Shown: positions 1-64,000 of the stretch, one piece after another | Layout: each line of letters starts with the position of its first letter | Numbering within the stretch: position 1 is the first letter of the stretch | NCBI RefSeq assembly: GCF_026870155.1 | Contig: NZ_CP113975.1 | Coordinates: forward strand, 2,108,001 to 2,172,000 | DNA: 64,000 bases | Origin: Flavobacterium marginilacus | GTDB lineage: Bacteria > Bacteroidota > Bacteroidia > Flavobacteriales > Flavobacteriaceae | Direction: 5' to 3' | Translations under genes and position numbers: made by a program | Notes under the pieces: generated by a model | The model's database searches: none | Told to the model about the DNA's origin: nothing | The model's input: the letters and a program-made list of their open reading frames with translations, nothing else

Positions 1-1
1 A

Positions 2-724
2 CTTTTGGCACGTGTGTATTTGTATATGGGACTGTATCCTGAAGCCTCGAATGCCGCCTCTGCCGTGATTAATAATCCACAATATATCTGGGAAACGGAT
101 TTGGATAAAATATTTCTTAAAGAAAGCACCGCTACAATCTGGCAATTTATGCCGAACACCTCCGACAGTAATACTGCTGAGGGGAGTCTCTACATTTTTA
201 CTTCCGGACCACCGCCCACAGTGGGACTTAAACCGGATTTTGTTAATGCTTTTGAACAGGGTGATCAGAGAAAAACGCATTGGATAACCGAAATAACGGA
301 CGGAACTTTGATTTGGTATTATGCCTCTAAATACAAACAGCAGTCCACCACTCCAAGCTCGGTAGAATATTCCATAGTGTTTCGTTTGGCGGAACAATAT
401 CTGATTCGCGCTGAAGCTAGAGCCTATCAGGGTGATCTGATTGGTGCGAAGGAGGATTTGAATCTCATACGAACCACTGCTGGTCTCCGTAACACCACTG
501 CCGTGACTGCCGAGGAAATTAGAGCCGATATTCTCAATCAGAGGCGGTTTGAGCTGTTTACTGAATTTGGGCAGCGTTTTTTTGATCTGAAACGAACCGG
601 AAAACTTGACGAAACCCTTTCCGCTTCTAAGACTGGCTGGAATACCACCGATAGTTTGTGGCCATTGCCTGCCCTTGAATTGAACTCCAATCCGAATCTG
701 AATCCACAAAATTCAGGATACTAA
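2..724 (+). CDS. SusD/RagB-family nutrient-binding outer membrane lipoprotein, C-terminal part
   Basis: The reading frame is open from the left edge of the window, so the gene begins upstream and only about the last 240 residues are seen. The segment FRLAEQYLIRAEARAYQGD followed by a short linker and LNLIRTTAGL is the usual SusD C-terminal helix pair, and RRFELFTEFGQRFFDLKRTG and the WPLPALELNSNPNL ending are also typical of the family. SusD proteins sit on the outer membrane over a SusC TonB-dependent channel and capture glycans, peptides or other polymers. The SusC partner should lie just upstream, outside the window. The secreted S9 peptidase that follows 92 bp later suggests a peptide rather than a sugar substrate; that is inference. 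Confidence 0.88.
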   Translation, partial: LLARVYLYMGLYPEASNAASAVINNPQYIWETDLDKIFLKESTATIWQFMPNTSDSNTAEGSLYIFTSGPPPTVGLKPDFVNAFEQGDQRKTHWITEITDGTLIWYYASKYKQQSTTPSSVEYSIVFRLAEQYLIRAEARAYQGDLIGAKEDLNLIRTTAGLRNTTAVTAEEIRADILNQRRFELFTEFGQRFFDLKRTGKLDETLSASKTGWNTTDSLWPLPALELNSNPNLNPQNSGY

Positions 725-816
725 AATCATTATGAAATCGCCATGATTCCAAAACACAAAAAAAACATAAAGAATGGCGATACCATATTCCATTAAAAAA
801 TAAATATTATCTCCGT

Positions 817-3474
817 ATGAAAGCAATGCTGATAGTAAGAAAAAAAAATGACTTCGAAATTTCGAGTTTGGCGATAGCAACCTTTTTTTTATTGCTGTGT
901 TTCCCTCTATTTTGTCGGGGACAGCAAAATGAGCTGTTAAATGAAAACGACTATGGAAGATGGGGAACGCTCGAGGTAAAAGCCATTTCCGATCAGGGAA
1001 AATGGGCAAGTTATGCGATGCGTTACGAAAACCACAGTGATACTGTATTTGTGCAGAACACCGCTAAAAATAAAAGCTATGTTTTCCCAAAAGGAAATGA
1101 CGGTCGTTTTGGAGGCGAACAACTCTTTGCTTTTCTAGCTTCTGATTTCAAACTAAAAGTAATGGAGCTACCCACAGGCAAAATTGCGGTGTATGATAAT
1201 GTTAAGCGGTATGAGCTGGCAAAGGATGGGCAATATATAATCACCCTCAATAAAGGATACGGTGAAAAATGCCTGATGCAGATCCGCAACTCTAACGGGA
1301 AGGTAATTGACAGTATCGAGGGTATCTCTGAATATGCTTTAAATGCAGATAAGGATGCAATTATGTATGCTTCGAGTCAAAAGGATTATAGCGAGCTAGG
1401 GATTATTCATTTTGCCCACTATTCACATACTGCTGTTTCAAAAGTAAATGGCAGTCGCTTTTTTAACCTGATGTGGGATAAGGACTCTAAATCGGTGGCT
1501 TTTTTACGGGAAACAGATTCAGCTAATAAGGCAATTACAGTGAATTATTATAAAATTGCTGGTAAAAAACTATTTATGTTGGATTATGCTTCTAAAATGG
1601 GCTCAAAGAATATGGAAGTTTTTAAAGAGACAAGATTCTCAATTTCAGATGATGGCAAAAAAGTATTTTTTATGATAGCCAAAAAGAAGGATCTTAATGT
1701 GGAAAACCCGAATATTCCCGAAATTTGGCATGGGTCCGACAAATGGCTTTACGCAGACAGACAAAGACAACAGGCTGAGGGTGATATTCCAAAAGTGGCG
1801 CTCTGGTATCCTGATACGGGTTTATGTTTACAGGTCAGCGATGACGAGATGCCGTCCATTATGCTGAGCGGACAACAGGAGTACGCTGTTTTATACAATA
1901 AATTTTCCTATGGCCTGCAATCCAAGTATTATGAGGAAGCGGATTTTTACCTAACCGATCTAAAGAATGGTTCAAAAGAGCTGATACTGAAAAAGCAATC
2001 TGTTGACCCCAACCAGATGGGATTTGATCCCTTCAGCAACAAAATACTATATTACCGTGAAAAGAATTGGTGGGTTTATGATCCTGTGGCAAAAACACAT
2101 ACTAACCTGACCCAAAAAGTGGTAACTCGTTGGGATAACTATAATACTGCAGATGCTCCCCATCAATTTGGGGTCTATGGCAATCCAGGCTGTACCAAAG
2201 ATGGGAAGAATATTTTATTGTATGATGCCAATGATATCTGGCTAGTGGCTATCGATGGTTCTTCTTGTAAGCGATTAACCAGAGGATACGAGAAAAACCT
2301 AGTTTACAGGATAACTCCCATTGAATATGACTGGCGATCACAGAGTAACTATGATGGAAGGAAACCCACCATTTTTGATCTATCCAAAGACTTACTGCTC
2401 GAAGCCACCAATAGAGAAAACTGGTCAACGGGATATTTTGTTTACAATGATAAATCGAAAGAACACCCCCTAGTATATGAAGCCAGTAAAATAGATGAAA
2501 TCCGCAAGAGTAAAAACAGTGCTTATATCTTCCAGACTCAAACTTTCAATCAGTCGCCACGATTGGAATTCAGGCGGAAAAACCAGACCGCTTCCAAAAT
2601 TTTATTTCAGTCCAACAAACAGCAAAAAAAGTATTCTTTTGGAAAATCAGAATTGCTTTATTACAGCAATACAAAAGACCAAAAATTAAAAGCGGCGCTG
2701 TTCTATCCTGCCCATTATAACCCAATAAAAAAATATCCAATGATAGTGCATATCTATGATGTAATGTCTGATGAACTTCATCAGTATGTTAATCCCAGCT
2801 TCTTGAATCGGGAGGGTTTTAATGTAACCAATTATACGCTCAATGGTTATTTTGTGCTGATGCCCGATATCATCTACCAGATGGGTAATCCTGGAAGTTC
2901 GGCTGTTGATTGTGTAACAGCCGGAGTCAATGCAGTTATTGGTAAAGGCATGGTGGATAAAGATAAGATCGGTTTGTACGGGCATTCCTTCGGGGGTTAT
3001 GAGACCAATTTTCTTGTTTCACAGACCAATATTTTTGCAGCAGCGGTTTCAGGAGCTGGTGTGAGCGACATTATATCCTATTACTTTAATATAAGTAGCA
3101 ATGGCTATTTTCAATCAGATATGTGGCGATTTGAAAACCAGCAGTTTCGCATTGGAAAATCACTATACGATGATAAAGAAGCATATATCAGAAATTCTCC
3201 AATTATGTATGCTGAAAACATAAATACTCCGCTTCTTTTATGGACAGGAAAAAATGATAGGATTGTGCCTTGGAATCAGAGTATTACTTATTATCTGGCG
3301 CTTCGAAAATTGGGAGTTGCAACCCAGATGCTCGTTTATCCCGACGAAGACCATTCACTGGAGAATGCAGACAATCAGAAGGATCTTAGTAAACGAATGA
3401 TGGAATGGTTTGATTACTGGCTGAAAGGGGAATCGCAAACTGAATCTAGAGAAACTTCAGCTCATAAGAAATAA
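817..3474 (+). CDS. Secreted S9-family (prolyl oligopeptidase-like) serine peptidase
   Basis: This 885-residue protein has a hydrophobic N-terminal segment (about residues 17-33) ending before CRGQQ, so it is probably exported. The N-terminal two thirds look like a WD40-type beta-propeller with many repeated strand motifs. The C-terminal alpha/beta-hydrolase domain carries GHSFGGY with the nucleophile Ser724, then Asp814 in GKNDRIVPW and His846 in DEDHSLEN, which completes the triad. S9 peptidases cleave short peptides, often after proline or as dipeptidyl peptidases. It directly follows the SusD end, so it may process peptides imported by that SusC/D pair. A strong terminator follows. Family assignment is firm; the substrate is unknown. 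Confidence 0.9.
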   Translation: MKAMLIVRKKNDFEISSLAIATFFLLLCFPLFCRGQQNELLNENDYGRWGTLEVKAISDQGKWASYAMRYENHSDTVFVQNTAKNKSYVFPKGNDGRFGGEQLFAFLASDFKLKVMELPTGKIAVYDNVKRYELAKDGQYIITLNKGYGEKCLMQIRNSNGKVIDSIEGISEYALNADKDAIMYASSQKDYSELGIIHFAHYSHTAVSKVNGSRFFNLMWDKDSKSVAFLRETDSANKAITVNYYKIAGKKLFMLDYASKMGSKNMEVFKETRFSISDDGKKVFFMIAKKKDLNVENPNIPEIWHGSDKWLYADRQRQQAEGDIPKVALWYPDTGLCLQVSDDEMPSIMLSGQQEYAVLYNKFSYGLQSKYYEEADFYLTDLKNGSKELILKKQSVDPNQMGFDPFSNKILYYREKNWWVYDPVAKTHTNLTQKVVTRWDNYNTADAPHQFGVYGNPGCTKDGKNILLYDANDIWLVAIDGSSCKRLTRGYEKNLVYRITPIEYDWRSQSNYDGRKPTIFDLSKDLLLEATNRENWSTGYFVYNDKSKEHPLVYEASKIDEIRKSKNSAYIFQTQTFNQSPRLEFRRKNQTASKILFQSNKQQKKYSFGKSELLYYSNTKDQKLKAALFYPAHYNPIKKYPMIVHIYDVMSDELHQYVNPSFLNREGFNVTNYTLNGYFVLMPDIIYQMGNPGSSAVDCVTAGVNAVIGKGMVDKDKIGLYGHSFGGYETNFLVSQTNIFAAAVSGAGVSDIISYYFNISSNGYFQSDMWRFENQQFRIGKSLYDDKEAYIRNSPIMYAENINTPLLLWTGKNDRIVPWNQSITYYLALRKLGVATQMLVYPDEDHSLENADNQKDLSKRMMEWFDYWLKGESQTESRETSAHKK

Positions 3475-3485
3475 GCATAAAAAAT

Positions 3486-3514
3486 AATGCAGTTTCCTTT
3501 TAAGAAACTGCATT
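3486..3514. terminator. Bidirectional hairpin terminator between converging genes
   Basis: An 11-bp perfect stem (AATGCAGTTTC paired with GAAACTGCATT) with a 7-nt loop lies between the S9 peptidase on the plus strand and the DUF6520 gene on the minus strand. T-rich sequence follows on both sides, so it can serve both genes. Confidence 0.8.
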
Positions 3515-3539
3515 ACTTTTCATTTAGAAAATGATTTTA

Positions 3540-3806
3540 CTAATTGCGGTGCAATTGCTGATTACAGGAAGTTTCACTTCCACCATAGGCTGTAAAGCCA
3601 CCACTGAGACAGGCAGGGCCGGCACCTGGGCTACAGTCCACGTTCTTCACTTCCTGACAGTTGTCAACTGGTGGATTGTGAATGTAAGCTGTAATCAAAA
3701 CATCTGTTTTGCTTACATCCGAAGTATTGGTACTCACCGCACCAGCACTGGCCAGAGCAAATGCTGCAATTGGCAGCACAAACGCTCTTAAAATGGTTGT
3801 TTTCAT
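3540..3806 (-). CDS. Small secreted DUF6520-family protein
   Basis: An 88-residue protein with a clear signal peptide (MKTTILRAFVLPIAAFALASAG) and a short mature part of about 65 residues. The mature part has four cysteines (in DNCQEV, NVDCSPG, PACLSGG and ETSCNQQ) and is rich in Gly, Ser and Asn. I recognise the pattern as DUF6520, a small exported family common in Flavobacteriia and often present in several copies near MauE and SusC/D genes; this is from memory. It is second in a minus-strand pair, 108 bp after the MauE-like gene. No function is known. The cysteines next to a MauE-type protein suggest a disulfide-linked or modified peptide, which is inference. Confidence 0.75.
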   Translation of the reverse strand: MKTTILRAFVLPIAAFALASAGAVSTNTSDVSKTDVLITAYIHNPPVDNCQEVKNVDCSPGAGPACLSGGFTAYGGSETSCNQQLHRN

Positions 3807-3913
3807 AATATTAAAATTTAAATTAATAGAATTTGATCTACTCTTTTCTACAGGTTTTCGATCGTTACTCCTGCTACCGGCCGGTATCTTTCAATAATAT
3901 TTCATATACTGTA

Positions 3914-5392
3914 CTAAATTTTGGATTGGATTCTTTTCCCGTATCCGTATTTGAGCATATAATGTCCTGAAAGGATATACATCGCTGAATCTCCAGCGAA
4001 AAAGTTTTTCATTCGCCCAGCTTCATCATCATACACGTAAAAACTCAAAAGATAAGTCTGTTTTGACAAATCATAAACGTCAACTACAGAAGCATACTTC
4101 CACACATCAATCTCTTCATATTTGCCTCGTAACAGGGAATTAACAAAAAGTAAGTTACCCCGTACTGTTGTGTGACGATTAACCATATATGGTGGTGCTG
4201 CCAATTTTATGTCCCCGGACTGCTTTATTTTTACCACTTCCAATTTTGCTTTAGTAGTAGTGTCAATGGTATTGGCACGATGCTCAACGGTTAGGTTTTC
4301 CTTTGTAATAATATATTGGTTGCGATAGTAGTAAGTGTAAATCAGTTTATGCAATGTGGCGCTATATTGTAGTGTACCATCGGTATCAAAAATTCCTTCC
4401 ATCTGTTTTTGCAACACCTGTGGATTGTATTTGATTTTTGGATTCTCATAGTTGTTGGCAATCCCCAGAATATTTTCTCCTGTCGGAGGTTTTTGGGTTC
4501 GAAAAGCCAGCTGCTTATCATTGATAAAGACTATATCTGAAAAATAGAATTGTTTTTCCATCATTACTTTGGCTTTCCAGTGAGAAATCAAACCTCTGTA
4601 AATTACGGGCACCGTCCCATCAATTACATAGAAATACGGAGCATTAACCCGAACTTCAACTGCCTTAAAATTAAAATTCTCACGGTCCAATTGGATGGTG
4701 TATTTTTTTTTGCTTTTTAAATCGGAATCAATTTCAAGAATTTGAAGCGGAGCCAAACGATTGGCTAAATAAATTTTATTTTTATCAGTACCAGCAACAT
4801 AATAAGATGTATTTCTTAAATCAATGCTGCCTACTTTGGCCGCTGTCGCTTGTGGAAAGCGTCTAATAAAAGGGTTTTCCTTTTGCATGATGTCTTCCGA
4901 GAAAAGAAATAATCCTGTAATGACCAAAACACTTCCTAAAACTAATAAGGATAGTCGAATCAGAATGCGGTTATTTATGGATCGCAATAAAATGGCGAAT
5001 ATTGCCAAAAACAGGAATGCCAGATTAAAAATAAGATGTTCTTTCCATCCTAACTTTTCCAAAATACCACCGCATGAACAGGGAATAAAATAACTGAAGT
5101 GCAGTATGATAACTATATAAGCTGTAAACATACTCATCAAGGCAACTGCTGTCCATAAAGCAAAATATCTAAATCTGTGAATGCTTAGTAAAACAGCAAT
5201 AATCAATTCTATAGCAATTACAGCAATTGAGACAAAACCTGCAAAAGGACTTAAAAGTGGAGACTGTCCCAACTGAGATTGAAAGTTTTCAAAATCCAAT
5301 AGTTTGCTGACTGCTGCATATACAAAAAGTATAATATAGAGCAAACAAGTAAACTCTAAAAAAAAGTTCTGTATTTTGATATTGAATCTCAT
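3914..5392 (-). CDS. MauE/DoxX-like redox-associated membrane protein with C-terminal extracytoplasmic domain
   Basis: The first ~165 residues carry four hydrophobic helices of the MauE type, including the helix-end motif IPCSCGGILEKLGWKEHL with a CxC pair, as in MauE and VKOR/DoxX relatives that handle thiol oxidation. The last ~320 residues are beta-rich and probably fold outside the membrane as a propeller-like domain. I chose the internal Met that begins MRFNIKIQ (492 residues): the upstream 17 codons look non-coding and the hydrophobic N-terminus then fits a membrane start. It lies upstream of the DUF6520 gene on the same strand and is likely co-transcribed. MauE itself is needed for methylamine dehydrogenase maturation; the partner here is unknown. 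Confidence 0.75.
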   Translation of the reverse strand: MRFNIKIQNFFLEFTCLLYIILFVYAAVSKLLDFENFQSQLGQSPLLSPFAGFVSIAVIAIELIIAVLLSIHRFRYFALWTAVALMSMFTAYIVIILHFSYFIPCSCGGILEKLGWKEHLIFNLAFLFLAIFAILLRSINNRILIRLSLLVLGSVLVITGLFLFSEDIMQKENPFIRRFPQATAAKVGSIDLRNTSYYVAGTDKNKIYLANRLAPLQILEIDSDLKSKKKYTIQLDRENFNFKAVEVRVNAPYFYVIDGTVPVIYRGLISHWKAKVMMEKQFYFSDIVFINDKQLAFRTQKPPTGENILGIANNYENPKIKYNPQVLQKQMEGIFDTDGTLQYSATLHKLIYTYYYRNQYIITKENLTVEHRANTIDTTTKAKLEVVKIKQSGDIKLAAPPYMVNRHTTVRGNLLFVNSLLRGKYEEIDVWKYASVVDVYDLSKQTYLLSFYVYDDEAGRMKNFFAGDSAMYILSGHYMLKYGYGKRIQSKI

Positions 5393-5504
5393 GGCTTCAT
5401 AGATTTTAGTTCTACAAAGCAAAATTCTGAATTCAAAAGCCAAAACACTTGTCTTATTGGAAGCAAAACTTGGTCAAAACGGATAAAGTTTGAAAAACTA
5501 AAAT

Positions 5505-6431
5505 TTAACCTTCTGATGATGAGGTAAAACCGGTTTCATTTCGCTTTATTTCATATGGAGAAAAACCAAATCGTTTTTTAAAGGATTTTGAAAAATTGGG
5601 ATAATCGTTAAAGCCATTCATCACTGATATATTTTTCAAGGGTATCGTAGTGTGTTCAATCATAAAATAAGCTCTTTTCAAACGCTCATCATTATAAAAC
5701 TGGTAAATACTGGTCTTAAAAAAATGACGAAAACCATCTTTTAATTTATGTTCATTGGTTCCAAATTCACAAGAAAGCACTTTTAATGATGGAAGCGGTT
5801 CTTCAAGATGTGCTAATATATAGTCATAAAGTTTTTGAATCAAGAGAGCATCTTCCTTTCGAGTTTTATTATGCTTCTCGTTTTCATTTCTATACATTAA
5901 AGGATAATAGGAATCTTGACGGGGAGGAGTAACAAGATTTAATATAATTTCAGAACTATTAACTAACCTTCCAATAGTACAGGAAACAGAAACAGGTAAA
6001 TGTTCTTTAGGTGTGAAATCTAATGCAATGGTTGCAGGCAAAGAAACATTTGTATCAAGTACGTCTTGCAGTTGTTCAGAAGAAGCTGTAGTAATAATGC
6101 CAGGCAAAGGCAGGTCAATCAGCTCAGATTCCGAATAACCTAAAAAATAAGCAATTTCAGGGGTAAAACTTTTGATATAAAAAGAGGCATCCAAAATAAA
6201 TGTACTTTGAGCTATAAATTGAAGTGTCCTATGGTTATTAACGTAGCCGACTTGAAAAATGGATTCTTTCATTTCTTCGGCAACCATATTGATTAAAACA
6301 ACAAGTGTTTCCAATTTGTCATCATAGGAGCTTAAAGGAATGCTGCTGTTAAAATTGCCACGTGCCATTTCAAATAACATTTGATGAATCGTAACAATAC
6401 GGTCTTCATTGTAGGCTTTCATAAAATTCAA
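5505..6431 (-). CDS. AraC-family regulator with N-terminal PAS domain
   Basis: The 308-residue protein has a PAS-like region at about residues 70-150 (ILDASFYIKSFTPEIAYFLGYSESEL) and a C-terminal AraC/XylS two-helix-turn-helix domain at about 205-300, ending in MNGFNDYPNFSKSFKKRFG. It lies 24 bp downstream of the small STAS-like gene on the same strand, so the two are probably one operon. Its position upstream of the MauE/DUF6520 pair makes it a candidate regulator of that locus or of the SusCD genes. The signal sensed by the PAS domain cannot be told from sequence. Confidence 0.85.
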   Translation of the reverse strand: MNFMKAYNEDRIVTIHQMLFEMARGNFNSSIPLSSYDDKLETLVVLINMVAEEMKESIFQVGYVNNHRTLQFIAQSTFILDASFYIKSFTPEIAYFLGYSESELIDLPLPGIITTASSEQLQDVLDTNVSLPATIALDFTPKEHLPVSVSCTIGRLVNSSEIILNLVTPPRQDSYYPLMYRNENEKHNKTRKEDALLIQKLYDYILAHLEEPLPSLKVLSCEFGTNEHKLKDGFRHFFKTSIYQFYNDERLKRAYFMIEHTTIPLKNISVMNGFNDYPNFSKSFKKRFGFSPYEIKRNETGFTSSSEG

Positions 6432-6454
6432 TTCTTAATTTTTCTTTCTAAAAA

Positions 6455-6838
6455 CTAAATAAATCTTTTCAGATAAACTAAAGCATCTTCTTCTTTAGTG
6501 AAAATTTGAGTAGGTACACTGGGCTTACTAATCTCTACATAAAAAGTACTAATTGTTAATAATACTTTCTCGTGTACCAGCAGACCAACTGCATGTGTCA
6601 ATATAGAGCCAGATTGTGCCAAGTGATCTCTTCCTGCTTTCTCAGTAGCAATAACACCTCGGATATCACATAGAACAGGATAAGATCTTTCGTTTTGAAA
6701 ATGAATTCTATCGGCTACAACACACTGGGCTACCTTCAGATCAATAATTGTATTGGGTTTGTATTCAAAAAAAAGAATACCGTCGGTTAACCAAAACCGG
6801 GCAAAATCATTTTCATAAAGATCATGGGCTGCAATCAT
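6455..6838 (-). CDS. Small STAS/SpoIIAA-like (DUF7793-type) protein
   Basis: A 127-residue soluble protein with alternating strands and helices and no signal or membrane segment. The pattern (FARFWLTDGILFFEYKP, then YPVLCDIRGV, then a C-terminal VYLKRFI) resembles the STAS-like proteins now called DUF7793 in Bacteroidota, which occur as small partners of PAS or AraC regulators. It precedes the PAS-AraC gene by 24 bp. A perfect 18-bp palindrome lies 48 bp upstream of its start. The function is not known; a role as an anti-regulator or ligand-binding partner is only a guess. Confidence 0.6.
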   Translation of the reverse strand: MIAAHDLYENDFARFWLTDGILFFEYKPNTIIDLKVAQCVVADRIHFQNERSYPVLCDIRGVIATEKAGRDHLAQSGSILTHAVGLLVHEKVLLTISTFYVEISKPSVPTQIFTKEEDALVYLKRFI

Positions 6839-6885
6839 GTTCTATGAATTAAAGTCTTACAATTAGACAAAAATATGAACATTTA

Positions 6886-6903
6886 TTAACAAGCGCTTGT
6901 TAA
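6886..6903. promoter_or_regulatory. Perfect 18-bp palindrome, candidate operator
   Basis: TTAACAAGCGCTTGTTAA is a perfect palindrome with a GC-containing centre in an otherwise very AT-rich spacer. It lies 48 bp before the start of the minus-strand STAS-like gene and 158 bp before the plus-strand oxoamine-synthase fusion, where a repressor could act on either. The regulator is not identified. Confidence 0.5.
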
Positions 6904-6976
6904 TTTGGGAATATTTGTTGCTTTTTGTAGTATTTGTTGTTGATTCGGGAATTTGACTTGTCAATTTGGGAGTATT
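6902..6976. repeat. Three phased copies of a AATTTGGGAATATT-like motif
   Basis: AATTTGGGAATATT (6902), GATTCGGGAATTTG (6942) and AATTTGGGAGTATT (6963) lie in direct orientation in the spacer between two divergent genes. Their starts are 40 and 21 bp apart, close to four and two helical turns, which is typical of a multi-copy operator. The first copy abuts the 18-bp palindrome. Confidence 0.4.
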
Positions 6977-7060
6977 GAGGAAGTACATGAAATAACTTTC
7001 ATTTTTTATAATGACTTTTATAGAACTTTTATTTAATAACCTCCTAAAGAAAACTAACCA

Positions 7061-9493
7061 ATGGTAAAAATCAAACACAATAACTTCATAGATACAGTGG
7101 ATGAAGTTTTATCAGGAGCAAAAAAAGAAGGTGTATTGCATTTATATGCTGAAGACAAAGTTTTAACAGGCAGGACAATCCAGATTAAGGGAAAGGAAAT
7201 GTTTCATTTCGGAACAACTGGATATTTGGGACTTGAACAAGATGGCAGACTTAAAGATGCCGCTATTCAAGCCATACGTAATTATGGTACACAATTCCCA
7301 CTTTCAAAATCATATATTTCACATCCATTATACAGCGAACTGGAAAGCAAAATTGAACAGATGTACGCTATCCCGCCTATTATAACCAAGAACAGCACAT
7401 TGGGTCATTTAGCAGTTATTCCAACACTTATTAGAGACGAAGATGCTGTAATAATGGATCATCAGGTGCATTGGAGTGTTCAAAATGCCTGCCAGCTTTT
7501 AAAACTGCGGGGAATTCCTGTCGAAATGATCAGGCATAGCAATTTGGAAATGTTAGAAGATAAAATCAGACAACTAACCTCAAAATGCAATAAAATCTGG
7601 TACATGGCAGATGGCGTATATTCCATGTTTGGTGACTATGCACCAATTCCAGAATTATTGACTTTAACTCAAAAATATTCTCAGTTTAATCTCTATTTTG
7701 ATGATGTTCACGGTATGAGTTGGAAAGGTAAAAACGGAACTGGTTTTGTTTTTGATGCGATTAAAGAATTACCCGAAAATTGCATTGTGGTAAGCACACT
7801 AAGCAAAACCTTTGGAGCCAGTGGAGCAACATTATTTTGCAAGAATCAAAAACTGCGGGAAAAAATCAAAAATTTTGGTGGACCGTTAACTTTTTCCGCT
7901 CAGTTAGAACCTGCTTCAGTGGCCGCTGCAATTGCATCTGCAGACATTCATTTGTCTCCAGAAATAGAATGGAGACAAAAAGATTTAGCTGATAAAATTG
8001 GCTATTTTAATCAATTGTTGTCTTTAGGAAACCTTCCAATAATTTCAAAAAACGATTCACCAGTTTTCTTTCTGGGAATGGGTACACCCGCAACGGCATA
8101 TAATTTTGTTCAACGATTATTCAATGAAGGGTTTTTCTTGAATTTGGGAATTTATCCCGCTGTCCCAATTAAGAATACGGGAATAAGAATAACGTTATCC
8201 AGTCACAATCAGCAACAGGACATTACTGCCTTAGCCGAAGCGATGGAATTTCATTTTTCTAAAGCTTTGGAAGAAACTGATAACAGCGAAAACAAAATCA
8301 GACGTGCTTTTGGAATAGACAGTAGAAAAGCAGAAAAGATTTCAGAATCAAAAAGAGAAGACCTTTATAGCGAAGAAAAAAGCACTATTCAGGAAATCGA
8401 AAAATCAGAATGGAATCAATACATGGGTAAGCAAAATATTTTTGATTGGGAGGGACTGGTTTATTTAGAGAACACATTCAGCCAGCACCCTGACCCAACA
8501 AATCAATGGGATTTTTACTATTACACTATAAAGGACAATGAAGGTAATATAATACTAATGACCTTTTTTACCTACGGTCTTTGGAAAGACGATATGCTGG
8601 CAACCGAGTCTGTCTCCATCCATTTGGAAGAAATAAGAAAAACCAATCCTTTATACCTCACCTCAAAAGTATTGAGTATGGGGTCCCTATTTACAGAAGG
8701 ACGGCACTGTTTCATTAATCATGAACATCCTTTAGCCGAAAAAGCATTAAAAATATTATTAGATAAAGTAGAAGAAAAATATAATGAACTAGATGCTGAT
8801 ATGTTGGTGTTAAGGGATTTTGAAGAAGATAATAAATACAATAAAGCGATACTGGATCAAGGGTATTTCAAAATAGACATGCCGGAATCTTGTGTAATTG
8901 AAAATCAAAGTTGGCGAACATATGAAGAATTTACAAAAACATTGTCTTCTCGTTCCCGTAAACATTTCAATAAAGAGATAGAGCCTTATGAAAAGTGTTA
9001 TGATGTTGTCATAAAAGACAAATTGAACAAATCAGAAATAGTACGAGCATACCAACTCTACAACAATGTAAAAGATAATAATTACGCTATTAATACATTT
9101 AGATACACCCAAGAGATTTTTGAAAATATGAATGAATGCCCCAACTGGGAATTTATCGTTTTAACACTGAAAACAGAAACAGAAAATCCATTTGTAGGAG
9201 TTATGTTTTGCTACAAAAATAACAATCACACTTATGTCCCGGAATTAATAGGCATGGATTATAAATGGGCGAAAGAGTACCAACTCTATAGGCAATTGTT
9301 ATTTCAAACTATAAAAAGAGCAAATTCACTTCAGTTTCAAAAAATAGACTTTGGAGTGTCAGCCTCTTTTGAAAAAAGAAAATTAGGAGCCCAAATAATT
9401 TCAAAGGTTGCCTATGTTCAGGCAAGAGACAATTACGCAATGGAACTAATGAATACTTTGCAAAACGATTACAAATCAATTGCAAAAGAATGA
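7061..9493 (+). CDS. Alpha-oxoamine-synthase-like PLP enzyme fused to a GNAT/BioF2-like acyltransferase domain
   Basis: The 810-residue protein has two parts. Residues ~1-400 are a fold-type I PLP enzyme like KAPA synthase or serine palmitoyltransferase: YFDDVHGMS contains Asp214 and His217, and STLSKTFGASG contains the Schiff-base Lys249. The usual GSGGSR segment is replaced by GTQFPLSKSYISH. Residues ~430-810 resemble GNAT/BioF2-type acyltransferases (SSRSRKHFNKEIEPYE near 640; ELIGMDYKWAKEYQLYRQLL near 725). Such an enzyme would condense an amino acid with an acyl thioester and then acylate the product, giving an amino-ketone lipid or signal; that is inference. It lies next to an RteC gene and may be cargo of a conjugative element. 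Confidence 0.75.
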   Translation: MVKIKHNNFIDTVDEVLSGAKKEGVLHLYAEDKVLTGRTIQIKGKEMFHFGTTGYLGLEQDGRLKDAAIQAIRNYGTQFPLSKSYISHPLYSELESKIEQMYAIPPIITKNSTLGHLAVIPTLIRDEDAVIMDHQVHWSVQNACQLLKLRGIPVEMIRHSNLEMLEDKIRQLTSKCNKIWYMADGVYSMFGDYAPIPELLTLTQKYSQFNLYFDDVHGMSWKGKNGTGFVFDAIKELPENCIVVSTLSKTFGASGATLFCKNQKLREKIKNFGGPLTFSAQLEPASVAAAIASADIHLSPEIEWRQKDLADKIGYFNQLLSLGNLPIISKNDSPVFFLGMGTPATAYNFVQRLFNEGFFLNLGIYPAVPIKNTGIRITLSSHNQQQDITALAEAMEFHFSKALEETDNSENKIRRAFGIDSRKAEKISESKREDLYSEEKSTIQEIEKSEWNQYMGKQNIFDWEGLVYLENTFSQHPDPTNQWDFYYYTIKDNEGNIILMTFFTYGLWKDDMLATESVSIHLEEIRKTNPLYLTSKVLSMGSLFTEGRHCFINHEHPLAEKALKILLDKVEEKYNELDADMLVLRDFEEDNKYNKAILDQGYFKIDMPESCVIENQSWRTYEEFTKTLSSRSRKHFNKEIEPYEKCYDVVIKDKLNKSEIVRAYQLYNNVKDNNYAINTFRYTQEIFENMNECPNWEFIVLTLKTETENPFVGVMFCYKNNNHTYVPELIGMDYKWAKEYQLYRQLLFQTIKRANSLQFQKIDFGVSASFEKRKLGAQIISKVAYVQARDNYAMELMNTLQNDYKSIAKE

Positions 9494-9523
9494 AAGTATA
9501 TTGATAACTAAATATATAAAAAA

Positions 9524-10357
9524 ATGTTTAAAAAATCGATTGAATCATTTAATGCTGTCTGCAATGAAATTTTAGAAGCAAATGAAACTATGCAAAATAA
9601 GGCTTGCAATGGAATTGTATTGTGTAATAAAACATTAACGAACTTAAAAGAGATAGTGGATAAAAATGATTTAAACACTGTTCCGGAGGAGATTGATTTT
9701 TTCAAAAATATCAAACCCGTTCCAATGAGTTTATTGATTTATTTTACCGAAGTACGTTCCTGCGAACTAAGAATGCCAAAGGCGGGTAACTCCTATAAAG
9801 TCGAATTCTTCCAAAAAGAATTGCGAAAAATCAATAAGTTTTTTTATAGAAATGCCGATTTTGTACATTATATGGAACAAGGATACTGTTACTTAGACCA
9901 TCAATTCTTTACAAGAAATCATCGGGATAATTTTCCTTTCACACCTATGACTGATTATTATCAATTTCCGGAATTTTCAACATCGCAAGACATGCTTTGG
10001 GCAAAAGTAAAAGCGATGTACCGATTCATTCATTACATTCGACAAGCTCTAAAAAGGCTTAAAGTGGATGACTCCGAAATTTTTGAAGAAAAAAAGCACA
10101 AAGTAATAGTATGGACAGGACCAAAAACAGCTTTAACAGAATTGATTTATGCTTTGTTTTCTAATGGAGCAATCAATCATGGTGCTGCAGATATTAATAC
10201 GATAACAGCATCCTTTGAAGATTTTTTCAATATCAAACTAGATAACATTTATAAAACCTATACCGAAATCAAAGCCCGCAAAAGCAGTAAGACAAAATTT
10301 CTGGAAGAATTAACCTTAAACCTACAGCAAAAAATGTCCAGAGAAGACCAGGAGTAA
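9524..10357 (+). CDS. rteC: RteC-domain protein, conjugative-transposon excision regulator
   Basis: The 277-residue sequence matches RteC proteins of Bacteroidota conjugative elements: FFQKELRKINKFFYRN, YYQFPEFSTSQDMLWAK and WTGPKTALTELIYALF with the C-terminal FFNIKLDNIYKTYTEI. In CTnDOT, RteC activates the xis2c-xis2d-orf3-exc excision operon. The genes that follow here (a small HTH protein, a DUF3945 protein and a TopB/Exc) match that operon in order. No integrase, relaxase or transfer gene is seen in the window, so this is either a remnant or one end of a larger element. Confidence 0.85.
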   Translation: MFKKSIESFNAVCNEILEANETMQNKACNGIVLCNKTLTNLKEIVDKNDLNTVPEEIDFFKNIKPVPMSLLIYFTEVRSCELRMPKAGNSYKVEFFQKELRKINKFFYRNADFVHYMEQGYCYLDHQFFTRNHRDNFPFTPMTDYYQFPEFSTSQDMLWAKVKAMYRFIHYIRQALKRLKVDDSEIFEEKKHKVIVWTGPKTALTELIYALFSNGAINHGAADINTITASFEDFFNIKLDNIYKTYTEIKARKSSKTKFLEELTLNLQQKMSREDQE

Positions 10358-10380
10358 AATCGTAACTACGAAGACCTACA

Positions 10381-10420
10381 AGCAGTAGATCCACATTTAA
10401 GAGGATTTACTGCTTTTTTT
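10381..10420 (+). terminator. Rho-independent terminator after the RteC gene
   Basis: AGCAGTAGATCC pairs with GGATTTACTGCT (one mismatch) and is followed by an eight-T run, 24 bp after the RteC stop codon. Confidence 0.75.
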
Positions 10421-10460
10421 TATACTAGAATCAATCAAATAATAATTCTTAGAAAAAATT

Positions 10461-10520
10461 AAGGTTTTGCGAATTTTAAATGTTAATTTTTTTCGTACTA
10501 CGAAGGCTGTTGGGATAAAC
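10461..10520 (+). repeat. Direct repeat copy 1 upstream of the HTH/DUF3945/TopB genes
   Basis: About 60 bp with the shared core GAATTTTAAATGTTAA, then a T run, then TACTACGAA and TTGGGATAAA. The second copy begins 154 bp further on. Length and shared landmarks rule out chance. Confidence 0.75.
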
Positions 10521-10614
10521 CCCATAATTACCGCTAAATAGACCAACTAATATCAATCTAAAACAGAAAGCATAAGCGCATTCATTTTTTAGAGAATTAT
10601 TTTCCAGTAAAACC

Positions 10615-10675
10615 AAGGCTTCAAGAATTTTAAATGTTAAATTTTTTCGGTACTACGAATGCCATTGGGATAAAA
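10615..10675 (+). repeat. Direct repeat copy 2 upstream of the HTH/DUF3945/TopB genes
   Basis: Imperfect copy of the repeat at 10461, with the same order of AAGG, GAATTTTAAATGTTAA, T run, TACTACGAA and TTGGGATAAA. It ends 91 bp before the HTH gene, where it could act as an activator-binding site or recombinase site. Confidence 0.75.
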
Positions 10676-10766
10676 TCCAACAAAAGCAACTGAATTTTGT
10701 AAAAGCATATTAAACAGTATCTCTATCTGGAAGAATTGCTACATACTGCGTATTGAACCTAAAATA

Positions 10767-11099
10767 TTGATTATGAATGTTGACAGAATAGAATTTATGG
10801 CTTGGATGGAGCGAATAATGGAGCGGTTCGATATCCTTATGGAAATAGTAAACAGAGATAAAAATCAACTTGCTGTTATTGATGGAGAAGAGTTGTTAGA
10901 TAATCAAGATATTTTGCAGATGCTGAAGATAAGCGCGAGATCCTTACAGCGTTACCGTTCTTCTGGCAAATTGCCCTATTACACAATTAGTGGAAAAATT
11001 TATTATAAGCTCTCAGATGTTCATCAGTTCGTCAGAGAAAGCTTTACTGTTTCCATGCCCAAAATCAAAAGCCAACGGGTGACTAATAGCGCCAACTGA
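10767..11099 (+). CDS. Helix-turn-helix (excisionase/MerR-type) protein of a conjugative element
   Basis: A 110-residue protein whose second half is a winged-helix HTH of the excisionase type (DNQDILQMLKISARSLQRYR then LPYYTISGKIYYKLSDVHQFV). Proteins of this kind (Xis2c/Xis2d in CTnDOT) assist excision. It sits between the RteC gene and the DUF3945 and topoisomerase genes, as expected for an excision operon. Which of the Xis2 proteins it corresponds to cannot be settled by eye. Confidence 0.8.
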   Translation: MIMNVDRIEFMAWMERIMERFDILMEIVNRDKNQLAVIDGEELLDNQDILQMLKISARSLQRYRSSGKLPYYTISGKIYYKLSDVHQFVRESFTVSMPKIKSQRVTNSAN

Positions 11100-11165
11100 T
11101 GCTAGTTAGCACAAAAAAGTGAAAGCCTCTTCTAATTTCGATGTCAAACTTAAAAATTTCAAATT

Positions 11166-12617
11166 ATGAGCGAACAAACTTTAGATAAACCGCAATCTCC
11201 CGAACAATTATCCGAGATATTACTGGTGCTGGATAAAGAGAAAAAGAAAATTCAGGCTGTAAAGGGAATCGATGAAAATGGCAAGATGGAAACCGTTGAC
11301 CCTACAAAGAAGAACCAAAACCAGTTTATGCGGGTTGATAAGCAGGGTGATTTCTTTTCCAACTTCTTCTCTAATTTCTTCAGCCAGTTGAAGAACCCTA
11401 CCAATTTTTCGTTCTTCAAAGTCCCTGTACCATTGGCTATTAATATGGCAAAAGAAATGCAAAAACAGGTAGATCATCCAACATTTGAAGGAGAACAACT
11501 AATGAAGCAACACGAAGTGAAAACGGAACTAGTTCAAAATAATAAACAAGAAAATAAAAATAGTATGAAAACAACACAGACAACATCAGAGACAGGTGAA
11601 TACCGCTACAAACCAGAACAGATTGACTGGGAAACAATGAACAATTTCGGACTGAATAAAGAAAAACTCGAAAAGATGAACCTCCTTGATCCTTTATTGA
11701 GAGGTTTTAAAACTAATGAGCTTGTACCAGTAAGCCTTAATCTCGGCACTGCCGTTACCCGTATGGATGCACGGCTGTCTCTGCAACAAAATGATGAAGG
11801 GGCGGTTGTGGTTGCAATTCATGGTATCCGCAAAGAACCTAATCTGAATTTTGCTTTTTTTGGTCATGAGTTCAGTAAGGAAGATAAAGAGAATCTGCTC
11901 CAGACAGGCAATATGGGCCGTGTGGTCAATCTAACCAATCCAAAAACGAATGAGACCATTCCGTCTATTGTCAGTGTGGATAGGCTCACCAATGAGCTTG
12001 TTGCACTGCGAACAGACAAAATCAAAATCCCTGATGAGATTAAAGGCGTGAAACTAGATGATGTACAAAAGCAAATTCTAATAGAGGGTAAGCCACTTTA
12101 TATTGAAGGAATGACTTCCAAAAAAGGAACTGCGTTTGATGCAACTGTACAATTCAATGCTGATAAACGTTTTGTAGAGTTTCTGTTTGACAGGGGTAAC
12201 TCCAATAAGCAGACGCAAGGTAATCAGCAAGCCCAATCGCAGGAAGCTCCGAAAACCTTTAGGGACAAAGAGCTGGATAAGGAGCAATATCAGAAATTCA
12301 AAGACGGACAAACTGTTTATGTCAGTGGATTGGTAGATAAGAAAGGTAAGGAATATAATGGTTACATCACCTTTAACAAGGAAACCAATAAAACAGATTT
12401 CTCTTTTCAAAATCCGAATAAGGTTAAAGAACAGGCGAAGCCTACTGAAGCTCATAAAACACAAACAGAAGTTAATTCAGAAGGTAAAACCAATGAAGCA
12501 ACAAAGAATATCAAAGAGCCTTTAAAATCAGGCCAAAAAAATCCCGACAGCAAGGAACAGCAGGAACAACAGGAAGCTGCTCAAGAACCTGCCAAATCCA
12601 AAGGACGTAAAATGTAA
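11166..12617 (+). CDS. DUF3945 (and DUF4099-like) mobile-element protein
   Basis: The 483-residue hydrophilic protein has an N-terminal DUF3945-type start (SEQLSEILLVLDKEKKKIQAVKGI), a central DUF4099-like segment around WETMNNFGLNKEKLEKMNLLD, and two copies of a repeat with YxxGxxxKKGxxxxxxxxFN (near residues 313-335 and 390-410). The tail is Gln, Glu and Lys rich and disordered. Such genes lie upstream of topB in CTnDOT-like elements. Its molecular role is unknown. It ends 6 bp before the topoisomerase start, so the two are translationally linked. Confidence 0.82.
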   Translation: MSEQTLDKPQSPEQLSEILLVLDKEKKKIQAVKGIDENGKMETVDPTKKNQNQFMRVDKQGDFFSNFFSNFFSQLKNPTNFSFFKVPVPLAINMAKEMQKQVDHPTFEGEQLMKQHEVKTELVQNNKQENKNSMKTTQTTSETGEYRYKPEQIDWETMNNFGLNKEKLEKMNLLDPLLRGFKTNELVPVSLNLGTAVTRMDARLSLQQNDEGAVVVAIHGIRKEPNLNFAFFGHEFSKEDKENLLQTGNMGRVVNLTNPKTNETIPSIVSVDRLTNELVALRTDKIKIPDEIKGVKLDDVQKQILIEGKPLYIEGMTSKKGTAFDATVQFNADKRFVEFLFDRGNSNKQTQGNQQAQSQEAPKTFRDKELDKEQYQKFKDGQTVYVSGLVDKKGKEYNGYITFNKETNKTDFSFQNPNKVKEQAKPTEAHKTQTEVNSEGKTNEATKNIKEPLKSGQKNPDSKEQQEQQEAAQEPAKSKGRKM

Positions 12618-12623
12618 TGTGTG

Positions 12624-14711
12624 ATGAAAGTAGTTATTGCAGAAAAACCAAGTGTAGCAAGAGAAATAGCCGTCTTGTTAGGAGCCACCGAAAAGAATGA
12701 TGGTTACCTGAAAGGCAATGGCTACTTTGTTACTTGGGCTTTTGGACATTTAGTAGGATTGGGTATGCCGGAAGATTATGGCATTTCTGGATTTCAGAAA
12801 TTATTTCTGCCAATACTGCCCAATCCCTTTTTATTAACCGTTCGCAAGACAAAAAAAGACAAGGGCTATACGGCAGATACAGGAGCATTAAAGCAACTGA
12901 AAATAATTGAACAGCTCATTGGCCGTAGTGAAAAGATTATTGTAGCAACTGATTCTGGACGTGAGGGTGAACTGATATTTCGTTACATCTATGAATATCT
13001 GAAATGCAACAAACCGTTTGAACGCCTTTGGATTAGTTCGCTAACCGAAAAGGCAATCAAGCAGGGTTTTGACAACCTGAAATCTGGCAGCGATTTTGAC
13101 GGATTATATGAGGCAGCGCAGGGTAGGAGCAGAGCTGACTGGCTAGTGGGTATCAATGCTTCGCAGGCATTGAGTATTGCCGCAGGAAACGGCAACTATT
13201 CGCTCGGAAGAGTGCAGACACCTACACTGGTTTTGATATGTAAGCGTTATCAGGAAAACAGAAATTTTTCGGTGCAGCAATACTGGCAGATACAGTTGTC
13301 CCATACAAAAGAGTTCACAGACTTTAAAAGCCTTTCCAAAAACAAATGGGAAGATAAAAAGCAGGCGGAAGATATATTAAAGTCAATCGAAAGAAATGGC
13401 AATACAGTTACGGTTACGGTTGTAGAAACCAAAAACGTGACGGAACAGCCGCCTTTGCTGTTTGACCTGACGGGTTTGCAAAAGGAAGCTAATAAAAAAT
13501 TGAACCTGACAGCTGAAGAAACCCTGAACATTGCCAAAAGCTTGTATGAAAAGAAATTTATTACTTACCCGCGTACCGGAAGTAAATACATTCCAGAAGA
13601 TATGTGGGGAGAGATTCCTAACCTTATCAGAGCTTTGCAGAATATGGGAGCTTTCAAGCAAGCGGTAACCAAACTGAAATGGGGACATTTCAATAAACGT
13701 ATTGTAAATGATCTTCGTGTTACCGATCATCATGGTCTGCTGATTACGGACAAAATCCCTTCGGCTTTATCGGCAAGGGAAAATGCAGTTTACAATATGA
13801 TTGCCTTTCGATTGCTGGAAGCTACCTCCCAAGCCTGTACTAAAGAAATAACCGATATTACTTTACAGGCTCTACATTATGATTTTGTATTGAAAGGCTG
13901 TAAGATATTGGAATCAGGTTGGCGTTACATTAAAGGCAGTTTTTCAGATGATGATGTCGAACTTCTGCAGGAATTACCCAAACTGAAAAAAGATGATGAA
14001 CTCAAAATTAAACATGCCTCGGTCCTGGAGAAGAAAACCAAACCACCCGTGCTTTATACCGAAGCAGGACTTTTATCAGCTATGGAAACTGCCGGAAAGG
14101 AAATAGAGAACGAGGAAGAGCGTAAGGCATTAAAAAGCATAGGTATCGGTACACCCGCTACTAGGGCTGCCATCATTGAAACCTTGTTTACCCGTAATTA
14201 TATCCAAAGGGAATTGAAAACCCTTATACCTACCGCAAAGGGATTGCAGGTGTACGAACTGATCAAAGATAAGAAAATAGCCGATGTAGCGATGACCGCA
14301 GAGTGGGAACTAGCTTTATTAAAAATTGAAAATAACGAAAGTAATGCGGAAGCTTTCCAAAAAGAAATGGAAGCCTACGCAACATCCATTACCAATGAAT
14401 TATTGGAAACGTCCATTGCTAAAGAAAATCTGCCCAAGCTTGTTTGTCCTAAATGTAAAAAACAGCATCTCATTATTAGGGACAAAATTGTCAAATGCCT
14501 TGATGAGGTCTGCAACTGGGTACAATTCAGAAATGTATGTGGTGTGCAAATCAGTATAGCCGATATAGAATGCCTTGTCAACAAAGGAAAAACTTCTCTC
14601 ATTAAAGGAATGAAAAGCAAAGCCGGAAAGAAATTCGATGCTTATATCGTATTAAATGAGAAAGCCGAAAGCTCTTTTGAATTTGAAAAATCTAAATTTC
14701 TGAAGAAATAA
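12624..14711 (+). CDS. topB: DNA topoisomerase III, Exc-type of conjugative elements
   Basis: Type IA topoisomerase of 695 residues. The TOPRIM domain begins KVVIAEKPSVARE with DSGREGELIFRYIY further on; the catalytic tyrosine is Tyr315 in FITYPRTGS; a C-terminal zinc finger has CPKCKK with two later cysteines. The ATG at 12624 is preferred over the GTG one codon earlier because the KVVIAEKPS start is conserved. In CTnDOT the homologue Exc is needed for, or assists, excision. The next gene starts in the TAATG overlap of its stop codon. Confidence 0.92.
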   Translation: MKVVIAEKPSVAREIAVLLGATEKNDGYLKGNGYFVTWAFGHLVGLGMPEDYGISGFQKLFLPILPNPFLLTVRKTKKDKGYTADTGALKQLKIIEQLIGRSEKIIVATDSGREGELIFRYIYEYLKCNKPFERLWISSLTEKAIKQGFDNLKSGSDFDGLYEAAQGRSRADWLVGINASQALSIAAGNGNYSLGRVQTPTLVLICKRYQENRNFSVQQYWQIQLSHTKEFTDFKSLSKNKWEDKKQAEDILKSIERNGNTVTVTVVETKNVTEQPPLLFDLTGLQKEANKKLNLTAEETLNIAKSLYEKKFITYPRTGSKYIPEDMWGEIPNLIRALQNMGAFKQAVTKLKWGHFNKRIVNDLRVTDHHGLLITDKIPSALSARENAVYNMIAFRLLEATSQACTKEITDITLQALHYDFVLKGCKILESGWRYIKGSFSDDDVELLQELPKLKKDDELKIKHASVLEKKTKPPVLYTEAGLLSAMETAGKEIENEEERKALKSIGIGTPATRAAIIETLFTRNYIQRELKTLIPTAKGLQVYELIKDKKIADVAMTAEWELALLKIENNESNAEAFQKEMEAYATSITNELLETSIAKENLPKLVCPKCKKQHLIIRDKIVKCLDEVCNWVQFRNVCGVQISIADIECLVNKGKTSLIKGMKSKAGKKFDAYIVLNEKAESSFEFEKSKFLKK

Positions 14712-15040
14712 TGAGTGATTCTATCATTACCCGTCAGGAAATTGAGAATCGAATTTATACTATAAGAGGGCAACAGGTTATGCTCGACAACGATCTCGCA
14801 ATGATTTATCAGGTAGAAACCAAAGTCTTCAATCAGGCGGTAAAGCGTAATATAGACCGCTTTCCTGAATCCTTTTGTTTTCAATTGACACAGGATGAAT
14901 TTGACGCAATTAACTTGAGGTCACAATTTGTGACCTCAAGTTTTAATTATGAGAGATGCGCTATATTCCTTATGCTTTCAGCAATACTCGACAGCGATGT
15001 TGCCGTAAAAACAAGCATTGAGATAATGAAATGCCTTTGA
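14711..15040 (+). pseudogene. Decayed ORF6N-domain (KilA-N-like) gene
   Basis: The first ~75 residues are a good ORF6N domain (ITRQEIENRIYTIRGQQVML then NRNIDRFPESFCFQL-like sequence). After TSSFNY the expected RYIPYAF motif is present in another frame, and the following TEQGVAM is missing while LSAIL returns in the first frame. This fits a 1-nt loss and a 26-nt deletion between two ATGCTTTC copies. The reading frame then stops early after EIMKCL, where the family normally continues. ORF6N genes often sit at the end of mobile-element operons as phage-type antirepressors. I judge it non-functional or strongly altered. Confidence 0.65.
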
Positions 15041-15068
15041 GGAAATATAAACGTATAGGACAACGATT

Positions 15069-15376
15069 TTAGAGTTTTGCTCTTAATTTGCTTAATATTG
15101 AGTTGGTCATTCCTAAATAAGGGGCGACAGTTTTGCTTGAAATTCTATCAAGAGTTTAGATTCGTGATCCATTATCCATTTTAATCGGTCGATGGTCTTC
15201 ATACCAAGAAACATATAAGTCCTCATTTGAGAATGGTATAGATGCAAATTTGATGAATTGGTAGTATTTTTAGCAAATTCTTGAAATTCAGGAACTATTT
15301 TAAAGAAGTCTGATCTTTCTATTATAAATAATTCTGATGGTTGGGCTGCCAGAAAAGAGCAGTCTGAAAGCTTCAT
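15069..15376 (-). pseudogene. Crp/Fnr-family regulator remnant
   Basis: The fragment PSELFIIERSDFFKIVPEF resembles the end of the cyclic-nucleotide-binding domain of Bacteroidota Crp/Fnr regulators, which is followed by the dimer helix. The frame stops after AKLSPLI, yet the −strand DNA continues in another frame as VAPYLGMTNSILSKLRAKL, the recognition-helix motif of this family. So the gene is frameshifted in the C-terminal HTH and lacks its N-terminal half. It abuts the zur gene downstream end by 12 bp. Confidence 0.7.
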
Positions 15377-15388
15377 AATAAATACTAA

Positions 15389-15778
15389 CTATTTTCCAAT
15401 ACAATCAGGACACAATCCTGATAGTGTAAAATTGACTTCTTTTATTAAATAATTATCCGGAATTTTATACGACGGTTCAACCGAATCCAAGCAAGTTACC
15501 GAAAGGCATTTTTCGCAACTAAAATGTACGTGATTATGCGTATGCTGATGATTGTCGTGATTATGATGGCAACTCGCGTATTTTACCGTACCGTCTGGAG
15601 TAGCAATTTTATGAATCACATCTTCGTTGACCAATCGGTCTAAAACTCTGTAAATAGTAACTCTATCACATAAATCGCCTATTAATTTTTGAATTTCTAT
15701 GTGCGATAACGCCACATCAGAATGTGTTATTAACTCTAAAATAGCTGTTTTAGAAGCCGTATTTCTAGTTGTTTTCAT
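15389..15778 (-). CDS. zur: Fur-family repressor, Zur-like
   Basis: A 129-residue Fur-family protein with the winged-helix segment VTIYRVLDRLVNEDVIHKI, a His-rich loop (CHHNHDNHQHTHNHVHF) and two structural CxxC pairs (SCEKC and LCPDC). The His-rich hinge and the divergent MerC/COG0523 operon fit Zur rather than Fur. A perfect palindrome (AACGCAAC-TTT-GTTGCGTT) lies 17 bp upstream of its start, so it probably controls itself and the divergent operon. The gene symbol is inferred from family, context and operator. Confidence 0.78.
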   Translation of the reverse strand: MKTTRNTASKTAILELITHSDVALSHIEIQKLIGDLCDRVTIYRVLDRLVNEDVIHKIATPDGTVKYASCHHNHDNHQHTHNHVHFSCEKCLSVTCLDSVEPSYKIPDNYLIKEVNFTLSGLCPDCIGK

Positions 15779-15794
15779 TTTTTAAAAAAATAAT

Positions 15795-15848
15795 AACGCA
15801 ACTTTGTTGCGTTTATTAAAATACAAGTATATTTGCAACATAATTGCA
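15795..15848. promoter_or_regulatory. Paired Zur-box promoter of the first zinc operon
   Basis: Two palindromes flank a Bacteroidota-type promoter. Box 1 (15795-15813) is AACGCAAC-TTT-GTTGCGTT, a perfect 8-bp-arm repeat. Box 2 (15834-15848) is TGCAA-CATAA-TTGCA. The -33 TTG (15807) lies in box 1 and, after 18 nt, the -7 element TATATTTG (15828-15835) runs into box 2. Repressor bound at either site would block RNA polymerase. The same layout recurs at 49994-50050. Confidence 0.75.
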
Positions 15849-15868
15849 TTAAACAAATATACACGAAA

Positions 15869-16237
15869 ATGAAGAAACAATCAATAGTAGTTTTAGATAT
15901 TTTAGGAATTTCGAGTGCGGGTTTATGTCTAATTCACTGCTTGGTTTTTCCAATTTTAAGCATTATTCCATTTGGATTTTCAGACACGCATTGGATAGAT
16001 ATTTTTTTTGCCTGCATTGGAATGTTTGTGGTTTCGAAAATAGTGATGAGCAAAACTTCTAAAAAAGTCAAACTCATTCTTGCCTCGTCCATAATCATAA
16101 TAATAATTGGGGTTGTTTTAGAAATCATTTGGAAAATCAACACACAAATGATTCTAATTGGCGGTATCGGAATGATATTCGGACATCTTTTGAATTATAA
16201 ATCACATTCAAAATCACGGTTTAATGGAGCAAACTAA
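15869..16237 (+). CDS. MerC-domain inner membrane protein, likely zinc-related
   Basis: A 122-residue protein with four hydrophobic segments. The first helix has SSAGLCLIHCLVFPILSIIPFG, with the Cys and His-Cys pair of MerC proteins, and the end reads GHLLNYKSHSK. I start it at the ATG that follows the paired boxes (MKKQSIVVLDILG) rather than 12 codons earlier, because the earlier start would overlap box 2. Annotation pipelines would name it mercury transport, but no MerR, MerA or MerP is nearby. It is first in a Zur-type operon and its paralogue at 50062 is first in another, so zinc uptake is more likely; that is inference. Confidence 0.75.
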   Translation: MKKQSIVVLDILGISSAGLCLIHCLVFPILSIIPFGFSDTHWIDIFFACIGMFVVSKIVMSKTSKKVKLILASSIIIIIIGVVLEIIWKINTQMILIGGIGMIFGHLLNYKSHSKSRFNGAN

Positions 16238-17177
16238 AAAAATAAAGGTGTATATCCTAACCGGATTTTTAGGCTCGGGCAAAACAACGGTATTGAATAA
16301 TTTATTATCTCAATTTGTTACCGAAAAAAACGTAGTTATAGAAAACGAATTTGGCAAAATAAACATTGATGCCACGCTTGTAAACGGAACATTCGATTCT
16401 GTTTATGAACTTACCAATGGCTGTATTTGCTGTTCCATAAACAACCAATTGCTTGAGGTTTTAACCCGCATTCACACATTAAAAAACCAACCCGACAATT
16501 TGTTTATAGAAACCACCGGTATTACCGATGCTGGAGAGATTGCAGCCAATTTTGTCTCGTTTTTTGTGGCAGAAGCTTTTGATTTGAAGAAAATTATAAC
16601 CCTAGTCGATGCAGAGAACATCCTTTTTTATAAAGACAATAATCCCGAAGTGCAAAAACAAATTGTTGCTGCCGATGTTGTTGTCATCAATAAATCAGAA
16701 CGGGTTGCAACCGAAGTTTTAACTCAAATAAAAGAATTTATATCCTCTATAAATCCGTATTCTAGTATTGTTTTATCTAATGATGGCTCGTTAGACCGAA
16801 CGATTTTAGCAACTGAAAATAGCCAAAAAGCAGTTGCACCAAATACTCTTTACAAGTCTGAAAGTGTGCATAAAATAAAAACCATACTCTATGAAACGGA
16901 TGATTTTTTTGATGTGCTGAAACTAAAATACGAGCTTTTTAAAAATATGTATCTCTATTACCATCAGATTTATAGAATAAAAGGCTATGTGCTAACGCCT
17001 GACAATGAAGTGGCCTTGGTACAAACTACAGGCAAATCGGTAGTGATTGAATTATCAAAAAACCAAACCATTTCAAAAAGTCAATTGGTTTTTATTGGAA
17101 AAGAACTGGAATTAAAAACCATCGAACGCCTACTCAAAAGTGCTATTGTTAAAAATAAAAAACTTCAATTGCTATAA
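16224..17177 (+). CDS. COG0523 (CobW/ZNG1-type) GTPase, putative zinc metallochaperone
   Basis: A 317-residue P-loop GTPase with GFLGSGKTT (residues 14-22), the family metal motif GCICC (Cys67, Cys69, Cys70), and NKSE as the G4 site. The C-terminal CobW domain is short. Members of COG0523 under Zur control supply zinc to client enzymes when zinc is scarce (established for several bacteria and for ZNG1). The start overlaps the MerC stop by 14 bp, so the two are co-translated. Possible clients are encoded downstream: FolE, QueD and the carbonic anhydrase, all with zinc ligands. Confidence 0.88.
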   Translation: MEQTKKIKVYILTGFLGSGKTTVLNNLLSQFVTEKNVVIENEFGKINIDATLVNGTFDSVYELTNGCICCSINNQLLEVLTRIHTLKNQPDNLFIETTGITDAGEIAANFVSFFVAEAFDLKKIITLVDAENILFYKDNNPEVQKQIVAADVVVINKSERVATEVLTQIKEFISSINPYSSIVLSNDGSLDRTILATENSQKAVAPNTLYKSESVHKIKTILYETDDFFDVLKLKYELFKNMYLYYHQIYRIKGYVLTPDNEVALVQTTGKSVVIELSKNQTISKSQLVFIGKELELKTIERLLKSAIVKNKKLQLL

Positions 17178-17179
17178 AA

Positions 17180-17707
17180 ATGGAAAAGATAAAAATTGGA
17201 ATCCTTACCGTTTCTGACCGAGCCAGTCAAGGAATTTATGAGGATTTGTCTGGACAAGAAATTAGAAAAGTAATTGACCAATACACCAACAATAGGTGTG
17301 ATTTTGTCTATTTGATAATTCCTGATGAAGAAGCATTAATTCTCGAAAAATTAATCAATTTATCGGATGTTGAACATTGTAGCCTGATTTTTACCACGGG
17401 TGGAACAGGCCCAGCATTTCGAGATGTAACACCCGAAGCTACCGAAAAAGCCTGCCAAAAAATGCTCCCCGGTTTTGGAGAATTAATGCGAACAGAAAGT
17501 CTAAAACAAGTTCCCACCGCCATATTATCCAGACAAACAGCTGGAATCAGGAATCAAACCTTAATCGTGAATCTTCCCGGAAAGCCCAGTGCCATTGAAC
17601 CTTGCTTGAAAGCCATTTTTCCAGCCATACCCTATTGTGTCGATTTGCTCGAAGGCCCATTTATGATTTGCAACCCAGAAACTATTCAAATTTTTAGACC
17701 TAAATAG
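17180..17707 (+). CDS. mog: Molybdopterin adenylyltransferase, MogA-like
   Basis: The 175-residue protein is a full-length MogA/MoaB domain: IGILTVSDRASQGIYEDLSG at the N-terminus, then FTTGGTGPAFRDVTPEAT and the NLPGKPSAIEPCL loop. MogA adenylylates molybdopterin before molybdate insertion. No other molybdenum-cofactor gene is in the window, so its presence in a zinc operon is odd. It starts 2 bp after the COG0523 stop, so it belongs to the same transcript. It may be a second copy used when zinc is low, or may have another pterin substrate; both are guesses. Confidence 0.85.
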   Translation: MEKIKIGILTVSDRASQGIYEDLSGQEIRKVIDQYTNNRCDFVYLIIPDEEALILEKLINLSDVEHCSLIFTTGGTGPAFRDVTPEATEKACQKMLPGFGELMRTESLKQVPTAILSRQTAGIRNQTLIVNLPGKPSAIEPCLKAIFPAIPYCVDLLEGPFMICNPETIQIFRPK

Positions 17708-17817
17708 ATAGGAAGGATAAAAAATTGAAATTCATTGCCTATTCTTTTAATTAAACTATCTCGGAAGGATTCACAATGGTAGTGGTGAATCAAAACAAAA
17801 ATTATAGGAGTTAATAC

Positions 17818-17868
17818 ATGCAAAAATATTTGAAATCTGTGGCAAAAAAAATTAAAAAAAAACTTTGA
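17818..17868 (+). other. Possible 16-residue cationic micro-ORF in the operon spacer
   Basis: In the 214-bp gap between mogA and dcd an ATG preceded by AGGAG opens a short frame, MQKYLKSVAKKIKKKL, ending in TGA. The peptide is amphipathic and lysine rich. It could be a leader peptide, a small membrane-active peptide or chance in A-rich DNA. Only the ribosome-binding-site spacing (7 bp) argues for translation. Confidence 0.2.
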
Positions 17869-17921
17869 TGAGTTAAATCTATTGACAATTGAAAATTATA
17901 ATCTATAAAAACCCATTCTAA

Positions 17922-18443
17922 ATGATTTTAAGCGGAAAAGAAATAGAAAAAAAACTCGGAACAGATATTTCGATTGAACCATTCGATGCCAAACAGCTCA
18001 ATCCCAATAGTTATAATTTGAGATTGCACGATGAATTATTGGTCTATGACAATACAATTTTGGATATGAAAACGGAGCATAAAACAGCGATGATTCGCAT
18101 TCCAAAGTCGGGCTTGTTGCTAGAACCCAATAAACTGTATCTGGGCAGAACCGTAGAATATACCAAAACCCAAAATTATGTGCCAATGCTAGAAGGCCGA
18201 AGCAGTATTGGCCGTTTAGGAATGTTTATTCACGTTACGGCAGGCTTTGGCGATGTGGGTTTTGAGGGCTATTGGACACTGGAAATCTTTGTCATTCAAC
18301 CCTTGATTATTTACCCCAATATTGATGTTTGCCAAATTTATTACCACGCTATCGAAGGCGAATTTGAAACCTACACTAGCGGAAAATATCAAAAAAACAA
18401 TAGCATTCAGCCGAGTTATTTATTTAAAGATTTTGAAAAATGA
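17922..18443 (+). CDS. dcd: dCTP deaminase
   Basis: A 173-residue protein of the trimeric dUTPase/dCTP-deaminase fold. QLNPNSYNLRLHDEL, EGRSSIGRLGMFIHVTAGFGD and YWTLE with the catalytic Glu121 are the family landmarks. It turns dCTP into dUTP without zinc. That matters here because dCMP deaminase, the usual alternative route to dUMP, is a zinc enzyme, so this gene would give a zinc-free route in a Zur-controlled operon (inference). Its stop overlaps the next start. A 214-bp gap separates it from mogA, so an internal promoter is possible. Confidence 0.88.
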   Translation: MILSGKEIEKKLGTDISIEPFDAKQLNPNSYNLRLHDELLVYDNTILDMKTEHKTAMIRIPKSGLLLEPNKLYLGRTVEYTKTQNYVPMLEGRSSIGRLGMFIHVTAGFGDVGFEGYWTLEIFVIQPLIIYPNIDVCQIYYHAIEGEFETYTSGKYQKNNSIQPSYLFKDFEK

Positions 18444-19090
18444 AAAATGAAAAGAAAGCCGACACACTTGGTGACAATCACATTGGCACCTCGGTAGAAA
18501 CACCTTTGCGTAGCGACGCTTTTGATAAAACAGACGACCAAAAAATAGAAGCCATATCCTTTCATTATCAAAAAATAATGGAAGAATTAGGCTTGGATTT
18601 AACCGATGACAGCTTGAGCGGTACGCCTTATAGAGTGGCAAAAATGTATGTTAAAGAACTTTTTTCGGGATTAGACCCCAAAAACAAACCCAAAATTTCG
18701 GTTTTTGATAACAAATATGAGTACAACAAAATGCTCATTGAGAGTGATATTACTTTCAACTCTTCGTGCGAGCATCATTTTTTGCCTATGATTGGCAAGG
18801 CTCACATTGGGTATATTTCTTCGGGCAAAGTGATTGGGTTGTCAAAAATGAATCGGATTGTGCAATATTTTGGGCGAAGACCCCAAGTGCAAGAACGATT
18901 GACGATGCAAATTTTTAACGAACTGAAAACGGCTCTCCAAACCGATGATGTGATTGTGGTGGTCGAAGCCGAGCATTTGTGTGTTTCTACTCGTGGCGTA
19001 AACGATAAATCTAGCAAAACTACAACTATTGAATACGGCGGACAATTTGCCGATACCCAAATTCGAAATGATTTTTTTAAAATGATTTAA
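18440..19090 (+). CDS. folE: GTP cyclohydrolase I
   Basis: A 216-residue FolE with a ~35-residue hydrophilic N-terminal tail. The zinc ligands are intact: Cys110 and His113 in SSCEHHFLP and Cys181 in EHLCVSTRG. GLSKMNRIVQYFGRRPQVQERL is the conserved substrate region. It makes dihydroneopterin triphosphate for folate and for the QueD pathway. It is a canonical zinc type, not the FolE2 (type IB) that many bacteria switch to in low zinc, so it may depend on the COG0523 chaperone. It overlaps dcd by 4 bp. A second chromosomal folE is expected but not visible here. Confidence 0.93.
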   Translation: MKNEKKADTLGDNHIGTSVETPLRSDAFDKTDDQKIEAISFHYQKIMEELGLDLTDDSLSGTPYRVAKMYVKELFSGLDPKNKPKISVFDNKYEYNKMLIESDITFNSSCEHHFLPMIGKAHIGYISSGKVIGLSKMNRIVQYFGRRPQVQERLTMQIFNELKTALQTDDVIVVVEAEHLCVSTRGVNDKSSKTTTIEYGGQFADTQIRNDFFKMI

Positions 19091-19516
19091 ATGACACAAG
19101 AAGCCATAGCAATTCTTAAAGAAAACGAACTTAAAATTACCCAAAACAGATTGGATGTTTTGGCTATTTTTCTTGGTTCTGAAAAGGCTTTTAGCTTATT
19201 AGATTTAGAAAAAATATTGGATGAAAAACACGATCGCTCCAGCATTTTCAGGAGTTTGCAAACTTATACTGAAAAAGGAATTTTAGAAAAATTTTGCAAC
19301 GCATCCGGCACATCCATTTATGTTTTCAACCATCATAAACCCGATTGCAATGGCAAATCACATTTTAAATGCAAGGATTGTGATAACGTAGTTTCGCTGC
19401 CCAATTTGCCCATAGAATACCTTCAATTATTGGGTAAAAACAAAATGGAAACGATGAATTTATTAATTGAAGGTACTTGCGAAAATTGTCAGAATAAAAA
19501 CCCAAATACATTATGA
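19091..19516 (+). CDS. Second Fur-family transcriptional regulator
   Basis: A 141-residue Fur-family protein with a winged helix (DRSSIFRSLQTYTEKGILEKF) and two CxxC pairs (KCKDC and TCENC). It lacks the long His-rich loop of the Zur at 15389. It starts directly after the folE stop and its last codons overlap the next start by 4 bp, so it is a cistron within the zinc operon. It may sense zinc or another metal and give feedback on the same genes. Which metal it senses is not shown by sequence. Confidence 0.85.
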   Translation: MTQEAIAILKENELKITQNRLDVLAIFLGSEKAFSLLDLEKILDEKHDRSSIFRSLQTYTEKGILEKFCNASGTSIYVFNHHKPDCNGKSHFKCKDCDNVVSLPNLPIEYLQLLGKNKMETMNLLIEGTCENCQNKNPNTL

Positions 19517-20268
19517 ATCAATTTGTATTAACCGAATATCCCAATGCCGAAACCGGCGAAATTGTTACGAATAAATACTTGGCTTTTTTAGAAAAAGAAT
19601 ACCAATCCGACCTCTCAAAAATGCTCTTTGCCACTTCGCTATGTTCCGATGATGTGAATGTTTCAACCGATTTTAGAAAAGTTTTGGCACGCCCTTTCAC
19701 GATGGGTGGCTTGGGCGGTTTGCCGTATTCCGGACTTACCGGAATGGTCGCCTTTGCACACCACATTCCCGATGGTGGCGATGCATTTATTTTTTATGGT
19801 CCACATATTGGCATTTCGGATACTGGAGTACTTGGAGAAATGAGACGACCAGGACAACGCAAACTAACCAATAGTTGTGGTGCATTAATGCTTGGATTAG
19901 AACGATTACAACAACAAAATGAAGTTTATTTACCCATAAATTCGGAAATAGATTACCAACAAGCATTACTGGAACGAACCGTTATGTTCTATAAACAAAG
20001 AATTCTAGAGGCACAGAATCCCAAAAAAGAAATCACAGAAGTTTTCTACGAAGAAATTCATAGAAAAATACAATTGCTAGTCAAAATATCTAAAAAAGAG
20101 TTTTCGTGTAAACGTATTTTTTTATTGGGAGGCATCATCATTAACACTTCACCAGAATTTAATGATATGGTAGATGTTCGAAATTTTCAGGTTGTAAATA
20201 CGAATGAATTAGAAGATGAACCTTTTGATATTTCTATTTTGGAAACACCCGCTTTTAAAGATTTATAA
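19513..20268 (+). CDS. LCIB/LCIC-type (theta-like) beta carbonic anhydrase homologue
   Basis: The 251-residue protein resembles the LCIB family known from algal CO2-concentrating mechanisms, as far as I recall those sequences. The shared blocks are LCSDDVN (Cys44), RPFTMGGLGGLPYSGLTG, AFAHHIPDGG (His83/84), YGPHIGIS, RPGQ and SCGAL (Cys122); Cys-His-Cys would be the zinc site. The C-terminal ~100 residues are less conserved. It would interconvert CO2 and bicarbonate in the cytoplasm. Its place in a Zur-type operon suggests a back-up for the housekeeping carbonic anhydrase. No signal peptide is present. The family call is good; activity is unproven. Confidence 0.72.
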   Translation: MNQFVLTEYPNAETGEIVTNKYLAFLEKEYQSDLSKMLFATSLCSDDVNVSTDFRKVLARPFTMGGLGGLPYSGLTGMVAFAHHIPDGGDAFIFYGPHIGISDTGVLGEMRRPGQRKLTNSCGALMLGLERLQQQNEVYLPINSEIDYQQALLERTVMFYKQRILEAQNPKKEITEVFYEEIHRKIQLLVKISKKEFSCKRIFLLGGIIINTSPEFNDMVDVRNFQVVNTNELEDEPFDISILETPAFKDL

Positions 20269-20285
20269 TAAAATAAAAAATAGTT

Positions 20286-20765
20286 ATGCAAAAAATAGCC
20301 TATCTAAATGCCGAAGAAATTCAACTACTGAAACAGTTTAATTCTAAAAATAAAATCGTTTCGGTTTTCTATTATTATTGGATAAACACATCAAATCCTG
20401 ACGAACATTATAGTTTTATAGATGTGATTGAATTTGTTTTTGATGACAATTCTTCTTTAGTTTTTAAACTTAATGAGGATGATTCTGGAATTGCAATTAC
20501 CAGCAAATTTGAATTTGAGAAATATAAAACCAGTTTGCAAACCGAATTTCTACGACAAATAAGGCTTCAAAAAGTGGAAGCTAGCACATTTGAAATTTGG
20601 AAATCTATATTGACTGATACCTTTCAGGAAATAACAGCCATTAGTGAAAAAGGTCAATTATTGAGTTCGACTTTCTGGATTGCCTTCAAAAACCAAAAAA
20701 TAGAACTCCATTTTCATCCCGTAGAAGGATTGGTTGTGAGCGAATACGATGAAATTTTAGAATAA
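20286..20765 (+). CDS. Protein of unknown function in the zinc operon
   Basis: A 159-residue soluble protein, acidic, with strand-rich sequence (VSVFYYYWINTSNPDEHYSF, then FVFDDNSSLVFKLNEDDSG). There is one HFHP motif near the C-terminus and no cysteine. I do not recognise the family. It starts 17 bp after the carbonic-anhydrase gene and 19 bp precede queD, so it is surely co-transcribed. It could be a partner of either neighbour. Confidence 0.7.
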   Translation: MQKIAYLNAEEIQLLKQFNSKNKIVSVFYYYWINTSNPDEHYSFIDVIEFVFDDNSSLVFKLNEDDSGIAITSKFEFEKYKTSLQTEFLRQIRLQKVEASTFEIWKSILTDTFQEITAISEKGQLLSSTFWIAFKNQKIELHFHPVEGLVVSEYDEILE

Positions 20766-20784
20766 AACCTAACAAAAACAAGCA

Positions 20785-21192
20785 ATGAAAACCACAATCT
20801 GCAGAGAAGCCCATTTTAATGCTTGCCACAGAATGCACAACCCCAATTGGTCTGACCAAAAAAATAAGGAAGTATTTGGGATATGCAACAACGCCAATTA
20901 TCACGGACATAATTTTATACTTATTGTAAAAATCACTGGCGAAATCAATCCAGAAACTGGTTATGTAATGGATATGAAAGTTCTCGGAACGATTATAAAA
21001 GAGCAAATAGAAACTCGTTTTGACCATAAAAACCTCAACCTCGATTGTCCCGAATTTAAAGACAAAATAGCTTCTACCGAAAATTTTGCTTGGGTCATTT
21101 TTCGGATTTTAAAGCCATTGCTTCCACAGGAAAACAAACTAGCCATTACACTTTATGAAACGGATAAGAATTATGTAGAGGTTGGGGAGTAA
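20785..21192 (+). CDS. queD: 6-pyruvoyl-tetrahydropterin synthase / 6-carboxytetrahydropterin synthase (QueD family)
   Basis: A 135-residue protein with the zinc ligands His15 (FNACHRMH), His40 and His42 (NYHGHNF), and the catalytic Cys34 in FGICNNAN. The CNNxNxHGH spacing is the PTPS-like form. It acts on dihydroneopterin triphosphate, the FolE product, giving carboxytetrahydropterin for queuosine or a related pterin. Together with FolE in the same operon it forms two successive steps. No QueC, QueE or QueF is seen here. Confidence 0.88.
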   Translation: MKTTICREAHFNACHRMHNPNWSDQKNKEVFGICNNANYHGHNFILIVKITGEINPETGYVMDMKVLGTIIKEQIETRFDHKNLNLDCPEFKDKIASTENFAWVIFRILKPLLPQENKLAITLYETDKNYVEVGE

Positions 21193-21234
21193 CAGAAATA
21201 CGATTTTCATTTGACCAATAAGCTTTCCTTTAGC

Positions 21235-21687
21235 CTATCCGTAGAGATTTTTTATCTCCGCCATAACAAAAGTACTTTGGGTACTCCCTATGCTTTCAAC
21301 TGATCCCAATTTATTAAACACAAAATCCTGATAATGCTTCATGTCTTTGACAGAAACTTTCATTAAAAAATCGTAATCGCCTGATATATTGTAACATTCC
21401 ACAATTTCTTCTATTTTCATAATATCACTAACAAACTGATTTCCAATAGTACGATCGTGCTGTTTAAGTTTGATATTACAGAAAACAATGAATCCCCTGT
21501 TTAATTTTTCTGCATCAAGCAGTGCTATATATTTCTTAATATAACCATTGTTTTCCAATCTTTTAATTCGCTCAAAAACTGGCGATGCCGAAAGATTTAC
21601 CATCTTTGCTAGTTCTTTTACCGTGAATTTAGAATTATCGTGAAGTATATTTAGTAATTGAAGATCAATATTGTCTATCTGCTCCAT
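21235..21687 (-). CDS. Lrp/AsnC-family transcriptional regulator
   Basis: A 150-residue protein with an N-terminal HTH (NLSASPVFERIKRLENNGYIKKYI) and a C-terminal RAM/AsnC ligand domain (GDYDFLMKVSVKDMKHYQDF). It is convergent with the end of the zinc operon and divergent from the SBF transporter 161 bp away. It could control that transporter in response to an amino acid; that is from position only. Confidence 0.88.
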   Translation of the reverse strand: MEQIDNIDLQLLNILHDNSKFTVKELAKMVNLSASPVFERIKRLENNGYIKKYIALLDAEKLNRGFIVFCNIKLKQHDRTIGNQFVSDIMKIEEIVECYNISGDYDFLMKVSVKDMKHYQDFVFNKLGSVESIGSTQSTFVMAEIKNLYG

Positions 21688-21848
21688 AGAATATTTTACT
21701 TAAAAAAGGTTGAATTAATTTATAAAAAAGAATAATAATCTTCAAATATACTGAAAAACAACACAAAAACCTTATTTTAATAAATTAGAAGATTTAGCAA
21801 CCTGTAAAACTTATTTTTGCAGTACAAAAATCTAAAAAAAATAGCACA

Positions 21849-22841
21849 TTGAAGAAGTTATTAGAAGTTTTAAGTAAAGTAGGTTTGGACGGTTTCCTGT
21901 TAATGATAGGCACTATGATTCTGCTGGCCTATTTTTTGCCGATGCCAGGCTTGATAAAAGAACCTGTTTCGCTGGAGGATATTGCCAATGTAGGCGTGTC
22001 GTTTATTTTCTTGTTTTATGGCTTGCGACTGAGTGTTGAGAAACTAAAATCCGGGCTTGCCAACTGGAAAATGCACATTGTCGTTCAGTTGACAACCTTT
22101 TTGTTTTTTCCGCTCATTGTTTTGGCATTTCGTCCCTTGTTCATCAACGCTGGCTTTGAGTTGCTTTGGTTGGGTGTTTTTTTTCTGGCAGCTTTACCAT
22201 CCACAGTTTCCTCTTCTGTTGTTATGGTTTCTATCGCCAAGGGCAACATTCCTGCGGCTATTTTTAATGCGAGCATTTCAAGTTTGATTGGAGTTGTGGT
22301 TACGCCACTTTGGGTTGGGCTTTTCATAGCATCTGCAACAGGTCATTTTGATGTTACTGATGTTTTTTTTAAATTGATTTTTCAAGTCTTGTTGCCTGTA
22401 ATTGTAGGCATCTGTCTTAATTCTCGTTTTGGTGCCATTGCCGAAAAATACAAGAAACAGCTCAAATATTTTGACCAAGGAGTTATTCTTACCATTATTT
22501 ACACGTCTTTTTGTAAGTCATTTTCTGAACATCTTTTTGAAGGCTTCACCACACTTGAACTTGCTGGGCTTGCCACAGCAATGATGGTCTTGTTTTTTGC
22601 CGTATTTTTTTGCGTAGGACTACTGAGTCGATTGCTTGGTTTTTCAGATGAAGACCGCATTACGGTGTTATTTTGCGGATCCAAAAAGTCATTGGTACAC
22701 GGAACGGTCATGTCAAAAGTACTCTTTCAGCACAGTACCATCACCGGCATCATATTATTGCCACTTATGCTTTACCATGCCTTGCAATTAATTGCCGCCA
22801 GCATCATCGCTCAGCGTATGGCTCGACGAAAAGAAGTATAA
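21849..22841 (+). CDS. Bile acid:sodium symporter-family (SBF-like) membrane transporter
   Basis: A 330-residue protein with about ten hydrophobic helices. LGVFFLAALPSTVSSSVVMVSIAKGNIPAAIF and the later GSKKSLVHGTVMSK are typical of the SBF-like family (PF13593), related to YfeH. Members move organic anions with sodium; the substrate here is unknown. The frame opens with TTG after TAGCACA; the first ATG is at residue 19 and would cut into the first helix, so TTG is the better choice. The start is less certain than the family. Confidence 0.82.
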   Translation: MKKLLEVLSKVGLDGFLLMIGTMILLAYFLPMPGLIKEPVSLEDIANVGVSFIFLFYGLRLSVEKLKSGLANWKMHIVVQLTTFLFFPLIVLAFRPLFINAGFELLWLGVFFLAALPSTVSSSVVMVSIAKGNIPAAIFNASISSLIGVVVTPLWVGLFIASATGHFDVTDVFFKLIFQVLLPVIVGICLNSRFGAIAEKYKKQLKYFDQGVILTIIYTSFCKSFSEHLFEGFTTLELAGLATAMMVLFFAVFFCVGLLSRLLGFSDEDRITVLFCGSKKSLVHGTVMSKVLFQHSTITGIILLPLMLYHALQLIAASIIAQRMARRKEV

Positions 22842-22909
22842 TTTAGTTATGCTGTTTCTTTTCAGAGCTTAATTCTAAAAAGGACAGCCTTTTGTGAGTT
22901 ACTGGTGAG

Positions 22910-23071
22910 GGATAGAAGTCAATGTCATTAAGTTAAGGGAAAAATTTAAAAAACAGCACGCAGATTCAGCAGATTCGGCAGATTTTTTCCTCATTTTTCT
23001 GCGTAAATCTGCAAAATCTGCGTGAAAATAAAAAGAGTAATTCCTTAACTTAATGACATTGGGATAGAAGT
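22910..23071. mobile_element. MITE-like 142-bp element with 19-bp terminal inverted repeats and target duplication
   Basis: CAATGTCATTAAGTTAAGG at 22920-22938 is the exact reverse complement of 23043-23061, 104 bp away. The inner sequence is itself palindromic, with CACGCAGATT and GCAGATT blocks repeated in inverted order. GGATAGAAGT directly flanks both ends (22910-22919 and 23062-23071), a 10-bp direct repeat that fits target-site duplication. There is no reading frame inside. It is therefore a non-autonomous inserted element moved by a transposase elsewhere. Confidence 0.75.
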
Positions 23072-23205
23072 GGAGCTCTTTTTTTGCTGGGCATTTTTCT
23101 TGCCCAGAAAAAAAAAGCGGGAACGTATAGCCCGACCCGAGGCTTTTCTGCCGAGGGACACGCCCAAATCAAATGCTGTAAATTTTGGAACATAGCCTAT
23201 TGGAA
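23072..23205. repeat. Structured intergenic sequence resembling a dispersed Flavobacterium repeat
   Basis: GCTGGGCA and TGCCCAG form a hairpin around a T-rich loop, followed by AGCCCGACCCGAGGC and GAGGGACACGCCC. This GC-richer string looks like an intergenic repeat that I remember from Flavobacterium genomes, so it may be one copy of a family. The MITE has inserted at its left end. It has no coding potential. Confidence 0.4.
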
Positions 23206-24234
23206 CTACATCCCAAATTCTTTGCGTATGATTGCTGCACCAGCACTCAAAGCATTTAACTTACCTCTAGCTACGCTTCGAGATAACGGAGCCATACCAC
23301 AGTTTGTAGAAGGATACAAATTTTCGATATTTACAAATTCAAGGGCTCTACGTAGGGTAGCGGCTACTTCTTCGGGTGTTTCAATAGTATTGGTTGCCAC
23401 ATCAATTGCACCAACCATAACTTTTTTACCACGTACGAGTTCAATTAAATCAAAAGGAACGCAAGAATTGTGGCATTCTAATGACACAATATCAATGTTA
23501 GATTTTTGAATTTCTGGGAAAATTTCTTCATATTGTCGCCACTCTGAACCCAATGTTTTTTTCCAATCAGTATTCGCTTGTATTCCATAGCCGTAACAAA
23601 TATGTATAGCGGTTTCGCATTTTAAACCTTCGATGGCTCGTTCCAAAACTGCCATTCCCCAATCGTTTACTTCATTAAAAAACACATTAAATGCAGGTTC
23701 GTCAAACTGAATAATATCTACCCCAGCATCTTGAAGTTCTCTTGCTTCTTCGTTGAGCGCTTTTGCAAATTCCCATGCCAATTTTTCACGGCTTTTGTAA
23801 TGGTCATCGTATAAGGTATCTACCATTGTCATCGGACCAGGCAATGCCCATTTTATAGGCTTATTAGTCTGTTTACGTAAAAATTTAGCATCATCAACAA
23901 AAACTGATTTTTGACGTGCAACTTCACCTACAACAACAGGAACACTCGCATCATAACGGTCACGAATTTTTACAATTTTACGGTTTTCAAAATCTACACC
24001 GCTTAAATGCTCGATAAAAGTAGTTACAAAATGCTGGCGTGTTTGTTCTCCATCACTAATTATATCTAGCCCTGCCAAGTGCTGTTCATGCAAAGAAATG
24101 CGCAAAGCATCTTCTTTGCCTTCTATTAACTGATCGCCTTCTAATTTCCAAGGTGACCAAAGTTTTTCGGGTGGTGCAAGCCAAGAAGGCTTGGGTAAAC
24201 TGCCAACAATTGAGGTGGGTAATAAGTTTTTCAT
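23206..24234 (-). CDS. mesD: Folate-independent methionine synthase, MesD-type (core MetE family)
   Basis: A 342-residue protein equal to the C-terminal half of MetE. The zinc ligands are present: His211 and Cys213 in IHICYGYG, Glu253 in SLECHNS, and Cys312 in STNCGMAP. The N-terminal folate-binding half of MetE is absent. The adjacent DUF1852 gene identifies it as MesD, a class described as needing MesX and oxygen and using an unknown methyl donor. It makes methionine from homocysteine without methyl-folate or B12. It lies 22 bp after mesX. The reaction is from family knowledge, not seen in sequence. Confidence 0.85.
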   Translation of the reverse strand: MKNLLPTSIVGSLPKPSWLAPPEKLWSPWKLEGDQLIEGKEDALRISLHEQHLAGLDIISDGEQTRQHFVTTFIEHLSGVDFENRKIVKIRDRYDASVPVVVGEVARQKSVFVDDAKFLRKQTNKPIKWALPGPMTMVDTLYDDHYKSREKLAWEFAKALNEEARELQDAGVDIIQFDEPAFNVFFNEVNDWGMAVLERAIEGLKCETAIHICYGYGIQANTDWKKTLGSEWRQYEEIFPEIQKSNIDIVSLECHNSCVPFDLIELVRGKKVMVGAIDVATNTIETPEEVAATLRRALEFVNIENLYPSTNCGMAPLSRSVARGKLNALSAGAAIIRKEFGM

Positions 24235-24256
24235 GTTTAAATTTTTTTTGAATTAA

Positions 24257-25309
24257 TTAAAGGTTAAAATTGGCAGACCATTGTTCTAAAACACTTTTGT
24301 ATGGGGTAATGAAATTCTCTTCGGCATATTTACCCTGTTCAACTGCCAATTGGCTACGCTCTTCTCGGTCATAAACCACGCGAGTCAGTGAATAATCTTC
24401 GTGTTTAAGACTAGGTTGATAGATTTTGCCAGCCACTGAATTTGCATTGTAAATTTCAGGGCGATAAATCTTCTGGAAAGTCTCCATGGTGCTGATGGAG
24501 CTGATTAGTCCAAGATCCGTATAATCAGTAAGTAAATCTCCAGAATGATAAAAAGCCATCGGTGCCACACTATTCTCAGGCATAAAAAAACGAACTTTTA
24601 AGCCCATTTTAGAAAAATATTCATCAGTGAGTGAATACGTATCCTGTAGATACTCAAAACCCAGAACCGGATGCTGATACGCAGTGCGAGTATATCTTTT
24701 GTTGCTCGATACACTTAAACAAATGATCGGTGACATCTTAAAATATTCTTTGTAAGTGGCTGAATTTACAAAGCATTTATAAAGTTTTCCGTGCAAGTCA
24801 CCAAAATTTTCAGGAATAGAAAAATTAGATTTGTTTTTATTGTGTTCGATCAATAAAATACTGAAATCATAATCACGAACATAAGAAGAAAAATTATTTC
24901 CAGCAATACCTTCGATACGCTGGCTAGTCTTGTGGTCAAAAATATTCGTTTTTAAAACTTCAATCAACGGCAGATTGCTACTACCATTCTTATCATCAAT
25001 ACACATCGTTACTGTGATGATTTCAAGTTCTACAAGGTAACGATCCGCTTTTGGGTTATCCAAATGAGCCAATGCATTGAATCGATTGTTAATCATATTT
25101 ATAGCATTACGCAAGTTTTTTTGGCGACTAGCTCCTCTAGCCAAGTTTGCAAAATTGGTTGTCACTCGCGTTTCACTTGAGGGGTGATAGTTTTCGTCTA
25201 AACAAGTGCTCTTTAGTGTAAATGCAAAATCATTCTTGACTGTATTCTGGGCGTTTTCAATATCTTGCTTTTCGTTTACTATTGTTTCTTCTTGTATGTT
25301 CGCTTTCAT
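24257..25309 (-). CDS. mesX: MesX (DUF1852) partner of methionine synthase
   Basis: The 350-residue soluble protein matches DUF1852: FTLKSTCLDENYHPS, SRQKNLRNAINMINNRFN and the C-terminal PSLKHEDYSLTRVVYDREER. MesX is required together with MesD for methionine synthesis in genetic work on other aerobic bacteria. The start is taken at the ATG at 25309, because an earlier ATG adds only 11 residues unlike the family. It is the first gene of a two-gene minus-strand operon. Confidence 0.85.
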   Translation of the reverse strand: MKANIQEETIVNEKQDIENAQNTVKNDFAFTLKSTCLDENYHPSSETRVTTNFANLARGASRQKNLRNAINMINNRFNALAHLDNPKADRYLVELEIITVTMCIDDKNGSSNLPLIEVLKTNIFDHKTSQRIEGIAGNNFSSYVRDYDFSILLIEHNKNKSNFSIPENFGDLHGKLYKCFVNSATYKEYFKMSPIICLSVSSNKRYTRTAYQHPVLGFEYLQDTYSLTDEYFSKMGLKVRFFMPENSVAPMAFYHSGDLLTDYTDLGLISSISTMETFQKIYRPEIYNANSVAGKIYQPSLKHEDYSLTRVVYDREERSQLAVEQGKYAEENFITPYKSVLEQWSANFNL

Positions 25310-25479
25310 TTGATGATAATATTTAGTTTTTTTACCTTGCAAATTTCAAAATAAAAGATTAATTATTTTTGTTTTGATTAAAAATCAGATAATTGTTCCT
25401 TTTTTATTATTTTTTTAAGATTATTAATCTTTTTACAGATATAATAATAAAAAAAACAGATAATTATCCTTTAGAGAAC

Positions 25480-25807
25480 GTAGATAGGATTGATTTGGAA
25501 CATGGCGATTCTGCCATCTTTCGGTACATATTGAGATGTTATAAGCAGTACTATCGGTTTCGGGAAAACTTACCGATACCGAATGTGGATTGTTGTATTT
25601 TTTTAATTTTGATATAAAAACGCTGTCTATTCCGTTTGGTTTTAATTTTAGATTAGTTGTTTTTTTTTGCAATCAGATTAGGTAGTCTATCCTTTCTTTA
25701 CCAACGCTAGCCATCCAATATTCTGCTTGGCTTACCCATTCAAAAGTCCACATTACACCTCTAAGCGTTCCGAAAATTACAATCCACGAAGTATAAAACT
25801 TAGATTT
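25480..25807 (-). pseudogene. Remnant of a PepSY-domain membrane protein
   Basis: Two frames on the minus strand match the intact PepSY protein at 32675. FYTSWIVIFGTLRGVMWTFE matches FYASWIVIFGALTGLVWTFE, and GIDSVFISKLKKYNNPHS matches GIDSVFISKIKEYNNPHS, followed by VSFPETDSTAYNISI in both. The two blocks are joined by a frameshift in an A run, and both ends of the gene are lost. It lies in the same orientation as the intact copy on the other side of the siderophore locus. Confidence 0.85.
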
Positions 25808-26052
25808 CATAACCGTCAGAAAGTGAGTAATAATCTTTTTTTTTGGTAGATACTTAGCCGAATATTTGCGAAATCTTATTAAACCTAATAAAGTTGACAA
25901 AATAAAAAATCAGAAAACTCAAAAATGGTACCTAGCTAAATATTTTAGATTTGGATGCTATTGCATTTATTAGATGGACAAGCAGTATATTACTAAATAC
26001 CTACCTCATTACTGTTTTTCTGTTTTTATTTACTTGGTTCAGTAAAAAATTA

Positions 26053-26081
26053 TTATTTTTATTTAGAATTAATAAAAATAA
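26053..26081. promoter_or_regulatory. Long AT-rich palindrome upstream of the siderophore receptor, candidate Fur box
   Basis: TTATTTTTATT, a 7-nt TAGAATT spacer and AATAAAAATAA form perfect 11-bp arms, 45 bp before the receptor start. Similar TTATTTAGAAT-containing palindromes lie upstream of other receptors at 39911, 45171, 49875 and 59876. AT-rich DNA makes such arms easier to find by chance. Confidence 0.45.
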
Positions 26082-26126
26082 TTAAATACATTTGTTTTGT
26101 TAATTTAATCTTAATAAAAATAAAGC

Positions 26127-28451
26127 ATGGAAAATAAATCATTTTTTACAATTCTATTTCTATTCCTCATTGTGGTCACCTATTCTCAGGAAAAAATTTC
26201 AATAACAGGAAAAGTAACCACTTCTGACGGTATAGCTGCAAAACAAATTAAACTCGTGATAGATGAACTAAAAGCAGAAACGCAATCAGACGAATATGGG
26301 CAGTATCGTTTTACTGATATTTCATTTAAACAAGAACTCAAAATGAGTTTGTACGCCAATGGAATATTAGTGCATACTGAAGCAATAAAAGTAAATTCTG
26401 GTCAAAATGAAATTAATTTTACTCTTGTAAATAAAGTGACCGAATTGAATGAGATTGTGATAAAAGGAATCGCATTCAATCGATTTATAGGAACAGAAAG
26501 TCAGGATGTAGCAAAGATTCCGTTAAAGAACACAGAAAATCCACAAGTTTATAGTGTTATCCCTAAAGAGATTATAAAATCACAAATGTTGATTGATAAC
26601 AAAGATGTGGTGAACAATGCTGCTGGTGTAGTTGCATTTAATAATCCTACAGGTGCGGTAACGGCTTGGATTAGGGGGTTTGAAACCAGAAATGCGGTTA
26701 GAAACGGAATGGCAACCCAGTTTAGAGCCGAAACTGATCCGATTAATATTGAAAGAGTTGAAGTAATTAAAGGTCCATCGGGGACATTATATGGTGCTAA
26801 TGCCGTTTCTTTTGGAGGATTAATCAATAAAGTTACCAAAACTCCAAATGATGTTCCAAAGAGTGAACTTGCTGTTTATACCGGAAGTTATGGGTTGCTT
26901 CGATTTACTTTGGATGCAAATAAACCACTTAATGAGGATAAAACAGCATTATTCAGAATCAATGCTTCCCACAGCGATCAAGATAGTTTTCAAGACATCG
27001 GATATGCAAAAAACACTACAATAGCTCCCAGTTTTTTGTATAAAATAAACGACAGATTTGAGGTGCTTGCAGAAGCAGAATTGGCAACCATTACAAGAAC
27101 GCAACAACCTTATCCGTTTTTTACTTCGGGTGTTACTTTTACCAACTTCAAAGACATGCCAATTGACTATAAAAAATATATTGGAGGAAACGATGTGGAC
27201 TCTAAAACCAATATTGCCAATTTGTTTTTAAAAGCAACGTATAAAATTTCAGATACTTGGACTTCTTCTACAAATATTAATTCGAGTAAAGGCTATGTCG
27301 ATTATAGTTATCAGCTGTATCCGAGATGGATTGATGACCATACAATTGTTAGAAATGTAGGGTTGTATAGTGCTCGTAAACTGTCGTATTTGCAATTTCA
27401 ACAAAATTTTAATGCCGACTTCAAAATTGGTTCTATAAGAAACCGATTGTTAGTAGGTGCAGATTATACTCAAAATAAAACCCAGTTAAATTTTACATGG
27501 GCCGAGTATGACCAAATCGATTTGAATACCGATTTTGCACCAATCATAAAAGCTAAAATTGATGGAATTCTTGCCACAAAAAATGCCGGGCATTGGGCTA
27601 ATACACAATCCAGTATCAGTGGTTATTTATCTGACGTGATTAATTTTACACCTAGACTTTCTGTATTGTTAAGCGCACGTATAGACCATTTTATTAACGA
27701 TCCCAGCATAGAAAGCAATGTTAAGGTTAAAGATGATTTTGAACAAACCTTTTTATCTCCTAAAATAGGAATGGTATATGAAATAGTAAAAGATAATGTT
27801 TTTGTGTTTGGTAATTATATGAACGGATTTATAAATCAAGCTCCGGTTGACCAACCTGATGGAAGTCAGTTTCGTTTGTCACCAAAAGAAGCCAATCAGA
27901 AAGAAGCAGGTGTAAAAACTGAATTTTTCAACAAAACGGTATCAGCTACTTTAAGTGTTTATGAAATTAAAATAAATAACGCTACTTGGGTTGATGATTT
28001 AGGCTTTACAAAACAAAATGGAGAGCAAAAAAGTAAAGGGTTTGAATTTGAAGTAGCCTCACAATTAACAAATAATTTTACTCTTATAGGAGGAATTGGT
28101 TATAATGAAAACAAATTTATATCCGGCGAAGCCTCTCTTATTGACAAACGTGTGGCCGGTGCTCCAAAAAACACTTATAATTTATGGGTTGATTATAAAC
28201 CTAAAGAGGGGTTTGCAAAAAATCTTAGATTCGGATTTGGAGGAAACCATGTGAGTGATGTTTTCTGGAACGCATCAAATACAATGACAATACCATCATA
28301 CACCGTAATTAACAGTGCTGTTACCTATGAAAAAGGATTATGGGGCTTTGGAGTAAAATTAAATAACCTATCCAACCAAAAATTTTGGAATAGCGACGCA
28401 CAACCACAAGCACTACGAAATGTTGTTTGTGCAATGTCATTTAAGTTTTAA
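26127..28451 (+). CDS. TonB-dependent siderophore receptor of the NIS locus
   Basis: A 774-residue outer-membrane receptor. A signal peptide ends near TYSQ, then a carboxypeptidase-like regulatory domain (~25-110), a plug with NPQVYSVIPKEI and ERVEVIKGPSGTLYGANAVS, and a 22-strand barrel ending in CAMSFKF with a terminal Phe. Plug features are those of TonB siderophore receptors (TIGR01783 type). It is the first gene of a plus-strand locus with an ATP-grasp ligase, a NIS synthetase and an exporter, so it probably takes up that siderophore. A hairpin lies just after its stop codon. Confidence 0.88.
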   Translation: MENKSFFTILFLFLIVVTYSQEKISITGKVTTSDGIAAKQIKLVIDELKAETQSDEYGQYRFTDISFKQELKMSLYANGILVHTEAIKVNSGQNEINFTLVNKVTELNEIVIKGIAFNRFIGTESQDVAKIPLKNTENPQVYSVIPKEIIKSQMLIDNKDVVNNAAGVVAFNNPTGAVTAWIRGFETRNAVRNGMATQFRAETDPINIERVEVIKGPSGTLYGANAVSFGGLINKVTKTPNDVPKSELAVYTGSYGLLRFTLDANKPLNEDKTALFRINASHSDQDSFQDIGYAKNTTIAPSFLYKINDRFEVLAEAELATITRTQQPYPFFTSGVTFTNFKDMPIDYKKYIGGNDVDSKTNIANLFLKATYKISDTWTSSTNINSSKGYVDYSYQLYPRWIDDHTIVRNVGLYSARKLSYLQFQQNFNADFKIGSIRNRLLVGADYTQNKTQLNFTWAEYDQIDLNTDFAPIIKAKIDGILATKNAGHWANTQSSISGYLSDVINFTPRLSVLLSARIDHFINDPSIESNVKVKDDFEQTFLSPKIGMVYEIVKDNVFVFGNYMNGFINQAPVDQPDGSQFRLSPKEANQKEAGVKTEFFNKTVSATLSVYEIKINNATWVDDLGFTKQNGEQKSKGFEFEVASQLTNNFTLIGGIGYNENKFISGEASLIDKRVAGAPKNTYNLWVDYKPKEGFAKNLRFGFGGNHVSDVFWNASNTMTIPSYTVINSAVTYEKGLWGFGVKLNNLSNQKFWNSDAQPQALRNVVCAMSFKF

Positions 28452-28461
28452 TACTAAAAAC

Positions 28462-28491
28462 GGAGTGTTTAAGCATTGTCTTAAACACTCC
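28462..28491 (+). terminator. Intercistronic hairpin between the receptor and the biosynthesis genes
   Basis: GGAGTGTTTAAG and CTTAAACACTCC form a perfect 12-bp stem with a 6-nt loop, followed by TAATAAAAAA rather than a T run. It lies 10 bp after the receptor stop and 20 bp before the ATP-grasp start, so it may give partial termination or protect the receptor mRNA, so that receptor and enzymes are made in unequal amounts. Confidence 0.6.
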
Positions 28492-28510
28492 TAATAAAAA
28501 ACACTAAATT

Positions 28511-29497
28511 ATGGAATTCAAAATACGCAATATTCATAGTTGGATGATCCTTCAAAAATCAAAGGAAATGCAAATAGAAAGTAAGTTTCTTATTCCCGGA
28601 GTTGAAGACTTTATCGAATTAAAAAAAGGAAAAAAACGTGTTGTAATAAACCGGGCAATTTCTCCAAGTTTAACGCACATAGCCGGTGCAATAACCGAAA
28701 ACAAAATTGCTTGTAATCATCTCCTTCAAGAAAATAACTACCCTATTCCTGCTTTTATTTTTGCCAGTGAAATTGGTGAAAAAGAATTGTTGTTTCTAGA
28801 AAAATTTGCCCCAATTGTAGTAAAACCATTTGACACCAATAAAGGTGCAGAAATACACATGAATGTCCAAAACAATAACCAGTTGGAGGAAGCTTTGAAT
28901 AATGTCAAAAAAATAAGCAGTCACGCTATTTTACAGCAACAAGCCTCTGGATTGGATTATAGGTTTTTAGTTATCGATAAAAAAGTTGTGGGAGTTCTTT
29001 GGAATGAATGGCCAAGTGTTATAGGAGATGGAATTCACACCATCGAACAATTGGTCCAATTTGAGAATAAAAAAAGAAATACCACTAAAATATTGGTTTA
29101 TGAAAAACCAACAGAGATGCTTGCTGAAATTCCAATTGAAGGCTTAAATGAGCTGTTAGGAAAATCAGACAGGAGACTTGCTGATATTTTGCCAAAAGGA
29201 GAAAAAATCTATTTAGGAAATTGCGGTAATGGCTGGACGGGTTCTGTAGCCCATGATGCAACAGATCTAGTACATCCTTCAATTAATAAAAAGGTTATTG
29301 AGTTAATAAACTTTCTGAATATAGATATTGCCGGACTTGATGTGCGTTGTGATGATATTACCAAACCTTTTGAAATCTCAGGCTTTAACATTATCGAAGT
29401 GAACACAAGACCTAGCTTAGTTGACCACGAATTTCCTTTATTTGGAAAATCCAGAAATGTAACTGAGGAATATCTGGACTATTTGTTTAAAGAATAA
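28511..29497 (+). CDS. ATP-grasp amino-acid ligase, putative siderophore assembly enzyme
   Basis: A 328-residue ATP-grasp protein of the glutathione-synthetase/cyanophycin-synthetase type. ACNHLLQENNYPIPAFIF begins the fold, APIVVKPFDTNKGAEIH is the ATP-binding loop, HAILQQQASGLDYRFLVID follows, and NIIEVNTRPSLVDHEF is the Mg-binding end. It has no N-terminal preATP domain of full length. Such enzymes join a carboxylate to an amine through an acyl phosphate. Next to a NIS synthetase it probably makes an amide or peptide building block for the siderophore; the substrates are unknown. It is 59 bp after the receptor and 44 bp before the NIS gene. Confidence 0.82.
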   Translation: MEFKIRNIHSWMILQKSKEMQIESKFLIPGVEDFIELKKGKKRVVINRAISPSLTHIAGAITENKIACNHLLQENNYPIPAFIFASEIGEKELLFLEKFAPIVVKPFDTNKGAEIHMNVQNNNQLEEALNNVKKISSHAILQQQASGLDYRFLVIDKKVVGVLWNEWPSVIGDGIHTIEQLVQFENKKRNTTKILVYEKPTEMLAEIPIEGLNELLGKSDRRLADILPKGEKIYLGNCGNGWTGSVAHDATDLVHPSINKKVIELINFLNIDIAGLDVRCDDITKPFEISGFNIIEVNTRPSLVDHEFPLFGKSRNVTEEYLDYLFKE

Positions 29498-29541
29498 CCA
29501 TTTCAAAACATTAATCCTGATAAAACGTAACAAGAAAACCA

Positions 29542-31272
29542 ATGCAAGTAAAATCAACATCCTTATTGGCTGAAAAGGAAATTATAAAACGGTTAGTAAA
29601 ATCGCTAATTAACGAGAGTAACGACCTTAATGACAGTGTTTTTTGGAAAGATTTAAGAACAAACATTAATTACTACAAAATTCCAAACACCCAAAATTTA
29701 TTGTTGGTTTCTTTAAATTATTCAGATCAAATAGAAACGAATAATAAACCCGTAGTGGAAATTGATTCCGATGGTAATTTTAAAGATATTTCTTTTGAAA
29801 AACTTTTAAGTTTCATTTTAGACCTTTGGAATGTACCCAAAGAGAAAAGGGAAGTTATTGAGAATGAAGTGAATAATTCGTATGAAAATATGAAAGCCGT
29901 TTTTGATTGGGAAAATGAAAATGTTGAGCAAATTTTAGCCGAAATTAATTCTATTTCAGGATGCTATACCTGTCAGGAACGAAACAACGGACTTTGCGTT
30001 TCGGAATCATTACCTTTTAAGGGGCATCCGATTCATGTTTGCACAAAAACAAAAGTTGGATTATCCTCAGAAGAATTATTAAAATACTGCCCCGAATTTT
30101 TTACAAATGTGCCTTTATACTTATTAGCGGTGTCATCAGACTATGTTGAACAATATGGAGATGATTCCTCTTGGGTAACATTCTTAGAAAAAGAATTAGC
30201 CATTGATATAAATTCAAATAAAATTTTCATACCAGTTCATCCCTGGCATTTTGAACACGTTATTAAAAAAGAATTTAAAAAGGAACTTGAAAGTGGAATA
30301 ATGCAAGTTATTGAGCAACAAATCTATTCCATGCCAACACTATCATTCAGAACTCTTGCCTTATGTTCTAAATATGAAAATAATTTGGGAATGCATGTAA
30401 AAGTTCCAGTAGGCATCCAAGCAACCAGCGTGTTTCGATTGTTATCAAAAAGGGATATTTATAATGGAATCATTTTTTCTGAAAAATTAGAAAAGCTTTC
30501 CCATCAACTAACTTCAGTTAACAATCAATTAGGTGTAATAGTTCCTGATTTATATGGGGTTCATTTTAAAGAAAATATTGAAAAGACAAATAAACAAGGT
30601 CCTCTTCTTTCTTTTATGTTAAGAGAAAACCCTGTTTTAATGTCACAACCTTACGAAAAATTAATAGTTGCCTCGTCACTAATTCATAAAACGCCAATAG
30701 TAAACAAACCGCTGTTAGTTCAATTTCATCAAATTTCAAAAGTTGACATAAAACTTTATGTATTTGAATTATTTAAGGTTTTTATATACCTCCCATTAGA
30801 AATTTTTTTAAAGTTCGGTATTGCTATCGATTCTCACGGACAAAATTGTATCATAAAATTTAATGCTAAAGGGATGCCAATCTCTTTAATATACCGCGAT
30901 TTAGGAAGTGTTCAAGTAGTTGATGGAGCTCCATTTGCAATTGAGAATAAAAACCTTTTAATAGATGCTCATAAAACTATTTTGCCTTTTCAGGATTGTA
31001 TTGATGAGTTTTTTCATTCACTGTATTATAATCTTATCGGAAGTTTTATTGAAGTGATCAGCTGTCATTATAAAATTCATTCTTCTGAATTGTGGGAAAT
31101 CGCAAAACAAGTTTCGATAGAAATAACGGATAGCATAGAATGTGAAAAAGATTTTAAAATCCAATTTTATAACGCTTTATTGTCAAAAACAATGCCTGTA
31201 AAATCATTATTAAGAATGCGATTAGAAGATAAAACGATATTTTCCCGAATTCCAAACCCTTTGCTGGCTTAA
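29542..31272 (+). CDS. IucA/IucC-family NIS siderophore synthetase
   Basis: A 576-residue protein with the NIS landmarks: KGHPIHVCTKTKVGLS (160-175), PVHPWHFEH (232-239), KVPVGIQATSVFRLL near 290-305 and DSHGQN near 430-435, with an FhuF-like C-terminal domain. These enzymes adenylate a citrate-like carboxylate and couple it to an amine or alcohol. A Cys pair (CYTC) near 141-144 is unusual to my eye. No ornithine or lysine hydroxylase and no acetyltransferase accompany it, so a hydroxamate is not expected from this locus alone; a carboxylate siderophore fits better. The next start is 1 bp after its stop. Confidence 0.9.
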   Translation: MQVKSTSLLAEKEIIKRLVKSLINESNDLNDSVFWKDLRTNINYYKIPNTQNLLLVSLNYSDQIETNNKPVVEIDSDGNFKDISFEKLLSFILDLWNVPKEKREVIENEVNNSYENMKAVFDWENENVEQILAEINSISGCYTCQERNNGLCVSESLPFKGHPIHVCTKTKVGLSSEELLKYCPEFFTNVPLYLLAVSSDYVEQYGDDSSWVTFLEKELAIDINSNKIFIPVHPWHFEHVIKKEFKKELESGIMQVIEQQIYSMPTLSFRTLALCSKYENNLGMHVKVPVGIQATSVFRLLSKRDIYNGIIFSEKLEKLSHQLTSVNNQLGVIVPDLYGVHFKENIEKTNKQGPLLSFMLRENPVLMSQPYEKLIVASSLIHKTPIVNKPLLVQFHQISKVDIKLYVFELFKVFIYLPLEIFLKFGIAIDSHGQNCIIKFNAKGMPISLIYRDLGSVQVVDGAPFAIENKNLLIDAHKTILPFQDCIDEFFHSLYYNLIGSFIEVISCHYKIHSSELWEIAKQVSIEITDSIECEKDFKIQFYNALLSKTMPVKSLLRMRLEDKTIFSRIPNPLLA

Positions 31273-31273
31273 A

Positions 31274-32464
31274 ATGAAAGATAAATTTTATCCAGTTTTT
31301 TTATCCTGTACTTTTTTAGGTGCTTTGGGAGAGTATATGGCACTTACTACTTTAAGTTGGTATTTGTTAGAAACCTATTCTGCCGTAGCAATAATGGGTC
31401 AAGTGCTTTCTTTTCGAGTTTTTCCTCGTTTTTTTATGGGGTTTATAGGTGGTTATTGGGCAGACATTTATGATAGAAAAAAAATGATTCTACTGGTTTA
31501 CGCAGGAATCATGTTTATGTCTTTGCTCCAAACTATCTTGGTTACTACAATTTCAAAACCACATTGGCTCCTACTGGCAATGACACTCTTTATGCGAAGC
31601 ATATTTGATGGAGCAGAGCCAAGTATTCGAAATGCAATTTTACCCGATTTAGTTAAAAAAGAAGCCATTACAAAGGCGGTCGGATTGTATGCCACTGGAT
31701 TGAATTTGGCCGCTATTTTAGCTCCCATATTAGCATCGTTTATGATGTTTAAATGGGATATTAAATATGTTTTTTGGATTGATCTATGTTTTCAAATCCC
31801 TTCGTTTATAGTACTCTTCTTTGTTCCGAAGATTAAGAATATTAAATCAGAAAATCAAAAAACATCAATTATAAAGTCATACAAAGAAGTGATTCATTTT
31901 GTATATCAATCGCCTATTCTTCTAAATTGTGTAAAAACAAGCATTCTAATGATGTTTTTACTTTTCCCATTTGGTGCAATGCTGTCTATATATGTAAAGG
32001 AGGGGTTGAACTTGGGAGTGAAAGAATTTGGAATTATTTCTGGAATTGAATCCGGAGGGGCTGTTTTGGCTGGGATTTTTTTATCAAAAATATTTGGAAG
32101 TTCCGATAAAAAAATAATCCGATGGCATCTATTGGCATTACTCTCGGGATTTATTCTGATTGCTTTTTACTTTAAACTGCCTCAGTTACTTTTTTATTTT
32201 TTAATTTTCCTTTTTGGATTTCTTACGCAATCATTTAGAAGTATGAGTCGAATTATTTTTCAAAAAAAAGCTCCAGATTTAATACGAGGAAAACTAATGT
32301 CTGTTATTATTGCCGATAGTGGTTTTGTTTCCTTGGGTTTGCTACTTTTTACTCAGTTAGCAACTAAAACAGATATTTTTTTAACAACACTTATAATGGG
32401 TATTTTAATTTGCTCAATTATGCTAGTTAAAATTTTAAAATCACAAAAGTTGGCCACCGAATAA
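31274..32464 (+). CDS. MFS transporter, likely siderophore exporter
   Basis: A 396-residue membrane protein with about eleven or twelve helices. GGYWADIYDRKKMILLVY is the MFS loop 2-3 motif, and RSIFDGAEPSIRNAILPDLVKK is typical of the EntS/MFS_3 group. Its start is 1 bp after the NIS stop, so translation is coupled. The EntS-like family and location support export of the siderophore made by the two preceding enzymes. Import of the ferric form through the inner membrane is not encoded here. Confidence 0.85.
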   Translation: MKDKFYPVFLSCTFLGALGEYMALTTLSWYLLETYSAVAIMGQVLSFRVFPRFFMGFIGGYWADIYDRKKMILLVYAGIMFMSLLQTILVTTISKPHWLLLAMTLFMRSIFDGAEPSIRNAILPDLVKKEAITKAVGLYATGLNLAAILAPILASFMMFKWDIKYVFWIDLCFQIPSFIVLFFVPKIKNIKSENQKTSIIKSYKEVIHFVYQSPILLNCVKTSILMMFLLFPFGAMLSIYVKEGLNLGVKEFGIISGIESGGAVLAGIFLSKIFGSSDKKIIRWHLLALLSGFILIAFYFKLPQLLFYFLIFLFGFLTQSFRSMSRIIFQKKAPDLIRGKLMSVIIADSGFVSLGLLLFTQLATKTDIFLTTLIMGILICSIMLVKILKSQKLATE

Positions 32465-32507
32465 CCATTAGTTCTCTAAATCTTAATAATGGAAGTTGTG
32501 GAGTGTA

Positions 32508-32661
32508 TACCTAATAGTTGCGAGTCAAAAGTTTTAAAATCAAAAGGTAGTTGCCTATATTGACTTTGTATTGTTTTTAGATACACCAAAGTGAAAATAA
32601 AAATGAGTGTCACTACAGGACTTTAAAAACTTTAAGTTATTTGACTTGCAACTTTTGGATA
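32508..32661. repeat. Imperfect inverted repeat flanking a non-coding spacer
   Basis: ATAGTTGCGAGTCAAA near 32513 and its near reverse complement around 32640-32655 (TTTGACTTGCAACTTTT) form arms of about 28 bp with several mismatches around ~95 bp of non-coding DNA. It lies between convergent genes at the end of the siderophore locus. It looks like a decayed MITE or insertion-sequence end; I see no clear target duplication. Confidence 0.4.
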
Positions 32662-32674
32662 TAAACCAACCTAT

Positions 32675-33778
32675 CTATTTGGTTTTCTTTTTATTATTTC
32701 GTCCCAACCAAATGTAGAAGCCAGTAATAGGTAAAGAAGCCCCAATAAGCACAGCCAAAAACATTGCAATCCTACCTGTTAAACCAAAAATACTTCCGAT
32801 ATGAATGTCATAATTCATACGGCTGGCTATTTCTCCACTATTGGCATTAGCATATTTGCCGTACGCTTTTACAGGGATTTCTTTAAAGGTGTACTGATTA
32901 TAATAAAAATCATCATTATCATAGCCAGATTGATTTGGATATATCGATATATTGTAAGCAGTACTGTCGGTTTCTGGAAAACTTACCGATGCCGAATGTG
33001 GATTGTTGTATTCTTTTATTTTTGATATAAAAACACTGTCTATTCCTTTTTGCTCTAAAGTTAAATTTTGTGGTTTTTTCGCAATAGGATTTGGATATTC
33101 TACTTTTTTTGCACCACCGCTGGCTAGCCAATATTCGGTATCACTTACACATTCAAAAGTCCAGACCAAGCCAGTAAGTGCTCCAAATATAACTATCCAC
33201 GAGGCATAAAATCCTAAAACATTATGCAAATCATAATTAAGTCGTTTGGGCGAAGTTCCCATTTTGACTTTGAAACGCTGTTTGCGGGCTGCTTTATTTT
33301 TTGGCCACCAAAGAACAATTCCAGTAATCAACATTACTACAAAAATAAGCGTTGACCAACGTACAATTTCGCCTCCAAATTCACCCATCCATAATTCGTA
33401 ATGTCCTTCTATAACCCATCTAAAAAAGCCATTTTCGTTATTGATAAAAGCCAAAACCTTTCCGTCGTAAGGGTTGATATAAGCAGTGTAATAATAACCA
33501 TCACCATAAAAATCGGCTGTTGCGGCTTTTTCTTTTCCTTCAAAACTGATTCTGTTTACTTTCTTTTGTGGTAATTGTTTTTGAGCAATTGTTTTGAGTT
33601 CTGAAATGCTCAAAAAGGGTTTGTCTTGCGGAATAACGTGTCTGTATGGTTGTGTTGCACTTTCTATTTCTGGCGAAAATGCCCAAACTGCTGCGGTAAT
33701 ACAGACAATAAAAACGACTATTCCTGTGGCTAGTCCGAGCCATAAGTGAATTTGTCGGGTTGCTTTTTTAAAGTTCAT
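32675..33778 (-). CDS. PepSY-domain inner membrane protein (PiuB-like)
   Basis: A 367-residue protein with about four membrane helices: IHLWLGLATGIVVFIVC at the start, WSTLIFVVMLITGIVLWWPKN, then LNYDLHNVLGFYASW and a final helix before WLGRNNKKKTK. Conserved His in IHLW, GHYELW and YDLHN suggests haem or metal contact. Such proteins are next to TonB receptors in iron-uptake operons and are thought to reduce or process ferric siderophores in the periplasm. It is the last cistron of a leftward operon that begins at 39878. A frameshifted copy is at 25480. Confidence 0.85.
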   Translation of the reverse strand: MNFKKATRQIHLWLGLATGIVVFIVCITAAVWAFSPEIESATQPYRHVIPQDKPFLSISELKTIAQKQLPQKKVNRISFEGKEKAATADFYGDGYYYTAYINPYDGKVLAFINNENGFFRWVIEGHYELWMGEFGGEIVRWSTLIFVVMLITGIVLWWPKNKAARKQRFKVKMGTSPKRLNYDLHNVLGFYASWIVIFGALTGLVWTFECVSDTEYWLASGGAKKVEYPNPIAKKPQNLTLEQKGIDSVFISKIKEYNNPHSASVSFPETDSTAYNISIYPNQSGYDNDDFYYNQYTFKEIPVKAYGKYANANSGEIASRMNYDIHIGSIFGLTGRIAMFLAVLIGASLPITGFYIWLGRNNKKKTK

Positions 33779-33794
33779 AAGGTAGTGCTACTAT

Positions 33795-35054
33795 TTAAAA
33801 ATCTATTTCGTCTATTTGTCCCATTCGAGGATTTACGGTACTGCTAAAAATACTTCCAAAAGTATAAATTAAACCAAATTCAGCCGAATAATAATTTTTG
33901 GTAGCCAATTGTTGTCCTCCTAATAAATAAACGTTGTCTTCTAGTGGTGTTTTTAGTAACGATATTTGGTCATTCACAATTTCAAATTTTCCATCAATGG
34001 TAAAGGATAGTCCTTTTGCAATTCGCAGGGACAAAAAAGTAGTAAATGTAATTCGGTTTTGGCTCCAATCATCAAAATAAGCATTGCCTTGAATAGAACT
34101 TCTGATGCTTCCCCAATTTCGGGTAACATCCGTTATAATAGCTAGCCTATTGTAGGCTCTGGTTTCGTTTTCTTTGTCATAAATGGTGGTGTCAAAGTAT
34201 TCAAAATAATTTACTCCAGCTTGATACGCCAATCGCAATTGCTTTTGAGCGTTTATAGAATACGGAAAAATATTGTACTCAATTACTGGTGCCACTCGAT
34301 AACTGTTTTTTATATTTTTGTATTCGTCCATTTGGTATTGCCCCGTTATTCCTGCTGACCAGTGATCGTTAATGCTTTTTACATACAAAGGAATGGCATT
34401 GAATTTATGGATGTTAATGGATATTTTTTTGCCGTCTAATGTATAGGAAGAGTATTTTGTTCCCTGTTGTGCGTTGAGGATAAATTTGTTCTCGTTTGTA
34501 ATGCGTAAAACCGTTAATTCTTTATTGAATTCCAGAAAAAACGAATTGGATTGTCCCTCAAAGTAGCCGTTGATACCAGGGGTAAAGTTCCAATGATTCC
34601 AAGGGTCTTTTGATTTTGTTTCGATGGCATCACTTCCTTTTTCTAAAACAGCCATTTGAGCATCAAATAATGTATGCCAAGGACTGTGATGAAAAACATA
34701 TTGCAGTCCCCGTTGTATGGTGGTACAAATATGGGTACGAATAAAATCGTCTGTAGCTCCTTGTGGAATTTCCTGTGTTAAGGTGTCATTTTTACCTTTT
34801 AGGGTGTTCATCCCTGTAAATTCCAGTGTAAGAAGCATTCCGCCAGTGGCACTTGGTTTTTCAGAAACCAGTACTTGTACATCGGCAATGGCGGCATCCC
34901 AAACAAAATTGCAGTTGCTAATAGTTTGATATAAATAATCTCGAAAGCAACGGGTTTCGGTAGTAGCACAATTGACATATACATTCGGTTTTACCTGTGC
35001 ATATCCTGATACGATAAAGAGTAATAATAAGCAATAAAGTAGCATTTTTTTCAT
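33795..35054 (-). CDS. Exported protein with predicted outer membrane barrel, function unknown
   Basis: A 419-residue protein with a signal peptide (MKKMLLYCLLLLFIVSGYAQ). Residues ~20-140 form a small domain with three cysteines (NCATTETRC, SNC). Residues ~160-419 alternate polar and aromatic strands as in outer-membrane barrels. I do not recognise the family by name. The start ATG at 35054 is chosen over one 10 codons earlier because it gives a clean signal sequence. It lies between a siderophore receptor and the PepSY gene on the same strand, so a role in iron uptake is likely. Confidence 0.7.
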   Translation of the reverse strand: MKKMLLYCLLLLFIVSGYAQVKPNVYVNCATTETRCFRDYLYQTISNCNFVWDAAIADVQVLVSEKPSATGGMLLTLEFTGMNTLKGKNDTLTQEIPQGATDDFIRTHICTTIQRGLQYVFHHSPWHTLFDAQMAVLEKGSDAIETKSKDPWNHWNFTPGINGYFEGQSNSFFLEFNKELTVLRITNENKFILNAQQGTKYSSYTLDGKKISINIHKFNAIPLYVKSINDHWSAGITGQYQMDEYKNIKNSYRVAPVIEYNIFPYSINAQKQLRLAYQAGVNYFEYFDTTIYDKENETRAYNRLAIITDVTRNWGSIRSSIQGNAYFDDWSQNRITFTTFLSLRIAKGLSFTIDGKFEIVNDQISLLKTPLEDNVYLLGGQQLATKNYYSAEFGLIYTFGSIFSSTVNPRMGQIDEIDF

Positions 35055-35079
35055 TAGTAGCAGGTTTTTGTTAAAAAGA

Positions 35080-35111
35080 AGCACCCCTTTTATAAATGAA
35101 AAAGGAGTGCT
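35080..35111 (-). terminator. Intercistronic hairpin after the receptor gene
   Basis: AGCACCCCTTTT and AAAAGGAGTGCT form a 12-bp stem with one G-U pair in the 71-bp gap between the receptor (35126) and the next gene (35054). It overlaps the first codons of the longer possible start of that gene, which supports the shorter start. Confidence 0.55.
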
Positions 35112-35125
35112 TTCTTGTAAGTATT

Positions 35126-37510
35126 CTAAAATCTCACCGCAGTTTGCAGTCTAAAATTAATAGGAGAACCTGGTGCAAAAATAAATTCATCTGCATCTGG
35201 ATTGTAATAACCGGAACTTACATATTTTTTGTTGGTTAAGTTATATAGATTGAATCCGATATTCCATTTTTTGTAGGTGTAAGAAACGGATGCGTCAAAA
35301 ATAGTATAGGTTGGTAGGTATTTGTTACCAAATTCGTCTCCCCATCCTGTATAGACGGCACTTCTTTTTCCCATATATTGCGAACCAAATCCAAATCCTA
35401 AACCATTAAAAACGCCTTCATTGATTTTGTATTTTATAAAACTATTAAAAGTTTGGTCAGGTGTTCCTCTATTTTCAATACCAATTAGATTGGGATTACT
35501 ATCTTTTGTAACTCTAGCATTTGTAAAAGAATAATTGGCATTAATAGATAGATTTTGAGTAATCTGTCCAACAATGTCAAACTCTACTCCTGTACTAGTT
35601 ACTTGTCCTGTTTGTAAATAGAAAGAATCGTGAATTGGATCAGAAATACCCACATCATTTTTCTTGATATTATAAAAAGAAGCGTTTAAAACGAGTTGCT
35701 TGTTTAGGAATAATCCTTTGATACCAAATTCGGTGTTGCTACCTGTTAGCGGTTTGAGTCGTCCTGCACCATAAACAGCACCACGTTGGGGCAGAAAACT
35801 TTCGTCATAAAGTCCGAAAAAAGATATTTTATCTGATAGCAAATATGTCAATCCAAATCTTGGTGTAAACTTGTTGGTTGCAATTTCATATTCGGGGTCT
35901 TCGGCTGTATTGTAGTCCTGTCCGGTAATCAATTTTGTATAGCGTCCTGCAAGGGTAATAATAAATTTTTCGGCTATTTTTAAGTGGTCTTGCACGTAGA
36001 TTGCTTGCCATTTGTTGGTGGACATCCAACTGCCAACATTATCTGCAGGGATGTATCTTAAACTATCTTTTGATACATAATACGTCGGATTATTGATAGA
36101 TAATTGCAATCTTTTTGCGTTACTGTAATCGCCTCCGTAGGTACTCCCTTCGGAACCACTTCCATAATCCAATCCAATTAGGACTTTGTGTTCCAATTTT
36201 TTCCCAGTATTGAATTTACCGTCCAAAAAGAGTTGCGTATTGAAGAGTTTTCCAAACCAGTCACTCTTTGAAACCGTTCTATAAATGGTGTCTTTGGTTG
36301 GGGAAAGGCTATTTACATACAAACTCATTCCGTCCCAATCGGTAGTCATATAGGCGGTTTGGGCATTCAGTTTCCAATTTTCGTTGATTTTATGTTGCAA
36401 ATGGGCTCTATTATACACGTCAGCTCCCAAGTAATTACCAACGTTGGGATCATTCATTGCCATATCTATTGGTAAGGCGAAGAATTTTTTATTGATGGTT
36501 ATTTGCTCAAAATTATTATGAGCCGTAACTGCCTTTACATAATTATGTTCAACAGTTAAACAGGTATTTTCATCAAATTCATATTTCAAAACAGGAGCAA
36601 TAAAAAAACGATTAAAATTTCCTAATTTATAAAACTGTGCACTTTGCTGGTATCCTGTATTAAAACGATAGGTTAGTTTTCCGTTTTTGGATAATTCTCC
36701 CCCTAAATCTAATGAAGCTCGCATCATATTAAAACTTCCAAGACCAAAGCTAACTTCGTTAATGCGAGTGTGAGTAGGTTGTTTGGTAACAGTATTAACT
36801 AAACCCCCTGGTTCAGAATTGGCAAGCATAAATCCAGCAGGCCCTTTTACAAACTCAATTCGTTCAATCATTGACGCATCTTCTTGGGCATTCCACCAAA
36901 TTGGCCCTCCAACACCGTTGCGATACGTACCATAAGTTGCATCTGTTCCTCTAATCAAAAGACTGGAATCTAAATCATTTCCGTAGGTTTTGGTAATACC
37001 ACTCACAGAGCGTATCATATCGTTTTTATTCAAAGCTCCATAATCCAGAATGGTTTGTCTTGTGGTAACCATAATATTTTGCGGAATCTCGATAAGCTCT
37101 GCATTAAGTCGCAGGGAAGAAGATACTTTTTCGGCTACATACTTTTTGTTACTTGTAATAACAACTTCGTTCAGTTGCTGTTCTGAAGACTTGAGTTGAA
37201 TGTTTAGGGTTACTGTATTTCCCTGTTCTATTGTTACCGTGCGTTTTTGAGATTCTTGTCCAACAAGTGTGGCAGTAAGCTGGTATGTACCATTGGCAAG
37301 GTTGCTTATTTCAAATTCGCCATTGCTGTCTGTAACAGTGTTTTTCTTGGTTTCTTTAATTTTTATACTAACGGGCGTTGCTGGTGTGCCTTCAGATGTT
37401 GTAATTGTGCCTTTTATAGTTCCCGTTTTTTGTTGGGCAGAAGCTATAATCCCAAAGAATGCGATTGTTACAAGTAATAAATATTTTGGTATTATTAATT
37501 TTGATTTCAT
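35126..37510 (-). CDS. TonB-dependent siderophore receptor
   Basis: A 794-residue outer-membrane receptor with signal peptide (ending ASAQQ), carboxypeptidase-like domain (~28-112), plug with IPQNIMVTTRQTILDYGA and ERIEFVKGPAGFMLANSEPGG, and a barrel ending in LQTAVRF. The plug start LNEVVITSN is the usual link from the regulatory domain. Its start is only 7 bp after the stop of the receptor at 37518, so the two receptors are translated from one transcript. Its ligand is probably a ferric siderophore; which one cannot be said. Confidence 0.9.
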   Translation of the reverse strand: MKSKLIIPKYLLLVTIAFFGIIASAQQKTGTIKGTITTSEGTPATPVSIKIKETKKNTVTDSNGEFEISNLANGTYQLTATLVGQESQKRTVTIEQGNTVTLNIQLKSSEQQLNEVVITSNKKYVAEKVSSSLRLNAELIEIPQNIMVTTRQTILDYGALNKNDMIRSVSGITKTYGNDLDSSLLIRGTDATYGTYRNGVGGPIWWNAQEDASMIERIEFVKGPAGFMLANSEPGGLVNTVTKQPTHTRINEVSFGLGSFNMMRASLDLGGELSKNGKLTYRFNTGYQQSAQFYKLGNFNRFFIAPVLKYEFDENTCLTVEHNYVKAVTAHNNFEQITINKKFFALPIDMAMNDPNVGNYLGADVYNRAHLQHKINENWKLNAQTAYMTTDWDGMSLYVNSLSPTKDTIYRTVSKSDWFGKLFNTQLFLDGKFNTGKKLEHKVLIGLDYGSGSEGSTYGGDYSNAKRLQLSINNPTYYVSKDSLRYIPADNVGSWMSTNKWQAIYVQDHLKIAEKFIITLAGRYTKLITGQDYNTAEDPEYEIATNKFTPRFGLTYLLSDKISFFGLYDESFLPQRGAVYGAGRLKPLTGSNTEFGIKGLFLNKQLVLNASFYNIKKNDVGISDPIHDSFYLQTGQVTSTGVEFDIVGQITQNLSINANYSFTNARVTKDSNPNLIGIENRGTPDQTFNSFIKYKINEGVFNGLGFGFGSQYMGKRSAVYTGWGDEFGNKYLPTYTIFDASVSYTYKKWNIGFNLYNLTNKKYVSSGYYNPDADEFIFAPGSPINFRLQTAVRF

Positions 37511-37517
37511 TATTTTT

Positions 37518-39878
37518 TTAAAATTTGAATGTTAAAGAAGCTTTAACGGTTCTTGGTGTTTGAGCATTTAAGTAATCTCCCCAATAAATTTCATTACTAA
37601 GATTATCAGCTTTTATAGCAATTCTATATTTTGATTGTTCGTAAAATAATGAAGCATTTAAAGTGTGAACACTAGAAATAGTTACTAAATTATCTGAACT
37701 CAAAAAGCTATCGCCTCTATAATTTCCTCCAAAACCTAATCCTAGTCCTTTAGTATTTCCTTGTTTAAGAGTATAACTCAACCAATAATTTAATGTTGAT
37801 TTAGGCGTGTATGCCACGTGATTTCCTGCATCGCTACCATTCAAGAATTTGGCATCAAGATTTGCGTAGCCTAACATAATATCAAGACCAGTAATTGGAT
37901 TTGCAAATAATTCTAATTCAAACCCTTTATTAGCTTGCGTTCCGTCTTGCAAACTGTATAATTGATTATTAGGATCTATTCTTAATCGATTATCTACTTT
38001 TATATCAAAGTAACTAGCCATTAAGGTTAATTTGTCTTGGAATAAACTTGATTTTATACCCAATTCCCATTGAGTTGCTTTTTCTGGATCTGCTTTTTCT
38101 AAAATGCCATTTCCTGTACCATCATCTTTAAGGTAAGTATTTAGATTTTTTGTACCTCCCATATAGTTCCCGAATAAAGAAAGCTGATTTGGAATAACTT
38201 CATATACTAATCCAAATTTTGGAGTCCAAGCACCTTGGTTATATGTGTATTCAGGATCATTGGTATTGATTAATGTCGCACTTGGACTTTCTGTTTTAAA
38301 ATATTCATAGCGCAAACTGATCATTAAATGTAAACTTGGTGTAAAGTCAATAACATTTGAGAAATAAACACTATATCTGTCTGATATTTCATTTCCTGAC
38401 CAAGGGGAACTAGTTGCTAAAACCGTATCAAATTTTTCTTTTGTAATGTATGGTGCTACCTCATTATAATTAAAAGTATCATAGCTTGCACTACCTCCTG
38501 CATAAAGACCTCTTTCGCCTAAGTAATCCAATCCTACAAGTAAGCGATTACGTAGTTTTCCAATTTTAAAATCACCATTAAAGTACTGTTGAATATTTGT
38601 ATAGTCATAATCGTAATGTGCATAACCAACGGAACGATCTACTGTTTGATTAGTGATATCAATTGTTGTATCAGTATAATTTGGGGCATATAAACTATAA
38701 GAATAGGCATAAGATGTGGTTGAAATCCAGCTATCATTTATTTTATAGATAGCATCTACGGAAAATATGGTAGATTGTTTTTCATACGGAATTTCGTTTG
38801 TAATAAACGATGATTTATGAATAGCATTTAACTGGTCAACATTTGTTATCCCATTAGCACTCAAATAAGATCTTTTAACACCGTTAATTTTAAATAAGTC
38901 GGCTTCTATAATAAATTTTAAACGGTCACTGGCATTATAAATAAAGGAAGGAGCTATAAAAAAGCTTTCGGCTCTACCATAATCTTGAAAACTTTTTTCG
39001 GATCTATAAGCTGTATTGACCCGAGCTAATAAAGTTGAATCTTTAGTTAGAGGACTATTAATGTCTGCTGTAAAACGATTGTAGGCATTGCTCCCTGAAA
39101 TTAAACTAATATTGCCCCCAAAGTGGTCGTAAGGTTTTTTTGTAGTTCGGTTCACAACACCTCCATAATTAGCACGACCGTGTCCACCAAATAAAGTTCC
39201 TGATGGCCCTTTAATGGCTTCTATGGTTTCAATATTAGCCATATCATTTTCTGTCCAGTTACCAAGCATTTTTCCGTTTCTAAAAAAAGCCTGTTCATCA
39301 AAACCCCTCAGATAAGAATAGGATCTAACTCCAGGTTCTGATCCTCCAGAAACTACTCCGGCAGCACTTTTCAGCGCATCATCAAAATTAGTGATTACTT
39401 GTTGTTCTATTATTTTTGAATTGATTACAGAATATACTTGCGGATTTTCTAAATTCCTGAGTGGCATTCGTGCTACAAAAACACTTTCTTTTGAAGCTAT
39501 TCTCTTTTTGTTACTTGTTACAACAACTTCTTTTAATTCTTTGTCAGAAATTTTTAATTGTAAATTAAGAGTGGTCGTTTCATTTTCTGTAACAATTACT
39601 TCTTGTTGTGTTGTTTCGTAACCTGTTAATGAAACTTGTAAAGTATAAATATTTGGTTTTATTCTGTTAAATTCAAAAGTTCCATCTTCATTAGAAACTG
39701 TACCGTATTTTGAATTTTTAAGAATGATGTTGACACCGACAGCTAATTCTCCGTCTGAGGTGGTTATTTTTCCTTTTAGCTTTCCATTATTTTGTTGGGC
39801 AAAAAGACTAATAGTTGATAAGAGGAAAATACAGATTATGAAAATAAAATGTTGTATTAGGTGTTTAAAAGTGTTCAT
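37518..39878 (-). CDS. TonB-dependent siderophore receptor
   Basis: A 786-residue receptor, first gene of a leftward four-gene operon. A signal peptide ends near SLFAQQ; a carboxypeptidase-like domain (~30-115), NPQVYSVINSKI in the plug, IETIEAIKGPSGTLFGGHGR and a terminal SLTFKF follow. The barrel sequence is similar to the receptors at 26127 and 42771, so they are paralogues. A candidate Fur-type palindrome lies 32 bp upstream of the start. Confidence 0.9.
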   Translation of the reverse strand: MNTFKHLIQHFIFIICIFLLSTISLFAQQNNGKLKGKITTSDGELAVGVNIILKNSKYGTVSNEDGTFEFNRIKPNIYTLQVSLTGYETTQQEVIVTENETTTLNLQLKISDKELKEVVVTSNKKRIASKESVFVARMPLRNLENPQVYSVINSKIIEQQVITNFDDALKSAAGVVSGGSEPGVRSYSYLRGFDEQAFFRNGKMLGNWTENDMANIETIEAIKGPSGTLFGGHGRANYGGVVNRTTKKPYDHFGGNISLISGSNAYNRFTADINSPLTKDSTLLARVNTAYRSEKSFQDYGRAESFFIAPSFIYNASDRLKFIIEADLFKINGVKRSYLSANGITNVDQLNAIHKSSFITNEIPYEKQSTIFSVDAIYKINDSWISTTSYAYSYSLYAPNYTDTTIDITNQTVDRSVGYAHYDYDYTNIQQYFNGDFKIGKLRNRLLVGLDYLGERGLYAGGSASYDTFNYNEVAPYITKEKFDTVLATSSPWSGNEISDRYSVYFSNVIDFTPSLHLMISLRYEYFKTESPSATLINTNDPEYTYNQGAWTPKFGLVYEVIPNQLSLFGNYMGGTKNLNTYLKDDGTGNGILEKADPEKATQWELGIKSSLFQDKLTLMASYFDIKVDNRLRIDPNNQLYSLQDGTQANKGFELELFANPITGLDIMLGYANLDAKFLNGSDAGNHVAYTPKSTLNYWLSYTLKQGNTKGLGLGFGGNYRGDSFLSSDNLVTISSVHTLNASLFYEQSKYRIAIKADNLSNEIYWGDYLNAQTPRTVKASLTFKF

Positions 39879-39910
39879 TATTATATATTTGATTAAACTT
39901 TGTTTTTATT

Positions 39911-39991
39911 TATTCTAAATAAGAATAGTACAAATATAAATATTAAGATATGTTTAACTAAATGTTATTTAGAATATTTTTAAATAACATT
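39911..39991. promoter_or_regulatory. Two AT-rich palindromes upstream of a receptor operon
   Basis: TATTCT-AAATA-AGAATA (39911-39927) lies 32 bp before the receptor start. A second repeat, AATGTTATTTA with TAAATAACATT after a 9-nt gap, lies at 39961-39991. The first shares TATTCTTATTTAGA on the opposite strand with the leader of the receptor at 45167, and is a likely iron-repressor site. Confidence 0.45.
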
Positions 39992-40129
39992 AACTTTTAT
40001 AGAATTAATTTTATTTTAAGTTTATGCTATTTTATTGAAAAATAAATTCACTTTTTTTTATGAATAGTAAAATTTTATCATCGATTTGACTACTCTATCG
40101 ATAACAAAACAAATAATTTTAAAGAAAAT

Positions 40130-40288
40130 ATGGATACTAATGACGATTTAAAGCAATTAGCCTTACAATTGCGGGAGACAAAGGGAACAGCAGGAATTAG
40201 AATCGGAGAATTGATGAATGAAACCAACATCAAAATGACTTTGCGTATTATTGATCATAGTAAAAATTTAATGGCATCTCCTTTATAG
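40130..40288 (+). pseudogene. N-terminal fragment of a class I SAM methyltransferase
   Basis: A 52-codon frame reads LKQLALQLRETKGTAGIRI then LMNETNIKMTLRIIDH. This resembles the start of Bacteroidota SAM-dependent methyltransferases (LAAQL, then MNETNI with a following Asn or Thr); the SAM-binding glycine motif that should come next is missing and the frame stops at SPL. It was too short to be reported by a 60-residue cut-off. It is likely the relic of a deleted gene. Confidence 0.5.
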
Positions 40289-40328
40289 GGTTGAAAACTA
40301 GGGGGATACTTTAGAAGATAATTCCGGA

Positions 40329-41510
40329 TCACTTATTTAAGTTTTTCAAAAGCGTAGTTGCTTTTTTGTTATCGGGAGCCAGCTGCAATGCTTTTTCATA
40401 AAAAAGTTGGGCTTGAATTTTGTTTTCTTTTTTTTCAGAGCATTGTCCTAAACGTAGAAACACGTTACTGCTATTAGAATAGTACATTTTTGCCATTTCA
40501 AAAAAAGCAAGAGCCGATTCAGGTTTTTCTCTTTCTAAACAAAAGTTACCCATCCAATCCAAATAGCTTTCTGAAGGAAGAAATACATAGCCAGTTGTTT
40601 TAGAAAGTTTATGATACTGCTGTGCTACTAAAGATGGATTCTCTACCGCTTCTTTTACTTGTACTAAATGATCTTTGAAAATAAATCGCAAGCCATCATA
40701 TTCTGCTGGAATAGGAATAGTTCCATGGTCTTCATTTTCATAGTATTTAAATGCCCATCGCAGGTTTCTTGGAGTTTTAGATCCTAATAATTTTTCAAAT
40801 TTTCGAATACCTCTTGCCATATCAGTCGTAGTGTCCTGCGGAATTTTTATTTTATTGGCCATAGCCAAATAAATACTGCGGTTGTCGAAATCTTTGTTTT
40901 TGAAAATGGAATCAGCCTTTTTAATCATAATTTCATTATCCCACCAAAGACTCGGATCAATAATCGTATAGGCATTAAACAATTTAGTATGATGCAGTAA
41001 AATATTTACAGCTGTCAATCCGCCAAAGGAATGTCCGTTCAGGATATTATAGCCAGAAGTTCTGTAATGCGAATCAATGTAAGGACGCAATTCGGTTTCT
41101 AAAAAAGAAATAAAGTTTTTGTTGCCTCCGCTTTGCTTGAAGATTTTTTTGTTTTTATCATAAAAAGCATCCCGATTGCTTTCTGTGGGAGTTAAATCCA
41201 GAGTACGATTAGTATTGGTAATTCCTACGACAATCATCTGCGGAATCATTGCATAAGGTCCTTTGGCTAATGAATGCTGGATTCCAGTATAGGAATGGAA
41301 ATTGTTTTCGGCATCCAATAAATAAACGACAGGATATTTGGCTGGAGCAAATTTTTTATTGTCGTAATCGGGCGGAAGATAGATCCAAAAGTTGCGTTCT
41401 TCGTTCAAAGCTTTTGAAAAAACATGATGTTTACTTCCGATGGTTATACTGTCCTGCGAAAAGGAGTTGGTTAAATAAAAGCAAAGCAGGAGTAGAAATA
41501 TTTTTTTCAT
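40329..41510 (-). CDS. Exported esterase (alpha/beta-hydrolase, IroE/Fes-like) with C-terminal TPR
   Basis: A 393-residue protein with a signal peptide (ending NSFSQD). The esterase-D-type hydrolase domain has PVVYLLDAENN, MIVVGITNTNRTLDLTPT and Ser161 in LNGHSFGGL; His in the DHGTIPIP region is the likely third triad member. Residues ~300-393 carry about two TPR-like repeats. Related enzymes cleave siderophore esters to free iron. It is the last gene of a leftward operon behind a PepSY gene and a receptor. The substrate is inferred from that context. Confidence 0.82.
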   Translation of the reverse strand: MKKIFLLLLCFYLTNSFSQDSITIGSKHHVFSKALNEERNFWIYLPPDYDNKKFAPAKYPVVYLLDAENNFHSYTGIQHSLAKGPYAMIPQMIVVGITNTNRTLDLTPTESNRDAFYDKNKKIFKQSGGNKNFISFLETELRPYIDSHYRTSGYNILNGHSFGGLTAVNILLHHTKLFNAYTIIDPSLWWDNEIMIKKADSIFKNKDFDNRSIYLAMANKIKIPQDTTTDMARGIRKFEKLLGSKTPRNLRWAFKYYENEDHGTIPIPAEYDGLRFIFKDHLVQVKEAVENPSLVAQQYHKLSKTTGYVFLPSESYLDWMGNFCLEREKPESALAFFEMAKMYYSNSSNVFLRLGQCSEKKENKIQAQLFYEKALQLAPDNKKATTLLKNLNK

Positions 41511-41515
41511 ATTTT

Positions 41516-42688
41516 TTAAGTTAATGGCCCGTTTTTCTTTTTATTATTTCGTCCGTACCATATTATAAAACCAGTGACAGGCAAAGCGGTGCAAATAAGT
41601 CCCACCAACAAAGTCAATGTTTTTCCAATCCAGCCTGCCCAAAAGCCAATGTGCAGGTTCATGGTCCAATCATCAATTGCAAGACCGTTCATCACATTTA
41701 CAGGGATCTCCATTTCTTGTCCCGTGTAGCGGTTGATAGCAAAAGTTTTTCCGTTTTCGACTCCTTTTAATCCAATATCTTCGGCTGCAACGGCAAATAT
41801 TGCAGTGATGCTATCCTTTGAGGCAACGGATAGTTTTACTTGTTCAATAGTTTTATCTTTAGCAAATAATTTTTCTATGATAGGGCTTAGCGGTGCATAA
41901 GTTTTGGTATTGTCGTATTCCGGTTTCATGTCGCGCAGTTTTGAATACGATTTAGGAGCTCCTCCAAATATTTTGTGAGCTGCAGCACCTAGCGGCTTGT
42001 TGACAATAATTAATCCAGTAATGGTTATCAGTAATGCAGGCAGTAAATTATAAAAGCCTGGAACATTGTGTAAATCATAATTCAGTCTTTTAAAACTGGC
42101 GCTGGTTTTAATGGTAAAGCTTTGTTTTTTTGTAGAACTATTCCATTTCTTTGGCCACCATAAAATAAGACCAGTAATTAGTTCTATTAAGAATATCCAC
42201 ACAGAAATCTCTACGATTAAGTTTCCTGTTTTTCCAAAAGGCATTTCACCGCTGTGTACGTGTGCCACGATATAGAAAAAATCATAGGCTTTGCCTGAAT
42301 ACAAAACGATTCCCGTATAAGGGTCAATCCATGAAAACTGCAAATCTCTGTCTTTGGTCGAAGAGGCTAACTTAATGGTGCGTTCAGGATCCCTGTAGTT
42401 GATATAATAACTTGCTTTTCTGTCAGGAAATTGCTGTTTGAAAGATTTTAGAATTTCTTCCGGAGTGAGTTTTTTTTCTTTTACTTCCTCTACATATAAC
42501 GAATTGTAAGCCAATCCATCAATAATATCATCGCAGAAAATAAATAAAATACCAGAAAATGCAACAATAAACACGATTATTCCAGAACTTAATCCTAACC
42601 ATAAATGTAACCAATGGTTTAATTTGCTCCATTTGTTTTTTTGCTTCGCTTTTTTGGAGACTGCCGTTTTTTGAGGGTTCTTTGTCAT
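41516..42688 (-). CDS. PepSY-domain inner membrane protein (PiuB-like)
   Basis: A 390-residue relative of the PepSY protein at 32675. It has LNHWLHLWLGLSSGIIVFIV, HVHSGEMPFG, VWIFLIELITGLILWWPKKW, YDLHNVPGFYNLL and a final helix before WYGRNNKKK. It ends 5 bp before the esterase start and follows the receptor by 82 bp. It likely assists release or reduction of a ferric siderophore in the periplasm. Confidence 0.85.
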   Translation of the reverse strand: MTKNPQKTAVSKKAKQKNKWSKLNHWLHLWLGLSSGIIVFIVAFSGILFIFCDDIIDGLAYNSLYVEEVKEKKLTPEEILKSFKQQFPDRKASYYINYRDPERTIKLASSTKDRDLQFSWIDPYTGIVLYSGKAYDFFYIVAHVHSGEMPFGKTGNLIVEISVWIFLIELITGLILWWPKKWNSSTKKQSFTIKTSASFKRLNYDLHNVPGFYNLLPALLITITGLIIVNKPLGAAAHKIFGGAPKSYSKLRDMKPEYDNTKTYAPLSPIIEKLFAKDKTIEQVKLSVASKDSITAIFAVAAEDIGLKGVENGKTFAINRYTGQEMEIPVNVMNGLAIDDWTMNLHIGFWAGWIGKTLTLLVGLICTALPVTGFIIWYGRNNKKKNGPLT

Positions 42689-42707
42689 AAGGCATTAATA
42701 ATAAAAA

Positions 42708-42746
42708 CCAAGCTACCAATGGTTTTATTCATTGTTAGCCTGGAAA
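42708..42746 (-). terminator. Intercistronic hairpin between receptor and PepSY gene
   Basis: CCAAGCTACCAATGG and CATTGTTAGCCTGG form an imperfect stem of about 14 bp around a T-rich loop. It lies in the 82-bp gap on the transcribed strand and may give partial termination so that more receptor than PepSY is made. Confidence 0.45.
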
Positions 42747-42770
42747 AAAATAACTCAACTAATTTAAAAC

Positions 42771-45167
42771 CTAAAATTTGAAAGTAAGATTGGCTACCAA
42801 TTGTCTTGTAGGCATCATGTTTGCCCAATAATCAGCTGACCAATATTCTTTGTTTGCGATATTGTTTAGTTTCACTCCCAATCTGAATTTTGGTTTTTCG
42901 TAAAAAACAGTGGCATCCATTACGGTGTATCCATTTACGGTGAAAGTATTGGCATCATTCAGGTAGCTGTCGCTTTGGGTATTTCCACCAAAACCAAAAC
43001 CAAGTCCTTTTATTTTTCCGTCCAATATTTTATAACTCATCCAAAGGTTAGCAACATTAGCAGGAGTAGAATAAGGTCTTTTGCCTTCGATCGCTGCAGC
43101 AGCTTTGGTATATTCACTTTCATTATAGCCATATCCCAAAATAACATGGAAACCTCTAAATGGATTGGCAATCAAATCCGCTTCAAAACCTTTGCTTCTC
43201 TGTGTTGCATCTTGAACTGAAAATAAGCTGTTGTTTGGGTCTGTACGTAATTTGTCTTTAACTTCAATATCATAATAGCTTAAAGTTCCGTTCAGTTTTC
43301 CTCCTAATAATTCCACTTTTACTCCGCCTTCTAATTGATTGGCTTGTTCAGGTTTAAATTCAGTCTGCGGATTTTCGGCAGTCGCTCCTGGGGCAACGTT
43401 GGTGTAACCGTTCATATAATTTCCAAAAACGGAAACTTTATCTTTTACTACTTGATAAATCAAACCCATTTTTGGCGAAACGGTATTTTGATTGTAGTTG
43501 GTTATTTTGTTTTCGTAGTGATCAAAACGAACGCTTGCCATTGCAATTAATTGATCAGTAAAATTCACAACATCTGATACATAGGCACTCGTCGTTCTAA
43601 AATCCCTGTTGTTAGTGACTGTTGGAGCAGTCATTGCGGCAATCAGGGATTTGTATTTTTCTATATTGATAAATGCGGCAGTTCCATTTATGGTTAGAGC
43701 AGGATTTCCAGCGGCAACATCATAATTATTAATCAGCCATCTGTTATCATTAGTGCTTATGTAAGTGTAATCCAGACCTAGTAATAATCGGTGTTTGATA
43801 CTTCCTGTTTTCAGATTTCCTATAAAGTTCTGCTGTAATTGTGATGTTTTGAAAGTACTGTTAATGTTGTATAATCTTCTTTGTAAAGTCGTATTGCTAT
43901 TGGCCGCAGTATTAATCAGCAGGAATAAATAATTGGCTTTGTTGTCTGTAAATGAATTGGAGAAATTGGTTTGCGACACCCATTTGTCCGAAATCAAGTA
44001 AGCAGCTCTTGCATAAGCATTGGTGTTTTTGGCTTCAGACTGTAACTCATCTGTTGCATACGATTTTTTGAAATCAAAATGATAGTCATTGAAACTTTTT
44101 GCAGTTGGCGTTCCAGAACCCAAACCAATTGAAATTGAATTTCGGCTTCCGTTATACATCTCTAAATCGAAATCAAAAGTCAATTTATCGTTTGCCTTAA
44201 GTGTAAATGACGGTGCTATTATGAAGGTTTTGCTTTTGCCGTAATCCTGCCAAGTTTTTTGATTGTCCAATGCTGCGTTGATTCTAAAAAGCATTGTTTT
44301 GTCTTCGTTAATAGGTGTATTGTAATCTATGGTGGTACGGCTCAAAGCCCAGCTTCCTGTAGTATAGCTCACTTCGCCTTTGGCTGTTTCAAACGGTTTT
44401 TTGGTTACTCTGTTGATAAGGCCTCCATATGTGGTTAATGCCGATCCGAATAAAGTTCCAGATGGTCCTTTGATAACTTCAATACTTTCCAGATTTACTG
44501 GGTCGCTCATAGTAACCCAGTTGGTGTTCATTCCGTTACGAATGGATCCCGCAGCCGATGCGCCGCTGAAACCACGCATTCTCAAACTCAAACCTACACC
44601 GCCGGAACCGACACTTTGTACAACATTGCTCAAGCCAGGAGCCGAGTTTAGAGCACTTCTAAAATCAACTGCAATTTGTTCCTGGAAAAGTTCTTTGGGT
44701 ACAACGGTATAAACCTGTGGGTTTTCAAGATTGCTTATTGGCAGTCTTGCTACATATTCACTCTTCTTTTCGGCAAATTTCTTAGCTGCCGAAACTACAA
44801 CTACTTCGTTTAATTCTTTTAAGGAAGATTCGAGCTGAAAGTTAACTGCTGTTACTTCGTTTGTAGTTACAATAGCTTGTTTTGTAGATGACTGATGTCC
44901 CATCATGCTGATTTGTAATTGATAGGTTCCTGTTGGGACTTTATTAAAAGTAAAGTTACCGTTAGCATCTGTGACTGTTGATTTTTTTAGTTCAGATATA
45001 GTGATGTTAACAGCCTCTCCTACATGATCGTCAGATGTAGTTACTGTTCCGTTAATTGTTCCTGTATTTTGCTGTGCCAATGCTGTAGCACACAGAAAAA
45101 TAAATATAAATGTGATTTTAAAAGTGTTTATAAACACCTTTTTGGTCTTTGGTTTGATAGAAATCAT
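42771..45167 (-). CDS. TonB-dependent siderophore receptor
   Basis: A 798-residue receptor with signal sequence (ending CATALAQQ), carboxypeptidase-like domain (~33-118), plug NPQVYTVVPKELFQ, ESIEVIKGPSGTLFGSALTT and C-terminal ANLTFKF. It is first in a leftward operon with PepSY and esterase genes. An AraC regulator is divergently transcribed 111 bp away, and the leader contains TATTCTTATTTAGA at 45171, so both iron repression and AraC activation are plausible. Confidence 0.9.
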   Translation of the reverse strand: MISIKPKTKKVFINTFKITFIFIFLCATALAQQNTGTINGTVTTSDDHVGEAVNITISELKKSTVTDANGNFTFNKVPTGTYQLQISMMGHQSSTKQAIVTTNEVTAVNFQLESSLKELNEVVVVSAAKKFAEKKSEYVARLPISNLENPQVYTVVPKELFQEQIAVDFRSALNSAPGLSNVVQSVGSGGVGLSLRMRGFSGASAAGSIRNGMNTNWVTMSDPVNLESIEVIKGPSGTLFGSALTTYGGLINRVTKKPFETAKGEVSYTTGSWALSRTTIDYNTPINEDKTMLFRINAALDNQKTWQDYGKSKTFIIAPSFTLKANDKLTFDFDLEMYNGSRNSISIGLGSGTPTAKSFNDYHFDFKKSYATDELQSEAKNTNAYARAAYLISDKWVSQTNFSNSFTDNKANYLFLLINTAANSNTTLQRRLYNINSTFKTSQLQQNFIGNLKTGSIKHRLLLGLDYTYISTNDNRWLINNYDVAAGNPALTINGTAAFINIEKYKSLIAAMTAPTVTNNRDFRTTSAYVSDVVNFTDQLIAMASVRFDHYENKITNYNQNTVSPKMGLIYQVVKDKVSVFGNYMNGYTNVAPGATAENPQTEFKPEQANQLEGGVKVELLGGKLNGTLSYYDIEVKDKLRTDPNNSLFSVQDATQRSKGFEADLIANPFRGFHVILGYGYNESEYTKAAAAIEGKRPYSTPANVANLWMSYKILDGKIKGLGFGFGGNTQSDSYLNDANTFTVNGYTVMDATVFYEKPKFRLGVKLNNIANKEYWSADYWANMMPTRQLVANLTFKF

Positions 45168-45170
45168 TAC

Positions 45171-45190
45171 TATTCTTATTTAGATTTATT
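45171..45190. promoter_or_regulatory. Candidate Fur-type site in the receptor leader
   Basis: TATTCTTATTTAGATTTATT begins 4 bp before the receptor start codon. Its first 14 bases equal the reverse complement of the site at 39911-39927 upstream of another receptor operon. The right half is imperfect. Confidence 0.4.
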
Positions 45191-45278
45191 AAAAATTATT
45201 AATTTTACGCAAAAGTATTTGTATTTTAAATGGAACTACTAACGCAATCAGTATTAAAATAAACGCAAAACGGATTAT

Positions 45279-46274
45279 ATGCAGACACAGATGAGAAGCG
45301 AGATATTTAAGAAGAAATTGGTTGTGATAAAGAATCCTATTCAGTTTAATAAAGAAGATCTTGTTGAAAAAAAAATAGACTTCAATCATAAAGGTATTAC
45401 AGGAGTTATCACTGATATTATGTTAAACGGAATTCATTTGGTAAGTCGGGATTTGACTATGAGAGATGATTCGTATTCGATTGAAATAGAGCACAGCTTT
45501 TCGTTTGTAAAACTGCATTTTGAAATAGAAGGTGATAATGAATATATTCCTGAAAATCCATTAGGCAGAGGGATTTATATTCCAGAAGGGCATTATAATT
45601 TGTTTTATATTCCTAATATAAAAGGGGTTTTGAATTACCGGACCAAAAGAAGAAAGACACTCGAAATCACCTTTACCGAAGCCTATTTAGAACAATTGTT
45701 TTATCCCAATTTGAAAACTACAATCCCTTTATTGGCAAGCGCTATTACCAATAATACGGCTTATACTATGTGGGAAACCAGCAAAAGCATTTCGCCAAAA
45801 CTGCATATTCTGATCGAAGATATAATTCAATGCAATTATACGGGAGCTATCAAAAAAGCATTTTTAGAATCAAAAGTGGTTGAGGTACTATCGCATTTGT
45901 TTACCATTATCAATGAAGAAGAAAATACCAAAATCAATGAAGATTTAAGCGAAAGCGATTATCTTAAAATTGTAGCAGTAGAACATATTCTAAAAACGCA
46001 ATTCAAAGAAAAACATACACTGGCGAGCATTGCATCACAAGTAGGCTTGAATGATTTTAAACTAAAAAAACAGTTCAAAATAGTTTATAATACAACCGTT
46101 TTTCATTATTTGACGGAACTTCGTATGGAATATGCTAAGCAATTAATCTTAGAAAAGGATATTTCTATTTGCAGTGTTTCGGAAGAATTGGGGTATAAAA
46201 ATCCACAGCATTTTACAGTAGCTTTCAAAAAAAAGTTTGGATATTTACCTAGTAAGCTAAAAAAGATAGTGTAA
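45279..46274 (+). CDS. AraC-family regulator, PchR-like
   Basis: A 331-residue protein with an N-terminal sensory region and a C-terminal AraC HTH pair (TLASIASQVGLNDFKLKKQF then VSEELGYKNPQHFTVAFKKKFG). AraC proteins of this size beside receptor genes often respond to the siderophore itself, as PchR does. It is divergent from the receptor at 45167, its probable target. Two possible starts exist, residues 1 and 5. Confidence 0.87.
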   Translation: MQTQMRSEIFKKKLVVIKNPIQFNKEDLVEKKIDFNHKGITGVITDIMLNGIHLVSRDLTMRDDSYSIEIEHSFSFVKLHFEIEGDNEYIPENPLGRGIYIPEGHYNLFYIPNIKGVLNYRTKRRKTLEITFTEAYLEQLFYPNLKTTIPLLASAITNNTAYTMWETSKSISPKLHILIEDIIQCNYTGAIKKAFLESKVVEVLSHLFTIINEEENTKINEDLSESDYLKIVAVEHILKTQFKEKHTLASIASQVGLNDFKLKKQFKIVYNTTVFHYLTELRMEYAKQLILEKDISICSVSEELGYKNPQHFTVAFKKKFGYLPSKLKKIV

Positions 46275-46460
46275 TCAATTCAAAAAAAAGATCTTAAACT
46301 CATCCAATTCAGTATGTGATTGAGAATAATCTAAAAACCACCTGCGTAATTTTTGAATTTCAGATGGCGCTAATATATGGATTGCTTTTTGCAATTCTCT
46401 TGAAAAAAGTTCAGGTTCAAAGCTAACTTTCTCTAATATTAATATGGTGTAGTCTAACAT
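46275..46460 (-). CDS. Small conserved protein of unknown function
   Basis: A 61-residue protein, LDYTILILEKVSFEPELF followed by ELQKAIHILAPSEIQKLRRW. The pattern is one I recall as a small conserved protein of Bacteroidota, so I judge it real despite its size. It is convergent with the AraC gene and directly abuts its stop codon. No function is known. Confidence 0.6.
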   Translation of the reverse strand: MLDYTILILEKVSFEPELFSRELQKAIHILAPSEIQKLRRWFLDYSQSHTELDEFKIFFLN

Positions 46461-46597
46461 TATCTACGGAATTAGTTTACCAGACTGTCTTGAATCTAAA
46501 AAAACACTTTACAATAGAGCTGGATTATTTTTATTGATTACAAAAGAACTTCTTTGTGAATTGTATTTTTTTAAGCTATAAGTTTTACGAATAATGC

Positions 46598-48160
46598 TTA
46601 TTCTAATATTTGACTGTTCTGCTTTTTTATGTTTTTCCGTTTCAATACGGCATAAAGACTGATAGAAGCTAAAATAATCCAAAAAACATCTACAAAGAAT
46701 AATTGAAATTCATCATTATAGGTTGTCCAGAACCATTTTCCTGTAACGATTCCGTTTGAAACGGGAACTAAAAAACCTAGAATACTACCAGCTAGTAAAC
46801 TGTATTTAGTAGTGAAAGCATCGTTTCTTTTCACGATAAAAAACACAGTCAGCAAGAGCCATCCCACAAAATAAATGCTATAAATTCCGGATTGTCCCAG
46901 CGGATAAAATAGTTTGCAAACTATAAAAGTAAAAGCCGTTATGGGATACATACTCAAACAAATGGCCAAATAAATCAGAACCACCTTACGATTAAAGCGT
47001 CTTTTTTTCTCAGGTATATTTTTTTTGTCTCTGGCTACCAGCCAAATCATGACACCTGAAATAATTACAAAGCAAGTAACAATCCCCAAAACAAAACTGA
47101 TTATTTTTAAGGCATAACCGCCATAATCAGCAAAGTGAATGCGATATAAAACACTTTTTACGCCATCTAAATAGGTAGTTTGTGCATAAGGGTGTTTTTC
47201 TTTTATGATTTTTCCAGAAGCCACTTTATATACCAATTCTCCATTTCCAGTAAATTTCTGCTTTGGCGATAATTGGCCTCCAATGGTAAGGTGCATATTA
47301 GCATCACCATAATTTTCAATTTTGATTTCGGTTATATCAAAATCATTCCATTTGGTTTTGGCATCGGCTACTAATTCATTAATGTGATAAGGGGCTTTTA
47401 AGGAGGCTTTTTTATATTCATAAGGCAAAGTGCTATATTCTAAATCCTGATATAATTTATCCTGATTACCATCGTATAAAGCGATAACAACAGGTGCGAC
47501 TATTACTAGTTTAATCATAAAAAAAGCACCAGTAACTGCATATACAAATTGGAATGGCAAACCTAAAACACCTAGCGAAGTATGCGCATCGGTCCACATC
47601 GTTTTTAGTTTTTCTTTGGGTCTAAAAAGATAAAAGTTAGAAACTATTTTTTGCCAATGTAATAACACTCCGGTTACAATTGCAAAAAGGAAAAATAAAG
47701 CCACAAACCCCGAAAGATAGTAGCCAACAGGATAAGGAATTTGTGCCAAAAAATGAAGACGATACAAGAATTCTCCTAACGAATAAGAGTCATCATAAGT
47801 AGCTGTTTGGAACGTTTTGGTATCTAATATAAAGTACTGACTTTCTTTAGCTTCTTTGGCAGCTAAACTGTCTTTTGAGGCTTCCAAAGAAACTCTTAAT
47901 TTTCTTGAATTGGTCGAATTATATAAAGAAACTGTTCTAGCGTGTAAAGGATATTTTTTATTGATGGAATCTAATATTGTTTCCGTATTCAATACCATTT
48001 CTTTATTAATAATCACAGATTCGCTGCGCTCCCAATTATTGATTTCTTCTTTAAAAAAAGAGAAAGAACCCGCAAAAAAAATCACAAAAAGCACCACGCT
48101 TATCACAATACCACTAACAGTATGTGTGTGAAAATAGATATTATAGTTTCTGTTGTTCAT
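46598..48160 (-). CDS. Large PepSY-domain membrane protein of an iron-uptake operon
   Basis: A 520-residue protein with a first helix in IYFHTHTVSGIVISVVLFVIF and several more (YYLSGFVALFFLFAIVTGVLLHW, then TWTDAHTSLGVLG-type His region, then a four-helix tail). It belongs to the large PepSY_TM group found with DUF3649 and DUF3325 in ferric-siderophore operons. It is the last of a four-gene minus-strand set that begins at 49533. Confidence 0.85.
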   Translation of the reverse strand: MNNRNYNIYFHTHTVSGIVISVVLFVIFFAGSFSFFKEEINNWERSESVIINKEMVLNTETILDSINKKYPLHARTVSLYNSTNSRKLRVSLEASKDSLAAKEAKESQYFILDTKTFQTATYDDSYSLGEFLYRLHFLAQIPYPVGYYLSGFVALFFLFAIVTGVLLHWQKIVSNFYLFRPKEKLKTMWTDAHTSLGVLGLPFQFVYAVTGAFFMIKLVIVAPVVIALYDGNQDKLYQDLEYSTLPYEYKKASLKAPYHINELVADAKTKWNDFDITEIKIENYGDANMHLTIGGQLSPKQKFTGNGELVYKVASGKIIKEKHPYAQTTYLDGVKSVLYRIHFADYGGYALKIISFVLGIVTCFVIISGVMIWLVARDKKNIPEKKRRFNRKVVLIYLAICLSMYPITAFTFIVCKLFYPLGQSGIYSIYFVGWLLLTVFFIVKRNDAFTTKYSLLAGSILGFLVPVSNGIVTGKWFWTTYNDEFQLFFVDVFWIILASISLYAVLKRKNIKKQNSQILE

Positions 48161-48162
48161 CG

Positions 48163-48465
48163 TTATTTAGCTATAGGATTATAGGTTTGACCTAGGTAAA
48201 GAATCAAAGCAAAAATGAAGGTTATTAATAGATAAATGCCCCAAATTTTCCAGCCGTTTTTTGCCAAAAAAGCAACAATCATAAGACCTACCCAAAGGAT
48301 AAAACCACTAAAGCTCATTGTCATAATAACAGCTGCTTTGTCAAGCCAAGAAGCTAGAGCCAAATGAAAACTGACAGAAACTAGGTAGCCGCCGATTATG
48401 GCAGCAGTAATTTTTAGAAAACGCTGTCCTTTAGAAAGCGTTAAATATTTAGGATTTGCCGGCAT
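48163..48465 (-). CDS. DUF3649-like small membrane protein
   Basis: A 100-residue protein with three helices (ITAAIIGGYLVSVSFHLALAS, TMSFSGFILWVGLMIVAFLA and WGIYLLITFIFALILYL). Size, helix pattern and position between a DUF3325-like gene and a large PepSY gene fit DUF3649, an iron-uptake accessory family. It is 2 bp from both neighbours. The assignment rests mostly on context. Confidence 0.65.
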   Translation of the reverse strand: MPANPKYLTLSKGQRFLKITAAIIGGYLVSVSFHLALASWLDKAAVIMTMSFSGFILWVGLMIVAFLAKNGWKIWGIYLLITFIFALILYLGQTYNPIAK

Positions 48466-48467
48466 GT

Positions 48468-48800
48468 CTAAGAGTAATAAATTTCTAGTATTGCAATTAA
48501 TGAAAGTAGAAGGATTAATATTTCAAATTTTATTATTTTCAATGGCTTTAAAATAACTATTAAACTGCCAATAGTCATTAATGCTATAAAAAAGAATAAT
48601 GTTCCAGAACCTAAACCAAAAGTGGCTATCCACAAAATATAAGCAACTAAAAGTAACGTTATCCCAATTATTTTGGTTGAAGCTGGATGGTTGCGCATCC
48701 ATTTTTCGAAGCTAAAAGTATAGGTTAATGAAGCTCGTTTTGAAGTGTAATACAACGTATAGAATGCCAAAAAGAGAACGCAAATCGCAATTGTAATCAT
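48468..48800 (-). CDS. DUF3325-like small membrane protein
   Basis: A 110-residue protein with a helix at the start, then TLYYTSKRASLTYTF, and three more helices (IGITLLLVAYILWIATFGLG, LFFFIALMTIGSLIVIL, FEILILLLSLIAILEIYY). It matches DUF3325 proteins by size and order in the operon. It probably acts with the DUF3649 and PepSY proteins in the inner membrane. The function is unproven. Confidence 0.65.
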   Translation of the reverse strand: MITIAICVLFLAFYTLYYTSKRASLTYTFSFEKWMRNHPASTKIIGITLLLVAYILWIATFGLGSGTLFFFIALMTIGSLIVILKPLKIIKFEILILLLSLIAILEIYYS

Positions 48801-48807
48801 CTTAAAA

Positions 48808-49533
48808 TTATTTTACAGTAATCAGATAAGTAGCCATTTTCCAAACTTCGTCATATTTTTTTCCGTTGTGTTCGCCAGCCGTTTTTTCGGTATAAGCAAA
48901 CTCTACCATATAATTTCCAGACCAAATAGGGGTAAAGGATATTTCCCCATTTTCTGAACTCCATAATTCTTTTTCCCAGCCATTTGGAGCAATCACTTTC
49001 ATTTTTTGCTGCTTGGCAATTTTACCTTCGTATAGAGTATTTATCATTATTTTAGTGTCTTTTTTTGCGGTTTTTACTTCTTTAGAAAACAAGCTGATGA
49101 TGTTCGGATTAATAGAAGCTTCATTTCCTTTTAAATCATTAGCAACAGTAACTGTAGCACTTGAATTATAATCTAGTTTCATTGTTCCGTAAACGTCTTT
49201 TACTGTGTGATGCATCGCCACCGTATAAACACCATCTTCATCTGGAGTAAAAAAAGCTTGGTATTTGTTTTCCAAAGCAGTAGCGGTTAATTTGATTTCT
49301 TTTTTTGAAGGCGTAATCAAAATCAACGAAAAATGGTTGATGTCCGAAAACCATTTGGCGGTTTTTTCAATATCCTTTTCAGAGAATTCTCCAAAATAAA
49401 TGTCAATTGCCTGAGGTTTTCCTTTAGTTCCAGTGGCTTTGGTTTCAATCCAAAGAGCGTGTGCGAATGAAGACGCACTAAACAAAAGTGTTAGTACCGC
49501 AAATGATAATTTTTTGAATGTGTTTGATTTCAT
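48808..49533 (-). CDS. DUF4198-family exported protein
   Basis: A 241-residue protein with signal peptide (ending SSFAHALWIE) and the DUF4198 pattern, an Ig-like beta fold (FFTPDEDGVYTVAMHHTV and FTPIWSGNYMVEFAYTEK) with conserved His residues. Such proteins are periplasmic and occur with metal-uptake genes, including nickel and iron systems. It is the first intact gene of the minus-strand operon. The remnant of a TonB receptor appears to precede it. Confidence 0.8.
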   Translation of the reverse strand: MKSNTFKKLSFAVLTLLFSASSFAHALWIETKATGTKGKPQAIDIYFGEFSEKDIEKTAKWFSDINHFSLILITPSKKEIKLTATALENKYQAFFTPDEDGVYTVAMHHTVKDVYGTMKLDYNSSATVTVANDLKGNEASINPNIISLFSKEVKTAKKDTKIMINTLYEGKIAKQQKMKVIAPNGWEKELWSSENGEISFTPIWSGNYMVEFAYTEKTAGEHNGKKYDEVWKMATYLITVK

Positions 49534-49562
49534 AATTTTAAATGGTTGATTTGTAATAAATT

Positions 49563-49790
49563 GTTTTAAATGGCAATTATTTCAAAAAAGTTAAACTCTC
49601 CACCTGAATAAGGCTTTTTATTCGATTTCCAAAAACAGATAATACTTAGGAAGTTCAATATTTTTTATAAAGCTTAATGTTTTTCTCTTTTATACTTGTA
49701 TTTGTTATTGACTTCAACTTCTTTTAATTTGCTAACAGTATCTTTTTAATTTTTTCCTGAAATTGTTGACGAAATGAAAATTATAATGGG
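49563..49790 (-). pseudogene. Possible TonB-dependent receptor remnant
   Basis: Minus-strand frames show DTVSKLKEVEVNNKYKYKRE, which resembles the junction before a TonB plug, and then in another frame KKPYSGGEFNFF, like the TKKPY...GG plug segment of the receptors here. They are separated by stops and most of the gene is gone. A receptor would normally head the DUF4198/DUF3325/DUF3649/PepSY operon, which supports the reading, but the matches are short. Confidence 0.35.
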
Positions 49791-49874
49791 CAGTTTAATT
49801 AGATTTCTCATCACTATTTAGATTAATTATGAATAATTTAATGCAAAAATAAAAACTAATTTCAGTTTAGCAAC

Positions 49875-49893
49875 TTTATTTAGAATAAATAAA
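49875..49893. promoter_or_regulatory. AT-rich palindrome, candidate Fur box
   Basis: TTTATTT-AGAAT-AAATAAA is a perfect 7-bp-arm palindrome between the divergent iron operon (DUF4198) and zinc operon. It is close in sequence to the sites at 39911 and 45171. It lies just upstream of the receptor remnant, where the lost gene's promoter would be. Confidence 0.45.
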
Positions 49894-49993
49894 AATAATA
49901 TTTTGATTTACATATTCACCCTAACAGATCTGCGGTGTGAAAAAAAAAATGTAAATAAATTAGGGGTTTCTTTTGTAAAAAGATTTCAAAATT

Positions 49994-50050
49994 AATGCAA
50001 TAATGTTGCGTTAATTAAAAATAAAACTATATTTGCAACATTGTTGCGTT
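49994..50050. promoter_or_regulatory. Paired Zur-box promoter of the second zinc operon
   Basis: Box 1 (49994-50012) is AATGCAA-TAATG-TTGCGTT, one mismatch from a perfect palindrome. Box 2 (50032-50050) is TTTGCAAC-ATT-GTTGCGTT, with TGCAACA-T-TGTTGCG at its core. The -33 TTG (50006) lies in box 1 and the -7 TATATTTG (50028-50035) runs into box 2, with 19 nt between. The order, spacing and overlap equal those at 15795-15848. Coding starts 11 bp after box 2. Confidence 0.78.
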
Positions 50051-50061
50051 AAAGATATAAA

Positions 50062-50424
50062 GTGAAAAACAAAAGACCTTTTTTAGATATTTTAGGAATT
50101 TCAAGTGCCAGTTTATGTATGGTTCATTGTTTGATTTTTCCGTTACTTACATTTATTCCATTTGGATTAAGACACGATTCCGTGATTGATTTAGGCTTTG
50201 CACTAGTAAGTCTTTGGGCAGTTATTCAGATTATCAGAAACGCCAATTTATTAGTTATTGTTATTATTTTAAATTCAATCACGCTTATTTTATTCAGCAT
50301 TTTTATTGAAATATATCTTGATCTACATACCAATTTCATTTATCTGGGTGGATTTGGTATGATAATAGGACATTTTTTAAACTACAAATCACACTCAAAA
50401 AACAACCAAGAAGAAAAGCCCTAA
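50062..50424 (+). CDS. MerC-domain inner membrane protein, likely zinc-related
   Basis: A 120-residue paralogue of the MerC protein at 15869, with SSASLCMVHCLIFPLLTFIPFG and the same C-terminal GHFLNYKSHSK. The start codon is GTG, placed right after the paired boxes. It is first in an operon that ends with a COG0523 GTPase, as in the other zinc operon. Zinc import or sensing at the membrane is likely; mercury transport is not supported by any neighbour. Confidence 0.75.
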   Translation: MKNKRPFLDILGISSASLCMVHCLIFPLLTFIPFGLRHDSVIDLGFALVSLWAVIQIIRNANLLVIVIILNSITLILFSIFIEIYLDLHTNFIYLGGFGMIIGHFLNYKSHSKNNQEEKP

Positions 50425-50434
50425 AATCTTAATT

Positions 50435-51247
50435 ATGAAGACAAAGAACACCAATTACATTGCTTTAGCCATTCTATTTCTAACTTTATTTCTACATTCG
50501 AAAGAAATAAATGCTCAAGAATCAATTGCTTACAAGAATGAAAGTCAAGTTACCATATTCCCCATTTTGTGGCAACAAATGTCGGCAGAATATAGAGCCT
50601 TGTGTTATCAAGCCTTTAATTTGGCAAGTCTGCGATTGAATGAAATTTCGAAAAAAGAAATCAAAAAAGGAAACCTCGCCATCATTACCGATTTGGACGA
50701 AACCATACTAGACAATAGTTATGTGGGAGCGCAACTCATCAAAGAGAATAAACAAATGACCGATGAAGAATGGAACCGATGGACAGCAGTGTCCAAAACT
50801 ACCGCAGTTCCGGGAGCAGTGGCTTTTTTGCAGGAAGCGAGCAAAAAAGGATTCACTATTTTTTATGTTTCCAATAGAGATACAACTGCTGTAAAAAGTA
50901 CGCTGATTGATTTAAAAAACCTCCAATTACCCAATGCCGATGCTAGTCATTGTCTATTTAAAAGCAACACTTCATCCAAAGAAATTAGAAGAACTACAAT
51001 AGCCAAAGACTATAAAATTGTGATGTTACTGGGAGATAATCTGAATGATTTTAAAAACACTTTCGAAAAAAAATCAATTGCAGATAGATTTACAGCCACC
51101 GACATCGAGCAAGAACAATGGGGCAAAAAATTTATTGTACTGCCCAATGCCACCTATGGAGAATGGGCAAATGCGCTCTACGATTATACCCATAAAACAG
51201 ATGAAGAAAAAGAAAAAATAAGAAGAGAATTGTTGAAAGGATATTAA
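50435..51247 (+). CDS. HAD-family exported acid phosphatase / 5'-nucleotidase (e(P4) type)
   Basis: A 270-residue protein with a signal peptide (ending EINAQES). The HAD nucleophile motif is TDLDETILDN with Asp86 and Asp88, with VSNRDTT as motif II and LGDNLNDF as the last acidic motif. Members act in the periplasm or on the outer membrane with magnesium. In a Zur-type operon, a magnesium phosphatase could stand in for the zinc-dependent alkaline phosphatase; that is inference. It starts 10 bp after the MerC stop. Confidence 0.85.
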   Translation: MKTKNTNYIALAILFLTLFLHSKEINAQESIAYKNESQVTIFPILWQQMSAEYRALCYQAFNLASLRLNEISKKEIKKGNLAIITDLDETILDNSYVGAQLIKENKQMTDEEWNRWTAVSKTTAVPGAVAFLQEASKKGFTIFYVSNRDTTAVKSTLIDLKNLQLPNADASHCLFKSNTSSKEIRRTTIAKDYKIVMLLGDNLNDFKNTFEKKSIADRFTATDIEQEQWGKKFIVLPNATYGEWANALYDYTHKTDEEKEKIRRELLKGY

Positions 51248-51257
51248 AAAAATAAAA

Positions 51258-51560
51258 ATGAAAACACTCTTAATACTATTGGTATCGCTAAAAGCATTAG
51301 CGATACCAAAACAAGACACCCCGAAAGATATTATTCGAATAATGCATTCAGGCAATGGTCGCTCTATTGAAACTGCTTTTGAAGTTTATACTATCGATGA
51401 AGAATACAAATTACTCCGATTTTTGAAATTGACTCCCATTATACAAAAGCTGGATATAAAGGATGGTGTTTTTTATGACAGTTTCAAAATCGATTCCAGA
51501 ACGGTATATTTTAAAGTGCTGTCCAAACAAAAAAATACTCCCAAACAATTATCCATTTAA
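51258..51560 (+). CDS. Small exported protein of unknown function
   Basis: A 100-residue protein with a hydrophobic start (MKTLLILLVSLKALAIPKQ). The mature part has GNGRSIETAFEVYTIDEEYKL and a strand-rich end, reminiscent of DUF4919-like proteins, though I am not sure. It is 10 bp after the phosphatase and 19 bp before the ABC ATPase start, inside the operon. The function is unknown. Confidence 0.6.
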   Translation: MKTLLILLVSLKALAIPKQDTPKDIIRIMHSGNGRSIETAFEVYTIDEEYKLLRFLKLTPIIQKLDIKDGVFYDSFKIDSRTVYFKVLSKQKNTPKQLSI

Positions 51561-51579
51561 TACCTTAAAAAGTAACTAT

Positions 51580-52275
51580 ATGCTACTAGCAGAAAACCTA
51601 ACAAAAAAATACGGCGATCAAATTGCTTTAAATTCTTTAAATCTAAACATCAAAGCAGGGGAAATTTTTGCTCTTTTGGGTCAAAATGGAGCAGGAAAAA
51701 CAACCACCATCAATTTGTTTTTAGGCTTTATAAAACCTACCGAAGGCGAATTGAAAATAAACGGAATTTCGGTGGTCGAAAATGCACAAGAAACTAAAAA
51801 ATACGTGGCTTACATCCCCGAAACCGTAATGCTGTATCCAAATCTTACGGGTGTAGAAAACCTAAAATTCTTTTCATCCTTGGCGGGATTTCAATATTCT
51901 ACAGAAGAATTAGACGCTTTTCTTACCAAGGCAGGTTTACAGTCAACAGCGCATCATCAAAATCTAGGCGGATATTCCAAAGGAATGCGACAAAAAGTTG
52001 GCATTGCCATTGCCATTGCAAAACAAGCCAAAGTATTGTTGCTTGACGAACCCACAAGCGGTTTAGACCCAAAAGCATCCAACGAATTTTCGCAAATCTT
52101 GAAAGAACTTGCGACCGATGGAACGGCTATTTTGATGGCAACCCACGATATTTTTAGAGCCAGAGAAGTGGCAACCCACATCGGAATTATGAAAGAAGGC
52201 CATTTAGTTTCGGTTATTAATGCCAATACTATTTCTGCCAATGAGCTAGAAGAATTGTACTTACAAACTGTTTAA
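51580..52275 (+). CDS. ABC transporter ATP-binding protein
   Basis: A 231-residue ABC ATPase with Walker A GQNGAGKTTT, signature GGYSKGMRQKVG and Walker B VLLLDEPTSGLDP. The start is the ATG before LLAENLTKKYGDQ; a longer frame of 39 extra codons overlaps the preceding gene and looks non-coding. It most likely works with the two DUF3526-type permeases at 54610 and 56048, with a receptor gene between them. The transported compound is unknown. Confidence 0.9.
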   Translation: MLLAENLTKKYGDQIALNSLNLNIKAGEIFALLGQNGAGKTTTINLFLGFIKPTEGELKINGISVVENAQETKKYVAYIPETVMLYPNLTGVENLKFFSSLAGFQYSTEELDAFLTKAGLQSTAHHQNLGGYSKGMRQKVGIAIAIAKQAKVLLLDEPTSGLDPKASNEFSQILKELATDGTAILMATHDIFRAREVATHIGIMKEGHLVSVINANTISANELEELYLQTV

Positions 52276-52297
52276 AAATAAATTTATAACCTTAAAA

Positions 52298-54598
52298 ATG
52301 AAACAATTATACACCTCTTTGTTATTAATGATTGGCTTATATACGGCTCATTCGCAAACTATAAACAACAAAATAAAAGATAGCATTGCTAAAGATTCTA
52401 TCGAAATGAAAACTGGTAGAAACGAATTGCAAACTGTTGAAATCATAGGTCGTACCTCCAAAAAATACAATAGCGATTATTCTTTTTCAGCCACAAAAAC
52501 AGCATCACTTAATAAAGACATCCCCCAATCCATATCGACCATAACCAAAGAATTGATTGCCGACAAAGGCGCATTTTATCTAGCCGATGCCGTAAAAATG
52601 GCAAGTGGTGTAATTCCTGCCAGTTTTTACAATCAATATACCATTCGAGGTATAAGCCAAAATGAAGAGGGACAAATCATCAACGGTATGCGAACGCACC
52701 AATACTATTTTCTGCAACCATTAACCAATAATATAGAACGAGTTGAAGTGATTAAAGGCCCTTCGAGTGCTACTTTTTCATCCGTAGATCCTGGAGGAAG
52801 CGTCAATTTGGTTACCAAAAAACCATTGGCTGTTAATAGAAAAGAAGTGAGTTTGAGTGCGGGTAGTTTTAGTACTTTTCGAGGGAGTTTAGATTTTACA
52901 GGCCCACTGAATGAAGCTAAAACACTGCTGTACAGAGTAAATGGAGCGTATCAGGAAGCTAAATCGTATCGGGATTTGGTAGGTAATAAATCATTTCTAT
53001 TATCTCCCTCTTTCAGTTACATTCCCAATGAAAAAACAGCTATCAATACCGAATTGATTTTGAGTAATATGACAGGAAACCTAGACCGAGGGCAACCCAT
53101 ATTTGGAGCAGTTGCTGGCGTTACCAGTTTAAACAGCAGTCCCATAAGTTTAAATTTAGGTGCTCCAAATGATTTTTTTGAATCAAAAGATGTGGTCTTT
53201 ATGACGAGTTTAGCACACAAATTCACTTCCAAAATTGGTTTTAATGCTTCGTATATGAAACAATCCTGGACCGAAAATCTTCAGGAACATAGAACTACAA
53301 ATGCTTTTGCAGTAGATATTAACAACAAGCCCGTAACTAGTTTGGCAATGATGCAATTTGTACAGCGTCAGCAGTATTGGAATGTGGATAATTTGAGTAC
53401 TTATTTCAATTTTGATTTAAAAGCAGGGAAACTCAATCATAAATTACTGGTTGGATATGATTTAAGCAGTTGGAACAAAACCAAAGGCGGTGGACAAAAT
53501 GCCGCAAGAGGATATTTATTAAAAGATGGCACTGTAGCCAGCTCTTTTGTGGTAGCCAACTCCGCCAATTATCAAACCATAACTGTGGATGGAGTAGTTA
53601 TGCCAAAACCAAATGTGAACTATTTTAATTTAAACAACCCAAGTTATACCATCCGAAATGTTGAGGATTATTCTTTGAATGTTAGAACCGCCTTGCCAGC
53701 AGCCTTAACCACTACAAATGCTATTTATATTCAGGATCAAATTCAATGGGAAAAATTTACTTTTTTATTAGGTTTGAGAAAAGAATGGTTTGAAGATATT
53801 ACCAATTACGAATCGAACAATGAATTGACGGTTAAAAAAGAAGCTTTATTGCCAAGAATAGGAATTACGTATGCCATTAACAAGGCTATAAATGTTTACA
53901 CCACCTATCTCGAAGGCTATCAGCCACAATCAAACACGGTAACTTTGATGCCACAAACGGGTTCATTACCCGCAGGTAGTCAGTTCGATCCATTAGAAAG
54001 TAATTTGAAAGAAGTTGGTCTGAAAACTACTTTTTTCAACAATACAATGAGTTTTAATGCAGCGGTTTACGAAATCAATCAGCGCAATATTCTGATGAAT
54101 GCCAATGATTCTACTCAACCCGATTTATTGGTAACAAGAGGTTCTGAACGCAGTCGTGGTTTCGAATGTGATCTAGCGGGTTACATCACTCCAAACTGGC
54201 AAATCAATGCTTCTTACAGTTATATCGATGCCAAAATTACAAATGATGCCAATGCAGCATTAATTGGAGAAAGAAAACAAAACACCCCAAAAAACAGTGC
54301 TAACCTTTGGACTCGTTACAATTTCAGTTCAAATTCGGCTCTAAAAGATTTGGGAGTTGGTTTCGGAATGCAATACCAGAGCAGCAAGATTCCTTGGTTT
54401 ACGAGAGCCTTTACGCTTCCTGATTTTACAACTTTTGATGCAGCTTTGTATTATAAACCCAACAAAAGTAATATGCAAATTGCTATCAACGCCGGAAATT
54501 TATTCAATAAAACCTATTGGCTGGGAGCTCAAAACTACTTGCGATTATTTCCTGGTGCGCCACGAAATGTAAGCGTGACCCTGACTTATAAGTTTTAA
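52298..54598 (+). CDS. TonB-dependent receptor of the zinc operon
   Basis: A 766-residue receptor with a signal sequence (ending TAHSQT) and no carboxypeptidase-like domain, unlike the iron receptors here. The plug has LQTVEIIGRTSKK, DIPQSISTITKELI and ERVEVIKGPSSATFSSVDPGG, and the barrel ends VSVTLTYKF. It is of the siderophore-receptor type. Being between an ABC ATPase and its permeases under a Zur-type promoter, it may import a zinc chelate (a zincophore). That ligand is inference. Confidence 0.87.
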   Translation: MKQLYTSLLLMIGLYTAHSQTINNKIKDSIAKDSIEMKTGRNELQTVEIIGRTSKKYNSDYSFSATKTASLNKDIPQSISTITKELIADKGAFYLADAVKMASGVIPASFYNQYTIRGISQNEEGQIINGMRTHQYYFLQPLTNNIERVEVIKGPSSATFSSVDPGGSVNLVTKKPLAVNRKEVSLSAGSFSTFRGSLDFTGPLNEAKTLLYRVNGAYQEAKSYRDLVGNKSFLLSPSFSYIPNEKTAINTELILSNMTGNLDRGQPIFGAVAGVTSLNSSPISLNLGAPNDFFESKDVVFMTSLAHKFTSKIGFNASYMKQSWTENLQEHRTTNAFAVDINNKPVTSLAMMQFVQRQQYWNVDNLSTYFNFDLKAGKLNHKLLVGYDLSSWNKTKGGGQNAARGYLLKDGTVASSFVVANSANYQTITVDGVVMPKPNVNYFNLNNPSYTIRNVEDYSLNVRTALPAALTTTNAIYIQDQIQWEKFTFLLGLRKEWFEDITNYESNNELTVKKEALLPRIGITYAINKAINVYTTYLEGYQPQSNTVTLMPQTGSLPAGSQFDPLESNLKEVGLKTTFFNNTMSFNAAVYEINQRNILMNANDSTQPDLLVTRGSERSRGFECDLAGYITPNWQINASYSYIDAKITNDANAALIGERKQNTPKNSANLWTRYNFSSNSALKDLGVGFGMQYQSSKIPWFTRAFTLPDFTTFDAALYYKPNKSNMQIAINAGNLFNKTYWLGAQNYLRLFPGAPRNVSVTLTYKF

Positions 54599-54609
54599 TT
54601 GATTTAGCT

Positions 54610-56046
54610 ATGTCATTACACGTAGAAAATTTAATAGCCTCACATTTTAGAAAATCTGTTTTTAAAAATCAGGCTGTTTATATCATCACTATTTTTATTG
54701 GTATTTTATTGCTTTATGCTGCATTTTCGGGTTGGAAAAATTACACGAACCAAAATGAAACCAGCGAAAAATACCAACACGAATCCAGAGAAGACTGGTT
54801 GAAAAATCCAGATAAAAATCCGCATAGAATGGCACATTACGGAAACTTTGCTTTTCGTAAAAGTACCTCGTTAAGCGTTTTTGAATTTGGAATGGAACCG
54901 TTTTTCGGGAATGCCATATTTCTGGAGGCACACAAACAAAATACAGCCAATTTTTCGGAAGCTGGATTCTCAAACAGTATGCTTCGTTTTGGAGAAATCA
55001 GCATTGCGATGGTTTTACAAATTTTATTACCGCTGTTAATTTTCTTCTTGGGATTTAATTCGATTGCCTACGAAAGAGAAAATGGAACTTTAAAACTTCT
55101 TTTAAGTCAAGGGATTAATTGGAAACAGCTTTTGCTGGGCAAAACTATAGGAATTGCATCTGTTGTTATGATACTTTTTATTCCAACCATAATGGTTTTG
55201 GTTTTTGTTTGGCTATTGCTTCAAAATTTTACAATTTCGGCAGATGAAACGATTAAAATGGTGTTGTTTGTTTTCTTTCATTTTATCTATCTGATTTTCT
55301 TTTGTGCAATTGCCGTTTTAATTTCTGCTTCAAGCAAAACGGCAAAAAAAGCGTTGGTTTCGTTGATCGGAATCTGGTTGATTTTTACCATAATTCTGCC
55401 AAGAACTACGCAGGCAGTTGGCGCTTATATTTTTGAAGCCCCATCTAAAATACAATTCAACAGCGATATCGAAAAAGACATTCTCAAACAAGGCGACAGT
55501 CACAACCCCAATGATACATATTATAAAGCGATAAAAGATTCATTGCTTCTAACTTACAAAGTAGATTCGGTTCAAAAATTGCCTTTCAATTATTCTGGCT
55601 TTATTATGACCGAAGGCGAAAAAATAAGTTCGAATATTTACAACAAACATCTGGAAAGCTTGCTTGAAATTTATAAAAAACAGAACAGCTTTTCAAAAAC
55701 AGTTTCGTTTATAAATCCCTATATCGCGATGAAAAATTTATCGATGGGATTATCGAATACCGATTATGATTCGTACATCGATTTTCAAAAAAAAGCCGAA
55801 GCGTATCGCTACACAATGGCACAAAAAATGAACGCTTTGCAAATCAAATATATCAGTAATGATAAAAGTAAACCGGATGCAATTGATAAAAATCATTGGG
55901 CTGACGTACCCGAATTTCATTATGAGCCAAAAGGAATTTGGGATGTTTTAAAAAGCGAAATCATTTCTGTTATTTCTATTATTCTTTGGATTAGCCTGCT
56001 GTTTATCTTTATTAAAATTGCCGCTAAAAACCTAAAAGCCATTTAA
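54610..56046 (+). CDS. ABC-2 type permease, DUF3526 group
   Basis: A 478-residue membrane protein with one N-terminal helix (AVYIITIFIGILLLYAAFSG), a periplasmic insert, then five or six helices from about residue 135, including NSIAYERENGTLKLLLSQGI, the cytoplasmic loop usual in this group. A second extracytoplasmic insert lies before the last helix. It pairs with the next permease, whose start is 1 bp after its stop. Confidence 0.85.
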   Translation: MSLHVENLIASHFRKSVFKNQAVYIITIFIGILLLYAAFSGWKNYTNQNETSEKYQHESREDWLKNPDKNPHRMAHYGNFAFRKSTSLSVFEFGMEPFFGNAIFLEAHKQNTANFSEAGFSNSMLRFGEISIAMVLQILLPLLIFFLGFNSIAYERENGTLKLLLSQGINWKQLLLGKTIGIASVVMILFIPTIMVLVFVWLLLQNFTISADETIKMVLFVFFHFIYLIFFCAIAVLISASSKTAKKALVSLIGIWLIFTIILPRTTQAVGAYIFEAPSKIQFNSDIEKDILKQGDSHNPNDTYYKAIKDSLLLTYKVDSVQKLPFNYSGFIMTEGEKISSNIYNKHLESLLEIYKKQNSFSKTVSFINPYIAMKNLSMGLSNTDYDSYIDFQKKAEAYRYTMAQKMNALQIKYISNDKSKPDAIDKNHWADVPEFHYEPKGIWDVLKSEIISVISIILWISLLFIFIKIAAKNLKAI

Positions 56047-56047
56047 T

Positions 56048-57403
56048 ATGTTAGCATTATTATTTAAAAATTTCATACGATCGAAAGGAACAAAAATTGG
56101 GTTGCTTTTTTTGTTGCTTATCGGGTTCATAAGCCTTTTAATTGGTCATCAGTTCCAACAAAAGCAAAGCCAAAATATAGTAGAAGTGGCAAGGTATCAA
56201 AAAGAACATATTGCGAGAAATGCGTCTTATCATTCAGACGAAATGGGACTACTGCTCTATTATATCAAGTTTTCATTGGTCAATAAAACGTTCCCGATAA
56301 ACAGTCTGGCCATTGGGCAGCGGGATGTCAATCCGTCAATACAAAGTGTTACTATTCGGGGTTTGGAAGGTCAGAAATACGATTCGGAATTAAATAATCC
56401 GAATAATTTGATGTTAGGAAATATCGATTTTAGTTTTGTACTCGTTTATCTTTTTCCGCTTCTGATTATTGCATTTACCTATAACATTGTTTCCGAAGAA
56501 AAAGAGTCCGGAACCTGGAAAATTGTGGCTACGCAAAGCAACAATACCTTTTTATTTATTCTGAAATTATTCTATATCCGTATTTTAAGTTTGATTGTAT
56601 TGTTGACAATTGTACTTTTTGTTGCAGTTTTCTTTTTACAAATTCCATTTGACCAATCCCTTTTTACTTTTTACATCATCAGTATTTTGTACCTACTTTT
56701 TTGGTTTGCAGTTTGTTTTTACATTGTTTCGCTTCAAAAAAATTCCAATTTCAATGCCGTAATTTTATTAACGATCTGGTTGTTTCTGATTATTATTCTC
56801 CCAGCTACAATCAACACATACATCGTGAATAAATATCCTGTTCCCGAAGCGTTAGAACTGACTTTGAAACAACGAAATGCCTATCATGAAAAATGGGATA
56901 TGGATAAAAAAGCTACGATGGAGAAATTCTACCAGCATTATCCACAATTCAAAATTTATCCCTTACCAAAAGAGGAATTTAGCTGGTTGTGGTATTATGC
57001 GATGCAACAAATGGGCGATGATGAATCGGCGGTTCAATCACAAGAATTAGCTACAAAATTAAAACAAAGAAACAGCATCAGCCAAAGCATTACACAATTT
57101 ATACCCACATTACATACTCAAATACTACTGAATGAATTGGCAAAAGCCGATTTAGGAAACCAACTGCTATTCCTGCAAGAAACCCTGAAGTTTCACGAAA
57201 AATTGCGTTTGTATTTTTATCCAAAAATATTTGATAATGCTCCAGTAAACAAAGAAAAATGGGAGAATTTTAAAGTAGAAACTTTTATTGACGCTTCAAA
57301 AATCGATTTTTTTAAATCAATTTTTCCATTGCTAATTTTCAATTTAGTATTGATTATTCTAGGTTGGCTGAATTTTAGAAACACAAAAAAACAATCCTTT
57401 TAA
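56048..57403 (+). CDS. ABC-2 type permease, DUF3526 group
   Basis: A 451-residue permease related to the previous one: FIRSKGTKIGLLFLLLIGFISLL, then VSEEKESGTWKIVATQSN in the loop and four more helices, with a large insert before the last helix. The two differ enough to be a heterodimer. The ATPase at 51580 is the likely motor. It is followed by the COG0523 gene 11 bp later. Confidence 0.85.
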   Translation: MLALLFKNFIRSKGTKIGLLFLLLIGFISLLIGHQFQQKQSQNIVEVARYQKEHIARNASYHSDEMGLLLYYIKFSLVNKTFPINSLAIGQRDVNPSIQSVTIRGLEGQKYDSELNNPNNLMLGNIDFSFVLVYLFPLLIIAFTYNIVSEEKESGTWKIVATQSNNTFLFILKLFYIRILSLIVLLTIVLFVAVFFLQIPFDQSLFTFYIISILYLLFWFAVCFYIVSLQKNSNFNAVILLTIWLFLIIILPATINTYIVNKYPVPEALELTLKQRNAYHEKWDMDKKATMEKFYQHYPQFKIYPLPKEEFSWLWYYAMQQMGDDESAVQSQELATKLKQRNSISQSITQFIPTLHTQILLNELAKADLGNQLLFLQETLKFHEKLRLYFYPKIFDNAPVNKEKWENFKVETFIDASKIDFFKSIFPLLIFNLVLIILGWLNFRNTKKQSF

Positions 57404-57414
57404 TATAGAAAACA

Positions 57415-58653
57415 ATGAAAAAACTTCCCGTAACCGTACTATCAGGATTTCTTGGAGCAGGAAAAACAACCTTACTCAATCACATTCTTCACAACAAAGA
57501 AGGATTGAAAGTTGCTGTAATCGTTAATGATATGAGCGAAGTCAATGTAGATGCTAATTTGGTTAAAGCCGAAATGACGCTCTCTCGTACCGAAGAAAAG
57601 TTAGTAGAAATGAGTAACGGCTGTATTTGTTGCACCCTACGAGAAGATTTGATGATTGAAGTAGAAAAACTCGCCAAAGAAAACCGTTTTGATTATTTAT
57701 TGATAGAAAGCACAGGCATTAGCGAACCCATTCCGGTAGCACAAACTTTTACGTTTGTAAACGAAGACGAAAATATCGATTTATCACGTTTTAGTTATAT
57801 CGATACGATGGTAACGGTGGTGGATGCTTTCAACTTTTTTAAAGATTTTGGTTCTGCTAAAACACTAGAAGACATCAAAGCGACCAACATCGAAAATGAC
57901 AATCGAACCATTGTAAATCTACTGGTGGATCAGGTAGAATTTGCCAATGTCATTATCCTTAACAAAACCGATTTAGTAACCGAAAGCCAATTAGAAACCC
58001 TAAAAGCGTCTATTCATAAACTGAATCCAGTAGCCAAAATTCTTTGTTCGGAATTAGGAAAAGTCAATCCAAACGAAATCATCAACACCGGATTATTCAA
58101 TTACGAAGAAGCCGAAAATTCCGCTGGCTGGATTCGGGAATTGGAAGGCATCCACTCACCCGAAACCGAAGAATATGGCATTAGTTCGTTTGTCTTTAGA
58201 AGCGAAAAACCTTTTCATCCGTATCGATTTTGGAATTTTATTTCGGAAGATTTTCCGCCAACCATCATCCGTAGCAAAGGTTTGTTTTGGATGGCATCAC
58301 GCCCAGAGCAAGCCATCAACTGGAGTCAGGCTGGCGGTTCTATGAAAGCCGAAAGTGCAGGCGTTTGGTGGGCAAGTATGCCTTTAAGCGAACGTGAAAA
58401 CTTTAATAATTTTGTCGAAAACCAAGAAATTATTGAAGAACGCTGGACACTAGATTATGGCGATCGACTAAACGAATTGGTATTCATCGGTATTTCTTTT
58501 GACGAAAAAGAAGTGCGCCAAGAACTAGAAAACTGCCTTTGCACCGCTGATGAAATTATGGATTTGCAAGATGGTTTTTTCTCCAACAAAGACCCTTTTC
58601 CTATCCCTAGAGCTACTAGCACAACCACAGAAACTGCTTTTTTACACGATTAA
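57415..58653 (+). CDS. COG0523 GTPase with full CobW C-terminal domain, putative zinc metallochaperone
   Basis: A 412-residue protein with GFLGAGKTT (11-19), the metal motif GCICC (Cys70, Cys72, Cys73), NKTD as G4 site, and a long CobW_C domain (from ~265) with [13 protein letters not shown]. It is like YciC/ZigA-type proteins of low-zinc regulons. It ends the second Zur-type operon, where the first operon has its COG0523 second in order. The longer C-terminus and different sequence suggest other clients than the protein at 16224. Confidence 0.88.
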
Positions 58654-58690
58654 CTTTTTTCAAAATCATAGTTTTTTGTTTTAGTTGGTA

Positions 58691-58723
58691 GAACGGTTCA
58701 TTATAATAATGAGCCGTTTTTTC
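58691..58723 (+). terminator. Rho-independent terminator at the end of the second zinc operon
   Basis: AACGGTTCATTAT pairs with ATAATGAGCCGTT around a very short loop (one G-U pair), followed by a T run. It ends 70 bp after the COG0523 stop codon. Confidence 0.8.
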
Positions 58724-58810
58724 AGATTCTATTAGATTTGTAATAGTTTTTAAGATTGTTCTTTTTTACAACTAAAATTTATAATATATTTCTTTTAGTT
58801 ATATTAATGA

Positions 58811-59794
58811 CTACTCTTTTATGGCACTAGGAACTATTCCATATTTTTTTTTGAAGGCTGTAGTAAAATGTTGAGGGTTTTTATATCCAATTAATTCAGA
58901 CACCTGATTAACTGCGTAACCTTCCTCAAGGAGCATTTTTTTTGCAAGTTCCATTTTTTCATCATTGATTAATCCAAAAACCGTTGTTCCAAAGACTTCT
59001 TTGAAGCCTTTTTTCAGCGTAAACTCATTCGTGCCAACTTGGTGTGCTAGCGTAATGAGTGAACAAGGAGTGTTTAAATTCGCTAAAATAAGTTCTTTTG
59101 CATTGTGCATTTTTTCTATATCCTTTTTTTTCAGAGAACAAAATACTTCGCATTCGTGTTCACTCATTTGTTCTAATTGTAAAAGGAGTAATTCAATAAC
59201 TTTGGCTTGAATTAGCATTTTTTTGAATATTCCTTTTCGATTGCAACTGATAATTTCATTTATTACAGAATGCATTTTAACGGTTATTCTCAAATTATGT
59301 TTGTTGAGAAAGCCTGTAGTTTTTTTATTAATTATTTTTGCAAAATTTTTAAATAATACGCCTTGTTCCGGTAAAAAATTTGCAAAAAATTGAGGAAGTA
59401 AATTTACTTCAAAAATTTGCAATCCTGTGTCAGGACTCCATATCATTTCCCCTTTAAATTGATTGGCGTAAATAATATTATGCTGATTAATACCAAATTC
59501 TATGCTCTTTTTGGTGTCATTACAAATGGACTGACTGTTTCCTGACAGCGCAAAATGCATCTCAACGGTTTCCATATCAGTATCTACTTGGATAATAGTA
59601 GTTTTGGCTACCTCTATATTGCCGTAGCCAATATGTATTCCATCAAAGTATAATTCTTTATATTCTCCTTTTCCAAAAAAAAAATCATTCTTATGGGTTA
59701 CTTCCACAATATCTGATTGGTTAGTAATTGAACCATTTTGACTAGATTCTAAAAATATTTCTCCTAGGTCTGCACTATGCAATCGTATTTTCAT
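58811..59794 (-). CDS. AraC-family regulator, PchR-like
   Basis: A 327-residue protein with an N-terminal sensory region and a C-terminal AraC domain (SLITLAHQVGTNEFTLKKGF then VSELIGYKNPQHFTTAFKKKYG). It is similar in the HTH to the regulator at 45279. It is divergent from the TonB receptor at 59905, its likely target, with a candidate Fur-type palindrome in between. Confidence 0.87.
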   Translation of the reverse strand: MKIRLHSADLGEIFLESSQNGSITNQSDIVEVTHKNDFFFGKGEYKELYFDGIHIGYGNIEVAKTTIIQVDTDMETVEMHFALSGNSQSICNDTKKSIEFGINQHNIIYANQFKGEMIWSPDTGLQIFEVNLLPQFFANFLPEQGVLFKNFAKIINKKTTGFLNKHNLRITVKMHSVINEIISCNRKGIFKKMLIQAKVIELLLLQLEQMSEHECEVFCSLKKKDIEKMHNAKELILANLNTPCSLITLAHQVGTNEFTLKKGFKEVFGTTVFGLINDEKMELAKKMLLEEGYAVNQVSELIGYKNPQHFTTAFKKKYGIVPSAIKE

Positions 59795-59875
59795 TTTTTC
59801 CGTATTACGTAGGTTTTATTCCTTTTGGCGTACGCTGTTCTGTTTATCTAAAAGTAACTTCGCAAAGTTAAAAAA

Positions 59876-59898
59876 TTATTTATAAACATTCTAAATAA
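59876..59898. promoter_or_regulatory. AT-rich palindrome before the receptor, candidate Fur box
   Basis: TTATTTA and TAAATAA are separated by 9 nt (TAAACATTC) and end 6 bp before the GTG start at 59905. It resembles the sites at 39911, 45171 and 49875, but is the weakest of them. Confidence 0.35.
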
Positions 59899-59904
59899 GT
59901 CGTC

Positions 59905-62061
59905 GTGAAAATTATTAAATTCAAGAATTCAAAACTATTATACCTATCCTCTGTTCTGTTTTTTACCCAAATTATAAATGCCCAGGATACAATTCCTATT
60001 TCAAAACAAAATGTACTCGATGAAGTTACCGTTTATGGAGAAAAAAGGGAAAATAAAGTACAAAAAACAGCCACTCCAATTACGGTTATTGATGAAAAAA
60101 AAATAAAAAACAGTGTTATTCAATCCTTAAATGATATTTCAGGATTTGCGCCAAATCTTTATGTTTCAAATGCTGGAAGTCCAACACTTAATTTTATATC
60201 CTTGAGAGGAATTTTTCAATTTAGTGCCACTTCTTCATTGGTAGGGGTCAGTTTAGATGATGTTCCTATTCTAAATGCCTATTCTATGTCTAGTCAGATT
60301 GAGAATATAGAACGCATAGAAATTCTTAGAGGGCCACAAAGTACCTTGTACGGCGGAAATGCTTTTGGTGGTATAATTGCAATAACTACAAAAAAACCAA
60401 CCAATGTTTTTCACACTTTTGGCGAGGTAGGTGTTGGAAATTATAATTTACTGCGCACAAAAGCTGGGGCATCTGGAGCAATTATAAAGGATAAACTTTT
60501 TGCGGGAGCTTCACTATATCACAATGGTCTTGCGGGGATTTATTACAACACTACTCTGAATGGAAATTATGATAAAACACAAAATACAGGTGGTAATATT
60601 TTTTTGAAATATGTTGGAAATAATGGGTTTTCATTGCGATTAAATTCCAGAATTGAATACAATAATTTGAAAGGAATTTTTCCCTATGTGAATACAAAAG
60701 AAGAAGCTTTTGACACACCATACACCAATAGTGCTAATGGAAAAAATGTTGAAAAACGAACCTTATTTACTAACTCTCTTTTGGCAAAATACGAAACAGA
60801 CAAACATATTTTCTCGTCTGTTAGTGGTTACACCTTCCTAAATGATAAATATGACGATTATGATGTCGATTTTACGAAATATGATTGGTTTAAATTCACA
60901 CAAAATGACCCTATAAACACTTTTACGCAAGAGTTTAAAATAGCCACCAAAAATCAAGACAAATTGCGGTATGTAATGGGATTGTATGGTTTTCTGGATG
61001 ATCATTACAATACAGAAACACGAACGTTTGTTGGTAGCGATGCGGTGGCTTTGGGGTCCAATTATGCAAGTGCGCCTTTTAGTACAGGAAATCAATCTAC
61101 CAGAAAAGAATACGGATTAGCCGTTTACACCAATATAAATTATGCCCTTACCGATAAACTGGATGTTATTGCTGGACTGCGATTAGATTATTCTTGGAGA
61201 GAAATGGTATTAAAAGGAGATTTTATAAAAGAACCCTATCCACCTATGATGAATCCAGAAAAAAACTTCTCTGGAAAAGATGTAGCAATTTCTCCAAGGC
61301 TCGGTTTTGCTTACAAATTAAAAGATGATTTTTTGTTGTTTGCTAATTATTCAAGAGGATTTAATCCCGGCGGTTTGAATCAATACACTACAAACCCAAA
61401 TTATACTTCCTACAAACCACAGTATTTAAACACTTTTGAGATAGGACAAAAATCACAATGGCTTGGCAATAAATTTAGAACAAACACCACCTTTTTTTAC
61501 AGTATATGGAATGATCAACAGCAAACGGGTTTTTTGCCTCCTGATTATTTAGAACAAGCAATTACAAACAACGGAAAACTTAATTTGTATGGTGCTGAAG
61601 CTGAAATTTCAGCTCTTATTTTCAAAGGATTTCAAGTGGATTATAATCTAGGATTCACGCAAACAGAATTCAAATCTTTATTGCTTTTGGATCCGAGCAA
61701 TCCAACTACTGTTTTGGATTATAAAGGAAACAAACAGGTTTTTACGCCTAATATTACCTCCACGCTTTCGTTCTCGTATCAACACACTATTTTTAAAAAT
61801 ACCGATATACGATTTACACCAGAATGGAAATATTACGGACAGCAATATATGAATTATTATAATACTGTAGAGCAAGCCCCTTTTCATATCCTCAATGCAA
61901 ATCTAGCTGTAAAACACGGTTGCTGGGAATTGAGTTTCTGGATAAAAAACGCTACAAAAAGTAAATATCTGGCTTTCTTTAATGCATCATCAGCTAGTAA
62001 CGGCTATTCATTGTTAGGTGCGCCTCAAACTTTTGGAACTACACTTAGAGTAGATTTATAA
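59905..62061 (+). CDS. TonB-dependent receptor
   Basis: A 718-residue receptor with a GTG start and a signal sequence ending IINAQDT. There is no carboxypeptidase-like domain. The plug has LDEVTVYGEKRENKVQ, ATPITVIDEKKI and ERIEILRGPQSTLYGGNAFGG; the barrel ends GTTLRVDL, without the usual terminal Phe. The sequence is closer to FyuA/iron-complex receptors than to the paralogues above. It precedes an ABC ATPase and permease on the same strand and faces an AraC regulator. Confidence 0.87.
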   Translation: MKIIKFKNSKLLYLSSVLFFTQIINAQDTIPISKQNVLDEVTVYGEKRENKVQKTATPITVIDEKKIKNSVIQSLNDISGFAPNLYVSNAGSPTLNFISLRGIFQFSATSSLVGVSLDDVPILNAYSMSSQIENIERIEILRGPQSTLYGGNAFGGIIAITTKKPTNVFHTFGEVGVGNYNLLRTKAGASGAIIKDKLFAGASLYHNGLAGIYYNTTLNGNYDKTQNTGGNIFLKYVGNNGFSLRLNSRIEYNNLKGIFPYVNTKEEAFDTPYTNSANGKNVEKRTLFTNSLLAKYETDKHIFSSVSGYTFLNDKYDDYDVDFTKYDWFKFTQNDPINTFTQEFKIATKNQDKLRYVMGLYGFLDDHYNTETRTFVGSDAVALGSNYASAPFSTGNQSTRKEYGLAVYTNINYALTDKLDVIAGLRLDYSWREMVLKGDFIKEPYPPMMNPEKNFSGKDVAISPRLGFAYKLKDDFLLFANYSRGFNPGGLNQYTTNPNYTSYKPQYLNTFEIGQKSQWLGNKFRTNTTFFYSIWNDQQQTGFLPPDYLEQAITNNGKLNLYGAEAEISALIFKGFQVDYNLGFTQTEFKSLLLLDPSNPTTVLDYKGNKQVFTPNITSTLSFSYQHTIFKNTDIRFTPEWKYYGQQYMNYYNTVEQAPFHILNANLAVKHGCWELSFWIKNATKSKYLAFFNASSASNGYSLLGAPQTFGTTLRVDL

Positions 62062-62122
62062 GTAAGAAAAAATCTAAAAAATGAATCAATAGATAGAATA
62101 ATTATCTCATAATAAAAAAAAT

Positions 62123-63007
62123 ATGCAACTCGAAATAAAAAACCTCTCGAAAACCTATTCAAACGGACACAAAGCCCTAGATAATATAAATTTAACGATT
62201 AAAAAAGGAATGTTTGGCTTGCTTGGGCAAAATGGAGCCGGAAAGTCAAGCCTGATGCGAACAATTGCTACTCTGCAAGAAGCTGATTCAGGAAGCATTA
62301 AATTCAATGAAATAGATGTTTTTAAACAGCCCAATGAAATGCGAAAAATAATAGGATACTTACCCCAAGAATTTGGAGTGTACTCTGATGTTTCAGCGAC
62401 AGATTTACTGCGTCATATTGCCCGCTTAAAAGGAATCGAAAACGAAAAGAATATTCTAGAAGTAACGAATTATTTTTTGAATAAAGTTAACTTATGGGAT
62501 TCAAGAAATAAAAAACTAGGAACTTTTTCGGGAGGAATGAAACAGCGTTTTGGCATTGCGCAAGCACTTATTTCAGACCCTAAAATTATAATAGTAGATG
62601 AGCCAACGGCAGGGTTAGATCCTGTAGAACGCAATAGATTTTATGATATTTTGAGTGAAATAGGAGAAAATGCTGTTGTAATCTTATCGACACATATTGT
62701 CGAAGATGTAAACACTTTGTGTAATGATATGGCTATTATTGGCAACGGAAAAGTGCTAATAACCGGAGATCCAGATGATATTGAAATGAGTTTAGAGAAT
62801 AAAATTTGGGAGAAAAAAATTAAAAAAAATGATTTTGAAAAATACAATCAAGAGTATAATATTATTTCTTCACGTATATATAGAGGCGAAGTTATCATCA
62901 CTGTACTGGATCCTGAAATGCCTAATGGTAGCTTTTGGCCAAAAGCAACAAATTTAGAAGACGCCTACTTTTCAGTAATAAATGTTAAAAGAAATCAATA
63001 TGTTTAA
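62123..63007 (+). CDS. ABC transporter ATP-binding protein
   Basis: A 294-residue ATPase with Walker A GQNGAGKSSL, signature FSGGMKQRFG and Walker B IIIVDEPTAGLDP, then a ~70-residue C-terminal extension. It overlaps the next start by 8 bp, so it is coupled to the permease. It follows the receptor by 61 bp. Confidence 0.9.
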   Translation: MQLEIKNLSKTYSNGHKALDNINLTIKKGMFGLLGQNGAGKSSLMRTIATLQEADSGSIKFNEIDVFKQPNEMRKIIGYLPQEFGVYSDVSATDLLRHIARLKGIENEKNILEVTNYFLNKVNLWDSRNKKLGTFSGGMKQRFGIAQALISDPKIIIVDEPTAGLDPVERNRFYDILSEIGENAVVILSTHIVEDVNTLCNDMAIIGNGKVLITGDPDDIEMSLENKIWEKKIKKNDFEKYNQEYNIISSRIYRGEVIITVLDPEMPNGSFWPKATNLEDAYFSVINVKRNQYV

Positions 63008-64000
63008 AAATATTTTTTTATTTGAGCTTAAACAGCAATCAAGAAAAAGAATGAATTATGTTTTCTTTATTTTGTTTGTTCTTCAAGGAATTTTCTACAT
63101 AAAACACACTTCAGACTTTTTTAGTGCCGATACTTCGTTTCATAATGCCCCTTCAATTGTTTACGCTGTGCTGGCAGGAACAGGATACTTAACTTTTATT
63201 CTGGTAGCTTTTTTTGCATCCAAAGCATTGGGCAAAGATTTAGATGATAAAACTGCCTCGCTGTTTTACACCACAGCTGTAAGTGAATCTGCTTTTTTCT
63301 GGAGTCGTTATTTGAGTTCCTTTTTTATCTTATTAGCACTCTCTACAGGCTACCTTATTGGTATTTTAATATATCCTTACACTGGTATTTCGCCTCAAGA
63401 AAAGCTGATGACTTTTGATATGGCTAATTTTTTTAAAGCTATTTTTTACATTTTTTTACCTAATATTTTTGTTTATTTTAGTGTCAGTTTTTCACTTGCA
63501 ACAATAATGAAAAAAAATATGGGTGCTTACATAGGAACACTCTTATTTTTTGTTCTTTTAATTTTTGGAGACTCTTCCAAAGATTATGGAGAAGTATATA
63601 CTATGGCTGATGCCTCTGGTTTTGCCAATTTGCATTTAAAATTAGAAAACCTTACAGCTTTACAAAAAAACAGTTTCACATTACCTCTCGAAGGGTCTTT
63701 CCTCATCAATAGACTTATTTGGTTTAGCATTGCTACTATTTTGCTTTTTGTTGCTTACAAGGGGTTTTCTTTTTTAAAATTTAGTGAGAAAAAAAATAAA
63801 TTTAAAAATGATGAACCAGCAAATACAATAATTCCAACATTAGATCTGCCTATAATTAAAATCGATTTATCCTTAAAAAGCAATATATCATCGATGTTGC
63901 GTATGGCATTATTTGAATTTAAAAATTCAATTCGACCTATTGGTTTTAAAATTTTTATGGGCTTCATTTTCACACTTTTTATCGTTTATGTTACCATATA
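63000..64000 (+). CDS. ABC permease, N-terminal part, probably fused to an M1-family aminopeptidase
   Basis: The frame opens at the ATG at 63000 inside the end of the ATPase gene and runs without a stop to the window end, about 333 codons. It reads FKNIFLFELKQQSRKRMNY, then several helices, with a long cytoplasmic stretch and a second set starting FEFKNSIRPIGFKIF. The layout matches the large Bacteroidota ABC permease/M1 aminopeptidase proteins I recall, whose zinc peptidase domain would be outside the window. The permease part is clear; the fusion is a prediction. Confidence 0.7.
   Translation, partial: MFKNIFLFELKQQSRKRMNYVFFILFVLQGIFYIKHTSDFFSADTSFHNAPSIVYAVLAGTGYLTFILVAFFASKALGKDLDDKTASLFYTTAVSESAFFWSRYLSSFFILLALSTGYLIGILIYPYTGISPQEKLMTFDMANFFKAIFYIFLPNIFVYFSVSFSLATIMKKNMGAYIGTLLFFVLLIFGDSSKDYGEVYTMADASGFANLHLKLENLTALQKNSFTLPLEGSFLINRLIWFSIATILLFVAYKGFSFLKFSEKKNKFKNDEPANTIIPTLDLPIIKIDLSLKSNISSMLRMALFEFKNSIRPIGFKIFMGFIFTLFIVYVTI

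Follow-up and report, generated by a model that had tools for sequence, protein, structure and literature searches.

Two MerC-led operons in the window, the 64,000-nucleotide stretch of the Flavobacterium marginilacus genome analysed here, are each preceded by a pair of palindromes that share their letters with the promoter. Sequence comparisons suggest, with a probability of roughly 0.85, that these paired palindromes are the double operator of a Zur-like, zinc-sensing FUR-family repressor controlling a zinc-starvation regulon. The repressor is most likely the product of the gene divergent from operon 1 (15389-15778), and, judged only by family annotation and likeness, the operator would lie upstream of zinc-uptake and zinc-sparing genes.

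The first-pass annotation had described palindrome pairs at 15795-15848 and 49994-50050, with the TTG at -33 in the first box and TATATTTG running into the second after 18 or 19 nt. This geometry is reproduced to the single base at both pairs, the box centres lying 37 bp apart in pair 1 and 38 bp apart in pair 2. The boxes are of a GCAAC-N3-RTTGC type; two of the four in the window deviate, each by one half-site base, which that annotation did not mention. The elements are:

15798-15810, unstranded: putative distal operator box of pair 1, GCAACTTTGTTGC, containing the -33 TTG (15807-15809), with the fur ATG some 20 bp away
15828-15835, plus strand: -7 element TATATTTG of operon 1, 18 nt from the TTG and entering the proximal box
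15835-15847, unstranded: putative proximal operator box of pair 1, GCAACATAATTGC, its centre near +2 of the predicted start
49997-50009, unstranded: putative distal operator box of pair 2, GCAATAATGTTGC, containing the -33 TTG (50006-50008)
50028-50035, plus strand: -7 element TATATTTG of operon 2, 19 nt from the TTG
50035-50047, unstranded: putative proximal operator box of pair 2, GCAACATTGTTGC

The promoter under both pairs is of the Bacteroidota type: flavobacterial sigma-A promoters (PMC9723704) likewise carry TAnnTTTG, at -12 to -5, and that placement predicts a transcription start near 15840 for operon 1 and near 50040 for operon 2. Unlike in those promoters, the -7 element here is common to a putative operator half-site; the text of that paper mentions neither zinc nor Zur. 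A sigma-70 scan performed no better than shuffled sequence (30 vs 28.0).

The pairs are rare. GCAACN3GTTGC occurs at two places in the 5,319,561-base genome, both in these pairs (one place for the reversed control), and a search for two boxes separated by anything from 14 to 44 nt recovers the same two places only in 5.32 Mb (control none). The genome-wide motif scan that had been suggested, carried out here with mismatch-tolerant patterns instead of a weight matrix, gives no pair outside the two operons.

15389-15778, minus strand: FUR-family regulator, Zur-like, 129 aa, candidate repressor, divergent from operon 1

This protein matches the Pfam FUR family (PF01475) at 24.6 bits against a cut-off of 23.1 (23.8 in a genome scan with neighbouring pieces), and its best solved-structure match is E. 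coli Zur (4mtd, E 4e-6). The alignment to E. coli Zur retains R65, H77, C88, H96 and the four cysteines (103, 106, 143, 146) of the structural CxxC...CxxC zinc site; in the E. coli protein, site B consists of His77, Cys88, His96 and Glu111, as given in the part of PMC4219657 available. Equivalents of Arg65, His77, Cys88, Cys103, Cys106, Cys143 and Cys146 are found in all 23 Fur-like proteins from stretches outside the genus, the alignment taking one such protein per stretch from 23 of 34 stretches and, of the own genome's three FUR proteins, those at 15389-15778 and 19091-19516. Position 96 is Asp in 14, His in 7, Lys in one and Thr in one of these relatives, and His in the window protein; Glu111 aligns to a gap in all Fur-like proteins compared. 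NCBIfam places the protein no nearer Zur than PerR, with 35.0 bits for Zur NF008646 (cut-off 167) and 35.3 bits for PerR NF047406 (cut-off 200), both far below cut-off.

The arrangement is conserved. Among 80 named loci (the best 80 of 89 fetched by MerC, from 78 genomes), 75 show a first box, TA--TTT and a second box ahead of MerC, the box centres being 36 (51 loci), 37 (22) or 38 (2) bp apart; of the five others, L044 and L046 carry the arrangement elsewhere in the locus, and in L086, L092 and L102 the proximal box is altered. Asymmetry is a regular feature of the proximal box: 73 of the 75 rows have A and not G at +2. A FUR relative lies divergent to and within 400 nt of MerC at 76 of the 80 loci. 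Since the named and other sets overlap, as contigs of equal length show, locus and genome counts are not independent.

Across 121 same-genus genomes, allowing a gap of 14-44 nt, 52 of 63 sites, from 36 genomes, have TA--TTTG on the second box and a spacing of 36-38 with a single exception of 40; the other 11 have no TA--TTTG. The promoter-type pair and a close FUR orthologue (at least 50% identity, a threshold we placed where E values jump from 3.5e-33 to 1.1e-25) occur together in 35 genomes, the pair only in one, FUR only in three and neither in 82, a co-occurrence for which the Fisher p ignores shared ancestry. In one genome with the pair (G085), no FUR match is found beyond a distant one (36%), which lies on a different contig. 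The system is not universal in the genus, since 85 of the 121 genomes lack a promoter-type pair.

In a sample of the class, taken as Bacteroidia from the named relatives, 24 of 296 genomes carry the pair and none the reversed control. Counted by genus, 10 of 90 within the order and 20 of 166 within the class have the pair, and neither 296-genome sample gave a control match. Of 34 stretches outside the genus, 32 are matched by one or more queries taken from the zinc-type operons (L218 and L223 by none); a Fur-like gene lies within 3 kb in 21 and is absent from that range in 13. Within 1.5 kb, a zinc-set match is found at 27 and a Fur-like protein at 21 of these 34 pair loci, as against 0 and 0 of 27 controls; the controls are weak single-box loci from the own genome only, including the overlapping L014/L033, L029/L030 and L035/L036, the queries come from pair loci of the genus and the Fur-like proteins were chosen by likeness to that of the window. 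Partners at pair loci include ThrRS, HisI, FolE, QueD-like, COG0523 and, below cut-off, AztD-like and ZigA-like proteins. The Zur regulon reading of the first-pass annotation thus gains support from the relatives' Fur-family and zinc-starvation-type neighbours, together with the Zur-type residues.

It is highly improbable that the palindromes are RNA hairpins, acting as an attenuator or as a terminator before the divergent fur gene, rather than protein sites. The minus-strand distal palindrome with its T-run (15813-15795) does score as terminator-like, one of 10 such sites against 4.5 in shuffles, and flanks can pair at distal +/-9 in 70 of 75 loci and at proximal +/-7 and +/-11 in 74 and 73; however, these flanks are near-invariant A/T with no compensating change, and pairing along the stem fails at distal +/-7 (paired in 15 of 75 loci), at proximal +/-2 (in 1) and across proximal +/-8 to 10 (in 2, 0 and 0), the GCAA/TTGC core being fixed by the choice of rows and so unable to vary. 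Moreover, the constant 36-38 spacing and the overlap with promoter elements require no RNA. A chance likeness, in which two homologous MerC promoters were retained through duplication and the palindromes have no regulatory role, has an almost negligible probability: the two MerC proteins are paralogues (44% identical) whose promoters could have been copied jointly, but the pair elsewhere precedes unrelated first genes (a 116-aa protein, AztD-like, COG0523, ThrRS, ABC), and its spread across genera at both taxonomic levels, unmatched by the control, means that conservation already contradicts this account.

Very unlikely, too, is binding of the boxes by another FUR protein, either the second (19091-19516), whose gene sits within operon 1, or the third (G000:C1:4004576), the genome having three FUR-family matches at E <=0.001. 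Against this, the 19091-19516 protein carries Glu and Asn in place of His77 and Cys88, and its relatives occur at operon 1 only in L042, L044 and L160 with the filters used; the third gene has no CxxC in its frame; and it is the orthologue of the 15389-15778 protein that tracks the pair in the 121 genomes and adjoins it at 76 of 80 loci.

Both operons begin with a MerC gene (PF03203) and contain a COG0523 gene (PF02492), as first described. Operon 1, all on the plus strand, comprises:

15869-16237, plus strand: MerC-like small membrane protein 1, 122 aa, with a CxxHC motif (PF03203, 45.6 bits, above the gathering cut-off of 27.6; alignments)
16224-17177, plus strand: COG0523/CobW-type GTPase a (PF02492, PF07683)
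17180-17707, plus strand: MogA/molybdopterin adenylyltransferase-like (NF006932, 250 bits, cut-off 158)
17708-17921, plus strand: gap where, by comparison, two relatives (L042, L044) have a ThrRS gene
17922-18443, plus strand: dCTP deaminase-like (DCD; TIGR02274, 111 bits, cut-off 92.8)
18440-19090, plus strand: GTP cyclohydrolase I FolE, of the PF01227 type (NF006824, 266 bits, cut-off 202)
19091-19516, plus strand: second FUR-family protein, lacking His77/Cys88 equivalents (profile match, residue alignment)
19513-20268, plus strand: LCIB-type carbonic anhydrase-like (PF18599, 177 bits)
20286-20765, plus strand: protein with no family match, shared by comparison with the L042, L044 and L160 operons
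20785-21192, plus strand: 6-pyruvoyl tetrahydropterin synthase/QueD-like (PF01242, 100.5 bits)

ThrRS has no match anywhere in the 64-kb window. A ThrRS relic was considered in 17690-17940, but we claim none since matches to relatives are short (<=31 nt), the best ones falling at gene borders. Operon 2 comprises:

50062-50424, plus strand: MerC-like protein 2, GTG start (PF03203, 37.2 bits, above the gathering cut-off of 27.6)
50435-51247, plus strand: 5'-nucleotidase/acid phosphatase, lipoprotein e(P4) family (TIGR01533, 255 bits, cut-off 216)
51258-51560, plus strand: small frame with a DUF4919 match below cut-off only (PF16266, 23.3 bits vs 29)
51463-52275, plus strand: ABC ATPase (PF00005), its real start probably further inside because the longest frame overlaps the preceding one
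52298-54598, plus strand: TonB-dependent receptor, siderophore type (TIGR01783, 281 bits, cut-off 223.5)
54610-57403, plus strand: two ABC-2/DUF3526 membrane proteins (54610-56046, 56048-57403; PF12040, PF12679)
57415-58653, plus strand: COG0523-type GTPase b, called ZigA-like only because NF038288 scores 565.7 bits over the whole model, below its cut-off of 600

No clear tie to zinc was seen for MogA, the e(P4) nucleotidase, the dCTP deaminase or the siderophore-type TonB receptor. It is unlikely that the same FUR protein answers another signal: a non-zinc metal, a toxic metal (Hg, Cd) via MerC, or peroxide. MerC is named for mercury resistance, and relatives have a pyridine nucleotide-disulphide oxidoreductase, a superfamily that includes MerA, after MerC or the pair. 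The siderophore-type receptor of operon 2, the variable position-96 ligand and the failure of NCBIfam to separate Zur from PerR point the same way. Conversely, the window proteins scanned include no further mer family, the gene partners are of zinc-starvation type, His77 and Cys88 equivalents are present in 23 of 23 relatives and the top solved structure is E. coli Zur.

Under the preferred Zur reading, each operator would lend one of its TTG triplets to the promoter: the -33 TTG belongs to the distal box, while the TTTG of the -7 element, like the predicted start site, belongs to the proximal one. In the presence of zinc, each box would be occupied by a dimer, masking both promoter elements and switching the two MerC-led operons off. 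The repressor might also shut off its own gene, as suggested by position only; a by-eye search for a furA promoter in the reverse direction found no clear TAnnTTTG. When zinc is scarce, both operons would be on, supplying import parts for the outer and inner membrane (TonB receptor, MerC-like and ABC/DUF3526 proteins), putative COG0523 metallochaperones from both operons and additional or substitute enzymes (FolE, carbonic anhydrase, dCTP deaminase, PTPS/QueD-like). More tentatively, and at somewhat under even odds, one Zur lineage and one operator grammar, with the repressor's palindrome in both halves of the class's unusual promoter, may govern zinc starvation across the class, MerC-like and ABC/DUF3526 proteins replacing the usual inner-membrane zinc importer where a ZnuA match is absent; ZnuA has no match in the own genome. 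If so, promoter and operator would be the same letters (-33 TTG, -7 TTTG).

The pairs offer a clean case of two putative operators fused with both promoter elements. For Flavobacterium and its relatives, they supply a concrete putative operator of the zinc-starvation response together with a candidate regulator. The shared promoter would also link several poorly understood families (MerC-like, DUF4625, ABC-2/DUF3526, AztD-like and 116-aa proteins) to zinc. Among the literature matches listed for Zur and zinc, none describes a Zur operator for Flavobacteriia or other Bacteroidota; in the parts available, PMC9976891 treats Zur as background only and PMC11960050, whose subject is ZntR, likewise as background.

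Comparable regulons are those of gamma- and betaproteobacteria, where Zur-regulated COG0523 genes are partnered by ThrRS, HisI, QueD, gamma carbonic anhydrase and FolE2 (Haas et al., 2009; PMC2770081, in part). As there, a FUR-family regulator is combined with COG0523 GTPases, and ThrRS, HisI, QueD, carbonic anhydrase and folate-enzyme paralogues fall under one operator; unlike there, the FolE here belongs to the PF01227 type, and the carbonic anhydrase is LCIB-type instead of gamma. The available portion of that paper does not name MerC as a gene, and its text uses neither the term Bacteroidetes nor the term dCTP. With E. coli Zur (PMC4219657, PMC6103462, both in part) the system shares the FUR superfamily, the structural Cys4 site, the His77/Cys88 sensor residues and a pseudo-palindromic operator; the core differs, being GCAAC-N3-RTTGC here and TRWNAYRWTATAWYRTNWCA in E. 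coli. Whereas one E. coli box takes one or two dimers, here there are two separate boxes 36-40 bp apart with one promoter element in each. PgFur of Porphyromonas gingivalis (PMC6613475, in part) is likewise a Bacteroidota FUR-superfamily member, described without the histidine-rich regulatory motifs; the 15389-15778 protein retains such residues.

Lastly, the palindrome had been offered as a genome-wide search motif, which holds for the pair, confined to the two operons, and fails for the single box: relaxed single boxes (<=2 mismatches) match at 107 places on the forward strand and 114 on the reverse, where the control has 42 and 31. Single boxes being too common, we regard the pair fused to the promoter as the functional unit. 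Among the matches listed, four of five single-box sites inspected outside the pairs (L005, L013, L023, L025) lie inside frames, as does the window site at 36104, within frame 35126-37510, whose surroundings match TonB queries. The fifth (G000:C1:655132) is located in the space between two frames, ahead of a small lipoprotein-like one.

The two operons under consideration are each preceded by a pair of palindromic boxes, and the first of them is also faced by a FUR-family gene, the ATG of which is separated from the distal box of pair 1 by about 20 bp:

15389-15778, minus strand: FUR-family gene (129 aa), divergent from operon 1
15798-15810: distal box of pair 1
15835-15847: proximal box of pair 1
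15869-21192: operon 1, nine genes with the MerC-like gene first
49997-50009: distal box of pair 2
50035-50047: proximal box of pair 2
50062-58653: operon 2, with the MerC-like gene first

Two of the four boxes are perfect GCAAC-N3-GTTGC palindromes and the other two carry a single altered half-site base each; their centers are 37 bp apart in pair 1 and 38 bp apart in pair 2. In both pairs the distal box contains the -33 TTG in its 3' half, and the proximal box begins with the final base of TATATTTG, the interval from TTG to TATATTTG being 18 nt in pair 1 and 19 nt in pair 2. The coordinates of both pairs thus bear out the geometry proposed in the first-pass annotation, namely two paired-palindrome promoters with this placement of TTG and TATATTTG. 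The -7 element of F. psychrophilum sigma-A promoters is reported at -12 to -5 (PMC9723704); if the same placement applies here, transcription would start near 15840 and 50040, with the proximal box centered at about +2 and the distal box at about -36.

Across the 5,319,561 bases of the genome, the exact palindrome occurs at two places (control: 1), and so does the pair when its gap may range from 14 to 44 nt (control: 0); in each case both places are within the window. Single relaxed boxes are too frequent to be informative, and four of the five single-box places outside the pairs whose surroundings were read fall inside frames. The fifth is a lone box between frames (TGCGACATAGTTGCGTT, at G000:C1:655132 in the same genome), upstream of a 126-aa lipoprotein-like frame; it is possibly a single-box member of the regulon or a chance occurrence.

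Operon 1 codes in order for a MerC-like protein, a COG0523 protein (COG0523 a), a MogA-like protein, a dCTP deaminase-like protein, FolE, a second FUR-type protein, an LCIB-type carbonic anhydrase, a protein of unknown family and a PTPS/QueD-like protein. In operon 2 the MerC-like gene is followed by genes for an e(P4)-type nucleotidase, a small frame, an ABC ATPase, a TonB receptor of siderophore type, two ABC-2/DUF3526 proteins and, last, a ZigA-like COG0523 protein scoring 565.7 bits against a cut-off of 600. Family matches therefore agree with the first reading in that both operons begin with a MerC gene and contain a COG0523 gene; from direction and gaps, each gene set is likely to form one transcript. 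Paralogs of ThrRS, HisI, QueD, carbonic anhydrase and FolE2 are described as Zur-regulated partners of COG0523 in PMC2770081, and the company of genes of this kind points to zinc as the probable metal. MerC-like genes head both operons in a genome with no ZnuA match and one ZIP-type gene (matched as two pieces), and the CxxHC motif is kept in an alignment of 82 MerC-like sequences; purely as a proposal, these proteins might carry zinc inward. Zur regulons as such are already well known. Words beginning with Bacteroid- or Flavobacter- do not occur in the main text of a Zur review (PMC6103462), and no Zur box for this phylum is among the matches listed in searches of freely accessible literature on Zur or zinc; we make no claim of priority for a Bacteroidota Zur box.

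With both MerC proteins as queries, 89 loci were matched, the best 80 of which were taken (73 of them named Flavobacterium; two genomes are counted twice, as L042/L118 and L102/L113). In 75 of these best 80 of 89, MerC has the arrangement of box, TA--TTT and box no more than 250 nt upstream, with centers spaced by 36 (51 loci), 37 (22) or 38 bp (2). The full arrangement is present elsewhere in the locus, away from the MerC upstream region, in L044 and L046, while L086, L092 and L102 have an altered proximal box. Over both strands of these loci (1,575,080 bases) it was matched 79 times (reversed control: 0): besides the 75 matches before MerC there are three further sites, in L044, L045 and L046, and in L056 a site already counted before MerC was seen again on the opposite strand. 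In 76 of the best 80 of 89 loci a FUR relative is encoded divergently no more than 400 nt away; it is more distant in L044 and L046, and none was found in L047 and L102. A strain of Flavobacterium johnsoniae (L085) shows this order of fur, pair and merC as well. L043, a contig labeled as coming from a Klebsiella pneumoniae MAG, has a fur-pair-MerC-COG0523 locus so Flavobacterium-like that its label is probably a binning error.

The proximal box has the sequence TTTGCAAC---ATTGCATTAA in most of the 75 rows, with A at its +2 position in 73. These palindromes might alternatively be read as RNA hairpins: on the minus strand the distal box and the T-run after it (15795-15813) score like a terminator hairpin in front of the regulator gene, and certain flanking A/T positions are able to pair, but the stem is interrupted at distal +/-7, proximal +/-2 and proximal +/-8 to 10, and no compensating changes are seen among the 75 aligned rows. 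Read instead as operators, the boxes share letters with the promoter, since the -33 TTG comes from the distal GTTGC and the -7 TTTG from the proximal TTTGCAAC; because each box supplies one promoter element, the distance between boxes is the distance within the promoter. A dimer bound at one box or the other would impede the polymerase, and occupation of both could allow tighter or graded control. As 36-38 bp corresponds to some 3.5 helical turns, dimers on the two boxes would sit on roughly opposite faces, which suggests a spacing set by the promoter and not by dimer-dimer contact.

The L044 locus of F. psychroterrae (1343-11186) brings together genes of the two operons: its FUR gene and an intact pair head one long series of genes in one direction, namely oxidoreductase, COG0523 a, MogA, ThrRS, DCD, HisI, FolE, second FUR, LCIB, unknown protein, PTPS, MerC and e(P4) nucleotidase, and thus holds the operon 1 genes together with the first two of operon 2. 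MerC may nevertheless have its own promoter in this run, for the remains of a second pair, with TATATTTG, are still present before it in decayed form. Where L042 and L044 carry a 644-aa ThrRS between MogA and DCD, the window has 214 nt (17708-17921) and no ThrRS match anywhere along it; this ThrRS gene thus seems to have been lost from the window or never to have been there. At 14711-15380 a 109-aa frame adjoins the regulator; we take it to resemble a truncated ORF6N-type protein, and the remainder up to 15380 presumably resembles leftovers of another gene. In several genomes a pyridine nucleotide-disulphide oxidoreductase (about 300 aa) directly follows MerC or the pair, as at:

L085:10366-11271: oxidoreductase after MerC or pair
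L044:1896-2804: oxidoreductase after MerC or pair

Within the genus sample, which overlaps with the named loci, the wide pattern (gap 14-44 nt) is found in 47 of 121 genomes at 63 sites (reversed control: matches in 4 of 121). TA--TTTG is present on the second box at 52 of the 63 sites, in 36 genomes, with spacings of 38 (20), 36 (20), 37 (11) and 40 (1); one of the other 11 sites (in genome G076) is a close variant adjoining a FUR relative. FUR matches at E 0.001 occur in 53 of the 121 genomes, and a threshold of at least 50% identity leaves 38 with an orthologue. Pair and orthologue are found together in 35 genomes, the pair alone in 1, the orthologue alone in 3 and neither in 82 (Fisher p = 9e-26, a value that ignores the kinship of the genomes). 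Among twenty stretches examined for a second pair, the genes behind it encode in some genomes a protein of 116 aa, DUF4625 lipoproteins and a TonB receptor, and in others a small protein together with a TonB receptor and an AztD-like protein that scores 76.7 bits against a cut-off of 400. The TonB receptors matched hemin models, and ZnuD models more weakly, all below cut-off. Two stretches with further pair-headed operons, with a small protein of 116 or 115 aa, DUF4625 lipoproteins, TonB receptors and the AztD-like protein, are:

L152:5980-10533: further genus operon with pair
L165:6890-11783: further genus operon with pair

With a stricter pattern (gap 20-28), the pair was recovered in 28 of 296 genomes and 10 of 90 genera of the order sample (15 genomes from the own genus), and in 24 of 296 genomes and 20 of 166 genera of the class sample (completeness at least 95%; 3 genomes from the own genus), with control 0 in both. 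Of 37 non-genus sites 34 were counted: strict TA--TTT accompanies the proximal box at 25, and spacings, in a range bounded by the pattern, are 34 (1), 36 (1), 37 (6), 38 (18), 39 (5) and 40 (3). At least one query (COG0523, AztD-like, FolE, ThrRS, LCIB, MerC, ABC/ABC-2, TonB, DUF4625, oxidoreductase or Fur-like) matched in 32 of the 34 stretches, not always adjoining the pair, and none in L218 and L223; a Fur-like gene lies within 3 kb of the pair in 21. Zinc-set matches (ABC and TonB excluded) within 1.5 kb were found at 27/34 pair loci versus 0/27 weak single-box loci, and matches to any query at 31/34 versus 2/27, a contrast that serves as a guide and not a rate because the 27 controls come from the own genome alone, some overlapping, and the queries were drawn from genus pair loci.

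The genome has three FUR-family matches, the third of which has no CxxC in its frame. The protein encoded at 15389-15778 has E. coli Zur as its best relative of solved structure (E 4e-6), followed by a putative metal uptake regulation protein and a probable zinc uptake regulation protein FurB; its NCBIfam scores for PerR (35.3 bits) and Zur (35.0 bits) are both far below cut-off. Site B of E. coli Zur consists of His77, Cys88, His96 and Glu111 (PMC4219657). Aligned to E. coli Zur, the 15389-15778 protein has Arg65, His77, Cys88 and His96 as well as the four structural cysteines; opposite Glu111 every aligned protein has a gap. In a set of one Fur-like protein each from 23 of the 34 non-genus stretches, all 23 keep Arg65, His77, Cys88 and the four cysteines, whereas position 96 varies (Asp 14, His 7, Lys 1, Thr 1). 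The second FUR protein (19091-19516, in operon 1) is closest among solved structures to a peroxide operon regulator and retains the structural cysteines; as Glu and Asn replace His77 and Cys88, it is unlikely to sense zinc via a site of this type.
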